A stretch of 64,000 bases of DNA from Arctopsyche grandis (Eukaryota; Arthropoda; Insecta; Trichoptera; Hydropsychidae), in assembly GCF_051622035.1 (NCBI RefSeq), contig NC_135356.1, positions 10,948,579 to 11,012,578 of the forward strand, in the 5' to 3' direction. Position 1 is the first letter of the stretch; each line of letters begins with the position of its first letter. The notes below the pieces were generated by a model. It worked only from the letters and a program-made list of their open reading frames with translations, made no database searches and was not told the origin of the DNA. Below, piece after piece: positions 1-64,000 of the stretch. The translations under genes and the position numbers were made by a program.

Positions 1-911
1 CCATTTTATCATTTAACTTAACTCATCAGAATTTTTTGGTTTTATTTAACTTAACTCACTATGGGCCTTTAACGCTGTGTTTTTAATAAAATTACATTCA
101 AAGGCTGTCAAAACAGCCTGTGTTTTTTTAAATCTTCCAAACTTTGTACAAAAAAAGTATTATTTAAAAGATTTGGTTTCAAACTTCCAATCAAAGATAA
201 CATACCAGTATATCTGTATACAAAATATCGATAAATAAATGTAAAAATATACATATTTCTATGGTTTAAAGTTTGACATTTTTTCCAAGAAATGGTTATC
301 GCTAAAAATCCAGAAAAAATTTCAAATCCTCAGATATCGAAATTCACTGGTTTTTTCTCGCGTAGCATACATACTTCTCAAACTTAATTTTTCATTCTTT
401 ATAATCGTTTAATTATATTTAAAAATATAGGTTGCCTGTAATACGTTTATTCTGCTTTTCCGAGATTCTGGACAAATCGAATTAAAATAAGTGATAGCAA
501 TTTGTGAATTAAATCAAACAGAAATAGTGTTTGGAACTGAGAATTGGCTTCTTTCCGCCACTTTCAAATATAACGGCTCATATACTGAAATGTACGTATA
601 TAAATTTTATACAAAATTGAATACAGCAATCACCACAGCTTGAGAAACACTGATCTGATAATTTATATGGTTAAAGACAACTATAAAAAAGCTATATTCC
701 AATTTTAAATTTAATTGAGAGAAAAGTTTAGTAGTTTAATATTTTTACAATTCTTTTGTGAAAAATATACGGACTCTGATAGAATTTTCGAAAAATTCGG
801 GCGGTCCATAATGAGTTAATTGTTGAGATCACTCATATCCATTGCTATGGTTTGGTCACTCATATCATATCTTTGTGTTTTTATGTTTATTAATTGATTT
901 ATTATATATAC
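1..911. other. AT-rich stretch, no gene seen
   Basis: AT-rich sequence with no supported coding segment. It lies downstream of the last recognised GPCR exon on the minus strand, so the exon for TM6-TM7 was looked for here, but no segment with a TM6 or TM7 signature was found. It may be intron or 3' flank of that gene. Confidence 0.4.
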
Positions 912-2817
912 CATTTTCTGTGAAGTATATCGACGAATTGATTTATTTCGCATTGTCAAAATATAATCGTTATGTGATGCTTGATTCTTTTTTATGGTGA
1001 TAAAAATGCTGACGTATATAGCAAATATTATTAAGAACGGTCCGAAGAACAGCGATGAAAAAATCAGTCGGAATCGCATCTTACGTAGAAATCTGAAATT
1101 ATCAACAATTGAATGGAAGGACGACGTTGAAAAATATGTATAGTGTCGCTGATTCGTACTCACCTGTAAGTGCACGTGGCAGTTTGAAAGCCGTCATTTT
1201 CAACGATGGTGAAGTACAGAAAGAAAAATCCGATCGGAATTGTCCATATGAGAAAAAGAATGAAGTTTGTGATGCGTCTCGACATAATCAACAAGACGTG
1301 CAATGGTTTGGTGATGCCTATGTAGTGATTCACAGCCACAAGTAATAGATGCAGCACTGTAATGATGATCCCACCCAATCTATAATCAATTATAATACAT
1401 GATTTCTAATATAATTATTCTCCATCACTAAATGAAAAACATGAGGCTATGATATTTTCACTGAAATACAATAAATTTCCAAGACTAATTTTATACGGTA
1501 TTAAAATATCATTTATTTGTAGTTTTGGACCATTTTGGCATTACACAATGGTCTACATAAGAAACATATCTACGTATGCGCCACAATGGTCTACATACAC
1601 AAGAAAACAAGGAAAATATGCAAAATAAAAATACATACTAAAAAGAGAAAAGCAAAAGCATAAAAATATGAAAACGCTTGCCGTATTATAATAGTCGTTT
1701 CGATTCTATTGAAAATTTATTCAATTAATTAATTTTTCTATTGGTGGTTTATATAGTTTATATATGTAGGTAGTTTTTACCTTTTTTTTCATTTTAAACA
1801 ATTAAATATGCTTAAAAGGCATTTAAAAAAAATACGACCGTGTGCGGATCGAACACAGGACCGACACATTTCTTTTAATTTTTTTTTATTTAATAACTTA
1901 ATATGTCCTAATCAATGCGATGATATTTCATCATTTGTCTGTCTGTCACGTATGCGTTCCTATACCATTCAACCGATTGCGATGAAACTTACATGAGTTA
2001 TTGTGTATATCCGCGATGGTTTCTGTAAAAAAAATCGGAAACGGGAAAACAGGAATGAGTGGCATTGCAACGCAATGATTTCAAATGTGTTCGCATCGCC
2101 ACCTGCGTTGTTAGGGTAAAATAAACAAACAATTGAATAATTTCAAATGAGTTCGCCGCCTGCGTTTTTCCGACAAATTATCATTACTGTAATTTAATTT
2201 GATTATTAAGTATTAATTTGAAACTGAAACATTTACTTATGGGGAACGGGATAGGGTACGGGAATTGCATGCGTTATTTTGGCATTGCAACGCATACCGG
2301 GTTCAGTTAGTAATACTTAAAAATGAATGTGAGATAAGAAATAAAAAATATCAAATAAACAGAATACACATCCACAGCCAGCACCAGTATACAATTATAT
2401 AAGAACCAGCCTTAAATACAAAACATCCTCGCGAGGCCCGAATGGAAGAGAGAAAATCAAAATTCCACTAATATAATATTATTGCATTAACCTGAAGGCT
2501 TCCAGCGCCAAAAATGGACAGATAGTGTACGATTTGATCAGAATTACAGTCGGAAGGTAGCTATTTATTATCAATCCAATGGCCACGGTCAAGGAAGAGT
2601 ATGCGTCGGCAGCCGCCAAGCTCAAATTGATCTTCAGGATTGTCTTCAATGGTTTTGGTAGCCAGAATACACTGAATAGAACGCGAACGTTGATCCCCAC
2701 TGAGATTGCACAGAGTGCAACCAAGGAGTACACGCCCAGCTGATAGTGCAGACGAGGAATGGATTCCGTCACTGAATTCGCTGAGACATTTGACATGTTG
2801 ACAAAACTAAACTGCAA
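912..2817 (-). CDS. rhodopsin-like GPCR, TM1-TM5 exons (partial)
   Basis: Seven-transmembrane receptor of the rhodopsin-like class, expected at the plasma membrane; the ligand is not recognisable. Three minus-strand exons join with GT-AG borders and matching phase: 2492-2817 (ATG at 2817; N-terminus, TM1, TM2), 1164-1379 (TM3, TM4) and about 912-1092 (TM5 and third intracellular loop). Seen: GIN in TM1, NLSLAAAD in TM2 (the usual NLxxAD), a Cys before TM3, NHY at the end of TM3 where DRY is normal, the IW of TM4 and a loop-2 Cys. The donor of the third exon (AAAATG/gtatat) is a guess; that frame stays open to 816. TM6, TM7 and the C-tail are not in the window or not recognised. If the missing 5' exons of the plus-strand galactosyltransferase lie to the left, this receptor would be nested in one of its introns. 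The receptor class is fairly sure; the family is not. Confidence 0.72.
1918..2310 (+). mobile_element. non-autonomous repeat, Helitron-like 3' end
   Basis: Copy of a repeat family also present in reverse at about 44455-44707. Shared parts are the stretch around ACCGATTGCGATGAAACTT, GGAAACGGGAAAACAGGAAT, and the end GGCATTGCAACGC followed by GGGTTCAG and TTAG (CTAG in the other copy). A CTRR-like end without terminal inverted repeats fits a Helitron derivative. No protein is encoded. It lies in the first GPCR intron. The Helitron assignment is tentative; the repeat family itself is clear. Confidence 0.4.
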
Positions 2818-3292
2818 ACTGATGCGATTTTCATAATTCAGCTGCTTTTATATGTATATATGTGTGTATGTATATGTTGAATGCGAGCGTAATGTGGAAA
2901 TATTCCGTCGATGTTGACCCATATATGATTATTTATATTCGAGTCGTTTCACAACAAAGTGAAATAAGCTCATTTTCATTTTCAAATTTTCTATTTAAAA
3001 ACATGCATTTAATATCGACACTTTATTGCGTTTAATTTTGAATAATTCCGATCCACTGATAGGGAATATGATATCGACATACATATGTATTATGCATATC
3101 CATTTAAAAATGAGTGATTTTTCAAATTTATTATGTATTAAAATATTTATAGTTAGCTGTACATGTAGATTAATTTAAAATTGAAAAATACTATGTAAAT
3201 GTAAAATCTTTCCGCTATTCATATGCATTTCCATACACTTTTTTCCGATGGAAAATTTTTACGAGGCAGTTTTTTACAATGTCTATTATTAA
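2818..3292. other. upstream flank of the GPCR, no gene seen
   Basis: AT-rich DNA upstream of the GPCR start codon with short TATATGTA runs. It probably contains the receptor's 5' UTR and promoter, but no core element can be singled out. No exon of the plus-strand galactosyltransferase was recognised. Confidence 0.35.
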
Positions 3293-3801
3293 GAGGGCTG
3301 GACACCAGCGCCTTGTCCATACAAACGTATTACACTTCTCCCTTCCTCAATTATGGCACTATAGAAATGAATTTTTAATATGCTATGGATATCCACCATT
3401 GGCATGCATCTGTGCTTTTATTTTTTTGATTAGTTTTTTTTATAGGAGCTAGGAGCCGCCAAACATCTATAAAATCGCCTCTTTTTTACACCCACGAAAA
3501 GAGTTCAGCGTGCTTATTTAACGGTCGATTTAAAAAAAAATACGCGCACAGTTGCATAGAAAATATCTTTCTCATACCGATGATGAAATTTTTTTGAAAA
3601 TTAGTCCAGTTTCGGAGGAGAAAATTGGAGAATACATAACCTCGATTTTGTCGATTTAAAATACGTATTATCTGGTCGAAGCGCAACTGTCGCATTCACT
3701 CAATATATATATATTGATATATATTGTCGCATTCACTCAATATATACATATATCGAAGAAAGGAACGGCAACAAAATTAAGGTTTTGGGTGTACAGCCTT
3801 C
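3293..3801. mobile_element. piggyBac-like MITE with TTAA sites
   Basis: About 509 bp between two TTAA tetramers (3289-3292 and 3802-3805). The ends are inverted: GAGGGCTGGACACC on the left and GAAGGCTGTACACC read from the right. TTAA duplication is the signature of piggyBac-type insertion. There is no transposase frame, so this is a non-autonomous element. Inside is a short direct repeat, TGTCGCATTCACTCAATATA, at about 3688 and 3725. Confidence 0.55.
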
Positions 3802-4114
3802 TTAATATTTCGCTATTCGCTATAATAGAGCATCGTAACCTCTGGATACTAGCGGCACATATTGTTTACGACTCGTAGAGTTTTCAGCTACGTACATACG
3901 TATGTACTTCATCGGTAGTCGCTAGTTATTCCGTATATGCATAGGGACAAAACACTAACTAACATCGGTTTTCTCCCTCACACGCGATCTCACTCGCACG
4001 CATTAGGCCGAAGTGCTGTTCGGAGAACACATATTACAGGTTACGATGCTCTGCGCTATAAGATGAATTATTTATTTGTGTTTTATGTATTGAATTTCAA
4101 TTTTATGATTTCAG

Positions 4115-7100
4115 AAGTTTAGACGATGCTGCTTTGGAAACTTGGGGTGTGAAATTGATGTCCAATTATTTGGATCCGTATCACAGTCGGTGAGTTAAAA
4201 GATTTTGTATCATCTCTATAGAGACGTTTTACTATTCCCAATTAAATTTTAATAAAATCATTTTAGGCCGATGACGTTAGGAGAAATCGGATGTTTTTTG
4301 AGCCACTATGTAATATGGAAAGATGTGAGTATCTTTTTTTTTAATAATCTACATAAATTCCTCATCCGACTGATACATTTTTTACTTTATCTATTTACGT
4401 AGTAACTTTATTTATTTTTTATTTATATTCCAATACCTAATTGTCAAATTTCTTTTGTATTTGAGATATGCATACGTACATATAATAAGCATTACACTTC
4501 AATCCTATAAAATCGTATTAAAAATAATAATTTTTGAGAGACAAATAATCAAACTCATTTTGAATTGAGTCATGTGTAGATATGCATGTGTTTTTCTGGG
4601 GTCTACCTCACGGGACTGAAAGTGAAAAGCCCGAAAAAGCAAATATCGGAAGGCAAAGATCGAAAATCGAAAGACCTTAAGTCGAAAGATCAAAAAAAAA
4701 GGGTGCATGGTAAACGTACTATGTACATATATATAATATATATGAGTGGCATGCGGTGAAATTATCTCTCTTTTTGTCATACAGCCTTGTTTAATGTGCG
4801 CGCGCAGGATACGGGAGGAAAAGCTTGTTCCTCTTGTTCCTGTTGTATCCTGCTCGCGCAAATTAAGTGAGTATGTACCGTTTAACATGCACCCTTTTTT
4901 TATCTTTCGACTTAAGATCTTTCGATTTTCGATATTTGCGTTTTCGGGCGTTTCACATTCGGGCCCGTGAGTTAGACCCCAAATTAATGTATTTAAAAAA
5001 TAGTTTTGCAGATTATACCATTTTTCTATTCCTATTTAAATTATTTTCAATAATTCACATATGTAGTTCATGACATATATTGTATGTACATAAATATATT
5101 GTTTTGTGCATTTCTAACAAAAGACAAATTTCACCCTCAATTAACTGTTCATTGTGCGTGCAATAATACACGTTAATTCACTGAAATGAAAATTTATCCC
5201 GATGTGCAGGTAGCATCATATACATACATACAGATACAATGTATTTTTGTGGCGTTCTAGCACCTGTTTTCAATATCAAAATTGATTAATCAATATCAAA
5301 ATTTTGTTGATATTGATGAATCAACCACCATAAGCAAAAAAAATAACCTTCATAGTGTAGGTTTGATGTTTTGTCTTAGTCTTCGTGTGCTTCGTCCTCT
5401 TAGAATGTTGGCAACTAGAACTCCTATATGTACTCTGTCCACTCTAAATAGTGCTCGGGTGCTGAGGTCGTACCACTGTCAAAGGTTCTTCAACCTTGAT
5501 GATTTCCGCCAGTGCCAACTGTGATCTTTCCCTGGATTACTAGGTCGTATTTCTGATTCCATCACATGTACAAGATACTCTAATTTGCGCCTTTTCACGT
5601 TATTGAGCATTTCAACATGTTTACCCACCAGGGCAAGTACCTTGGCGTTGGCTCTATGTGCCATCCATGACATTCTCAGAATCCTTCAATTGTATGTCGA
5701 CATCTAAGCCTGCATGACATTAGTCATGCTTCTGTCCGGTGACCGTCACCGCAGCGAAAGTCGAAAAATCGAAAATTTTCGCTTACCATGCATATATATG
5801 AAGAGCGGATAGTATATATATTATTCATATTATATATAAATGATATTGTTAAGGTAATTAAGAGGTGTAAAATACATTTGTTTGCAGATGATACATTGAT
5901 ATATATAATTGGAAAGAATGTTGATGTAATGTCTGAGATTTTAAATATAGAATTAAATTATGTGAATGACTGGTTGTGTGAAAATAAATTAAAGTTGAAT
6001 GTGAATAAAAGAAAAATGATGTGGTTGAATGGTAAAAATAAAAATATATTGAATGAAATTAGAATCGATGATAAGTTAATTGAAAAAGTTGAAAATATAA
6101 AATACTTAGGTGTATACATAGATTCAGGACTAAATTTTAAAATGCACGCTGACTATATAATAAAAAAATGGCTAGAAAAGTTGGTGTATTATGTAGATTA
6201 AGAAATATTTTAAGTAAAAAAAGTAAAATTTTAGTGTTTAATTCAATTGTCTTGCCACATGTGGTTTGTTGTGCCACTGTGCTTAATTTGTTTAGTGGCC
6301 AAGATTTAGAAAAAATGCAAAAAATACAGAATAAAGCTATGAGAGGTATTTTGAATGCGAGTAGATTTAAGAGTATTGGAAGTATGTTAGATGAGTATTA
6401 GAATCAGTCTAAATATTAGTACATTGTCTTTTGTTTATAAGTTAGATCATAAGTTATTGCCTAAGTATTTTGATGATTATATAATAAGGAATAGAGATTA
6501 GCATAGTTTTTACACTAGAAATAAGGACAAACTAGTTGTAAGTAGAGTAAGAAAGAATAAGACGGCTGGGGGTGTTTTTCACAGGGGTGTGCTCATGTAT
6601 AATGCCCTCCCTGAGTGCGTCAGGTCTTCTAAAAACATGGATGCATTCCTGCGAGGTGCGAAGAGACACCTCTGTGAGGGACAGTACATATAAGTTAATT
6701 ATAAATTTTAGAGTTAAGTATAATAATTAAGATGTATTTTTAAATTAGCTTATAAATAAATATAATATATCAGTGGCGTGTGGTAAAACTCCACCTTCCA
6801 TCCGTCGTACAGCTTCACTTAATTTACGCGAGCAGGATACAAGAGGAACAGGCTTTTCCTCCAGTATCCGGCCCGCGCACATTAAGCAAGGCTGTACGAC
6901 AAAAAGAGAGAGAATTTACCATGCATACATTCTTTTCGATCTTTCGACTTAAGATCTTTCGATTTTCGATCTTTGCTTTCCGATATTTACTTTTCGATCT
7001 TTCGACTTTCGACGCCGTGAACCAGACCCGCTTCTGTCCCATACAGGAGGATGCTGAAAACATTATAATAGTCTAATGGCGAAAACACACCGAGTGGTAC

Positions 7101-8733
7101 GTGATACGTGTTTTTTTTTAGATATTTTTACACGTGCGAAAAAAACAAAGCACCCCTATCCCATATACATGGTACACAATCCCAAAAATCACCCTCTGGA
7201 GTGTTTTCGGTGATATTTTATCCTTGCTTGACAGTGATCGATAACGATGAATCCCATATTTGAGGGAATTCAGGAGAAACTTGTCGGTTGCATATGGATA
7301 TTCATACACGTGCGACCTTCCAAACATATGCATTCTGCACGTGCAACTACACCCGAATTTGGTTTGGGGAACACCCACTATTTACGGTCACAGCGGGAAG
7401 CCAAGGACACGTGACGCCCATACCACTCAGTGTGTTTTCGCCCTAAATCGGAGTGCTATGCTGAGATCACGCGTGCTTAGGACATTTTTAAGAATGCAGC
7501 TCTCACTTACTTAACTCTAGTGTAAATTTCCTGATTACTTTCACACGTTTCACTCAGACAGCATTCAAGATATCTGAAATGATTGACTCTCTCCATCATG
7601 TCGTTGTTAATTTTTAGAGATTAAACCTTATTATTAGTCGATTTACTGAATAGTATCCACTTTGTATGCTGTATCGAAGTATTGAAATGAATAAAAAGCT
7701 TAATAATATGTAAACGTGTGAATATTATACATGGAATACTAAAACAAACCTTTACTATCTTCAGGTCGTAGATGCTAATCACGCAGAGGTAATGGTTCTG
7801 GAAGACGACATACGCTTTGAACCGTACTTTAGACTAAAGCTGCAACGTGTGCGGGAACAAATCCAACACAACAACATAGAATGGGATCTAATGTATGTAA
7901 TACCAATACAATTACTCTTATATATGAAGGTCATATATCCTAAATAAGAATCGTTTGCATATGTATATTTATTAACAATCCAAATGTTTTGAAACGTCGT
8001 CAATTAGCTCCAAGCTTTTGTGTGCCTACGATGTTTTTAATCAACATTTCATTCACTGTATCTAATGCCAATTCTGCAACTGATTATCTACTCAAAAATA
8101 ACCAAAGTTTCAACATGAGAATTTATGACAGTCTGTACAGTCCGGATCTGTCGCCGTCCAACTTTTATATCTTCTTGAAATTAAAGGAAAATCAACTAGT
8201 TTTATGTTGACAAATAGTTAGTGATATATTTTCATTGTAAAAATAAGGTTTTTTTTATCAGTTTAAAAGAAAGCGATACTTACTTTAAAAAAAATGACCT
8301 TCGTATTAGACATAGTAGAAGATTTAACATATTAACGAGAAATTATTTTAATTACAGTTACATAGGTCGGAAACGATTACAGGATGAAGACGAGCCAAAT
8401 GTTTCGCCTTCCTTAGTCAAAGCTGGCTACTCTTACTGGACTTTAGCATATTTGCTCAGCAATAGAGGAGCTCGTAAGTTGTTGGACGCCGAACCACTCT
8501 CGAATTTGTTGCCCGTTGACGAATATCTGCCGATCATGTTCGACAGGCATCCCGAATCGTCATGGAGTGAACATTTTCCCCATAGAGATTTAATAGGGCT
8601 GTCAGTATCGCCATTGTTGGTTTACCCGACGCATTACACAGGTGAAGACGGATATATAAGCGACACCGAAGACTCCGTTCAGGTGTCGCCGACGTCGTTC
8701 CCCATCGTTCTGAACGAAAAGGAAGATCTGTGA
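4115..8733 (+). CDS. COLGALT: procollagen galactosyltransferase (GT25), C-terminal exons
   Basis: Endoplasmic-reticulum enzyme of family GT25 that transfers galactose to hydroxylysine in collagen. Four exons join in phase with GT-AG borders: 4115-4189, 4267-4324, 7765-7892 and 8358-8733 (stop TGA). In order they carry [21 protein letters not shown], the metal-binding LEDDIRF, DLIYIGRKRL (split by the third intron), [34 protein letters not shown] and [16 protein letters not shown], all family hallmarks. The protein ends in KEDL, a likely KDEL-type ER-retention signal. The N-terminal half, including the usual start of the GT25 domain (INLxRRPxR), was not found between 1 and 4114 and probably lies left of the window. 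The 3.4-kb second intron holds LINE ends and palindromic MITEs, and the third intron a mariner fragment. The family call is secure. Confidence 0.9.
4597..4981. mobile_element. palindromic MITE in COLGALT intron
   Basis: Long inverted repeat: a left arm from TGGGGTCTACCTCACGGG and a right arm ending in CCCGTGAGTTAGACCCCA pair over about 130 bases, including CTTAAGTCGAAAGATC and its complement. The middle contains a second small inverted repeat around GCAGGATAC and GTATCCTGC. Related sequence lies at 6769-7035 and a fragment at about 5750-5790. No coding capacity; superfamily unknown. Confidence 0.5.
5360..5700 (-). mobile_element. LINE 3' end fragment
   Basis: On the minus strand a broken reading frame gives [15 protein letters not shown], then a [22 protein letters not shown] stretch and VLVANILRG. 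This is the usual C-terminal tail of insect endonuclease/reverse-transcriptase LINEs (KRRKLEYxGHVMR ... WLKNLRxWxGLSTxxLFR ... MIANxRRG). Only the last ~110 residues are left and they carry an internal stop, so it is dead. Confidence 0.55.
5788..6760 (+). mobile_element. LINE reverse-transcriptase 3' part (CR1/Jockey group)
   Basis: Plus-strand remnant of a non-LTR retrotransposon. The first frame (5788-6201) has the polymerase motif FADDTLIY preceded by LYINDI, then [20 protein letters not shown] and the YLGVYID block. A second frame (6168-6401) continues with [12 protein letters not shown] and [16 protein letters not shown]. Later, in shifted frames to about 6690, come [18 protein letters not shown] and [18 protein letters not shown], the usual C-terminus. 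At least two frame breaks and a missing 5' half make it inactive. It sits in the second COLGALT intron. A related fragment is at 25000-25480. Confidence 0.75.
6769..7035. mobile_element. second member of the palindromic MITE family
   Basis: Begins CAGTGGCGTGTGGTAAAAC, comparable to GAGTGGCATGCGGTGAAAT at about 4744. It contains GAGCAGGATACAAGAGGAA facing CAGTATCCGGCCCGCG and ends in the CTTAAGATCTTTCGATTTTCGAT arm seen at 4912-4940. Borders are approximate and no protein is encoded. Confidence 0.4.
7077..7444. mobile_element. TIR element (MITE), superfamily unknown
   Basis: Ends are inverted repeats of about 24 bases: GGCGAAAACACACCGAGTGG on the left and the complement of CCACTCAGTGTGTTTTCGCC on the right. 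A CTAA tetramer flanks both ends and may be the target duplication. The interior, about 320 bp, is non-coding. It sits in the second COLGALT intron. Confidence 0.45.
8009..8212 (+). mobile_element. mariner transposase fragment
   Basis: A short open stretch in the third COLGALT intron reads ...[19 protein letters not shown], matching the YSPDLxPSDFxLFxxLK block around the last catalytic Asp of mariner transposases. Only about 60 residues remain, so it is a dead fragment. Confidence 0.55.
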
Positions 8734-8917
8734 GACGTTCATCGTACTCGTTACCTATTAAATTAATTTTATTGTATTCCATTTATGTGCCATTATTATA
8801 CCAAAGATTTTTACAAAAAAAAAAAACTATTAATTATAAGAAATCTATTTTTGATACATGTTTTGTACTGCATATGTACATACATACATAATTGAAATAT
8901 TGTGCCATATTATAGTT

Positions 8918-9019
8918 AATAAATATTTTATTAGGTTGTAACAATGTTGAATTAAATTGTTACGTTCCATTTAAATGCATTTACATGTTAAATTTTTATG
9001 AATATTATTATGAAATAAA
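8918..9019 (+). terminator. COLGALT polyadenylation signals
   Basis: AATAAA hexamers at 8918-8923 and 9014-9019, 185 and 281 bases after the stop codon, are the likely poly(A) signals of the galactosyltransferase transcript. Which one is used cannot be told from sequence. Confidence 0.45.
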
Positions 9020-10180
9020 CTTTTTTATACCTTTACTATTAATTGTATTATTTTTTAATGGATTGATTGGGTAGTGTACATATTTTTGTTAAATAATCTA
9101 TTTTATTTAGATGTAAGCCCCCCCCATTTATCTCTTTAAACCTCTGATTGCTGACGTCTTTTCTGTTGAAAACCCACCATGCTGAAAATTTTGCACTAGA
9201 ATTATTTAAAAATCCAATAAAAAGCAGGTATAAAAATTGTAGTTAATCCAAATAAACCCTAGATAACTACAGCCGAGGATTTCGAGTTTTGTAATGGTGT
9301 GTTTAGACTCTCTAGTATATACATATATCTTGAAACAATATAAAATAAACAAAATTCAATTAATGAATGTATTTTTCCAAAACTAGTTCCATCTTCTTCA
9401 TTGTTGTTGAAATGTAATACTCAGCAGTTAGGGATTTCCATCGGGAAATTCTATGGTTATAAATTCAGAAATTCCTGTGTAAACCAGTCTTTATAAACGT
9501 CGACAAATGAATGACATGGATTACATGACCCATGTTTAATGCATTTTTACTTTATCTATGTACATAGTAACAATATATGAAGTTTTGTGATCACGTGAAA
9601 ATTCAAACTCGAGATTTTGACTGATTTGAACTCAGAATCGATCACTGATCACGTGTTCATGATCTAGAAAAAAATGTGTGTGTGTGTCTGTGTATTTTGG
9701 TGATTTTTTGAACACCATTAGTCCTATCGAACTGAAACTTAGTATCGGTTCCTGAAATTTTTATCGATACGACGTAAAATTTTTTTCAAATTTTTAAGTT
9801 GACCGGAAATGGTACCTCCCCTTATAGGTGTCCTCTTTTTTCAATGCTACCTGGGGAGGCTTAGCGGGTATTATTCTTGTTTACTTTGTATATCCTTAAA
9901 GTACAACGCCTATCGGCATTTTTCAGGCTCATGGGACTTGTTGGCAAAACGCCGATCGGCGTTGGTCAGCATTCAAAGGGTTAAGCAACCTCATCCAACT
10001 AATCCCACACATTTTCCCTACTTCTACAATCCATCTCACTCATCATCATCATCACTCTCTTAGGTACCATTCCAGCATTTCTGTAGCTGGTCAACCCATC
10101 CAGTGCCATTTCAACCTCTTCATTCACTTCACCATGTCATATCTCTCACCCATCTTTAATCGCTATACTAAGCGTAAAAC
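9020..10180. other. intergenic, repeat-like, no gene seen
   Basis: No supported coding segment. Contains a short GT run near 9675, a stretch with AACGCCTATCGGCATTTT and the complementary-looking AAAACGCCGATCGGCGTT (about 9904-9965) that can form a hairpin, and a CATCAT run near 10040. Probably old repeat material. Confidence 0.35.
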
Positions 10181-10187
10181 ATATCGT

Positions 10188-10690
10188 ACAACATGCTCGA
10201 ACCCGGGTTACCATTCTACGAGTTGCCAACGATTCGCCCATGTTGGTGCATCACATTTTTCTTCCTTCCCGGCCGCCACAATAAACACTTGTGTATAAAC
10301 CACACCGTCACTCCTTTCACCACCATATCTGGTGACCCCTACAACGCAGCTTTCAATAGTCTTTCGGCATATCATCAACCATCAACCCAGGCCTAAGACT
10401 CACTGTTCAAGCTTGGACTACCCCTCACGACAGTCGGTCCCGAATCTGTCGTCCACCTCGAGCAGAACTTAGTACCAGATTCGGGGCAGCACCACACACA
10501 CCAAAGCAGATGGCCCATGATATTGTAACATTATTTATTTTTTGTATTGTTATCACTAGGTGGTGAGTACTGCGAGGACCCTACGGCATGTTCGAACCTG
10601 GGTTACCATCCTAAAAGTTGGCACTGATTCGACTATGTTGGGGCATCCCACTGTATTTCATAAAAACAGCGCGCATAAACCATCATAGTT
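10188..10690 (+). repeat. two copies of a dispersed repeat
   Basis: About 100-140 bp units at 10190-10330 and 10588-10690 share GGGTTACCAT, AGTTGGCAC/AGTTGCCAA, a GATTCG(A/C) stretch, ATGTTGG(T/G)GCATC and an ATAAAC end. A third copy lies at about 18160-18300. No terminal repeats or coding potential were seen; the family is unknown. Confidence 0.45.
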
Positions 10691-10892
10691 TCACTCTTTT
10701 CGCTCCCATAATATCATATTTCTCGTTACATGTGTACATTCAATGCTTTAGTTTCAAATTCAAACATTGCTAAAAAAAACTTTTTCTTCAAATAGTTATT
10801 TTTTTTTTTTAAATATAAAACTGCATTTGTTCACTCAAAATTGTTGAATATTAATATTTATACCACGGTATATTTTACTACCAGAATTGTAT

Positions 10893-11264
10893 TGTAGCGT
10901 GGGAAAGAGGAGCCGCCAGTTAATTGCATTCAGGGGTTATACGCCGCTTAAAGTGCATTCGGAAGTGGACAATGAAGAAACTCGGATTAGGCCGAGAGGA
11001 ATCTCCCGCTAGTTCCCAGAATCCAGACGAAAGCGTGAGACTGTACGTGTCTAAGACCGTGAGACTGTACGCGCCTAAACAATGGAGAAATATACAGGTC
11101 ATGGAAGCTGTAGTGAGCGACCTGCCCTTTATAAGGAGGTACTTAGGCCATATCAGATCATTCTTGAACGAGCGCTGGCTGCGCGCGGACTTCCTTAATC
11201 ACCCAATAAATGCTGTGAAGAGACTTACCTTTCATTTGCATCCTCCACCCACCCCTACGCAACA
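10893..11264 (+). mobile_element. solo LTR (fossil)
   Basis: A 372-bp LTR that starts TGTAGCGTGG and ends CCCCTACGCAACA. It is flanked by a 4-bp GTAT duplication (10889-10892, 11265-11268). The AATAAATGCTGTGAAG...TCCTCCACCCACCCCTACG tail and the CCCTTTATAAGG core match the LTRs of the 30350-33395 element, so it belongs to the same, probably Gypsy-type, family. No internal region is left. Confidence 0.65.
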
Positions 11265-11268
11265 GTAT

Positions 11269-11708
11269 TATATACAAAATAATTGAGATAAATTAAATAA
11301 CAAAGTTATCACAAACAAATATCATATTATTTATTTGAAACTTTCTTATTAATACATAAAACAAAATATGTTAATAATACGTATCTAGTAACAAATTTTT
11401 CAATTATTAAATTCATCTTCGTACCCGCGTGCATGTGAATATTCACTAACACGTTCCGTTTCTTTTTTTTCCCTTGGAATCGTAAAAAAGAGAAGCGGCA
11501 TATGACTTTGAAAACATGATTGGTCGACAAAAACAACGAATTTTTTTCAAAAAAATTGATTAAACTTTAAATTATTAATTCCGTTGATCCCAATCACGAT
11601 ATTTTACCGAGGGCACAATTATCTATGTGCACACAAGCCACTAATGTAAACATAAAGAAAGTATATAAAATACTCAGCACTGTCTCAATATTCATTTTTC
11701 ATATCATA
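11269..11708. other. 3' flank of the seven-finger ZAD gene
   Basis: AT-rich, no coding segment supported. It probably holds the 3' UTR of the minus-strand zinc-finger gene. Confidence 0.35.
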
Positions 11709-14700
11709 TTACATCCTTCTATGAGTTTTTAAGTGACTTTTCAGTGTACACTTTTGTACGAAAGCCTTTCCACAATAATCGCATTTGTGTGATCGGATAT
11801 TAGCGTGAATTTTCAAATGTTCCGTGAGCGTTTTCTTTCTGGCATAAGATTTCCTGCATACCTTGCATTCGAAATTCCTCTCGCCTGAAAAATTACACTC
11901 TATTAAAGCAACAGCAAATATGTAGATAACGCTGAGCTGACTGACGTATTTTATAAAAATCTCATATCAAAGCGAAAACGTATCGTACACACAAAGAAGA
12001 GAGTGTTTATGGACATTGTTAATTAATTGGTCAATAAAATATTAAAATAATGATTTGTATCCCAATGACGAGATTAGATTATATTCGAATCGTTGATTGG
12101 CCAGTGGCTAAGAAAAATTGAGGAATGCGTAAGTCAGCTTGACGTATAATCTCAAATTCCAAATTATATGTATGTAAGATCGGTCAATACTTGAATGTGA
12201 TAATGTGTGCATTTTCAATTCGCTGCTTGAGAAAAACATTTTGTCGCATTCGGTGCACGCGAAATTCTTCGACTTGTCGTGGTCCCGTCTGATGTGGATG
12301 GAGAGCCGCGAGGATCTGTAGTATGTCTTGCCGCACGTTGGGCAAATGTAATTTCTGTACGGCTGGTCGTGTACTTTCGTCAGGTGCATGTTCCTGCCAA
12401 CATAGTCGCTGAACCTCTCCGGACATATGGTGCAGCAATAAGTCTTTATGCCCTTGTGGGCTCTCCGGACGTGCTGATTCAGACTGCCGCTGTTCGCGTA
12501 TGACTTCTGGCACAACTTGCACGCCACCCGTTTGTCCGCGTGGGTCACCATGTGTTTGGCGAGACCGTCTTTGTTCAGACATGAACGGCCGCAAACGTGA
12601 CAAAGAAACTCGGACAGGTCCTTTGCCTTTTTGTATTGGGAAGTCGACGATTGTGACTTTGGAACTTCAACATCATCTGTCTTTATTTTAGTGTAGGAAT
12701 CTTTCTTGCCTGCATTGCTTGAATCGTTAAACTTCGATTCATTATAATTTGGATCGAAATCTATTTCGAAGGTTTTTACATCCTCTCCACTTGAAGAATA
12801 GTCATCGTCGTCGTCATCGTCGTTTTTTTCATTTTTTTTCGATTGAAAATTGGTAAACGGATAATTTACGCTATCAATCAATTTCTTACTTGTATTGACT
12901 AAAATGATAAATAAATATTTAATTTCATGACACATACTACGTTTATCAATTAGACCAGCGTTTCCCAAACTATTTTTTCCGCGACCCTATTATTTTAACC
13001 ATTTGCCTGCGGCAGTAAATATAGCGAACAAGCCCTGTACGCGGCACCTTTTTCGCGAATTTGGCAATCAAGTTTTCGACCTTAAATACAGATTTTAATA
13101 TTTACTCAAGTAACCAGATATTTTAATTAATACATAAAGTATTATTTCAAACAATAAAATACATAATATATCTCGTAGTTTTAGATTAATTGTCAAATAA
13201 TCATTCTTCATAATTGTATGAAGACGTGACGTCACATAAACGAGGTTTCAGTATGGTTCCACAAAAAACTAATTTTTACTGGTATATATTCATTTTAAGC
13301 AAATTGAATAGACGGCATTCAACTCTTAGTAATATATTCAACCAATTTTGAACCTTAAAACAGTTGAAATAGGCGCATATAAGGCTCAAAATCCCATGCA
13401 AAGTTCAGAAATTGTATGGAAGACAGCCGTGCTACAGACTTGTCGCCCAAAGCTTCCATAGAAGACGGCCGCGGGCAATCGGTTAATATTTCTCTTTCGT
13501 GACTCAATAAATTTGTTATCGCCTATACTTCCGGCCTGTTACATTACAAAAGATTTTACTCTGAACCTATAAAGAAATCAAATGTATCAATAATTTATTA
13601 ATGAGAGGTGTGCTGTTGTTTATTTTAGGAAATTGGCGACCCGGCATTTTGCTTTTTGCGATCCAGTACCGGGTCGCGACCCATCATTTGGGAAACGCTG
13701 CATTAGACCATCGAATATGAGTCAGTTCCATTAGTATAAGAGTATAAACCAGGGCTATGGTCGGAGTCGGAGTCGTAAAAATTAATAGTATTAATAATCC
13801 CTTCGGGTATTGTTAACGGTTAATACCTTAAGGTATGCGTCAACTAGGATAAATGGATTATTCCACAAAAAGCGATCTCGCGCAAGTCACTAAAATCTCG
13901 ATCACGGAACATCTGGAACTCGAGTTCTCGTTAGTGCAATATTTCGATTGATAGTTTTTGGGTGCCAGATGTTCCGTGAACGAGATTTTAGTGACTAAAA
14001 TCACCAAACCGTCAACTAGAGTCTAATTTTATTAAAGTATTTCGACTAATAAATTGAAATTTAATAATTTCTTTAAAAAATCATGAATTTAAATTACATT
14101 ATAAACAAAATCCTCGAATTGCATACATCTTGATGTGTTTTGGGCCAAAACCGATGTTTCCTCTATCTGATAATTTTTTTAATAAATTGATTTGTTTGTG
14201 TATGAAATTCATTTAGTGATTTTTTCAATTCCTTTAATTTTTTAAATTTTAAAAATCGCTATTATTTTTATTACTAACAATTTCATACGTTGTCAATCTT
14301 ACTAAAATCTTTCAATGAGTAAGAGTCGGAGTTTGGAGTTGCGAGTCAGAGTTTGGAGTTGCGAGTCAGAGTTTGGAGACGGAGTCTATTCATAAAATAA
14401 ATCCGGAGTCGGTAAATTTTGATCCGACTCCACAGCCCTGGTATAAATAAACACACCTTTGTATTATATTATATTTACACAAATAACTAGACAGACTCAA
14501 TTTGGATAGCCGAAATTTAGAGAGAGCACAATAATTAACAGACTAAAAAAAAAACGGAAATAAACGTATGCCCAAAATGGCACTCTTTTACTAATCAATG
14601 GTCTTTACTTTGAATTTTTAATTCCAACTACTGTGATCTCTTATATGTACATATATGATTATACTTATCAATGATATTCACCAGGTGTAAAATGTTTTTT

Positions 14701-15122
14701 CAAACACATATTTGCCAATTCGACATTTTCTCTAAATTTGCAAGCACTTTTCAAGCCTTTGATACATTCGTTGCATATTTTAAGCTCGGCAGTTCCTTTA
14801 ACCATCTTGAAATCAAATAAAATACGGTTCATATACAAACAATATTAATAATTAAGAACGCTACGGCAAATAGATTACATGAATACATATATACACACAA
14901 TCATAGCAATTAGCAATGTTTACCGCAGTTATCGCGCCATACTTACAATGTAATTCGATTTAAGTAAAATACCTTTATGTTGAAACAAGCTATCAACATA
15001 TCAGAATAGTTTTCATGTCGTCCATTGTCAAAGTGGTTTTTGTGTATGCTTTTCAGTTGTTGTTGGCCATTGCAAAAAACACATGTCTTGAATAGAAAAT
15101 TGATCAGTGCGTTTTCATTCAT
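11709..15122 (-). CDS. ZAD zinc-finger protein with seven C2H2 fingers
   Basis: Putative nuclear DNA-binding protein of 385 residues. Four minus-strand exons with GT-AG borders and consistent phase: 14973-15122, 14682-14805, 12191-12898 and 11709-11884 (stop TAA at 11709-11711). The ZAD dimerisation domain is split over the first two exons, with zinc ligands CVFC at residues 14-17 and CNEC at 61-64. An acidic run of seven Asp lies near residues 118-124, followed by a Ser/Lys-rich spacer. Seven C2H2 fingers follow: five in exon 3 (LCHVCGRSC... to FACTECDKMF...) and two in exon 4 (FECKVCRKSY..., HKCDYCGKAF...). The ATG at 15122 was chosen because it gives a normal-length ZAD; an AG acceptor just upstream (15150) leaves an alternative upstream exon possible. 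The gene looks intact and is unlike the KRAB-like arrays of the ZAD genes further right. Its target is unknown. Confidence 0.85.
12957..13701. mobile_element. hAT-type non-autonomous element in ZNF intron
   Basis: 745 bp bounded by inverted ends AGCGTTTCCCAAACT and ATTTGGGAAACGCT(GC), and flanked by a perfect 8-bp duplication ATTAGACC (12949-12956 and 13702-13709). Eight-base duplications and CAGCGTTTCCC-type ends are typical of hAT. The interior is non-coding and AT-rich, with a second pair CGCGACCC/GGGTCGCG near the ends. It lies in the second intron of the seven-finger gene. Confidence 0.8.
13750..14440. mobile_element. second hAT-type MITE, with nested palindrome
   Basis: 691 bp with ends CAGGGCTATGGTCGGAGTCG and CGACTCCACAGCCCTG, flanked by GTATAAAC (13742-13749) and GTATAAAT (14441-14448), an 8-bp duplication with one mismatch. 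It contains a palindromic segment (about 13873-14005) with GTCACTAAAATCTCG and GGAACATCTGG on one arm and their complements on the other. These motifs are also found in the 204-bp MITE family at 17021 and 39377. It sits in the same intron as the preceding element. Confidence 0.75.
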
Positions 15123-17020
15123 GTCAATCGGTGGAATTTCTAATTTCGCCCTACAACAGACAAGTAAATAAATAGTTGATAAATAGTTAATGTAAATTAA
15201 TCGAAACACGTCTTCGGTGCTTTTTCTGTTCACTACTAATTGGTAGAAATAAAATACATATATTTTCCCTTAATTAATTCAACTGATCAATAACTATACG
15301 CTGACTAATTATGTACTGTAGCACATGCTCGATGCCTTTTAGCAATATTTTGCTTAAAATGTATATACGTACATGTCTTTAAGTAATTGTCAATTTTGAT
15401 TCCGTAACAACTAGAAGAACATAAAAATCAGGAATCAAACACTTTATACATTGGCTTTAAAATTAAGCCGTATGTTGTGAGAAAATATATGTAAGTTCAA
15501 ACATGCAAATAAATAGTCAAAAGCAAATATAGCGATACAATTTGAATAAAAATTATTTTTGAAATAGACGTCAATTTTTGAATGATTTGTTGAATGAACT
15601 TCCTCGATGGCTCATTTGATTTTATTTTGTAAGTAATTTTTACGGTTACACTGAAGGTAAATTTTGTCTGTTCTAGTTGATTGTTAATTAAATGTAATTT
15701 GATCTAGGTAAAATTTCACATGAGAATTTAAAAATGATGGTTGCTCTTTGGATTTTCAGCTTTTATTTCTTAAGATTGTATTTATATAAGAAAACTATTA
15801 CAAAAAAAATCCCACAGTCGAGAATATTTGTATTTCAATTCTCACATATGAAAAAAATAAAAAATTTAGATATGGTAAAAACAGGAATAGTTTGAATATG
15901 AGCCGCTCACATTGTTATCATTATGCGATGGAAAAGGTGTATTCCTTTTATTTTTTCCCTTTCCTGTTAGAATTGATATGTTAATTGTGAAATGTCAATG
16001 ACTGTTGAGACTGTTCTACCAAGCCAACTAGTGCAATGGTATATAAATGGAAACGCTGTGGAAATTTAGAAATGGTTTAAATACACATTAGGAATTTTTG
16101 GAAGCTATTAACAAACAACGTTATTGACATAGCGAAATGACAGCCGCGACGCAGTAGTTCATGGTAGCCAACGGCGATAGAAAAATATTTGGATACAAAT
16201 AATACAATATTGATATTAAGTTTTTGTGTTGACATTAGTTAAAACTACTACAAATACGCAGGGCGCCCAAGTGCCATTGCCGGCATAAAAAAATACATCG
16301 AAATATAACAGGGTTCTTATTTTTTTTGTATTAAAATTGAAGTAGTTAACAATCTATCAAACATTCCCTTTCTGCTACTTCTTTTCAATCGATTCCCTCA
16401 TTCCGGAGGATCGTGACCTTCATTAGCCCTCCGATGAAGAGTGATCATGGAAGGTTTCTTGAGAGAATACTGCAGTTGATTACAACGATTCCTATTAATT
16501 TCTTATAATTGATAATGCTAATATGCCTTGTATGAATCGCTCTCAGTCTCCAAAAATGTTGCTACAAAAACTCTGCGCGGCAGAGTTTGTTCATTGTTTG
16601 CTAAACTTCGTCTCCCTCTCTCTTGTCTCTCTTCTGATTTTCCGTCTCTCTCTCTTCGATGACTCGCTTTTAGACGATACTTTTGTTAACAATGACCATT
16701 CTATGGATTCTACTTCTATGCTTGTAAGGAAAACATTATGGAATTTGCTTTTCCTACTATAATTAATAAAAATATATTTGTGATTAGTCTGATTCCTCGA
16801 TGATTTTCATTTCTCGAGAAATTTTGATGAATGAAAAAATGTATGTATGTAATAATATTACATTACATGTAATGTTGCAGATAGCTTTGAATATGTTGGA
16901 CTGCTAATTGACAACTCACCATATTATATTTTGATTGGCATTAGTTTGGAATTTTCAATAGTGAAATATTAAGCGGCAACTCACCACAATTACATTTTTT
17001 AGCGTGGCGTTCTCCCAGCC
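15123..17020. other. upstream flank of ZNF gene, no gene seen
   Basis: AT-rich intergenic DNA upstream of the zinc-finger gene. A CT-rich stretch at 16600-16660 and one 79-codon frame at 16523-16762 without recognisable domains are the only notable points; I do not call the frame a gene. The promoter of the zinc-finger gene should lie at its left end. Confidence 0.35.
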
Positions 17021-17225
17021 GGTTCGGTGATTTCTGGTCACAAATTACTCGTCGCAAAGTCACTAAAATCTCTATAACGGAACATCTGGCAGCCGAAAAG
17101 TCCATCATACTAACGATAACTATCATAGTAACGAGAACTTGAGTGTCAAATATTGTGTATTCGCGGTTTTCATGGCAAAAATTGTCTTTGTGACCACCCT
17201 AATGTGACGAATAGTCCAATTACCC
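17021..17225 (+). mobile_element. GGTTCGG MITE, copy 1 (8-bp TSD)
   Basis: 205-bp element starting GGTTCGGTGATTTCTGGTCA and ending GACGAATAGTCCAATTAC, flanked by the 8-bp duplication TCCCAGCC (17013-17020 and 17226-17233). The interior carries GTCACTAAAATCTCTATAAC and GGAACATCTGGCAGCC. The ends are only weakly inverted. Other members: 24006-24205 (reverse), 27802-27971 and 39377-39580. The duplication length suggests a hAT-type mover. Confidence 0.75.
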
Positions 17226-17760
17226 TCCCAGCCATCCCATCAGTTGGTAACAGTAGCCAGTGTTTCGGGTGGCCACACTCAGGCCGAGAGTTTTTACCGC
17301 GAAAAGCAGGAGACGAGAGCTTCTCGTGCATTCGCACTTCGGTTGTCATGGGGCATAGGCGTGCCCCCCCCCCCCCTCTATCTCTCTAAAGCCGTCTACA
17401 TCGCAGACGCGCCAAGAGATCAGCCATTTTGGAGAACCGCGGGACGGTTGAGTTCATCATAACTCCCTCCCCGAGTTCCATGCGCTCCGAAAGCCCCTAG
17501 AAGCGTCACCCGCTGGAAGACAGACCAGGTGACCCGAGAGCCAGCTTCACAACAGCTGCGCTGCATCTATAGACGAGACGAAGACTTCTAATCAGGAACT
17601 TCACGACAACGACGAGACATCTCAGGTCAGTCAATTCGTTCCCTTTGACCCCCACCACGGAAAAAACGCACCTGGAAGAACGGATAACGTATTCCTTTCC
17701 GCCACCTGCTCCCCAACGCGAGATCAGTGTAAGCGCGCGAAAATCTGATCGTCACAATTT
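17226..17760 (+). other. GC-rich island of unknown origin
   Basis: About 530 bp clearly richer in GC than its surroundings, with a run of 14 C at about 17366 and many CG dinucleotides. No convincing protein in any frame. The MITE at 17021-17225 interrupts its left edge. It could be the 5' part of a retroelement or a solo LTR; no ends were defined. Confidence 0.35.
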
Positions 17761-18154
17761 TAATTTTTAATGCTTATTTAATTTTTAAAGAAACTCGTAA
17801 ATGAGCTCGTATGTATATCTGACTTGCATCTTGCTGCTTTATATGAACAATATAAAAAATATATATTTTTTTGGATTATTGAAAAAAAAGTTTTTAAAAT
17901 TGGATAGTGTAACAGAAAACCATTAACAATTATTTGCCATTCGAATACTTTCTATCTAACAAGAAAGTATGCATATTTTGAAAACACTTAAATTTACCAT
18001 TTCATCATCATAAGATCGATCCCATCTAATTCTAATACAATGGATAGACATATGAATGTACATAGTGATGTATCATGCATGTGCGAAGCTCTAGACATAA
18101 TAGAAATTTGTACGCCCCTTGCCAGCGAAAGCTAATTCAAATATACTAATAATT

Positions 18155-18310
18155 ATAGGTTCGAGCTGATGAAACTGGGGACCTTACGAATTGCCATCTA
18201 CAAATTGGCACCGATTCGACCTTGTTGGTGCATCCACTTTACTTCCTTCCCGACCGTCACAGTAAAGATCGTGCCCCCAAGCTTTGCCTCCACAAAACCA
18301 GTCGCCTCTT
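18155..18310 (+). repeat. third copy of the dispersed repeat
   Basis: Shares AATTGCCATCTACAAATTGG, CACCGATTCGACCTTGTTGG and GCATCCACTTTACTTCCTTCC with the units at 10190-10330 and 10588-10690. No coding content. Confidence 0.4.
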
Positions 18311-18814
18311 ATCACAGCCAATGTGCAATTTGTCGTGCACGTGCTATATTTCCCCGCCAGTTTACAGCGCCACAGAAGTGTAGCGGTCGCTTTTGTAACC
18401 AATATGTACTCGCCAATAGTGACTGTAATATGTACTGCATGCTCCCGTTTTTTCATACAAAAACCGGTTTGCACCTGGTTTTTGCCCTTTGACTAAGATG
18501 ACCATTCGTACTGATTTTACCAGGACAGTACTGGTTTTTTGGGTATCTGTCCTGGTCGTGAGATTTATAATCGATGGGAAGATTTTTCATTTCAGTTACC
18601 TCAAAAGATCGAGCTTTCTTTCTTCGCGCATTCGTTACTTCTTCGCTGATCAAAAGCGACTGAAAGACTTTTGAGTGATTCAATTATTTATTTCGATTCA
18701 ATCGAAACTGCCAATTCTCGTCTCAAAGAAAGCCACGCGCCAGACTGGGAGGTCGAAAAATGGTAAAAAAAAAATTATCACCAAAATTTATGAGGCCTCG
18801 GGACAAAGCTGGCT
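18311..18814. other. left flank of the tandem duplication, no gene seen
   Basis: No gene supported. Shares no visible similarity with the sequence in front of copy 2 (44600-44709), which places the left limit of the duplicated block at about 18815. Confidence 0.4.
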
Positions 18815-19330
18815 GCATATCTAAGTTTCCCATCCGAATTGACGTAATTACTAGTACTCGCCACCGGTGTCGCGTCGATAGCTCACACACACACTCACAC
18901 AAACAGACATAATGTTTACGTTTTTACATTTGACATTTGACGTGTGTCCATTCATACCGCGACATATATAATCCATTCATGAGTCAGTCAGTCAGTCACT
19001 TTTCTTCGAAGCCGCTGATATAGCTGAACGCATATCTAACATCTACTGCCCCTCCTCTATCGTGTCCATCTTTTCTAAAGAATACAAACATAACCCCCTG
19101 GGTTCCACATCAGATGACGGTTTATCCATAAAGCTTTTTGCCGGGATGGATTTCATTGTATGCTGGTCTAACAAATTCAAGGTGGATCGTTTCCACTTCA
19201 TCTTTAATATGGACGGTATCTAAAAGTGAATTCGTCATTTTATAATGAACTTGTTACATCTCATCTACATAAATAAATCGTCGGTAACATTATTTGTTTA
19301 TCTTTGTTACATTGTAAAACATTTTGTATA
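18815..19330 (+). repeat. junction repeat R with an unexplained open frame
   Basis: Left edge of the duplicated unit. It differs from its counterpart at 44710-45230 by six substitutions and one 4-bp indel, whereas the following ~18.7 kb is nearly identical. It contains a CA-rich run and a frame open from 18972 to the TAA at 19221-19223 (84 codons, no early Met), with FEAADIAERISNIYCPSS near the start, a central SDDGLSIKLFAGMDFIV and the end FNMDGI. I do not recognise this protein. An AG acceptor-like site just before it would allow it to be a terminal exon. The frame stays open in both copies. Confidence 0.5.
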
Positions 19331-19343
19331 TGTCATCTATATA

Positions 19344-20060
19344 TTATAATATATATTCAATTGTAAATAGGTTTTTGAGCTCTTTCTCCTTTTTGTTGAT
19401 GAAACTGGATGATGATATACACATAGTGCTGGATCTGCTTGGATCTCGAGTTGTACTCGTACGTGCTGCTAGTTCTGCGTCACGGACTTGCGATGTCACC
19501 GTCACAGGTTGCACCGTTTCCTTTGAAGATTCTATGGTAGATCTGCTCTCTCTGCATACTGTGAATTGGCTCTGCACACTGTCTGCTTTCTTGTCAGTTG
19601 TCCAGTTAGACGTCGGAAGTCTCCGCTTAGAAGATTCTGGTAGTTGGATTTTTCGCTAGATTCGAAAGGATGCAAATCCACCTGGTCCACTTCGAAGTTG
19701 TCTATACAACGGTTGTTCCTTCGTTTTAGTAGTGATGTCCAGTTGTTCAGCTATATCCGCACCCGCTGCCACCAATTTTTATGTTACGGGGACAACTAGG
19801 AGATGGTGTAGAATATTATACATAGTCACAGATTTTGTCATATGATTATATTCTTTAATTAGCAGTAAATATAAACGAGATTAATGTACAAGTTTGTATT
19901 ACAAGTTACTAGTCTCGAAGCGCTAGTTAGGCAGTTTAATCACAATAGTGCCTTGTGAGACTCTGTTTGATCGCAAGTAACTATGTAGTAATCACAAGTT
20001 ACTAGTCGGCAGTTTAATCACAAGACTGTTTGATCGCAAGTGATCAGTTAGAGTGTTTGA
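19344..20060 (-). mobile_element. LTR-element fossil, 5' end, minus strand
   Basis: LTR end (...CCTAGTTGTCCCCGTAACA on the minus strand) followed by a primer-site-like TGGTGGCAGCGGG and leader, running leftwards. The LTR part has a short internal repeat (AAACTGCC and TAACTTGTGATTA). The same LTR end and leader occur in the opposite direction at 24633-24986. Family not certain (Gypsy or Bel/Pao). It is a broken remnant with no polymerase gene. Confidence 0.6.
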
Positions 20061-20099
20061 TCGCAAGTGAGGTTCAATAGATCTAACATGAGCATGATA

Positions 20100-21593
20100 A
20101 GTTTTAACCAATCACAGAATGTTGGTAAATAACAAAGTGATTAAGATACAGAGCAACATCCATGTGTAAGACAGTTTTAATATTTGATTTATGTATCCTT
20201 TGAGAGTATCGAGACATTAATGAGTAGAAACACAATTTATCATAGAGATAAATAGTGATAATAATATTTTAGGGTTTACACGTATCGTGGGACAAAATGC
20301 AGCTATAGCAATAAAGATAACATCATAAGTAGTTAAAAATGAAACGGATGTTCAAACTTAAGGTTAAAGGGTATTATACATAAGTATATACATAGGTTGT
20401 AAGATCGTACCACATAACAATATAATACTATGATTACTAACCAAATAAAATTAAATTGTAAAATAGAAAATGATCAGTAGATCAGTAGATATTAAAATAT
20501 GTAGATATAAGATGTATTGTGAACATAATTTCGTAATAATAAAAAGCATTTAAAAATCAAACCAAATAATATATATTCAAGAATATGTTTATGTATAATG
20601 TGTTGAAAACATAATAAATCATCGTATTTACTGTGCATAAAAGGTTTTTTTTTAATTTTGTCCCTGTAATTTAGATTTAGGTACATATATATTTTAGAAT
20701 TTTTATGTTATGCATTTCAAAGCAGCAAAATCGTAAACTTTGTGTTTGTTTTTAACAATACGGATAATCGTGGTTCTATTGTACATACATATTACTTACT
20801 TATCAATACATTGGTAATTTAATCGGTGATAGTCAGCAACTCAAAACAATATCACTTGTACTATTCCATATTTTTCACTTCTCATATTCAACAATTACTC
20901 AATTTACTCATATTCAACAATTAGCAATGTTTTATATATAAACGAAACATGAAAATATAGGTCTGGTGCATGGATCTTATCTCAAAGCTACGAACTGAAT
21001 TGCTCCCGATGAAATATAAGCGATCAGGCTCGACGGCTGCAGTTTTTGACAGATTAGTGCATGCATGTGGAGGCACCGAGGAGTAGTTACGAAATCCCTC
21101 AGAAGCGTGGAACACACAATAAATAACAATAAGCACAATACATCAATTTGAAATTCAAATATTTTACTTTATTAAGGACATATTGTTACAATAAATATTA
21201 CATCAATTTTGAGATTAGAATATTTGATATTATTCAGAATATAACATTACAATAAATAATAGTTAGCACAATACATCAATTTGAGATTCAAATATTTCAT
21301 TTTAGTAAGGACATATTGTTACATTAAATATTACATCAATTTTGAGATTAAATTATTTATTTTAAACATTTAGTAAATTTCACAAATAAACTTATTTAAT
21401 TTTTGATATTTTTTTTTTTTTTTTAGATAATTTGAAACATTCAATTAAATTAAATCTAAAGAATGTAGTATTTCAGAGCTACCCTTTCTTGTTACATTTC
21501 ACAATTTTCTCAACATACCGAATATACCACCAAGAGGCCAAATGTAACATTACGATTATACAAGTTGAACGTTAAACAAAAATTGCAATGTGT
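20100..21593. other. INTS12 3' flank with a two-copy 133-bp repeat
   Basis: AT-rich DNA downstream of INTS12. At about 21120-21366 a unit of roughly 133 bp occurs twice in tandem; each holds GCACAATACATCAATTTGA, AAGGACATATTGTTACA and ATTACATCAATTTTGAGATT. No coding segment was seen. Part may be the INTS12 3' UTR. Confidence 0.45.
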
Positions 21594-22414
21594 TTATTTT
21601 TTATTCTTTCGCTTATTTTCACGATGCTTGTTCGACTTCTTTTTGACAATCTGAAGCCGCTGATCGCCCGATATGATGTTTTTAGTCGGTGTTACAACCT
21701 TGGGAGGAGTAGGCAGCTCGTCCAACGGGATTTGAGGCGGGGGGCTCACGGAATTGGCTTTTTCCGGAGACATCGAACCGCTGGCAGTCGACGACGAAGG
21801 ACATTCGATCACCATCAGCGGAGAATTAATGCTGCTCGCATTGTCGAAGTCTAGAGCGTCGAGACAAGTCATACACTGCCAGCCAGATTCTGCATCGGTC
21901 TCGCTTATAATTGGACTGTGACACTCCTAGAAAAGTCAAAGGTTGAGTTTCTTTTGTCATGAGATTTAATCAGATGTTTTTACATATATATATTATATTA
22001 TATATATACATATATACATACCTGGTGATAGAGTTTATGGCAGAAATCGCATTCTACAAGCTTGCTGCCTTCTTGTATGGCTAGATGGCGACAGACAGCA
22101 CAGGTGAGCTCCAATTCCAGCAACTCCAGGGAAATCTCATCACAATCACGTTCACGTTCCCTTTCCATTTCCCGATCCATTTCCTTATCTTTCTCCTTTT
22201 CGCGTTCCTTTTCCTTCTCTCGCCCTATATCCAAATATTTCTTCGGCAAGACGTTGGCCATGGTGCGCGATGGATCAATTTTAGCGATCAGCTCATCTAA
22301 AGCTGAACGCAATTGGTCGGTAGAATCGCTGCTCGAAGAGTGCAGCAATCGCAGAGCTTCGCAGATGGTGGGGTCCAGCTTTAAAGCACACATCGTGACG
22401 TCGTAGACTGACAA
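21594..22414 (-). CDS. INTS12: Integrator complex subunit 12 (PHD finger), copy 1
   Basis: Small subunit of the nuclear Integrator complex, which acts on RNA polymerase II transcripts including snRNAs. Two minus-strand exons, 22022-22414 and 21594-21926, join in phase 0 with GT-AG borders to give 241 residues. The N-terminus (LKLDPTICEALRLLHSSSSD) matches the conserved INTS12 segment, which in the fly is known to suffice for snRNA-processing activity and to contact IntS1. A Lys/Glu/Arg-rich stretch covers residues 65-90. The PHD finger is C4HC3 with ligands C105, C108, C122, C125, H130, C133, C149 and C152, split by the intron after CHKLYHQ. The tail is Ser/Pro-rich and ends in basic residues. 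It is shorter than vertebrate INTS12 (about 460) but has the same layout. It is intact, and its second copy at 47493-48313 shows no protein difference. Confidence 0.9.
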
Positions 22415-23286
22415 GCTGTGGCTGACGAGAAACCGACAGTGAAAAAGTTCTGTGTTGCTAGCCGATAAAATATTAACTGAAGGCCAAATGTTTTAATCAA
22501 TACTTCAGTGACCCATATAATGGTCGACTACTGCATGACTTGTACAAAAACCAACTGTTGCTCTTTATTGCGAATCATCACTAGACACGATGTCAATTAA
22601 TCTCACTGCTATTTTATTTAAGACACAACAAAGCAACAGGTGTTTTTCTACAAAATATATTATTTATTTATGAGAATACATGGGGAAGACGGCGGAAGCC
22701 GATAGGTCCACGGGGCCTAATCGCTTAGTATAGATAATGAGATAAAACATTAATATGGTAAAAGACAAAAAAAGTAAACACTATAAAGGATATGACTAGA
22801 GATGATAAAAAACCAGGACCTCTGGAAAAAAAACCGTTTTTAAAAAAACTGTATTTAAAATACAGTTTTTTACATAAAACTGTATTTTTTAATTGAGAAT
22901 GGGGTCGTCCACACACAATATAACGATATTGAAAATAATTTATTACTTTGGATGAAAAAATAAACTCTTTATATCCACGATTTCGAATTCCGAGATCGAC
23001 ATATTTGCCACTTGCATTTCGAACAAACGACAATAACTAATATCCAACTCAAATACAAATTGGACATTTAAAGTACTGCCACTACACGAAAACGTTTAGA
23101 TTCATTCAAGTTGTAGGAATATAGTACAACTTTTACTATACGAAACTAGGTCGATGATATCACCTATTTTCCTCATCGAACTTAAGCTGTACAAATGACA
23201 TCCTGCTCGAACACGAAAGTCATCCGTAGGCATATAGTACAACTGAAATGATCTCATCAGGTCACTGCGACACATACATATCTAGG
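22415..23286. other. INTS12 upstream flank, no gene seen
   Basis: Contains the presumed INTS12 promoter next to 22414 and a small A/T hairpin (about 22835-22890, AAACTGTATTTAAAATACAG type). The stretch GGAAGACGGCGGAAGCCGAT near 22685 looks repeat-derived. No coding segment. Confidence 0.35.
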
Positions 23287-23705
23287 AAAGTCATTAACGC
23301 ATGGCACACGCTCGCCTCGTCAAAAGGTCGACACGTGTTTCTATACACGTATCTGGGAAACAAAGGAAGAACTCACTGAACCCATAAAAACCACGAACTA
23401 CGTCCAGGCGTATGAACCCATAAAACCACGCTCGCAGCATAACTAGGGCAGCGCGAGTACCAAGAACAAAAGATGTGCACACGACACACTTCAACCCAAA
23501 ACGTTTATAAAGCAACGCAGCAACCTCCACCGGCAGAGTGAGCCTCTGGAGTTCAAACAGATCACTTCTCCGAAGAAACCTCTTCGTACATACAATAACC
23601 ATTGTACCAATTGAACAAAAATAAACGATCCTCTTTCAAACTACACAACACGTGTTTCGTTAGACCGGGATACGGTCAACATACCTTCCCTGTCTTACAC
23701 ATCCT
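23287..23705 (+). mobile_element. LTR fossil, type 2
   Basis: LTR-like sequence with a poly(A) signal in AAAATAAACGATCCTC and an end region GTTAGACCGGGATACGGTCA. A reverse-strand relative is split between 35817-35918 and 36701-37180. The uninterrupted sequence here (AATGGTTATTGTATG, reverse strand) serves as the empty site for the Harbinger insertion at 35919-36700. Broken remnant, no internal region recognised. Confidence 0.5.
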
Positions 23706-24300
23706 AGGCCGAACTAGGGCAAAGACACCATAAACTCGCTCCAGATACGCAATTACGAGTACACTGGAACCCCCAAGGAGCCAACTAACAACGCATCAAA
23801 CACAGCACACAAAGGAAGACCTTGGACCCTTTAGGAATCTTCCAGAACATGATCTCACCAGCCGAGCTACGCGTTGCACAATCAACGAGTATATAAACCA
23901 GCGCATCGTCCTCAGATGTCAGTGAGTTTCAGGAGCTCGACCTGGCTTATTCCGGCGAAGCAACTACCTACTTCCCCGTACAAACAAATACACCTGTATT
24001 AATCGGTAATTGGATTATTAGTCACATTGCGATCGCCCAAAAGAAAATTTTTGCCATGAAAAACGCGAATACGGAATATTTGGCACTCGAGTTCTCGTTA
24101 GTAAGATAGTTATCGTTAGTATGATGGATTTTTTGGCTGCCAGATGTTCCGTTATAGAGAGTGACTTTTGGGCGAGCGTTTTGTAACCAATAATCACCGA
24201 ACCATATTAATCGAGCAATAAAGATCCTCTTCAAAACCCAACTGAGTTTTCATAGACCGGGAAACGGTCAAAACCTATCACCCGGCCTATAAAGTGTTGC
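23706..24300 (+). mobile_element. LTR fossil, type 3, split by a MITE
   Basis: LTR-like sequence with GAGTATATAAACC (core-promoter like), followed by TCAGATGTCAGTGAGTTTCAG. After the inserted MITE (24006-24205) it resumes as GAGCAATAAAGATCCTCTTC and TTTTCATAGACCGGGAAACG. The end region resembles that of the type 2 LTR. Old, broken, no coding region. Confidence 0.5.
24006..24205 (-). mobile_element. GGTTCGG MITE, copy 2 (8-bp TSD)
   Basis: Reverse-oriented member of the 204-bp family, with the complement of GGAACATCTGGCAGCC and ending ATAATCACCGAACC. It is flanked by ATTAATCG (23998-24005 and 24206-24213) and is inserted in an older LTR. Confidence 0.75.
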
Positions 24301-24315
24301 ATGTGTCAATGGTAT

Positions 24316-24625
24316 TGTTACGTAGAGATGGGTGGAGGATCCACATAAAAGGCCAAAATCACTTCACAGCATTTATTGGGTGATCAAGGATATCCACGCA
24401 CTGCCAGTACTCCGTCCAGAATGCCTTCATATGGCCTAAGTACCTGCACATAAAAGGCAGGTCGCTCACTGCATCTTCCTCGATGCGTTTGTTTACTTAT
24501 TGTTTGTTTACATATTGTTATAGTCATGTACTAGATATGCAGTCCCACGCTTTCGCGCTGTCAGCTCTGAGAACTCTAGCGGGAAGTGACCGAATGCCGT
24601 TACCGACCACTTAGTCCATTCGGGG
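24316..24625 (-). mobile_element. LTR fossil of the 30350 family, minus strand
   Basis: Reads TGTTACGTAGAGATGGGTGG then GAGGATCC, the complement of the TCCTCCACCCACC...CAACA end of the 30350-33395 LTRs, followed by the complement of AATAAATGCTGTGAAG and of CCTTTTATGTGCAGG. It is closer to the solo LTR at 10893-11264 than to the young element. Right limit approximate. Solo or truncated. Confidence 0.55.
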
Positions 24626-24986
24626 GTCAAACAGTCTTGTGATTAAACTGCCTACTAGTAACTTGTGATTACTACATAGTTACTTGCGATCAAACAGAGT
24701 CTCACAAGGCACTTGTGATTAAACTGCCTAACTAGCACTTCGAGACTAGTAACTTGTAATACAAACTTGTACTAATTAAAGAATATAATCATTTGACAAA
24801 ATCTGTGACTATAATATTCTACACCATCTCCTAGTTGTCCCCGTAACATAAAAATTGGTGGCAGCGGGTGCGGATATAGCTGAACAACTGGACATCACTA
24901 CTAAAACGAAGGAACAACCGTTGTATAGACAACTTCGGAATGGACCAGGTGGATTTTCATCCTTTCGAATCTAGCGATCTTTTCTG
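24626..24986 (+). mobile_element. LTR-element fossil, 5' end, plus strand
   Basis: Plus-strand counterpart of the fossil at 19344-20060: the LTR with AACTGCC / TAACTTG repeats, end CCTAGTTGTCCCCGTAACA, then TGGTGGCAGCGGGTGCGG and a leader cut at about 24986. With the left copy it forms an inverted pair, leaders pointing outwards, around a 4.6-kb segment holding INTS12. Confidence 0.6.
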
Positions 24987-25480
24987 TAGGCTAGGCTAAG
25001 ATAGGCTACAAAAATTACAGAATAGAGCCACGAAGAGTATCTTAGATGCACATAAATAGGTATATTAGTATAAGATCCGTGTTAAAGTATTTAATAAATT
25101 TGATGATACTCTGAAAATATATATGTCGGTTTTTATTTATAAGTTAGATAAGAAAATATTACCTAGGTATTTCGATAGATATTTTATTAGAGGTATGGGG
25201 GAAGGCGAGTGCAACAGTGACGGTGTTGTTTATTCTGACGAAGAGAATGCTTCCCGCAAAACGGTGACTGACCGTGCATCGCATTGGTACTGCCAGAACC
25301 CCGGCGGTCACCACAGAGGGTTACATTTACATAAATATAGCATTAGAGGTAGCAATAAATCACAGAATTTAAAATTAAATAAGAGTAGGAAAAACGTGTA
25401 TGTATGGAAGTGTTGTTACTTATAATAAGCTGCCAGATGAAATTACAAATATACTTGTAATATTGATAAACTTATGGTAG
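24987..25480 (+). mobile_element. LINE 3' fragment with a small insertion
   Basis: Remnant of a CR1/Jockey-group LINE: KLQNRATKSIL at about 25010, then FIYKLDKKILPRYFDRYFIRG (25127-25195), related to the element at 5788-6760. After ATTAGAGGTA a foreign, GC-richer segment of about 150 bp follows, and ATTAGAGGTA recurs at about 25344, so an insertion with a 10-bp target duplication is likely. Several stops and frame breaks; dead. Confidence 0.55.
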
Positions 25481-27185
25481 CTGTAAGGTAACATCTCAAA
25501 CAGTGTGTATGTATCTATGTACATATGTGAATGTATGTGTATATATTATTATTTGTGTGATTGAATATAATTAGTTATTAAGCTTGGCTATATCTTAAAT
25601 AAACAAATAAAACCTTTATTGTTTCAACACTCTACAATCACACATCCTATTCAAATCTAAACTTTCAAATATCATTCTGATTGTATAGATACTCCTTTCA
25701 AAATTTCAAAACTTGTCTACCTAAATCTTGTTTACACAAAACTGCTATTTGGAAAATATAATATAAGCATTTGAGAATAATGGTTATAATTTTTATCATC
25801 TCTTCCTCGTCCCTGTAACAAGCTATTCGCTCCACAAAATAATTTTATTTCTGAAAAGCTCGCCAGCCGCTACACACATATGAATTGTCATCGTAGTATA
25901 TTCTGCTTACAATCTACTATTTCTGCTTTTTAATTTACATGTTATATTTAAGAAAGAAAATAACTGTATCATAATGCAATTTTATAGAGTTATAATTACT
26001 TAAGTATGTTTCGAAATCTTAATTCACTGAAATAAATCCCAATTTATGATTGATCGTGTAAATACAATATGACTCGGAATTCCCAAACATTGGCTATTTT
26101 TTTTTTTTTTTGATGCTTGACCATTTATCGTCCACCTTGATTTTTCGGTTTTAAATTGAAATAAGAGTCAGGTAATTGGGTTTAAATACGGGCCACTCAA
26201 GCAACAGAATAGCATTTATTCATATAAAAGCATTAAAACATAATTTTAATAACATTTAAAACAATCGTAACAAAAAATATATATTCATTAATGTAAAACA
26301 CAAAAAAGACACATGAAATAAGTGATTTCAACATTGAATCATTGAAGAATCACCAAATAAAAAAAAATCAGATGTCTCCGTTCTTCGGTGAATTCTTTTC
26401 ATGAGTTTTAAGACACAATATCGATAATGGACTTTTCGCAAGAGAATAGGTAAAAGACAATGATTAGAACTATTAAATTATTTGAATTAAAAGAGATAAA
26501 CTTTATATGGTGAGTGATTAGCTGATTAATATTTAAGTCATATATGTAATTATGAGAATAACAGAGAATTACACATCTTAAGAAAAATTGCTTTTAACAA
26601 TATAAATAAGTAATAAAGGTAAAACATTATAAACAAACAATATATGTATGTAAAACATTAATTATTTAGAAAAGGTAAAAACATATATACATAATTTAAA
26701 AAATATGAAGATACATACATATATACAAAAAAATTTATGTATCAATTTTAAGTTCTTGTAGAACAATGTGAAAACAAGGTTATAATCTAATCGTGAAATT
26801 TTAGTCAGTTTGGAACTATAAATAAACAATATTTTTATGGAAAACAAAAGTTTAAGCCAGTCTAAGTATTTTCTGCATACCTCTGAACTATTAAATATAA
26901 TAAAGTTTATTTCTGCTTCATGAGATGGGATGAGTTGGAAATAATTATATTTTTAAATAATCTATATAATATCTGTCTATCCACTATTAAAACTCCAATC
27001 ATAGATCCATCTCCAAATCCTTAACAACATTAGTGAGAGCTAAGCGTTCGGCATGAGAATCGGCAGTCACTATATATTTTGGATTTATGTTCCCCAGAAA
27101 TCTTTCAAAAGAGCAAATGCTGAAAAATTCTCAAAAGTTGTTAGACTTTAGTAGTGATAACTGCTAATGGAACAGCGCTGGCTAT
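25481..27185. other. AT-rich intergenic DNA, no gene seen
   Basis: Very AT-rich, with poly(T) near 26100 and short frames without any recognisable domain. Nothing coding or structured can be supported. Confidence 0.35.
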
Positions 27186-27189
27186 ACTT

Positions 27190-27418
27190 TCTCTCCCCGT
27201 ACCGATTCTGAGAAAGGACTAACAACGGTCATTGTTTAGCCTAAATGCACTTAGAGTCCAGATATAATCCTGGAAGTAAGTGCAAGCACTTAGTTAATCC
27301 GTTAATAGATATCCGTTGATCCTAAGTGCAAGCACTTAGTTAATCCGTTAACAGGTAACCCTTGAACGGTCACATAGTTTCTGGGATTCTATTCACTTAA
27401 TCCGCGGCGTACGTAACA
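27190..27418 (-). mobile_element. LTR fossil of the 30350 family, 5' part
   Basis: Minus-strand LTR start: the complement of TGTTACGTACGCCGCGG ends at 27418, and TCATTGTTTAGCCTAAATGC matches the young LTRs in reverse. A 70-bp stretch with AAGTGCAAGCACTTAGTTAA occurs twice in tandem, unlike in the young LTR. Truncated and older than the 30350-33395 element. Confidence 0.6.
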
Positions 27419-27429
27419 ATATTATATGC

Positions 27430-27801
27430 ATATATTATCGCACATATTATAGAAGCCAAAAATATGTGCGATGTTATTATTAAGGATATAAATGAAAAAT
27501 ATACTTTTTCTAATCAAGTAAAAGCTGTGAAATTATTTAATAAAGAAAATTTTGATAATTACTGAAAGAAAATGCCAATGGAAGATCTACTACTAACCGT
27601 TGAATCATATCGAATGCTAGATAAAGAAAAATTTCAAACTGAATTAGAAGGGTTTTACTCAAGGAAAGGAATGCATAGTATTAATATTTTTAAAACTTAT
27701 TTTTGCAATCAATTTATACAAAGTTCGTGTGGAAATAACAAAACTTATTCAAATTCTGCTTATAACTTCAACTACCTCTGAGCTAGAACGGTGTTTTTCA
27801 G
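27430..27801 (+). mobile_element. hAT transposase C-terminal remnant
   Basis: Broken frame with CDVIIKDINEKYTFSNQVKA, then (27572-27781) MEDLLLTVESYRMLDKEKF and LEGFYSRKGMHSINIFKTYF, and in a shifted frame ITSTTSELERCFS at the end. TTSExERxFS is the hallmark of the hAT dimerisation domain, also found in ZMYM1-like hAT derivatives. At least one stop and one frameshift are present. The MITE at 27802 is inserted directly after this motif. Confidence 0.6.
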
Positions 27802-27971
27802 GGTTCGGTGATTACTGGTCACAAAGTCACTAAAATCTCTATAACGGAACATCTGGCAGCCGAAAAGTCCATCATACTAACGATAACTATCATAGTAACG
27901 AGAACTTGATTGCCAAATATTGTGTATTCGCGATTTTCATGGCAAAAATTGTCTTTGTGACCACCCCAATG
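27802..27971 (+). mobile_element. GGTTCGG MITE, copy 3 (right end missing)
   Basis: Begins GGTTCGGTGATTACTGGTCA and follows the family to GTGACCACCCCAATG, then stops short of the usual AATAGTCCAATTA end. It lies in the hAT remnant and its right boundary is truncated. Confidence 0.65.
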
Positions 27972-28695
27972 TCTTTAATATATCTTTAGTGCGATAACAA
28001 ATCCAAAACCGAGCTCCTGAGCTCCCACAACCAACGGCCACAGCCACGAGGGCTTTTGGTTCGAACATCTATAATGTACATCAGTGTTTCTTAACCATAT
28101 TGAAAGAATCGCCCCCTTTACCACAGTAAAAAATTATAAGAAAAACAAATAAAAAACATGATTATTTTTATAAACATTATGTATTAATTGCCATTTATGT
28201 CATATTAACATTACATACATTATAATGTTATTTTAATTTAAAAGTAAATAATTCAATGGAAATGTGAATTTCTAATGTTTCTAATTTCTAAATTTCTTCA
28301 TCCAAAAAGTTTGCCCAGGCCTCTTTTAGAGTACTTTAGAAAAAAAAAGAGTCGCGGTTTGCCGACCTCTGGCTTAGGATGTTTATCAAAACTTTGTTTA
28401 CCAAAACTATCACAATTTCATCCAATAAATTAAAATTATTACATATAAAACAAGTAAGCCAAATAATATATCTGTGTATTTTTCAATTATTATTGCTCTT
28501 AAAATTATTTAAATAAACTGCAATGAGGGGAGCGCCAGAAACATCGTGGCACGCATATAGTCAAAATGTAAGAATATTAACAGTATTTATATGATAACAA
28601 TTTTTTTTATATTTATCCTAGTATGTAATTTATTATGTGACCATAGGATAGATTTTCGAGTAATGATTTTAAACAAATTTCACATTTGTGTGGTT
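27972..28695. other. 3' flank of ZAD gene A, duplicated at gene B
   Basis: AT-rich. From about 28090 it resembles the flank of gene B (40140-40595), for example CTTTGGAC-free TTTGCCCAGGCCTCTTTTAG and GGTTTGCCGACCTCTGGCTT, so the A/B duplication includes this flank. Just after the gene A stop (28623-28695) an out-of-frame finger remnant is still readable on the minus strand (KPHKCEICLKSLLEN). Confidence 0.5.
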
Positions 28696-30244
28696 TTAAC
28701 CAGCATGCAATTTTTTATGTTTCTCAAAATAAGATTTTTTAGTATATGATTTTAGACAAATTTCACACTTGTAAGACGTTTTCCCCGTGTGAGATCTCAA
28801 ATGTATCACAAGTTTATCTTTTCGAATAAATGATTTTAAACAAATATCACATTTGTGTAGTTTTATCCCAGAATGAATTTTTAAATGTGCTTCGAAGCTA
28901 GATTTATGACTTAATGATTTCAGACAAATTTCACACTTGTATGGCTTTTCTCCTGTGTGAGATCTCAAATGACTCACAAGATCATATTTACAAACATATG
29001 ATTTTAAACAAATGTCACATTTGTGTGGTTTTATTCCAGCATGCAATTTTTTATGTTTCTCGAGAGTAGATTTATCAGTAAATGATTTCAGACAAATTTC
29101 ACACTTGTATGACTTTTCCCCCGTGTGAGATCTCAAATGTCTCATAAGTTTACTTTTAGAAATACATAATTTTGAACAAATGTCACATTTATGTGGTTTT
29201 ATCCCATCATGAAATTTATTATTTACCCCCTTGTAAGATCTCAAATGTATCACAAGTTTATCTTTTCGAATAAATGATTTTAAACAAATATCACATTTGT
29301 GTAGTTTTATCCCAGCATGAATTTTTATATGTGCTTCGAGGCTAGATTTATGATTAAATGATTTTTGACAAATTTCACACTTGTATGGCTTTTCCCCCGT
29401 GTGAGATCTCAAATGTCTCACAAGTTCATCTTTACGAACATATGATTTTGAACAAATGTTACATTTGTGTGGTTTGATCCCAGCATGCAATTTTTTATGT
29501 ACCTGGAGGTTAGATTTTTCAGTAAATGATTTTAGACAAATTTCACACTTGTAAGGCTTTTCCCCCGTGTGAGATCTCAAATGTCTCACAAGTTTACTGT
29601 TAGAAATACATGATTTTAAACAAATGTCACATTTATGTGGTTTTATCCCATCATGAAATTTATTATTTCCCCCCTTGTGAGATCTCAAATGTGACACAAG
29701 TCCATTTTTTCGAATAAATGATTTTAAACAAATATCACATTTGAACAGCTTTTCTACAGGATGTGATTTTTGGTGTAAAATAAGTTCAGATTCACTGGGA
29801 AATGACTTTAAGCACGTTTCACTATTTTTAAGGTGAATTGTCGATTGCGAAGACTCATCGTCCCATATGAAATCTTCCAATAAAACTTCTTCAGTCTTGA
29901 TCTTCAAGCAATCGTCTAACCTCAGTTGAGACGATTCGTTGTTTCGAAAACAAGCCTTTCGAAAGCTGATCAACAATTCCAGACTGGTCTTACACGAAAG
30001 ACACACCCTGTCTGGCAATCCATCGCCTCTTTTGACCTGCAGATGGAAAAATAGTAGGATCAAGCGGTGAGAAGAGTAAACCACAATAAGTAATTGTAAC
30101 CTGTAAGCTGTAACCAGCACCGACCTGAATTTGACAGCAGGTCCGAATGCGTTGCTCCAGACGCTCTGGATGAGGATCTGGTCTCTGGAAGATGGAGACG
30201 GAAGATGCGGCCGGAGCTGGTCCAAGACAAAGCCTGCACTCCAT
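28696..30244 (-). CDS. ZAD zinc-finger gene A, 12 fingers, copy 1
   Basis: Putative nuclear DNA-binding protein of 486 residues. Two minus-strand exons: 30125-30244 (40 codons) and 28696-30036, with an 88-bp GT-AG intron. The ZAD domain has ligands C3, C6 (MECRLC) and C52, C55 (VCLSC), a layout typical of insect ZAD proteins. A degenerate finger (ETCLKSFPSESELILHQKSH, first Cys lost) is followed by 12 C2H2 fingers in alternating pairs, HKCDICLKSF...HLRSHTGEKP then YKCEICLKSF...HKKLHAGIKP. One finger ends in Tyr instead of the last His (HLRSY). After fingers 1 and 6 the linker is the odd KGGNNKFHDG or KGVNNKFHDG, apparently a collapsed finger. The C-terminus comes from a one-base loss in a linker. 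An exon-2 frame that runs on upstream to 30342 is not the ZAD start. The young LTR element begins 105 bp upstream. Confidence 0.87.
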
Positions 30245-30349
30245 CGTCTCTGCACTCCATCAACTCTGACAGCAACCACTTGCCACGCCTTGCTGTTTTT
30301 TTTCAGTGGCATATTTGGTCTAAATGGCCGCGTCAAACACATAAGATAT

Positions 30350-30732
30350 TGTTACGTACGCCGTGGATTGAGCGAATTGTACTTAGACCAACGGATATCT
30401 GTTATCGGTTAACTAAATGCATGCACTTACTTCCAAAGATTATATCTGGACTCTAAGTGCATTTAGGCTAAACAATGACCGTTATTAGTTATTTCTCAGA
30501 ATCGGTATGGGAAGACCCAATCTCTTGGAAATACATATCCGAATACGTGACTATACAACAGGTAAACAGATTAGGCGTCCTGAGAGATCTACCCTTTATA
30601 AGGCGGTACGTAGGCGATATAATTGATTCTGGACTGAGCAGTGGCAATACGTGTATCTCCTGAATCATCAATAAATGCTGTGAAACGACTGTTGGCCTTT
30701 TACTTGGATCCTCCACCCACCCCTACGCAACA
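30350..30732 (+). repeat. 5' LTR
   Basis: 383 bp, TG...CA. Contains CCCTTTATAAGGCGG as a core-promoter candidate and AATAAATGCTGTGAAACG as poly(A) signal candidate near the end. Confidence 0.85.
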
Positions 30733-30972
30733 CTGGTCGTCAGAAGTGGGATCCAAGATGGGCCGTGGAACAAAGTCACCAGCGAAGGAAGAGAAGCTAC
30801 AGCGAAGCCATCCTCGGGAGCTGTAGGAGAGAGTTCGAGCCATGGAGACACGAATTAAAAAAATGCAGTTTTCACTGCAAAACACAGAATCGGTCATCAC
30901 ATATTCGGTTGTTGAATTGCAGTTATCACTGCAACTTGACTTTGACATTATCGGCGGTGGCCGCCAAGAAGT

Positions 30973-31488
30973 CATCGGGATGACGGAAGGAGGTTACGAA
31001 ACGGGAGGTTTCGTACAAGTGCTGCCGGGAGAGGACATCTTGAGGCGTTGTCAAGGGCAACATCGGAGAGCAGCATCCGGCAATTGCAGAGTCATCCAAA
31101 GGGCGACCGGGACGAGTGCAGTTCACCGGTCCACTTTCGCTGCAATTACCAAGAATTAGCGGCTGTTGGGGACGACGATCCACGGGAAAGCATCGTCGTC
31201 AGAAGAGGAGCGGAGATCAGGAATGCGGAGGAGCAAGAATTCATCGGGATGACGGAAGGAGGTTACGAAACGGGAGGTTTCGTACAAGTGCTGCCGGGAG
31301 AGGACAACTTGAGGCGTTGTCAAGGGCAACATCGGAGAGCAGCATCCGGCAATTGCAGAGTCATCCAAAGGGCGACCGGGACGAGGGCAGTTCACCGGTC
31401 CACTTACGCCGCAAGAACCAAGAATTAGCGGCTATTGGGGACGACGATCCACGGGAAAGCATCGTCGTCAGAAGAGGAGCGGAGATCG
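30973..31488 (+). repeat. LTR-element interior: 269-bp unit, two copies
   Basis: Units start CATCGGGATGACGGAAGGAG at 30973 and 31242. The second ends at about 31488. They are nearly identical, so the duplication is recent or kept alike. Frames seen here occur in both strands with no known domain. Confidence 0.8.
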
Positions 31489-31898
31489 ACTACAACTGAG
31501 AGATGTCGATTACAAGCCACTATTCCCTTCAACTGTTTGTTGACGGCAGATGTCAACAAACTGGAAAAAAAAACTAGTTGGAAACGAGTCTAATTGGAAA
31601 CTAGTTAACCACCTGTTATGTCACAGGTGTCGTCTCGCAGAGAGTATGAAAGTAAACGGATTGAAACGAGCGACTTGGATCAACCACGTGAGGGCATTTG
31701 AAACCGAAGAAACGCCAGATCGCGACTTCAACGAGAGAGAGCGGAACAATTGATATACGTCAACATCGAAAAAAAATCTAGTTGGAAACTAGTGGAAACA
31801 CGAGTACCTGAAAAAATACATGGACAGTTGCAGCAGTGATTAGATCATCTCGCAGATGTAACGGGAAAATACATCAGAAAGAAATGGATTTCAGTTGG

Positions 31899-32093
31899 GT
31901 CAATGGAACGGAAAAGAAGCACATTCAACAGAGTGGCAGACTGTTGGGTGCACATTTACCAAGGTCAATGGAACGGAAAAGAAACACAACCAGCAGAGTG
32001 GCAGACTGAGGTGTGCACATTTTCCAGGGTCAAGGGAACGGAAAAGAAGCACCACCAACAGAGTGGCAGACTGAGGGGTGCACATTTTCCAGG
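31899..32093 (+). repeat. LTR-element interior: 65-bp unit, three copies
   Basis: Units start GTCAATGGAACGGAAAAGAA at 31899, 31964 and 32029, each with CAGAGTGGCAGACTG and GTGCACATTT. Confidence 0.85.
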
Positions 32094-32100
32094 GTCAACC

Positions 32101-32418
32101 GTCACTTTAGTGAGGATGGTGGCGATTCTTGTGGGACATGGCTTTGGAGCACGTTCTGGGTTGAACGCTGGTCTGCAGCAGGATGCTGGGCCACATGACA
32201 GAGGAACACTAGGCCACCGTAGCAAATTTGGACGATGGTGACACGAGAGCAATGGACCAAGTCACTTTTGTGAAGATAGGAGCGATTCTTGTGGGACATG
32301 GCTTTGGAGCACGTTCTGGGTTGAACGTTGGTCTGCAGCAGGATGCTGGGCCACATGACAGGAATACGGGGCTGCCATAGCAAATTTGGACTTTGGTGAT
32401 ACGAGCAACATGGACCAA
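32101..32418 (+). repeat. LTR-element interior: 160-bp unit, two copies
   Basis: Units start GTCACTTTAGTGA (32101) and GTCACTTTTGTGA (32261), each with CTTGTGGGACATGGCTTTGG and GATGCTGGGCCACATGACAG. Confidence 0.85.
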
Positions 32419-32504
32419 ACACGTGAGAAATTTTGGACCGAAGAGCTAACAAATAATGATTTCCAAATGTAAAACATCGGATGACTAATTTTAGGGGATT
32501 AGAA

Positions 32505-32835
32505 AGTTCACTGTAATTGTTTCCATTGTAAAGGTGACGTAAATTGAAATGTAACGAAAGTTTAATGCAATTGTTTCCATTGTAAAGGTGACGTAAAGTG
32601 AAGTGTAATGAAAGTTTAATGTAATTGTTTCCAATGTCAAGGTGACGTAAATTGAAGTGTAACGAAAGTTTAATGTAATTGTTTTCATTGTAAAGGTGAC
32701 GTAAATCGTAGTGTAACGAAATTTTAAATGTTTTTGTTTACATTGTAAAGGTGACGTAAATTGAAGTTTAACGAAGGTTTAATGTAATTGTTTCAATTGT
32801 AAAGGTGACGTTAATCTAACTGTAACAGAATTAGA
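32505..32835 (+). repeat. LTR-element interior: ~54-bp unit, six copies
   Basis: AAGGTGACGT anchors recur at about 32531, 32585, 32639, 32693, 32748 and 32802, with TTGTTTCCATTGT before and GTGTAACGAAAG after each. Confidence 0.8.
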
Positions 32836-33012
32836 ATTGTAAAGGTAACGGTAGTAGAATTTAAATGTCATTGTTTCCATTGTAGCTGTAAAGATAACGG
32901 CTGTAATTGTAAATGTAACTGTGACTGATATCGGAGATAAATGCAACTGCTGTAGATTTATCAGTTATGATTTGTTGGTCAATCGGGACGATTTAACCTA
33001 AGAGGGAGGCAA

Positions 33013-33395
33013 TGTTACGTACCCCGTGGATTGAGCGAATTGTACTTAGACCAACAGATATCTGTTATCGGTTAACTAAATGCATGCACTTACTTCCAAA
33101 GATTATATCTGGACTCTAAGTGCATTTAGGCTAAACAATGACCGTTATTAGTTATTTCTCAGAATCGGTATGGGAAAACCCAATCTCTTGGAAATACATA
33201 TCCGAATACGTGACTATACAACAGGTAAACAGATTAGGCGTCCTGAGAGATCTACCCTTTATAAGGCGGTACGTAGGCGATATAATTGATTCTGGACTGA
33301 GCAGTGGCAATACGTGTATCTCCTGAATCATCAATAAATGCTGTGAAACGACTGTTGGCCTTTTACTTGGATCCTCCACCCACCCCGACGCAACA
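33013..33395 (+). repeat. 3' LTR
   Basis: 383 bp, about 99% identical to the 5' LTR; preceded by the purine tract AAGAGGGAGGCAA. Confidence 0.85.
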
Positions 33396-33407
33396 ATATC
33401 AACGAAC

Positions 33408-34186
33408 GGTTCGGTGATTACTAGTCATATGTGAACCTGTCACAGGACAACTGGTCGCTCTAGATCGGTCACTCGTGATCATCTGTCACGCTAAAACTGG
33501 TCACACGCTAAAATTGGTCACGAGAACACTGGTCACACGCTAAAACTGGTCGCGAGAAAACTGGTCGCGAGAAAACTGGTCACGAGAAAACTGGTTACAC
33601 GCTAAAGCTGGTCACGAGAAAATAAGTCACACGCTAAAACTGGTCACGAGAAAATTGGTCACACGCTAAAACTGGTCACGAAAAAACTGGCCAAGGGACA
33701 AAAAGATACATATAATTACTATTGTAACAAGTGAACATAAATAAAGGATCCTCTTACTAACACAATCAGTGTTTTCATAGACCTCCCGCGGTACATTTAC
33801 CGCGGTGAATTAAGATTAGTGATTTGACATTCGAACTGTCAAAGTGAAATGAACGCAAAAGTGATTGCCAACCTTCTCGGCGTGGCTAGAGTGCGTCAGA
33901 TGAGCTGACAGATGCCCGCGAACTCCTCGCGAAGACCACAACGACGGCCACGAGGGTCTTTGGCTCGAACATATGTCTAGTCGATAGTAATAAAAATTTC
34001 GTAAATAAAAAGTATTTGAGAATATTTTGGTTTGTGACCAATTTTAAATTTTTGGGTATGACCAGTTTTAGCGTGTGACTAGTTTTCTCGTGACCAGTTT
34101 TAGCGTGACGGATGATCACGAGTGACCGATCTAGAGCGACCAGTTGTCCTGTGACAGGTTCACATTTGACTAGTAGTCCGCTTACC
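33408..34186. mobile_element. 779-bp TIR element carrying a minisatellite
   Basis: Long inverted ends (about 100 bp), starting GGTTCGGTGATTACTAGTCA and, from the right, GGTAAGCGGACTACTAGTCA, both followed by ATGTGAACCTGTCACAGG. It is flanked by the 8-bp duplication CAACGAAC (33400-33407, 34187-34194). At 33515-33690 short units CTGGTCACACGCTAAAA and CTGGTCACGAGAAAA alternate. It shares its first bases with the 204-bp GGTTCGG family, so both are probably moved by one hAT-type transposase. An isolated end of this type is at 44150-44252. Confidence 0.8.
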
Positions 34187-34194
34187 CAACGAAC

Positions 34195-34534
34195 GATATT
34201 TCTAGGTCTAGTAATACCGTGAATAGTACGCGTGGCACCGTTTACACTAGCGATATCTACACCGATATTTACGAAATTTGCCATAACCAGTTCCCAAATA
34301 TCAACCATAGGTTGCAATATGGGAACTGGATATGGAAAATTTCGTACATATCGCCGGTAAATAGCGCCATTATGAGTGCGTTAGCACCCGCGATTTATAC
34401 CTCGTTTACTGCCGTTGCACCTTGGTTTACTGCTAGTACCTGGGGGGTTCAGCTTAACAAAAATGAGGTTAGGCACACAAACGTCAATTGACACCAACAA
34501 AAACCTAAATTATTTTTATGTACAAAGTATCTGT
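34195..34534. other. short spacer, no gene seen
   Basis: Contains an imperfect inverted repeat (CCATAACCAGTTCCC at about 34280 against GGGAACTGGATATGG at about 34320). The 90-codon frame across it has no known domain. Confidence 0.35.
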
Positions 34535-34539
34535 TTTAA

Positions 34540-35706
34540 GGTCTGTTCATACCTATCCAGCACGACCTATATCCTGCAGGTGTCATGCAAGTGCGGATAG
34601 TATTTTTTGGTACATTATATGGACGTATTCATACTCCATTCGCGCATGCGCATTTATGCATTCATGCGCGTCCATATATGTAGAATGTACCAAAGAATAC
34701 TATCCGCACTTGCATAATGGTGCTTACGGACTAAACCAACGACGATTTTGGGCCAACTTTTTAACCAGCAGTAGCGTACAAAATATCGAAATAAAAATTA
34801 AATTTTAAAATTGAAATTAAATATCAAAATCAAGCTAAAGAGCGAGATTGAGCTAAAATTAGATCATCGTTGATGTTTTGAATTACAACAATGTTTTGAA
34901 TTACGACGATGCGCATTTAAAACCAGAGAAATATTATAATTTCTCTGCTTACGAGCGAAAAAAAAAATATTGTTAAAGTCGTCACGAGATGCTACTGTAT
35001 TTCTACCGTCAACGATCGATAACAAAAAACAATTCATAAAAAAACGCGGTGTCGGATGTCGGTGATTTGTCAAAGGGTTTTTTTTCTTTCGTCGAAATAA
35101 AATTAATAATCACACATTATCCGATAAAATTTACCTCTGAAATGATTTAATTAATTGATTTATTTCGACGAGAGAAACAATTGAAGACTAAAAAAATTTC
35201 GTTTGATAAACCGACAACATACCGGGTTGGGACCATCGCTCGGTCACCCATACTTATACATGAGATATTCTCAGTAACTGCGCATTACGGGGAACTAAAA
35301 ATAATAATTCTTTGATTTTTTTTTCGATCTTAGTGCGTATCTTCGTAAGTCAAAACATCTTCGACAAACAAAAGTCGAGGATTACCTGTATGTGATTGTT
35401 GATGATCTAATTTTAGGTCAATCTCGAAAATTTATTTAAATTGGGCATGTTCTGTTTTAACTTTCAATATTTTATTTTAATTTTAATATATTGATTATAA
35501 TTTTATTTTGATATTTGAATTAAATTTTAATATAATAATAATATTTTTAATTTCAATTTTTAAATTTAATTTTTATTTCGATATTTTGTACGCTACTGGT
35601 TTTATCCTGCTGGTTAAAACGTTGGACCAAAATCGTCGTTGGTTTGGTCCGTACGCAGCATAACACTTGCAGGATACGGGTCGTGCTGGATAGGTATGAA
35701 CAGACC
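34540..35706. mobile_element. 1.17-kb TIR element with a nested palindrome
   Basis: Inverted ends of more than 100 bp start GGTCTGTTCATACCTATCCA and are flanked by TTTAA (34535-34539, 35707-35711), which includes TTAA. The left arm is interrupted by a separate palindrome (about 34587-34709) built of GTGCGGATAGTATT and its complement, which the right arm lacks, so it is a later insertion. The interior is AT-rich with a hairpin around TTTCGTCGAAATAAA (35080-35175). No transposase. Could be piggyBac-like because of TTAA, but this is not settled. Confidence 0.7.
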
Positions 35707-35816
35707 TTTAAGAGTTCAAATAAATTAATACAACTTTGTAATAAGTATAATCGATCTGTAATTTCTGCGTAAGCTGTTTATTTTTCGCGCTTAGAAGGGT
35801 ACGCGCGAGACTACTG

Positions 35817-37180
35817 TAAGGCAGGGAAGGTATGTTGACCGTATCCCGGCCCAACCAAACACATGTTGTGTGGTTTGAAAGAGGATCGTTTATTTTTGTT
35901 CAATTGGTACAATGGTTAAGCGGGCTCCACATTCTCGTCGAGACTCTCGGTCTCGGGTCTCGCCGAAACAACACGAGACTGAAAGTAGCTCACCACATTC
36001 TCGCTCGCGCATTTGTCTGTTCGGTAGTCATACAAGATGGACGTGTTAGAAACGTCTGTCGCTGTAGCATTATGTGCAATAGCATATTACAATTTTTTAT
36101 TAATTCGAGAAAAAATAGTTATTAAGAGAGGTTGGAATGTTTTATTACTGTTGCCATCCATGATATCCCCCAAAAAAGAATCCATCACGCTAAAAGCGAA
36201 CCATATCGGCGTATATACATATATCATCAGTGCCGGCGCCTGAATGTTCCGATGCTTTTATTCTTCGCTTTTGTATCCTATAAGTTGTCATAAGGGAGTC
36301 TTTCTTGCTTTTCAATTCTTTGAGAGGTATATTCATTATTTCACTTATTTTATTCCACGCATCGTGTACTTTGTTTCTGTCTTTATGGTCCCGATAATAG
36401 GATGACACTGGTATATTTCCATAAATGTTAGTTCGAGATCGTGCGTCCAATTCGTAGGCATTTTTGTTAATAAAATCGACGAGCGCGCAGTGCGGTTACT
36501 GGCGGCCGACTGACGCGACGGGAGTGTGGAGGGAAGGTCTCGTGCGAACACAAAACTACACGAGAGCCCTTTGATTCGGGTCCAAAATACCGCCACGAAA
36601 TGGAGACCGCACGAATATAGGCGGGACTTAACGAATATGTTCACTTCACTCTCGTATTTGGCTATTCTCGTATAGTTTTGCCGAGATTGTGGAGCGGGCT
36701 TTATTGTATGTACGAAGAAGTTTCTTCGGAGATGTGATATAGTTGAACTCTAAAGGCTCACTCTGCTGGCTAGAGTTGCTGCGTTGCTTTATATACATTT
36801 CCAGGACACGTGTCGTGTCTTTGTTCTCGAGACGTGCAATGACCTGGTTTCGGGCACGTGTACTTGTGACACGTGTTGAGCGCAGAAGCTTTGTTTTTGG
36901 TACTCGTGGTTTTTATGGGTTCGTGCGCCTGGACGTCGTTCGTGGGGTAATGGGGTCGTGCGCCGTGTGTCTACGGTGCACCGACCTCTTTATGAGGCGA
37001 TCTACTTTTCTGGATATGTGCCGCAGTGGCCTGATGAGATTGTGGCGGCTCGCTTATACGACATGGTCGAGTTTGGTTGCCTTCCTGCGAGTGGGGACCA
37101 ACCCGGCTGGGTTCGGAGAGCCACTACTCACTCTGTCTTCAGCTGTCATATAATAAACACGTGCATTAACATGCCAGTCG
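35817..37180 (-). mobile_element. LTR fossil, type 2, interrupted by a Harbinger element
   Basis: Reverse-strand relative of 23287-23705: 35817-35918 carries the complement of the GTTAGACCGGGATACGG...AAAATAAACGATCC end, and the rest resumes at 36701. The intervening 782 bp is a separate element. Outer limit approximate; broken. Confidence 0.55.
35919..36700 (-). mobile_element. PIF/Harbinger-type element with MADF remnant (TTA TSD)
   Basis: 782 bp with ends AGCGGGCTCCACA and, from the right, AGCCCGCTCCACA, flanked by TTA (35916-35918, 36701-36703). The paralogous LTR at 23287-23705 shows the same place with a single TTA, so borders are firm. Minus-strand frames encode a MADF-type DNA-binding domain: FMEIYQCHPII in one frame (36345-36480) and RNKVHDAWNKISEIMNIPLK...TYRIQKRRIK in another (36190-36450), so the domain is broken by a frameshift. 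MADF/Myb-like second proteins are usual in PIF/Harbinger transposons; the transposase itself is absent. Confidence 0.75.
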
Positions 37181-37239
37181 TCTCATTCGTTCATCCCCCA
37201 TAAGATCATATAGCATGAGTTTTACTATATGCCTACATT

Positions 37240-37540
37240 ACTTTGCGAAAGATGGACATGGACATGAGAAGAAAAGCGGCTTTGGCGATCATACTCGAGG
37301 ATGCGTTGAGGACGCCCAAAAGTAAAAGGCGGTGGATTAAGCAGTGGATGCTTCATTGCTTCAGAAGAATCGATATTCACACTTGAATATCGCTGAAGAA
37401 ATGGTTCTAGGCGATGTCATGAACGATAACCAGAACCTTTTTAGAATGAGTGAAGATTTGTTTGATTCATTGCTAATATACACCGAGGGAGAAACTTACC
37501 GTAACATTACGGTACCTTGCAACTGGCAGTAGTTTCACGT
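37240..37540 (+). mobile_element. PIF/Harbinger transposase N-terminal remnant
   Basis: Frames give KSKRRWIKQWMLHCFRR and then NDNQNLFRMSEDLFDSLLIY, the start of a Harbinger transposase (RRWWxRPW ... F.NFFRMS...FD.LL). There is a frameshift and a stop between the two, and the catalytic part is not seen. It is 0.5 kb from the MADF element but outside its TIRs. Confidence 0.6.
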
Positions 37541-38505
37541 GCTTGAGATATTCCAGTTTTCTTTCGACGTCTACTATAAGTGAAGCTGTTATTTCCATAT
37601 GCAGAGCATTAAGTCACGTTCTCAAGAAGTATATAAAGGTAAAAATAAAAATCAAAGTAATATAAAAACCGTATTATTTCAATGTTCTTAAAGACTAAGT
37701 AATTTTAATAAGGAACGGGATATAAATTAAGATTATATATTTACAGTGGGATGCTGATTTAAGGGAATTACATCGTCATGAAGAAATTTGAAAGATTTTA
37801 CAACACCCTTAATACGGAATAAAAAAGACGTCTTAATGTGAAACATAAAGGAGGTTTGTAAAAATTCGACAAACTGGTGGTTTTTTGATCAATGTAAACA
37901 AACATTTTCAATCATGAATATCAATAAAAATTCTTTACAATCAAGCATCAGATGAAAAATTTTTAAGAATTTCAGCATTTTTAAGAATTTCAACTACAAA
38001 ATTTTCTCCGAAAATTAAAAAACTGTTAAAGATGTAGAGTTCGATCGCCGAGAAAGAAAAATTGCTTCAGTATTGGAAACTACCGGTTGACTGCAAGGTA
38101 TGCGTCGCTTATATGCAATTAATTTTTTAAAGTTTTTCTCAAAAATGAAACTAATGAAGTAACTTTATTTTTTAGATTTATTGCATTTTATAAATACAAT
38201 ATATAAAAAAAAAACAAATGCAATTTAAAATCCAAAAAAGTACAAATACTGTAGAGGTTGAGATATAGGGTGGATTGCAGGAGAGATAGTTAAAGGCGAT
38301 CTTGGTTCATCAATGCACGTTTATAGTACATTAAAGTATACACGCGTGCGCGTACGCACTATCTCGTAACGAGTATGATACATGACTCTGGCCCACTGGC
38401 TCTCGACCAATCAGCGTTCAGCCGGACTGGCCGGCAGTTGGGGTACCAACTCTTAATACTATAGCACTCACGTGCAACAACCGTTCAAATGCAACAAATA
38501 TAAAA
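37541..38505. other. AT-rich spacer, no gene seen
   Basis: No coding segment supported; possible remains of the Harbinger element in its first part. The second half has alternating purine/pyrimidine runs (CACGCGTGCGCGTACGC at about 38340). Confidence 0.35.
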
Positions 38506-38514
38506 AAAAAATAG

Positions 38515-39340
38515 TTATTATAAAGTATTATCTTTGCTGGTCGAAATAAATATTTTTTTCGTCAACCACTGCTTCATTATGTTTTTTTTGAAATTTGAAG
38601 TCGGCGCTGCGTCAAGAATCTTATTTCGATAAGAAGCATTATCTATCACCACAACAGAATTCGGTTCCAAATTTGGAATCAATTTCTCGGTTCACCATTT
38701 CATATAATTGTCGAAGTTCATGTCATAGTGATAGTCTCCGGTTCTTTGGTGAGCCTTATAGATGAAAAGGGTATTTGGAATAAAGCCTCGTTCTGTATCT
38801 GCGTGTACAATTATAAACCTCGCTCCTTTGGATGCCACTTCCCGAAGAATCTCCCCACGCCATTGACTTAACGTGTGCTGAATGTATGTATGGTTCATCG
38901 GTATACACGATTGGTCTTCCTTCTGCTCTACGTAAATCGAGCTATCGACCTTAAAATGTGATCCTTTTATAAAAAAATGCACATTTTCTCACATAACAAT
39001 TTCCTGTTATCGCACATTTTTTTCCCAGTGGAATCCAATTTTTTACAAAAGCTTATGAAGAGTATTGCGCTTGCCTGTAAACCCTATGCATTGTTTTAAT
39101 TTTTTTAATATTCGAGAAAGCGTTGGCAAATTTTTTTCGGTCACATGAAAGTTGTTGAAAGTACGCCTAATGACGTCTTCGTCAAAACCGTCTACATAGG
39201 ATTTTGGGTTTCTCTATTTTTTTTTTTGCTGTTGGAGAAGATAGACATGTTCTCTTTGATAATTTTTCTTAATGAACATTTGGAAACTTTTGGGGCTCCT
39301 GCATAAATCTATATCAATGAGAGGAATCGTCGAAGAATTA
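38515..39340 (-). mobile_element. Tc1/IS630-like transposase remnant
   Basis: Minus-strand pseudogene of an insect Tc1-like DDE transposase. Readable in order: VDGFDEDVIRRTFNNF, LPTLSRILKKLKQCIGFTG, then (38692-38982) EILREVASKGARFIIVHAD and YHYDMNFDNYMKW, and finally EKLIPNLEPNSVVVIDNASY with the catalytic Asp. Several frameshifts and stops; no ends recognised. Confidence 0.7.
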
Positions 39341-39376
39341 GATCTTTGTGTAAGTGCACACCACATGTAAGCATTT

Positions 39377-39580
39377 GGTTCGGTGATTACTGGTCACAAA
39401 TTACTCGTCACAAAGTCACTAAAATCTCTATAACGGAACATCTGGCAGCCGAAAAGTGCATCATACTAACGATAACTATCATAATAACGAGAACTTGATT
39501 GCTAAATATTGTGTATTCGCGATTTTCATGGCAAAAATTGTCTTTGTGACCACCCCAATGTGACGAATAGTCCAATTAAC
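39377..39580 (+). mobile_element. GGTTCGG MITE, copy 4 (best preserved)
   Basis: 204 bp from GGTTCGGTGATTACTGGTCA to GACGAATAGTCCAATTAAC, with the perfect 8-bp duplication AAGCATTT (39369-39376, 39581-39588). Serves as the reference for the family. Confidence 0.8.
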
Positions 39581-39588
39581 AAGCATTT

Positions 39589-40595
39589 ATTATTAACTGT
39601 TTTGCTTGGCTATGTCTCTCCATTTATCTAAAGTGTTTTTAAAAAAGTAGATATATAATACGATATACGGTCGAACTATTGTGAATAACTTAACTTATTA
39701 AAATAATTAACATTTATTATTTATAATTTCGGGAAAATCTCGGGAACTTCGTAACCACACTGTCACTTAAAGCCACGTCTCTAAAAAATAGCAAAAAAGG
39801 CGTGGATTCGCCTTGACAGCCGCAGCCAAACTGAGGATATATGTACATACGAACACACATACTGAACCAATTTTTATTTCTCTTCGAACGAACTCTAAAA
39901 CAATTTCATTCGTCAAATTAAATTACTCTTTTGTTTTAACTAAAAAAGAATTATGTTTTAATTCCTTTAACGATAATGAATAATGTATAATAATGATGTT
40001 GTGTTAATATTGTTATTATTATAAGTTATTATTACCGTTATCATGTTATTATTACTGAATGACCGGCCACAGCGACGCGTTGGAGATCTCTGTAATGTCA
40101 CTGTGGCTAATATGTTAAATAAATAAATAAATAAATATCTAAAAATAGTATTTTACTTGCGGCCCGCCACTCATTTTTAATTTCTAATGGCCCTTCATCC
40201 AAAAAGTTTGCCCAGACCTGTTTTAGAGTACTTTAGAAAAAGATCCGCGGTTTGCCGACCTCTGGCTTAGGATGATGAAGTTTGTTTACCAAAATTATCA
40301 CAATTTCATCCAATAAATAAAAATTATTACATATAAAATAAATGAAAACAAGTAAGCCAAATAATATATGTGTATTTAATTTTCAATTATTATTTCTCTT
40401 AAAATTATTTAAATAAACTGCAATGAGGGAGGCGCCAGAAACATCATAGCACGCATGTAGCCAAAATTTAAGAATATTAACAGTATTTATATCGTAACAA
40501 TTTTTTTTATATTTATCCTAGTATGTAATTTATTATGTGACCATAGGATAGATTTTCGAGTAATGATTTTAAACAAATTTCACATTTGTATGGTT
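39589..40595. other. 3' flank of ZAD gene B
   Basis: AT-rich; an (AAAT)n run near 40118-40135. From about 40140 on it resembles the gene A flank. An out-of-frame finger remnant follows the gene B stop on the minus strand (about 40525-40595), as at gene A. Confidence 0.45.
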
Positions 40596-43500
40596 TTAAC
40601 CAGCATGCAATTTTTTATGTTTCTCAAAATAAGATTTTTTAGTATATGATTTTAGACAAATTTCACACTTGTAAGACGTTTTCCCCGTGTGAGATCTCAA
40701 ATGTATCACAAGACTTCTTTTATAAATAAACGATTTTAAACAAATGTCACATTTGTGTGGTTTTATTCCAGCATGCAATTTTTTATGGTTCTTGAGACTA
40801 GATTTTCCCGTAAATGATTTCAGACAAATTTCACACTTGTATGGCCTTTCCCCTGTGTGAGTTCTTAAATGTGCGACAAGTGTAGCTTTTCGAATAAATG
40901 ATTTTAGACAAATGTCACATTTGTGTGGTTTTATTTCAGCATGCAATTTTTTATGGTTCTTGAGACTAGATTTTTCGCTAAAAGATTTCAGACAAATTTC
41001 ACACTTGTAAGGCTTTTCCCCCGTGTGAAATCTCAAATGTGACACAAGTCCACTTTTATAACTAAACGATTTTAAGCAAATGTCACATTTGTGTAGTTTT
41101 ATTTCAGCATGCAATTTTTTATGTTGCTCGTGGTTAGATTTTTGAGAAAATGATTTTAGACAAATTTCACACTTGTATGGCTTTTCTCCTGTGTGAGATC
41201 TCAAATGTCTCACAAGTTCATTTTTACAAACATATGATTTTAAACAAATGTCACATTTGTGTGGTTTTATCGCAGCATGCAATTTTTTATGTTTATTGAG
41301 GTAAGATTTTACAGTAAATGATTTCAGACAAATTTCACACTTGTATGGCCTTTCCCCCGTGTGAGATCTCAAATGTGACACAAATGCATCTTTTCGAATA
41401 AATGATTTTAAACAAATGTCACATGTGTGTGGTTTTATCGCAGCATGCAATTTTTTATGTTTATTGAGGTAAGATTTTACAGTAAATGATTTCAGACAAA
41501 TTTCACACTTGTATGGCCTTTCCCCCGTGTGAGATCTCAAATGTCTCACAAGTTTATCTTTCAGAACATATGATTTTAAACAAATTTCACATTTGTATAG
41601 ATTTATTCCAGCATGCAATTTGTTATGATTCTGGAGATTAGATTTTTCAGTAAATGATTTTAAACAAATTTCACATTTGTGTAGATTTATTCCAGCATGC
41701 AATTTTTTGTGTTTATCGAGGTGAAATTTTTGAGTAAATGATTTCAGACAAATTTCACACTTGTAATGCTCTTCCCCCGTGTGAGATCTCAAATGTAACA
41801 CAAGTTGACTTTTAGAAATAAATGATTTTACACAAATGTCACATTTGTGTGGTTTTATCTCGGCATGCAATTTTTTATGTGCTTCGAGGTTAGATTTGTA
41901 AGTAAATGATTTCAGACAAATTTCACATGTATGTGGTTTTATCCCGGCATGCAATTTTTTATGACTATCGAGGTAAGATTTTACAGTAAATGATTTCAGA
42001 CAAATTTCACACTTGTATGGCTTTTCTCCTGTGTGAGATTTCAAATGTCTCACAAGTTCAGCTCTACAAACATATGATTTTAAGCAAATGTCACATTTGT
42101 GTGGTTTTATCCCAGCATGCAATTTTTTATGTATCTCGAGGTAAGATTTTACAGTAAATGATTTCAGACAAATTTCACACTTGTATGGCCTTTCCCCTGT
42201 GTGAGTTCTTAAATGTGCGACAAGTGTAGCTTTTTGAATAAATGACTTTAGACAAATTTCACATTTATGTGGTTTTATCCCAGCATGCAATTTTTTATGA
42301 ATATCGAGGTAAGATTTTTGAGTAAATGATTTAAGACAAATTTCACACTTGTATGGCCTTTCCCCCGTGTGAGATCTCAAATGTGACACAAATGCATCTT
42401 TTCGAATAAATGATTTTAAACAAATGTCACATTTGTGTGGTTTTATTTCAGCATGCAATTTTTTATGTGTTTCGAGGCTAGATTTATGACTAAATGATGT
42501 TAGACAAATATCACACTTGTAAGGCTTTTCCCCCGTGTGAGATCTCAAATGTCTCACAAGTTCAGCTCTACAAACATATGATTTTAAGCAAATGTCACAT
42601 TTGTGTGGTTTTATCCCAGCATGCAATTTTTTATGTATCTCGAGGTAAGATTTTACAGTAAATGATTTCAGACAAATTTCACACTTGTATGGCCTTTCCC
42701 CTGTGTGAGTTCTTAAATGTGCGACAAGTGTAGCTTTTTGAATAAATGACTTTAGACAAATTTCACATTTATGTGGTTTTATCCCAGCATGCAATTTTTT
42801 ATGAATATCGAGGTAAGATTTTTGAGTAAATGATTTAAGACAAATTTCACACTTGTATGGCCTTTCCCCCGTGTGAGATCTCAAATGTGACACAAATGCA
42901 TCTTTTCGAATAAATGATTTTAAACAAATTTCACATTTGTGTAGCTTTATTCCAGCATGCAATTTTTTATGTCTCTCGAGGTAAGATTTTTGAGTAAATG
43001 ATTTTAGACAAATTTTACACATGTATGGCTTTTCCCCTGTGTGAGATCTCAAATGTGACACAAGTCTATATTTATTAGTACATGATTTTAGACAAATGTC
43101 ACACTTGTAAGGCTTTTCTCCAGGATGTGATCTTTTGTGTAAAATAAGTTCAGATTCACTGGGAAATGACTTTAAGCACGTTTCACTATTCTTTCGGTGA
43201 ATTGTCGATTGCGAAGGCTCATCGTCACATATGAAATCTTCCAATAAAACTTCTTCAGTCTTGATCTTCGAGCAATCGTCTAACCTCAGTGGAGACGATT
43301 CGTTGTTTCGTAAACAAGCCTTTCGAAAGCTGATCAACAATTCCAGACTGGTCTTACACGAAAGACACACCCTGTCTGGCAGCCCATCGCCTCTTTTGAC
43401 CTGCAGATGGAAAAAAAGTAGGATCAAGCGGTGAGAAGAGTTACCACAATAAGTAATTGTAACCTGTAAGCTGTAACCAGCACCGACCTTAATTTGACAG

Positions 43501-43607
43501 CAGGTCCGAATGCGTTGCTCCAGACGCTCTGGATGAGGATCTGGTCTCTGGAAGATGGAGACGGAAGATGCGGCCGGAGCTGGTCCAAGACAAAGCCTGC
43601 ACTCCAT
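40596..43607 (-). CDS. ZAD zinc-finger gene B, 30 fingers
   Basis: Putative nuclear DNA-binding protein of 974 residues, paralogue of gene A. Two minus-strand exons: 43488-43607 and 40596-43400, with an 87-bp GT-AG intron. ZAD ligands are C3, C6, C52 and C55. The same degenerate finger follows, then 30 regular C2H2 fingers in alternating pairs (HKCxICLKSF...HLRSHTGE(K/R)P, then YKCEICLKSF...HKKLHAGIKP). Fingers 3-7 recur as 9-13, shifted by six fingers (504 bp), nearly unchanged. Helix residues that contact DNA differ between pairs (e.g. IRKDAFVS, IQKATLVA, VCRAELVR). The 87-bp intron has no stop and keeps the frame, so its retention would add 29 residues inside the ZAD. The stop lies in a linker altered by one lost base, as in gene A. 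An upstream frame start at 43675 is out of frame with the ZAD and not used. Confidence 0.88.
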   Translation of the reverse strand: MECRLCLGPAPAASSVSIFQRPDPHPERLEQRIRTCCQIKVGAGYSLQVTITYCGNSSHRLILLFFHLQVKRGDGLPDRVCLSCKTSLELLISFRKACLRNNESSPLRLDDCSKIKTEEVLLEDFICDDEPSQSTIHRKNSETCLKSFPSESELILHKRSHPGEKPYKCDICLKSCTNKYRLVSHLRSHTGEKPYMCKICLKSFTQKSYLERHKKLHAGIKLHKCEICLKSFIRKDAFVSHLRSHTGERPYKCEICLKSFTQKSYLDIHKKLHAGIKPHKCEICLKSFIQKATLVAHLRTHTGERPYKCEICLKSFTVKSYLEIHKKLHAGIKPHKCDICLKSYVCRAELVRHLRSHTGEKPYKCDICLTSFSHKSSLETHKKLHAEIKPHKCDICLKSFIRKDAFVSHLRSHTGERPYKCEICLKSFTQKSYLDIHKKLHAGIKPHKCEICLKSFIQKATLVAHLRTHTGERPYKCEICLKSFTVKSYLEIHKKLHAGIKPHKCDICLKSYVCRAELVRHLKSHTGEKPYKCEICLKSFTVKSYLDSHKKLHAGIKPHTCEICLKSFTYKSNLEAHKKLHAEIKPHKCDICVKSFISKSQLVLHLRSHTGEEHYKCEICLKSFTQKFHLDKHKKLHAGINLHKCEICLKSFTEKSNLQNHNKLHAGINLYKCEICLKSYVLKDKLVRHLRSHTGERPYKCEICLKSFTVKSYLNKHKKLHAAIKPHTCDICLKSFIRKDAFVSHLRSHTGERPYKCEICLKSFTVKSYLNKHKKLHAAIKPHKCDICLKSYVCKNELVRHLRSHTGEKPYKCEICLKSFSQKSNHEQHKKLHAEIKLHKCDICLKSFSYKSGLVSHLRFHTGEKPYKCEICLKSFSEKSSLKNHKKLHAEIKPHKCDICLKSFIRKATLVAHLRTHTGERPYKCEICLKSFTGKSSLKNHKKLHAGIKPHKCDICLKSFIYKRSLVIHLRSHTGKTSYKCEICLKSYTKKSYFEKHKKLHAG

Positions 43608-44149
43608 CGTCCCTGCACTCCATCAACTCTGACAGCAACTACTCCCCTCGACTTGCTTTTTATTTCTAGTGACATCTTTAGTCTAAATTTGGTACCATGT
43701 AGTCAGTCTTTGTCCCACAACTTAATTTTTCAATAAGTTTTAAATGCGTTTTCGAAAATATTTACTCTATTGAAATTTTCGGCCATATCTACATGAGAAT
43801 CTTTGGTTTTCGATATTTTCCCCTAAAATATTGTTTTCGAATCCTACGTATTCAGGGTTTCTCAACTGAGTTCCGTAAAAAAATATTTCTTAAGAAGACT
43901 TACGTATGAACAGTTTCTAGACCAAGGTTCGCAAACCCACCTTCATTGGTTCCGCTATTCATATCAAACATGTATGGATAGGTATCCATATATTTATTTT
44001 TATTATTTGTTCTGTCTTAATTTCAAAACAGAACAAATAATAAAATACATAACAAAAGAACAAATATAGGTTTCCGCTGGTAGTAATAAACTAAAACATA
44101 GACGTGATCATACATAAAAGTTCAAATTATATAATTAACTAGCTGAACC
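43608..44149. other. upstream flank of ZAD gene B
   Basis: The first ~80 bases resemble the region upstream of gene A (CATCAACTCTGACAGCAAC, then CTTGCTTTTTATTTCTAGTG against CTTGCTGTTTTTTTTCAGTG), so promoter sequence is probably shared. Further left-out part is AT-rich with no gene. Confidence 0.4.
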
Positions 44150-44252
44150 AGTTTTCTCGTGACCAGTTTTAGTGTGACGGGTGATCACGTGTGACCGATC
44201 TAGAGCGACCGGTTGTCCTGTGACCGGTTCACATTTGACTAGTAATCACCGA
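44150..44252 (-). mobile_element. isolated end of the 779-bp TIR element
   Basis: Matches the right arm of the 33408-34186 element: CTCGTGACCAGTTTTAG, GACCGATCTAGAGCGACC, GGTTCACATTTGACTAGTAA and ATCACCGAACC. Only this arm is present. Confidence 0.65.
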
Positions 44253-44454
44253 ACCCTTTTTTTATGAGAGCTAGAGACATAACAAAAGACCAATTATAGG
44301 TTTCCACTGGTATATATATAATTATACAATTAATAAGAAAAAATAGAGATATTAAATTAAAAGATTATTCAAGAAATGACTTAGCTATTGCTCGCCTTGC
44401 TTGCTCATGCGTATTATCAAAAATATCAAGGTTATGATCAAATTATATAATTAA

Positions 44455-44707
44455 CTAGCTGAACCCAACTTGCGTTGCAATGCCACAATAACGCATGTAA
44501 TTCCCGTTCCCGTTCCTATTTGTGGGAAAGACGCGGGCAGCGACGCGAAAACATTTGAAATTATAGCGTTGCAATTATACTCATTCCCGTTTTTCCCGTT
44601 TCCGTTCCCGTTTTTGGTCGATTTTTTTTCACAGTAATCTTCCCGGACACGCGTACAATAAATCCTGAAAGTTCCATCGTAATCGGTTTAGTGGTTTAGG
44701 AGCCTGT
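44455..44707 (-). mobile_element. Helitron-like repeat, reverse copy
   Basis: Reverse-strand relative of 1918-2310. Read on the minus strand it ends GGCATTGCAACGCAAG then TTGGGTTCAGCTAG before a T. It directly abuts the junction repeat at 44710. The 26-base string around ATATAATTAACTAGCTGAACC also occurs at about 44127, so the area has a local duplication. Confidence 0.4.
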
Positions 44708-44709
44708 TC

Positions 44710-45230
44710 GCATATCTAAGTTTCCCATCCGAATTGACGTAATTACTAGTACTCGCCACCGGTGTCGCGTCGATAGCTCACACACACACTCACACAAACA
44801 GACATAATGTTTACGTTTTTACATTTGACATTTGACGTGTGTGCATTCATACCTACCGCGACATATATAATCCATTCATGACTCAGTCAGTCACTCACTT
44901 TTCTTCGAAGCCGCTGATATAGCTGAACGCATATCTAACATCTACTGCCCCTCCTCTATCGTGTCCATCTTTTCTAAAGAATACAAACATAACCCCGTGG
45001 GTTCCACATCAGATGACGGCTTATCCATAAAGCTTTTTGCCGGGATGGATTTCATTGTATGCTGGTCTAACAAATTCAAGGTGGATCGTTTCCACTTCAT
45101 CTTTAATATGGACGGTATCTAAAAGTGAATTCGTCATTTTATAATGAACTTGTTACATCTCATCTACATAAATAAATCGTCGGTAACATTATTTGTTTAT
45201 CTTTGTTACATTGTAAAACATTTTCTATAT
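44710..45230 (+). repeat. junction repeat R', copy 2
   Basis: Counterpart of 18815-19330 with all the visible divergence between the two units. The unexplained 84-codon frame is open here as well, ending at about 45122. Confidence 0.55.
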
Positions 45231-45242
45231 GTCATCTATATA

Positions 45243-45959
45243 TTATAATATATATTCAATTGTAAATAGGTTTTTGAGCTCTTTCTCCTTTTTGTTGATG
45301 AAACTGGATGATGATATACACATAGTGCTGGATCTGCTTGGATCTCGAGTTGTACTCGTACGTGCTGCTAGTTCTGCGTCACGGACTTGCGATGTCACCG
45401 TCACAGGTTGCACCGTTTCCTTTGAAGATTCTATGGTAGATCTGCTCTCTCTGCATACTGTGAATTGGCTCTGCACACTGTCTGCTTTCTTGTCAGTTGT
45501 CCAGTTAGACGTCGGAAGTCTCCGCTTAGAAGATTCTGGTAGTTGGATTTTTCGCTAGATTCGAAAGGATGCAAATCCACCTGGTCCACTTCGAAGTTGT
45601 CTATACAACGGTTGTTCCTTCGTTTTAGTAGTGATGTCCAGTTGTTCAGCTATATCCGCACCCGCTGCCACCAATTTTTATGTTACGGGGACAACTAGGA
45701 GATGGTGTAGAATATTATACATAGTCACAGATTTTGTCATATGATTATATTCTTTAATTAGCAGTAAATATAAACGAGATTAATGTACAAGTTTGTATTA
45801 CAAGTTACTAGTCTCGAAGCGCTAGTTAGGCAGTTTAATCACAATAGTGCCTTGTGAGACTCTGTTTGATCGCAAGTAACTATGTAGTAATCACAAGTTA
45901 CTAGTCGGCAGTTTAATCACAAGACTGTTTGATCGCAAGTGATCAGTTAGAGTGTTTGA
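45243..45959 (-). mobile_element. LTR-element fossil, minus strand, copy 2
   Basis: Duplicate of 19344-20060, no difference noticed. Confidence 0.6.
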
Positions 45960-45998
45960 TCGCAAGTGAGGTTCAATAGATCTAACATGAGCATGATA

Positions 45999-47492
45999 AG
46001 TTTTAACCAATCACAGAATGTTGGTAAATAACAAAGTGATTAAGATACAGAGCAACATCCATGTGTAAGACAGTTTTAATATTTGATTTATGTATCCTTT
46101 GAGAGTATCGAGACATTAATGAGTAGAAACACAATTTATCATAGAGATAAATAGTGATAATAATATTTTAGGGTTTACACGTATCGTGGGACAAAATGCA
46201 GCTATAGCAATAAAGATAACATCATAAGTAGTTAAAAATGAAACGGATGTTCAAACTTAAGGTTAAAGGGTATTATACATAAGTATATACATAGGTTGTA
46301 AGATCGTACCACATAACAATATAATACTATGATTACTAACCAAATAAAATTAAATTGTAAAATAGAAAATGATCAGTAGATCAGTAGATATTAAAATATG
46401 TAGATATAAGATGTATTGTGAACATAATTTCGTAATAATAAAAAGCATTTAAAAATCAAACCAAATAATATATATTCAAGAATATGTTTATGTATAATGT
46501 GTTGAAAACATAATAAATCATCGTATTTACTGTGCATAAAAGGTTTTTTTTTAATTTTGTCCCTGTAATTTAGATTTAGGTACATATATATTTTAGAATT
46601 TTTATGTTATGCATTTCAAAGCAGCAAAATCGTAAACTTTGTGTTTGTTTTTAACAATACGGATAATCGTGGTTCTATTGTACATACATATTACTTACTT
46701 ATCAATACATTGGTAATTTAATCGGTGATAGTCAGCAACTCAAAACAATATCACTTGTACTATTCCATATTTTTCACTTCTCATATTCAACAATTACTCA
46801 ATTTACTCATATTCAACAATTAGCAATGTTTTATATATAAACGAAACATGAAAATATAGGTCTGGTGCATGGATCTTATCTCAAAGCTACGAACTGAATT
46901 GCTCCCGATGAAATATAAGCGATCAGGCTCGACGGCTGCAGTTTTTGACAGATTAGTGCATGCATGTGGAGGCACCGAGGAGTAGTTACGAAATCCCTCA
47001 GAAGCGTGGAACACACAATAAATAACAATAAGCACAATACATCAATTTGAAATTCAAATATTTTACTTTATTAAGGACATATTGTTACAATAAATATTAC
47101 ATCAATTTTGAGATTAGAATATTTGATATTATTCAGAATATAACATTACAATAAATAATAGTTAGCACAATACATCAATTTGAGATTCAAATATTTCATT
47201 TTAGTAAGGACATATTGTTACATTAAATATTACATCAATTTTGAGATTAAATTATTTATTTTAAACATTTAGTAAATTTCACAAATAAACTTATTTAATT
47301 TTTGATATTTTTTTTTTTTTTTTAGATAATTTGAAACATTCAATTAAATTAAATCTAAAGAATGTAGTATTTCAGAGCTACCCTTTCTTGTTACATTTCA
47401 CAATTTTCTCAACATACCGAATATACCACCAAGAGGCCAAATGTAACATTACGATTATACAAGTTGAACGTTAAACAAAAATTGCAATGTGT
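45999..47492. other. INTS12 3' flank, copy 2
   Basis: Duplicate of 20100-21593, including the two-copy 133-bp repeat at about 47019-47265. No gene. Confidence 0.45.
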
Positions 47493-48313
47493 TTATTTTT
47501 TATTCTTTCGCTTATTTTCACGATGCTTGTTCGACTTCTTTTTGACAATCTGAAGCCGCTGATCGCCCGATATGATGTTTTTAGTCGGTGTTACAACCTT
47601 GGGAGGAGTAGGCAGCTCGTCCAACGGGATTTGAGGCGGGGGGCTCACGGAATTGGCTTTTTCCGGAGACATCGAACCGCTGGCAGTCGACGACGAAGGA
47701 CATTCGATCACCATCAGCGGAGAATTAATGCTGCTCGCATTGTCGAAGTCTAGAGCGTCGAGACAAGTCATACACTGCCAGCCAGATTCTGCATCGGTCT
47801 CGCTTATAATTGGACTGTGACACTCCTAGAAAAGTCAAAGGTTGAGTTTCTTTTGTCATGAGATTTAATCAGATGTTTTTACATATATATATTATATTAT
47901 ATATATACATATATACATACCTGGTGATAGAGTTTATGGCAGAAATCGCATTCTACAAGCTTGCTGCCTTCTTGTATGGCTAGATGGCGACAGACAGCAC
48001 AGGTGAGCTCCAATTCCAGCAACTCCAGGGAAATCTCATCACAATCACGTTCACGTTCCCTTTCCATTTCCCGATCCATTTCCTTATCTTTCTCCTTTTC
48101 GCGTTCCTTTTCCTTCTCTCGCCCTATATCCAAATATTTCTTCGGCAAGACGTTGGCCATGGTGCGCGATGGATCAATTTTAGCGATCAGCTCATCTAAA
48201 GCTGAACGCAATTGGTCGGTAGAATCGCTGCTCGAAGAGTGCAGCAATCGCAGAGCTTCGCAGATGGTGGGGTCCAGCTTTAAAGCACACATCGTGACGT
48301 CGTAGACTGACAA
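47493..48313 (-). CDS. INTS12: Integrator complex subunit 12, copy 2
   Basis: Exons 47921-48313 and 47493-47825, same splice sites and same 241-residue protein as the copy at 21594-22414, with all eight PHD zinc ligands present. About 3 kb of flanking DNA on each side is duplicated too, so regulatory sequence should be shared. If the duplication is real, this insect has two identical INTS12 genes here. Confidence 0.88.
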
Positions 48314-49183
48314 GCTGTGGCTGACGAGAAACCGACAGTGAAAAAGTTCTGTGTTGCTAGCCGATAAAATATTAACTGAAGGCCAAATGTTTTAATCAAT
48401 ACTTCAGTGACCCATATAATGGTCGACTACTGCATGACTTGTACAAAAACCAACTGTTGCTCTTTATTGCGAATCATCACTAGACACGATGTCAATTAAT
48501 CTCACTGCTATTTTATTTAAGACACAACAAAGCAACAGGTGTTTTTCTACAAAATATATTATTTATTTATGAGAATACATGGGGAAGACGGCGGAAGCCG
48601 ATAGGTCCACGGGGCCTAATCGCTTAGTATAGATAATGAGATAAAACATTAATATGGTAAAAGACAAAAAAAGTAAACACTATAAAGGATATGACTAGAG
48701 ATGATAAAAAACCAGGACCTCTGGAAAAAAAACCGTTTTTAAAAAAACTGTATTTAAAATACAGTTTTTTACATAAAACTGTATTTTTTAATTGAGAATG
48801 GGGTCGTCCACACACAATATAACGATATTGAAAATAATTTATTACTTTGGATGAAAAAATAAACTCTTTATATCCACGATTTCGAATTCCGAGATCGACA
48901 TATTTGCCACTTGCATTTCGAACAAACGACAATAACTAATATCCAACTCAAATACAAATTGGACATTTAAAGTACTGCCACTACACGAAAACGTTTAGAT
49001 TCATTCAAGTTGTAGGAATATAGTACAACTTTTACTATACGAAACTAGGTCGATGATATCACCTATTTTCCTCATCGAACTTAAGCTGTACAAATGACAT
49101 CCTGCTCGAACACGAAAGTCATCCGTAGGCATATAGTACAACTGAAATGATCTCATCAGGTCACTGCGACACATACATATCTA
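48314..49183. other. INTS12 upstream flank, copy 2
   Basis: Duplicate of 22415-23286; no gene seen. Confidence 0.35.
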
Positions 49184-49185
49184 GG

Positions 49186-49604
49186 AAAGTCATTAACGCA
49201 TGGCACACGCTCGCCTCGTCAAAAGGTCGACACGTGTTTCTATACACGTATCTGGGAAACAAAGGAAGAACTCACTGAACCCATAAAAACCACGAACTAC
49301 GTCCAGGCGTATGAACCCATAAAACCACGCTCGCAGCATAACTAGGGCAGCGCGAGTACCAAGAACAAAAGATGTGCACACGACACACTTCAACCCAAAA
49401 CGTTTATAAAGCAACGCAGCAACCTCCACCGGCAGAGTGAGCCTCTGGAGTTCAAACAGATCACTTCTCCGAAGAAACCTCTTCGTACATACAATAACCA
49501 TTGTACCAATTGAACAAAAATAAACGATCCTCTTTCAAACTACACAACACGTGTTTCGTTAGACCGGGATACGGTCAACATACCTTCCCTGTCTTACACA
49601 TCCT
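49186..49604 (+). mobile_element. LTR fossil, type 2, copy 2
   Basis: Duplicate of 23287-23705. Confidence 0.5.
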
Positions 49605-50199
49605 AGGCCGAACTAGGGCAAAGACACCATAAACTCGCTCCAGATACGCAATTACGAGTACACTGGAACCCCCAAGGAGCCAACTAACAACGCATCAAAC
49701 ACAGCACACAAAGGAAGACCTTGGACCCTTTAGGAATCTTCCAGAACATGATCTCACCAGCCGAGCTACGCGTTGCACAATCAACGAGTATATAAACCAG
49801 CGCATCGTCCTCAGATGTCAGTGAGTTTCAGGAGCTCGACCTGGCTTATTCCGGCGAAGCAACTACCTACTTCCCCGTACAAACAAATACACCTGTATTA
49901 ATCGGTAATTGGATTATTAGTCACATTGCGATCGCCCAAAAGAAAATTTTTGCCATGAAAAACGCGAATACGGAATATTTGGCACTCGAGTTCTCGTTAG
50001 TAAGATAGTTATCGTTAGTATGATGGATTTTTTGGCTGCCAGATGTTCCGTTATAGAGAGTGACTTTTGGGCGAGCGTTTTGTAACCAATAATCACCGAA
50101 CCATATTAATCGAGCAATAAAGATCCTCTTCAAAACCCAACTGAGTTTTCATAGACCGGGAAACGGTCAAAACCTATCACCCGGCCTATAAAGTGTTGC
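49605..50199 (+). mobile_element. LTR fossil, type 3, copy 2
   Basis: Duplicate of 23706-24300, split by the same MITE. Confidence 0.5.
49905..50104 (-). mobile_element. GGTTCGG MITE in LTR, copy 2
   Basis: Duplicate of 24006-24205 with the same ATTAATCG target duplication, so the insertion predates the segmental duplication. Confidence 0.75.
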
Positions 50200-50214
50200 A
50201 TGTGTCAATGGTAT

Positions 50215-50524
50215 TGTTACGTAGAGATGGGTGGAGGATCCACATAAAAGGCCAAAATCACTTCACAGCATTTATTGGGTGATCAAGGATATCCACGCAC
50301 TGCCAGTACTCCGTCCAGAATGCCTTCATATGGCCTAAGTACCTGCACATAAAAGGCAGGTCGCTCACTGCATCTTCCTCGATGCGTTTGTTTACTTATT
50401 GTTTGTTTACATATTGTTATAGTCATGTACTAGATATGCAGTCCCACGCTTTCGCGCTGTCAGCTCTGAGAACTCTAGCGGGAAGTGACCGAATGCCGTT
50501 ACCGACCACTTAGTCCATTCGGGG
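50215..50524 (-). mobile_element. LTR fossil of the young-element family, copy 2
   Basis: Duplicate of 24316-24625. Confidence 0.55.
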
Positions 50525-50885
50525 GTCAAACAGTCTTGTGATTAAACTGCCTACTAGTAACTTGTGATTACTACATAGTTACTTGCGATCAAACAGAGTC
50601 TCACAAGGCACTTGTGATTAAACTGCCTAACTAGCACTTCGAGACTAGTAACTTGTAATACAAACTTGTACTAATTAAAGAATATAATCATTTGACAAAA
50701 TCTGTGACTATAATATTCTACACCATCTCCTAGTTGTCCCCGTAACATAAAAATTGGTGGCAGCGGGTGCGGATATAGCTGAACAACTGGACATCACTAC
50801 TAAAACGAAGGAACAACCGTTGTATAGACAACTTCGGAATGGACCAGGTGGATTTTCATCCTTTCGAATCTAGCGATCTTTTCTG
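50525..50885 (+). mobile_element. LTR-element fossil, plus strand, copy 2
   Basis: Duplicate of 24626-24986; again an inverted partner of the fossil at 45243-45959. Confidence 0.6.
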
Positions 50886-51379
50886 TAGGCTAGGCTAAGA
50901 TAGGCTACAAAAATTACAGAATAGAGCCACGAAGAGTATCTTAGATGCACATAAATAGGTATATTAGTATAAGATCCGTGTTAAAGTATTTAATAAATTT
51001 GATGATACTCTGAAAATATATATGTCGGTTTTTATTTATAAGTTAGATAAGAAAATATTACCTAGGTATTTCGATAGATATTTTATTAGAGGTATGGGGG
51101 AAGGCGAGTGCAACAGTGACGGTGTTGTTTATTCTGACGAAGAGAATGCTTCCCGCAAAACGGTGACTGACCGTGCATCGCATTGGTACTGCCAGAACCC
51201 CGGCGGTCACCACAGAGGGTTACATTTACATAAATATAGCATTAGAGGTAGCAATAAATCACAGAATTTAAAATTAAATAAGAGTAGGAAAAACGTGTAT
51301 GTATGGAAGTGTTGTTACTTATAATAAGCTGCCAGATGAAATTACAAATATACTTGTAATATTGATAAACTTATGGTAG
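50886..51379 (+). mobile_element. LINE 3' fragment, copy 2
   Basis: Duplicate of 24987-25480, including the ~150-bp insertion between ATTAGAGGTA repeats. Confidence 0.55.
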
Positions 51380-53084
51380 CTGTAAGGTAACATCTCAAAC
51401 AGTGTGTATGTATCTATGTACATATGTGAATGTATGTGTATATATTATTATTTGTGTGATTGAATATAATTAGTTATTAAGCTTGGCTATATCTTAAATA
51501 AACAAATAAAACCTTTATTGTTTCAACACTCTACAATCACACATCCTATTCAAATCTAAACTTTCAAATATCATTCTGATTGTATAGATACTCCTTTCAA
51601 AATTTCAAAACTTGTCTACCTAAATCTTGTTTACACAAAACTGCTATTTGGAAAATATAATATAAGCATTTGAGAATAATGGTTATAATTTTTATCATCT
51701 CTTCCTCGTCCCTGTAACAAGCTATTCGCTCCACAAAATAATTTTATTTCTGAAAAGCTCGCCAGCCGCTACACACATATGAATTGTCATCGTAGTATAT
51801 TCTGCTTACAATCTACTATTTCTGCTTTTTAATTTACATGTTATATTTAAGAAAGAAAATAACTGTATCATAATGCAATTTTATAGAGTTATAATTACTT
51901 AAGTATGTTTCGAAATCTTAATTCACTGAAATAAATCCCAATTTATGATTGATCGTGTAAATACAATATGACTCGGAATTCCCAAACATTGGCTATTTTT
52001 TTTTTTTTTTGATGCTTGACCATTTATCGTCCACCTTGATTTTTCGGTTTTAAATTGAAATAAGAGTCAGGTAATTGGGTTTAAATACGGGCCACTCAAG
52101 CAACAGAATAGCATTTATTCATATAAAAGCATTAAAACATAATTTTAATAACATTTAAAACAATCGTAACAAAAAATATATATTCATTAATGTAAAACAC
52201 AAAAAAGACACATGAAATAAGTGATTTCAACATTGAATCATTGAAGAATCACCAAATAAAAAAAAATCAGATGTCTCCGTTCTTCGGTGAATTCTTTTCA
52301 TGAGTTTTAAGACACAATATCGATAATGGACTTTTCGCAAGAGAATAGGTAAAAGACAATGATTAGAACTATTAAATTATTTGAATTAAAAGAGATAAAC
52401 TTTATATGGTGAGTGATTAGCTGATTAATATTTAAGTCATATATGTAATTATGAGAATAACAGAGAATTACACATCTTAAGAAAAATTGCTTTTAACAAT
52501 ATAAATAAGTAATAAAGGTAAAACATTATAAACAAACAATATATGTATGTAAAACATTAATTATTTAGAAAAGGTAAAAACATATATACATAATTTAAAA
52601 AATATGAAGATACATACATATATACAAAAAAATTTATGTATCAATTTTAAGTTCTTGTAGAACAATGTGAAAACAAGGTTATAATCTAATCGTGAAATTT
52701 TAGTCAGTTTGGAACTATAAATAAACAATATTTTTATGGAAAACAAAAGTTTAAGCCAGTCTAAGTATTTTCTGCATACCTCTGAACTATTAAATATAAT
52801 AAAGTTTATTTCTGCTTCATGAGATGGGATGAGTTGGAAATAATTATATTTTTAAATAATCTATATAATATCTGTCTATCCACTATTAAAACTCCAATCA
52901 TAGATCCATCTCCAAATCCTTAACAACATTAGTGAGAGCTAAGCGTTCGGCATGAGAATCGGCAGTCACTATATATTTTGGATTTATGTTCCCCAGAAAT
53001 CTTTCAAAAGAGCAAATGCTGAAAAATTCTCAAAAGTTGTTAGACTTTAGTAGTGATAACTGCTAATGGAACAGCGCTGGCTAT
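51380..53084. other. AT-rich intergenic DNA, copy 2
   Basis: Duplicate of 25481-27185; nothing coding seen. Confidence 0.35.
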
Positions 53085-53088
53085 ACTT

Positions 53089-53317
53089 TCTCTCCCCGTA
53101 CCGATTCTGAGAAAGGACTAACAACGGTCATTGTTTAGCCTAAATGCACTTAGAGTCCAGATATAATCCTGGAAGTAAGTGCAAGCACTTAGTTAATCCG
53201 TTAATAGATATCCGTTGATCCTAAGTGCAAGCACTTAGTTAATCCGTTAACAGGTAACCCTTGAACGGTCACATAGTTTCTGGGATTCTATTCACTTAAT
53301 CCGCGGCGTACGTAACA
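53089..53317 (-). mobile_element. truncated LTR fossil, copy 2
   Basis: Duplicate of 27190-27418. Confidence 0.6.
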
Positions 53318-53328
53318 ATATTATATGC

Positions 53329-53700
53329 ATATATTATCGCACATATTATAGAAGCCAAAAATATGTGCGATGTTATTATTAAGGATATAAATGAAAAATA
53401 TACTTTTTCTAATCAAGTAAAAGCTGTGAAATTATTTAATAAAGAAAATTTTGATAATTACTGAAAGAAAATGCCAATGGAAGATCTACTACTAACCGTT
53501 GAATCATATCGAATGCTAGATAAAGAAAAATTTCAAACTGAATTAGAAGGGTTTTACTCAAGGAAAGGAATGCATAGTATTAATATTTTTAAAACTTATT
53601 TTTGCAATCAATTTATACAAAGTTCGTGTGGAAATAACAAAACTTATTCAAATTCTGCTTATAACTTCAACTACCTCTGAGCTAGAACGGTGTTTTTCAG
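53329..53700 (+). mobile_element. hAT transposase remnant, copy 2
   Basis: Duplicate of 27430-27801 with the same stop and frameshift, ending in TTSELERCFS. Confidence 0.6.
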
Positions 53701-53870
53701 GGTTCGGTGATTACTGGTCACAAAGTCACTAAAATCTCTATAACGGAACATCTGGCAGCCGAAAAGTCCATCATACTAACGATAACTATCATAGTAACGA
53801 GAACTTGATTGCCAAATATTGTGTATTCGCGATTTTCATGGCAAAAATTGTCTTTGTGACCACCCCAATG
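53701..53870 (+). mobile_element. GGTTCGG MITE in hAT remnant, copy 2
   Basis: Duplicate of 27802-27971, right end missing as there. Confidence 0.65.
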
Positions 53871-54594
53871 TCTTTAATATATCTTTAGTGCGATAACAAA
53901 TCCAAAACCGAGCTCCTGAGCTCCCACAACCAACGGCCACAGCCACGAGGGCTTTTGGTTCGAACATCTATAATGTACATCAGTGTTTCTTAACCATATT
54001 GAAAGAATCGCCCCCTTTACCACAGTAAAAAATTATAAGAAAAACAAATAAAAAACATGATTATTTTTATAAACATTATGTATTAATTGCCATTTATGTC
54101 ATATTAACATTACATACATTATAATGTTATTTTAATTTAAAAGTAAATAATTCAATGGAAATGTGAATTTCTAATGTTTCTAATTTCTAAATTTCTTCAT
54201 CCAAAAAGTTTGCCCAGGCCTCTTTTAGAGTACTTTAGAAAAAAAAAGAGTCGCGGTTTGCCGACCTCTGGCTTAGGATGTTTATCAAAACTTTGTTTAC
54301 CAAAACTATCACAATTTCATCCAATAAATTAAAATTATTACATATAAAACAAGTAAGCCAAATAATATATCTGTGTATTTTTCAATTATTATTGCTCTTA
54401 AAATTATTTAAATAAACTGCAATGAGGGGAGCGCCAGAAACATCGTGGCACGCATATAGTCAAAATGTAAGAATATTAACAGTATTTATATGATAACAAT
54501 TTTTTTTATATTTATCCTAGTATGTAATTTATTATGTGACCATAGGATAGATTTTCGAGTAATGATTTTAAACAAATTTCACATTTGTGTGGTT
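53871..54594. other. 3' flank of ZAD gene A, copy 2
   Basis: Duplicate of 27972-28695, including the out-of-frame finger remnant next to the gene. Confidence 0.45.
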
Positions 54595-56143
54595 TTAACC
54601 AGCATGCAATTTTTTATGTTTCTCAAAATAAGATTTTTTAGTATATGATTTTAGACAAATTTCACACTTGTAAGACGTTTTCCCCGTGTGAGATCTCAAA
54701 TGTATCACAAGTTTATCTTTTCGAATAAATGATTTTAAACAAATATCACATTTGTGTAGTTTTATCCCAGAATGAATTTTTAAATGTGCTTCGAAGCTAG
54801 ATTTATGACTTAATGATTTCAGACAAATTTCACACTTGTATGGCTTTTCTCCTGTGTGAGATCTCAAATGACTCACAAGATCATATTTACAAACATATGA
54901 TTTTAAACAAATGTCACATTTGTGTGGTTTTATTCCAGCATGCAATTTTTTATGTTTCTCGAGAGTAGATTTATCAGTAAATGATTTCAGACAAATTTCA
55001 CACTTGTATGACTTTTCCCCCGTGTGAGATCTCAAATGTCTCATAAGTTTACTTTTAGAAATACATAATTTTGAACAAATGTCACATTTATGTGGTTTTA
55101 TCCCATCATGAAATTTATTATTTACCCCCTTGTAAGATCTCAAATGTATCACAAGTTTATCTTTTCGAATAAATGATTTTAAACAAATATCACATTTGTG
55201 TAGTTTTATCCCAGCATGAATTTTTATATGTGCTTCGAGGCTAGATTTATGATTAAATGATTTTTGACAAATTTCACACTTGTATGGCTTTTCCCCCGTG
55301 TGAGATCTCAAATGTCTCACAAGTTCATCTTTACGAACATATGATTTTGAACAAATGTTACATTTGTGTGGTTTGATCCCAGCATGCAATTTTTTATGTA
55401 CCTGGAGGTTAGATTTTTCAGTAAATGATTTTAGACAAATTTCACACTTGTAAGGCTTTTCCCCCGTGTGAGATCTCAAATGTCTCACAAGTTTACTGTT
55501 AGAAATACATGATTTTAAACAAATGTCACATTTATGTGGTTTTATCCCATCATGAAATTTATTATTTCCCCCCTTGTGAGATCTCAAATGTGACACAAGT
55601 CCATTTTTTCGAATAAATGATTTTAAACAAATATCACATTTGAACAGCTTTTCTACAGGATGTGATTTTTGGTGTAAAATAAGTTCAGATTCACTGGGAA
55701 ATGACTTTAAGCACGTTTCACTATTTTTAAGGTGAATTGTCGATTGCGAAGACTCATCGTCCCATATGAAATCTTCCAATAAAACTTCTTCAGTCTTGAT
55801 CTTCAAGCAATCGTCTAACCTCAGTTGAGACGATTCGTTGTTTCGAAAACAAGCCTTTCGAAAGCTGATCAACAATTCCAGACTGGTCTTACACGAAAGA
55901 CACACCCTGTCTGGCAATCCATCGCCTCTTTTGACCTGCAGATGGAAAAATAGTAGGATCAAGCGGTGAGAAGAGTAAACCACAATAAGTAATTGTAACC
56001 TGTAAGCTGTAACCAGCACCGACCTGAATTTGACAGCAGGTCCGAATGCGTTGCTCCAGACGCTCTGGATGAGGATCTGGTCTCTGGAAGATGGAGACGG
56101 AAGATGCGGCCGGAGCTGGTCCAAGACAAAGCCTGCACTCCAT
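54595..56143 (-). CDS. ZAD zinc-finger gene A, copy 2
   Basis: Exons 56024-56143 and 54595-55935, the same 486-residue ZAD protein with 12 fingers as at 28696-30244; no amino-acid difference was noticed. The same LTR element lies 105 bp upstream (56249), so both copies share any effect of that insertion. Together with gene B and the expected second gene B it forms an array of four ZAD genes in one orientation. Confidence 0.86.
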
Positions 56144-56248
56144 CGTCTCTGCACTCCATCAACTCTGACAGCAACCACTTGCCACGCCTTGCTGTTTTTT
56201 TTCAGTGGCATATTTGGTCTAAATGGCCGCGTCAAACACATAAGATAT

Positions 56249-59200
56249 TGTTACGTACGCCGTGGATTGAGCGAATTGTACTTAGACCAACGGATATCTG
56301 TTATCGGTTAACTAAATGCATGCACTTACTTCCAAAGATTATATCTGGACTCTAAGTGCATTTAGGCTAAACAATGACCGTTATTAGTTATTTCTCAGAA
56401 TCGGTATGGGAAGACCCAATCTCTTGGAAATACATATCCGAATACGTGACTATACAACAGGTAAACAGATTAGGCGTCCTGAGAGATCTACCCTTTATAA
56501 GGCGGTACGTAGGCGATATAATTGATTCTGGACTGAGCAGTGGCAATACGTGTATCTCCTGAATCATCAATAAATGCTGTGAAACGACTGTTGGCCTTTT
56601 ACTTGGATCCTCCACCCACCCCTACGCAACACTGGTCGTCAGAAGTGGGATCCAAGATGGGCCGTGGAACAAAGTCACCAGCGAAGGAAGAGAAGCTACA
56701 GCGAAGCCATCCTCGGGAGCTGTAGGAGAGAGTTCGAGCCATGGAGACACGAATTAAAAAAATGCAGTTTTCACTGCAAAACACAGAATCGGTCATCACA
56801 TATTCGGTTGTTGAATTGCAGTTATCACTGCAACTTGACTTTGACATTATCGGCGGTGGCCGCCAAGAAGTCATCGGGATGACGGAAGGAGGTTACGAAA
56901 CGGGAGGTTTCGTACAAGTGCTGCCGGGAGAGGACATCTTGAGGCGTTGTCAAGGGCAACATCGGAGAGCAGCATCCGGCAATTGCAGAGTCATCCAAAG
57001 GGCGACCGGGACGAGTGCAGTTCACCGGTCCACTTTCGCTGCAATTACCAAGAATTAGCGGCTGTTGGGGACGACGATCCACGGGAAAGCATCGTCGTCA
57101 GAAGAGGAGCGGAGATCAGGAATGCGGAGGAGCAAGAATTCATCGGGATGACGGAAGGAGGTTACGAAACGGGAGGTTTCGTACAAGTGCTGCCGGGAGA
57201 GGACAACTTGAGGCGTTGTCAAGGGCAACATCGGAGAGCAGCATCCGGCAATTGCAGAGTCATCCAAAGGGCGACCGGGACGAGGGCAGTTCACCGGTCC
57301 ACTTACGCCGCAAGAACCAAGAATTAGCGGCTATTGGGGACGACGATCCACGGGAAAGCATCGTCGTCAGAAGAGGAGCGGAGATCGACTACAACTGAGA
57401 GATGTCGATTACAAGCCACTATTCCCTTCAACTGTTTGTTGACGGCAGATGTCAACAAACTGGAAAAAAAAACTAGTTGGAAACGAGTCTAATTGGAAAC
57501 TAGTTAACCACCTGTTATGTCACAGGTGTCGTCTCGCAGAGAGTATGAAAGTAAACGGATTGAAACGAGCGACTTGGATCAACCACGTGAGGGCATTTGA
57601 AACCGAAGAAACGCCAGATCGCGACTTCAACGAGAGAGAGCGGAACAATTGATATACGTCAACATCGAAAAAAAATCTAGTTGGAAACTAGTGGAAACAC
57701 GAGTACCTGAAAAAATACATGGACAGTTGCAGCAGTGATTAGATCATCTCGCAGATGTAACGGGAAAATACATCAGAAAGAAATGGATTTCAGTTGGGTC
57801 AATGGAACGGAAAAGAAGCACATTCAACAGAGTGGCAGACTGTTGGGTGCACATTTACCAAGGTCAATGGAACGGAAAAGAAACACAACCAGCAGAGTGG
57901 CAGACTGAGGTGTGCACATTTTCCAGGGTCAAGGGAACGGAAAAGAAGCACCACCAACAGAGTGGCAGACTGAGGGGTGCACATTTTCCAGGGTCAACCG
58001 TCACTTTAGTGAGGATGGTGGCGATTCTTGTGGGACATGGCTTTGGAGCACGTTCTGGGTTGAACGCTGGTCTGCAGCAGGATGCTGGGCCACATGACAG
58101 AGGAACACTAGGCCACCGTAGCAAATTTGGACGATGGTGACACGAGAGCAATGGACCAAGTCACTTTTGTGAAGATAGGAGCGATTCTTGTGGGACATGG
58201 CTTTGGAGCACGTTCTGGGTTGAACGTTGGTCTGCAGCAGGATGCTGGGCCACATGACAGGAATACGGGGCTGCCATAGCAAATTTGGACTTTGGTGATA
58301 CGAGCAACATGGACCAAACACGTGAGAAATTTTGGACCGAAGAGCTAACAAATAATGATTTCCAAATGTAAAACATCGGATGACTAATTTTAGGGGATTA
58401 GAAAGTTCACTGTAATTGTTTCCATTGTAAAGGTGACGTAAATTGAAATGTAACGAAAGTTTAATGCAATTGTTTCCATTGTAAAGGTGACGTAAAGTGA
58501 AGTGTAATGAAAGTTTAATGTAATTGTTTCCAATGTCAAGGTGACGTAAATTGAAGTGTAACGAAAGTTTAATGTAATTGTTTTCATTGTAAAGGTGACG
58601 TAAATCGTAGTGTAACGAAATTTTAAATGTTTTTGTTTACATTGTAAAGGTGACGTAAATTGAAGTTTAACGAAGGTTTAATGTAATTGTTTCAATTGTA
58701 AAGGTGACGTTAATCTAACTGTAACAGAATTAGAATTGTAAAGGTAACGGTAGTAGAATTTAAATGTCATTGTTTCCATTGTAGCTGTAAAGATAACGGC
58801 TGTAATTGTAAATGTAACTGTGACTGATATCGGAGATAAATGCAACTGCTGTAGATTTATCAGTTATGATTTGTTGGTCAATCGGGACGATTTAACCTAA
58901 GAGGGAGGCAATGTTACGTACCCCGTGGATTGAGCGAATTGTACTTAGACCAACAGATATCTGTTATCGGTTAACTAAATGCATGCACTTACTTCCAAAG
59001 ATTATATCTGGACTCTAAGTGCATTTAGGCTAAACAATGACCGTTATTAGTTATTTCTCAGAATCGGTATGGGAAAACCCAATCTCTTGGAAATACATAT
59101 CCGAATACGTGACTATACAACAGGTAAACAGATTAGGCGTCCTGAGAGATCTACCCTTTATAAGGCGGTACGTAGGCGATATAATTGATTCTGGACTGAG

Positions 59201-59294
59201 CAGTGGCAATACGTGTATCTCCTGAATCATCAATAAATGCTGTGAAACGACTGTTGGCCTTTTACTTGGATCCTCCACCCACCCCGACGCAACA
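56249..59294 (+). mobile_element. non-autonomous LTR retrotransposon, copy 2
   Basis: Duplicate of 30350-33395 with LTRs at 56249-56631 and 58912-59294, ATAT on both sides, and the same four internal arrays (56872-57387, 57798-57992, 58000-58317, 58404-58734). Shared target site shows it was copied with the segment and did not transpose separately. Confidence 0.85.
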
Positions 59295-59306
59295 ATATCA
59301 ACGAAC

Positions 59307-60085
59307 GGTTCGGTGATTACTAGTCATATGTGAACCTGTCACAGGACAACTGGTCGCTCTAGATCGGTCACTCGTGATCATCTGTCACGCTAAAACTGGT
59401 CACACGCTAAAATTGGTCACGAGAACACTGGTCACACGCTAAAACTGGTCGCGAGAAAACTGGTCGCGAGAAAACTGGTCACGAGAAAACTGGTTACACG
59501 CTAAAGCTGGTCACGAGAAAATAAGTCACACGCTAAAACTGGTCACGAGAAAATTGGTCACACGCTAAAACTGGTCACGAAAAAACTGGCCAAGGGACAA
59601 AAAGATACATATAATTACTATTGTAACAAGTGAACATAAATAAAGGATCCTCTTACTAACACAATCAGTGTTTTCATAGACCTCCCGCGGTACATTTACC
59701 GCGGTGAATTAAGATTAGTGATTTGACATTCGAACTGTCAAAGTGAAATGAACGCAAAAGTGATTGCCAACCTTCTCGGCGTGGCTAGAGTGCGTCAGAT
59801 GAGCTGACAGATGCCCGCGAACTCCTCGCGAAGACCACAACGACGGCCACGAGGGTCTTTGGCTCGAACATATGTCTAGTCGATAGTAATAAAAATTTCG
59901 TAAATAAAAAGTATTTGAGAATATTTTGGTTTGTGACCAATTTTAAATTTTTGGGTATGACCAGTTTTAGCGTGTGACTAGTTTTCTCGTGACCAGTTTT
60001 AGCGTGACGGATGATCACGAGTGACCGATCTAGAGCGACCAGTTGTCCTGTGACAGGTTCACATTTGACTAGTAGTCCGCTTACC
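59307..60085. mobile_element. 779-bp TIR element with minisatellite, copy 2
   Basis: Duplicate of 33408-34186, with the same CAACGAAC target duplication; the minisatellite (59414-59589) has not visibly changed length. Confidence 0.8.
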
Positions 60086-60438
60086 CAACGAACGATATTT
60101 CTAGGTCTAGTAATACCGTGAATAGTACGCGTGGCACCGTTTACACTAGCGATATCTACACCGATATTTACGAAATTTGCCATAACCAGTTCCCAAATAT
60201 CAACCATAGGTTGCAATATGGGAACTGGATATGGAAAATTTCGTACATATCGCCGGTAAATAGCGCCATTATGAGTGCGTTAGCACCCGCGATTTATACC
60301 TCGTTTACTGCCGTTGCACCTTGGTTTACTGCTAGTACCTGGGGGGTTCAGCTTAACAAAAATGAGGTTAGGCACACAAACGTCAATTGACACCAACAAA
60401 AACCTAAATTATTTTTATGTACAAAGTATCTGTTTTAA

Positions 60439-61605
60439 GGTCTGTTCATACCTATCCAGCACGACCTATATCCTGCAGGTGTCATGCAAGTGCGGATAGT
60501 ATTTTTTGGTACATTATATGGACGTATTCATACTCCATTCGCGCATGCGCATTTATGCATTCATGCGCGTCCATATATGTAGAATGTACCAAAGAATACT
60601 ATCCGCACTTGCATAATGGTGCTTACGGACTAAACCAACGACGATTTTGGGCCAACTTTTTAACCAGCAGTAGCGTACAAAATATCGAAATAAAAATTAA
60701 ATTTTAAAATTGAAATTAAATATCAAAATCAAGCTAAAGAGCGAGATTGAGCTAAAATTAGATCATCGTTGATGTTTTGAATTACAACAATGTTTTGAAT
60801 TACGACGATGCGCATTTAAAACCAGAGAAATATTATAATTTCTCTGCTTACGAGCGAAAAAAAAAATATTGTTAAAGTCGTCACGAGATGCTACTGTATT
60901 TCTACCGTCAACGATCGATAACAAAAAACAATTCATAAAAAAACGCGGTGTCGGATGTCGGTGATTTGTCAAAGGGTTTTTTTTCTTTCGTCGAAATAAA
61001 ATTAATAATCACACATTATCCGATAAAATTTACCTCTGAAATGATTTAATTAATTGATTTATTTCGACGAGAGAAACAATTGAAGACTAAAAAAATTTCG
61101 TTTGATAAACCGACAACATACCGGGTTGGGACCATCGCTCGGTCACCCATACTTATACATGAGATATTCTCAGTAACTGCGCATTACGGGGAACTAAAAA
61201 TAATAATTCTTTGATTTTTTTTTCGATCTTAGTGCGTATCTTCGTAAGTCAAAACATCTTCGACAAACAAAAGTCGAGGATTACCTGTATGTGATTGTTG
61301 ATGATCTAATTTTAGGTCAATCTCGAAAATTTATTTAAATTGGGCATGTTCTGTTTTAACTTTCAATATTTTATTTTAATTTTAATATATTGATTATAAT
61401 TTTATTTTGATATTTGAATTAAATTTTAATATAATAATAATATTTTTAATTTCAATTTTTAAATTTAATTTTTATTTCGATATTTTGTACGCTACTGGTT
61501 TTATCCTGCTGGTTAAAACGTTGGACCAAAATCGTCGTTGGTTTGGTCCGTACGCAGCATAACACTTGCAGGATACGGGTCGTGCTGGATAGGTATGAAC
61601 AGACC
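60439..61605. mobile_element. 1.17-kb TIR element, copy 2
   Basis: Duplicate of 34540-35706 including the nested palindrome. Confidence 0.7.
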
Positions 61606-61715
61606 TTTAAGAGTTCAAATAAATTAATACAACTTTGTAATAAGTATAATCGATCTGTAATTTCTGCGTAAGCTGTTTATTTTTCGCGCTTAGAAGGGTA
61701 CGCGCGAGACTACTG

Positions 61716-63079
61716 TAAGGCAGGGAAGGTATGTTGACCGTATCCCGGCCCAACCAAACACATGTTGTGTGGTTTGAAAGAGGATCGTTTATTTTTGTTC
61801 AATTGGTACAATGGTTAAGCGGGCTCCACATTCTCGTCGAGACTCTCGGTCTCGGGTCTCGCCGAAACAACACGAGACTGAAAGTAGCTCACCACATTCT
61901 CGCTCGCGCATTTGTCTGTTCGGTAGTCATACAAGATGGACGTGTTAGAAACGTCTGTCGCTGTAGCATTATGTGCAATAGCATATTACAATTTTTTATT
62001 AATTCGAGAAAAAATAGTTATTAAGAGAGGTTGGAATGTTTTATTACTGTTGCCATCCATGATATCCCCCAAAAAAGAATCCATCACGCTAAAAGCGAAC
62101 CATATCGGCGTATATACATATATCATCAGTGCCGGCGCCTGAATGTTCCGATGCTTTTATTCTTCGCTTTTGTATCCTATAAGTTGTCATAAGGGAGTCT
62201 TTCTTGCTTTTCAATTCTTTGAGAGGTATATTCATTATTTCACTTATTTTATTCCACGCATCGTGTACTTTGTTTCTGTCTTTATGGTCCCGATAATAGG
62301 ATGACACTGGTATATTTCCATAAATGTTAGTTCGAGATCGTGCGTCCAATTCGTAGGCATTTTTGTTAATAAAATCGACGAGCGCGCAGTGCGGTTACTG
62401 GCGGCCGACTGACGCGACGGGAGTGTGGAGGGAAGGTCTCGTGCGAACACAAAACTACACGAGAGCCCTTTGATTCGGGTCCAAAATACCGCCACGAAAT
62501 GGAGACCGCACGAATATAGGCGGGACTTAACGAATATGTTCACTTCACTCTCGTATTTGGCTATTCTCGTATAGTTTTGCCGAGATTGTGGAGCGGGCTT
62601 TATTGTATGTACGAAGAAGTTTCTTCGGAGATGTGATATAGTTGAACTCTAAAGGCTCACTCTGCTGGCTAGAGTTGCTGCGTTGCTTTATATACATTTC
62701 CAGGACACGTGTCGTGTCTTTGTTCTCGAGACGTGCAATGACCTGGTTTCGGGCACGTGTACTTGTGACACGTGTTGAGCGCAGAAGCTTTGTTTTTGGT
62801 ACTCGTGGTTTTTATGGGTTCGTGCGCCTGGACGTCGTTCGTGGGGTAATGGGGTCGTGCGCCGTGTGTCTACGGTGCACCGACCTCTTTATGAGGCGAT
62901 CTACTTTTCTGGATATGTGCCGCAGTGGCCTGATGAGATTGTGGCGGCTCGCTTATACGACATGGTCGAGTTTGGTTGCCTTCCTGCGAGTGGGGACCAA
63001 CCCGGCTGGGTTCGGAGAGCCACTACTCACTCTGTCTTCAGCTGTCATATAATAAACACGTGCATTAACATGCCAGTCG
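61716..63079 (-). mobile_element. LTR fossil, type 2 with Harbinger insert, copy 2
   Basis: Duplicate of 35817-37180. Confidence 0.5.
61818..62599 (-). mobile_element. PIF/Harbinger-type MADF element, copy 2
   Basis: Duplicate of 35919-36700 with the same TTA borders and the same broken MADF frames (62089-62349 and 62244-62379). Confidence 0.72.
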
Positions 63080-63138
63080 TCTCATTCGTTCATCCCCCAT
63101 AAGATCATATAGCATGAGTTTTACTATATGCCTACATT

Positions 63139-63439
63139 ACTTTGCGAAAGATGGACATGGACATGAGAAGAAAAGCGGCTTTGGCGATCATACTCGAGGA
63201 TGCGTTGAGGACGCCCAAAAGTAAAAGGCGGTGGATTAAGCAGTGGATGCTTCATTGCTTCAGAAGAATCGATATTCACACTTGAATATCGCTGAAGAAA
63301 TGGTTCTAGGCGATGTCATGAACGATAACCAGAACCTTTTTAGAATGAGTGAAGATTTGTTTGATTCATTGCTAATATACACCGAGGGAGAAACTTGCCG
63401 TAACATTACGGTACCTTGCAACTGGCAGTAGTTTCACGT
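63139..63439 (+). mobile_element. Harbinger transposase remnant, copy 2
   Basis: Duplicate of 37240-37540. One base differs (63398), giving ETCRNI instead of ETYRNI in the short frame. Confidence 0.6.
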
Positions 63440-64000
63440 GCTTGAGATATTCCAGTTTTCTTTCGACGTCTACTATAAGTGAAGCTGTTATTTCCATATG
63501 CAGAGCATTAAGTCACGTTCTCAAGAAGTATATAAAGGTAAAAATAAAAATCAAAGTAATATAAAAACCGTATTATTTCAATGTTCTTAAAGACTAAGTA
63601 ATTTTAATAAGGAACGGGATATAAATTAAGATTATATATTTACAGTGGGATGCTGATTTAAGGGAATTACATCGTCATGAAGAAATTTGAAAGATTTTAC
63701 AACACCCTTAATACGGAATAAAAAAGACGTCTTAATGTGAAACATAAAGGAGGTTTGTAAAAATTCGACAAACTGGTGGTTTTTTGATCAATGTAAACAA
63801 ACATTTTCAATCATGAATATCAATAAAAATTCTTTACAATCAAGCATCAGATGAAAAATTTTTAAGAATTTCAGCATTTTTAAGAATTTCAACTACAAAA
63901 TTTTCTCCGAAAATTAAAAAACTGTTAAAGATGTAGAGTTCGATCGCCGAGAAAGAAAAATTGCTTCAGTATTGGAAACTACCGGTTGACTGCAAGGTAT
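63440..64000. other. AT-rich spacer, copy 2, to window end
   Basis: Duplicate of 37541-38101; no gene. The duplication continues unbroken to the last base. Confidence 0.4.

Follow-up and report, generated by a model that had tools for sequence, protein, structure and literature searches.

The window, a 64,000-nucleotide stretch of the contig C2 (C2:10948579-11012578, in a genome of 475.7 Mb in 189 contigs), contains a tandem duplication that extends beyond its right end and was probably produced, as a real event, by a crossover between direct repeats. When the window was aligned to itself together with 30 kb of sequence on its left and 96 kb on its right, and the repeats were compared in a three-way alignment, the layout in the assembly was A1-B-A2-B-A3, where A denotes a repeat of 4.9 kb that carries an intact INTS12-like gene, and B a segment of ~21 kb with two ZAD-ZNF genes. 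We infer that this arrangement is physically real, that it originated by crossover and that it brought a local gain of INTS12-like genes from two to three and of each ZAD-ZNF gene from one to two. The original prediction of a very recent tandem duplication with INTS12 and ZAD-ZNF genes is supported, except that the gene taken for INTS12 is a paralogue of the INTS12-like kind, and INTS12 itself lies intact at another locus, on C1. It missed the extent of the array, which includes the 4.9-kb bounding repeats and a third, partial copy, as well as its probable cause, to which the crossover-type hybrid at the seam points.

Architecture of the duplicated block

Copy 1 of the unit spans positions 18815-44709 (the left edge was set by local alignment), and copy 2 spans 44710-70608 and extends past the window end. 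As had been claimed, copy 2 begins where copy 1 stops, 44710 being the base that follows copy 1. The left direct repeat A1 (18815-23699; self-alignment and three-way alignment) opens copy 1 and is followed by the first copy of B (23700-44709; self-alignment), which is ~21 kb long and carries the two ZAD-ZNF genes and repeats. Next is the seam repeat A2 (44710-49598). The second copy of B (49599-64000) is cut by the window end and continues to 70608, as indicated by self-alignment and the neighboring sequence, in which ZAD-ZNF gene B recurs at 66495-69506, very close to the predicted 66.5-69.5 kb. Outside the window, from 70609 to ~75530, lies A3, a third and partial copy corresponding to the first 4.9 kb of the unit, which aligned in two pieces with 99.6% and 99.2% identity. 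Direct repeats in the same orientation are therefore present at both ends of the unit, A1 at 18815 and A3 at 70609.

The match between copies 1 and 2 is far beyond chance. At an offset of 25,899, the identity per 500-bp bin is 24-36% as far as 19.0 kb, beyond which it rises to 99.4-100% for the rest of the window, in agreement with the earlier observation that elements recur at this offset from ~19.3 kb. One base difference had been noticed in ~18.7 kb of the window; the alignment shows a sole mismatch after 19326, at position 37498, and this is also the only one in the 25,383 bp of the complete comparison (19327-44709). The first part of the unit (18815-19326) differs between the copies by six SNPs and one 4-bp indel. 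The reported lack of a net length change holds from ~18.96 kb on, but not further to the left, where this indel is located.

The seam repeat A2 as a probable hybrid

A2 is best read, from its alignment with A1 and A3, as a hybrid that consists of A3 on the left and A1 on the right. The three-way alignment of A yielded 14 events that distinguish A1 from A3, comprising 11 SNPs and three indels of 4, 2 and 31 bp. In A1 coordinates, A2 has the A3 state at the seven events on the left (18948, 18954, 18983, 18995, 19098, 19121 and 19326) and the A1 state at the seven on the right (21983, 22056, 22060, 22257, 22437, 22844 and 23282), with only one switch, from A3-type to A1-type; given the 7:7 split, the chance of such an ordering is 2.9e-4. 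Between the two groups of events lies a tract of 2,656 bp (19327-21982, equivalent to 45226-47881 in A2) that is exactly identical in A1, A2 and A3. It is the longest perfect match between A1 and A3, and the exchange would have occurred within it. Overall, A1 and A3 diverge by 0.23% (11 SNPs in ~4,885 bp), and this pair is older than the duplication that produced copies 1 and 2. Under even spacing of the 11 SNPs, a difference-free tract of 2,656 bp has a chance of 1.8e-4, and the absence of A1/A3 differences from the tract suggests earlier conversion between A1 and A3.

Paralogous loci on C2 served as outgroups to polarize the differences between A1 and A3, with several of the aligned rows representing overlapping loci of one place. 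A polarity could be given to four of the seven left sites (18948, 18995, 19098 and 19121), and an outgroup reading was used at right sites 22056, 22060, 22257 and 22437. At 22437, T is present at all seven paralogous loci and C in A1 and A2, so A2 carries a change that was made in A1. The outgroups also suggest, less firmly, that A2 shares changes of the A3 side: at 19121 the A1 base is found in four of five distinct places, with C in A2, A3 and the fifth place, and at 18995 it is found in the sole alignable place (8.97 Mb), with C common to A2 and A3. The ancestral base is that of A2 and A3 at 18948 (all rows) and at 19098 (6/7 rows, several of them overlapping). At 22056, 22060 and 22257 (7/7 loci each), the change took place only in A3, and these sites show no more than that A2 is unlike A3 there. 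A2 would then be a hybrid with derived alleles of both parents, for which the A1 side is firm (seven of seven loci) and the A3 side weaker (four of five places and one locus, respectively). That A2 is simply ancestral is disfavored by the A1-derived base at 22437 and, at 18995 and 19121, by bases that are probably A3-derived.

Proposed crossover between direct repeats and alternative explanations

In the proposed mechanism, the starting chromosome would have had the structure A1-B-A3, in which ~21 kb of ZAD-ZNF genes and transposon debris lay between two direct 4.9-kb repeats, each with one INTS12-like gene. Sister chromatids or homologues would have misaligned at A1 and A3, and an exchange inside the longest perfect match between them (non-allelic homologous recombination, NAHR) would have given the product A1-B-A2-B-A3, with A2 as a left-A3/right-A1 hybrid. 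This mechanism is supported by the coincidence of the unit edges with the direct repeats, by the single switch in A2 from seven A3-type to seven A1-type events, by the derived base that A2 has in common with A1 and, less securely, those it has in common with A3, and by the position of the inferred exchange in the longest perfect A1/A3 match. Direct flanking repeats, a hybrid seam repeat and an exchange in the longest perfect match are the textbook signature of NAHR. The driver appears to be recombination between the flanking INTS12-bearing repeats, and nothing special to the ZAD-ZNF genes, because the 4.9-kb repeats bound the unit and the seam is a hybrid.

A real duplication could also have been made by replication template switching or end joining, with A2 turned into a mosaic by later gene conversion. 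Conversion between the A copies is plausible in view of the 2,656-bp tract that lacks A1/A3 differences, but a seam placed precisely at the long direct repeats is what NAHR predicts, and a single clean switch would need to have been imitated by conversion. We consider this route very improbable.

The layout could, alternatively, be an assembly artefact, in which the true sequence is A1-B-A3 and either a repeat-graph loop passed through A twice or two haplotypes were stitched at A. A loop of this kind would produce an identical layout, hybrid A2 included, and the single SNP could represent a heterozygous site. We nevertheless regard an artefact as unlikely. No N is present in 18815-75530 (ungapped contig joins would not show), and the copies diverge by only 4e-5, which is far under the heterozygosities of 0.1-1.6% given for haplotype-type false duplications in a published account (PMC8081667). 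The left flank had one full-length match among 40 candidates scored, and the same was true of the right flank from 1.4 kb beyond A3; the seam segment is present in full exactly twice, likewise among 40 scored candidates. Common long reads would also span the 14 A1/A3 events in 4.9 kb, depending on the read type used. An uncollapsed haplotype and a misjoin, which had both been raised with the original prediction, are weakened by the gapless array, the apparently single-copy flanks and the very low divergence; as the main reading, an uncollapsed haplotype is less likely given this divergence and the one full-length match per flank among the scored candidates. The crossover product may be heterozygous in the sequenced individual.

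Age of the duplication

At mutation rates of 2.9, 3.6 and 6.8e-9 per site per generation, one difference in 25,383 bp corresponds to 6,792, 5,472 and 2,897 generations, respectively, with 95% limits of 73 to 37,845 generations over the three rates. Later gene conversion between the copies would hide a greater age. At the differing position, 37498, copy 2 has the ancestral base, which it shares with two related sequences (2/2), one at C2:12.37 Mb and the other at C3:3.89 Mb. The new base is therefore either a change in copy 1 or an allele. The stretch that holds this SNP is presumably HARBI1-like; a Pfam search with the fragment around it gave no match. Between 19326, the last marker that differs between the copies on the left, and 37498 there is a difference-free run of 18,172 bp, and ordinary reads may therefore not link the two.

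Composition of the A and B segments

Repeat A opens with a dispersed element of ~381 bp (18815-19195), whose left end is fixed and for which five distinct left flanks were seen among the six places shown. Its right boundary is that of a 474-bp insertion (23226-23699). The insertion has an empty site in the 12.38-Mb copy and is flanked in A1 by a 5-bp target-site duplication (23221-23225 and 23700-23704). A3 stops at the right end of the same insertion. A may be a single mobile element, but no target-site duplication was seen around A as a whole. Segment B contains transposon-like remnants, including a MADF-like fragment. Repeats of B at 24976-27195 and 30347-33406 have ~92-99% matches on several other contigs and are probably young transposable elements. 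The matches from the genome search with the whole of B did not include the window's own copies, so absence from these matches carries no weight.

The unit itself is part of an older segmental duplication. All of 27300-30300 has a 98% inverted match at C2:12374940-12377952, where further pieces of A and B are found nearby, and ZAD-ZNF gene A is present there with 98% identity over 3 kb. The surrounding region, C2:12.353-12.388 Mb, which lies ~1.4 Mb away, is paralogous in inverted orientation to a large part of the A-B unit, with ~95-99% identity in the matched pieces.

INTS12-like genes

The INTS12-like gene of A1 (within 21594-22492, minus strand) has two exons of 372 and 333 bp, which are separated by a 95-bp GT-AG intron, and encodes a PHD finger (PF00628, 33.9 bits). 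The gene of A2 (47493-48391, minus strand) has an identical coding sequence (exons 100%). The best PDB match of the protein is 1wev, which we take to be Phf22/INTS12. The canonical, intact two-exon INTS12 is located at C1:30.506 Mb. Elsewhere in C1, a nuclear contig, a COX1 frame at 36084329-36085669 stays open when read with the invertebrate mitochondrial code (11 TGA). It looks like an insect sequence and is either a recent insertion of mitochondrial DNA into the nuclear genome or a mitochondrial fragment that was misplaced.

When all 121 candidates were scored, the second exon of the INTS12-like gene was found at at least 32 loci on C2, 25 of the 32 falling between 38.87 and 39.45 Mb, in an array of ~0.6 Mb near the contig end; outside C2, the same candidates included only the C1 gene and one weak match on C12 (28 bits). 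The 14 C2 copies that were inspected form a sample whose intact set is biased, as it was drawn from the best matches. Both exons are intact, with splice sites, in ten of ten copies from the A1-B-A2-B-A3 array and the best genome matches. In all four of the others, which come from 38.88-39.40 Mb, the linker has been lost together with a portion of the PHD coding region. Within the 38.87-39.45 Mb array, three inspected copies are intact and four degraded. Equally scoring matches in this array are found again at intervals of, for example, 346-353 kb, suggesting larger duplications. C2 starts with (TAACC)n, a TTAGG-type telomere repeat; its last 1.6 kb hold no such repeat but a CA repeat and sequence that resembles the INTS12 array, and this end is probably incomplete.

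Among seven distinct C2 copies, dN/dS ranges from 0.45 to 2.5 (20 of 21 pairs where defined), values that are compatible with weak constraint and give no evidence of selection either way. A more far-reaching reading, which we hold to be quite unlikely, is that the INTS12-like family is actively expanding and chromosome-restricted on C2, with genetic conflict or selection on Integrator dosage as possible drivers, that its copies act as recombination substrates through which ZAD-ZNF genes are multiplied as well, and that the tandem duplication, perhaps polymorphic to this day, represents the most recent step of the expansion. The near-restriction of the family to one chromosome is the less usual part of the locus, and an amplified Integrator-subunit paralogue with this distribution is what a specialist may want to follow. 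No paper on INTS12 gene duplication in insects was found in the open-licence literature.

ZAD-ZNF genes

Both ZAD-ZNF genes of B were recognized with Pfam and lie on the minus strand. In gene A (28696-30244), the ZAD is split by a short intron, and a 548-aa frame contains 11 strict C2H2 fingers; gene B (40596-43607) has 30 such fingers in a frame of 1003 aa. The ZAD domain (PF07776) scored 50.6 bits (cut-off 28) in both of the two spliced N-termini. The second copy of gene A (54595-56143, minus strand) lies at the offset of 25,899 with no mismatch in the stretch. A related ZAD-ZNF cluster at C3:3.85-3.99 Mb is densely packed with relatives of genes A and B, with 79-97% identity in pieces, and is a likely source of segment B.

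Comparison with known systems

The literature search on NAHR in insects gave no insect match and one stickleback preprint instead. As in known NAHR tandem duplications, direct repeats are found here at the unit ends, the seam is a hybrid and the inferred exchange lies in the longest perfect match. Nothing essential differs, although the repeats here carry an INTS12-like gene. NAHR tandem duplication is a known mechanism, of which the locus is a clean new example. It records a single unequal crossover with unusual clarity, at a stage when the copies had yet to diverge; the exchange point can be placed within 2.7 kb, and paralogues are available to polarize some of the alleles. It also illustrates how repeats that carry a gene can, as a family, prime adjacent transcription-factor genes for changes in copy number.

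The C2 genes share with INTS12 (Integrator subunit 12/PHF22) the two exons, the PHD finger, a related N-terminal block and a lysine-rich C-terminus. However, the C2 form is multi-copy, and its dN relative to the canonical gene on C1 is ~0.27-0.29, dS being saturated. The ZAD-ZNF genes have the same ZAD and C2H2 arrays as the genes of insect ZAD-ZNF clusters; for Drosophila, one study describes rapid turnover of this family and clusters that likely arose from segmental duplication (PMC7655104). In contrast to such clusters, the duplicating agent at this locus would be the flanking INTS12-bearing repeat rather than similarity between the ZAD-ZNF genes.
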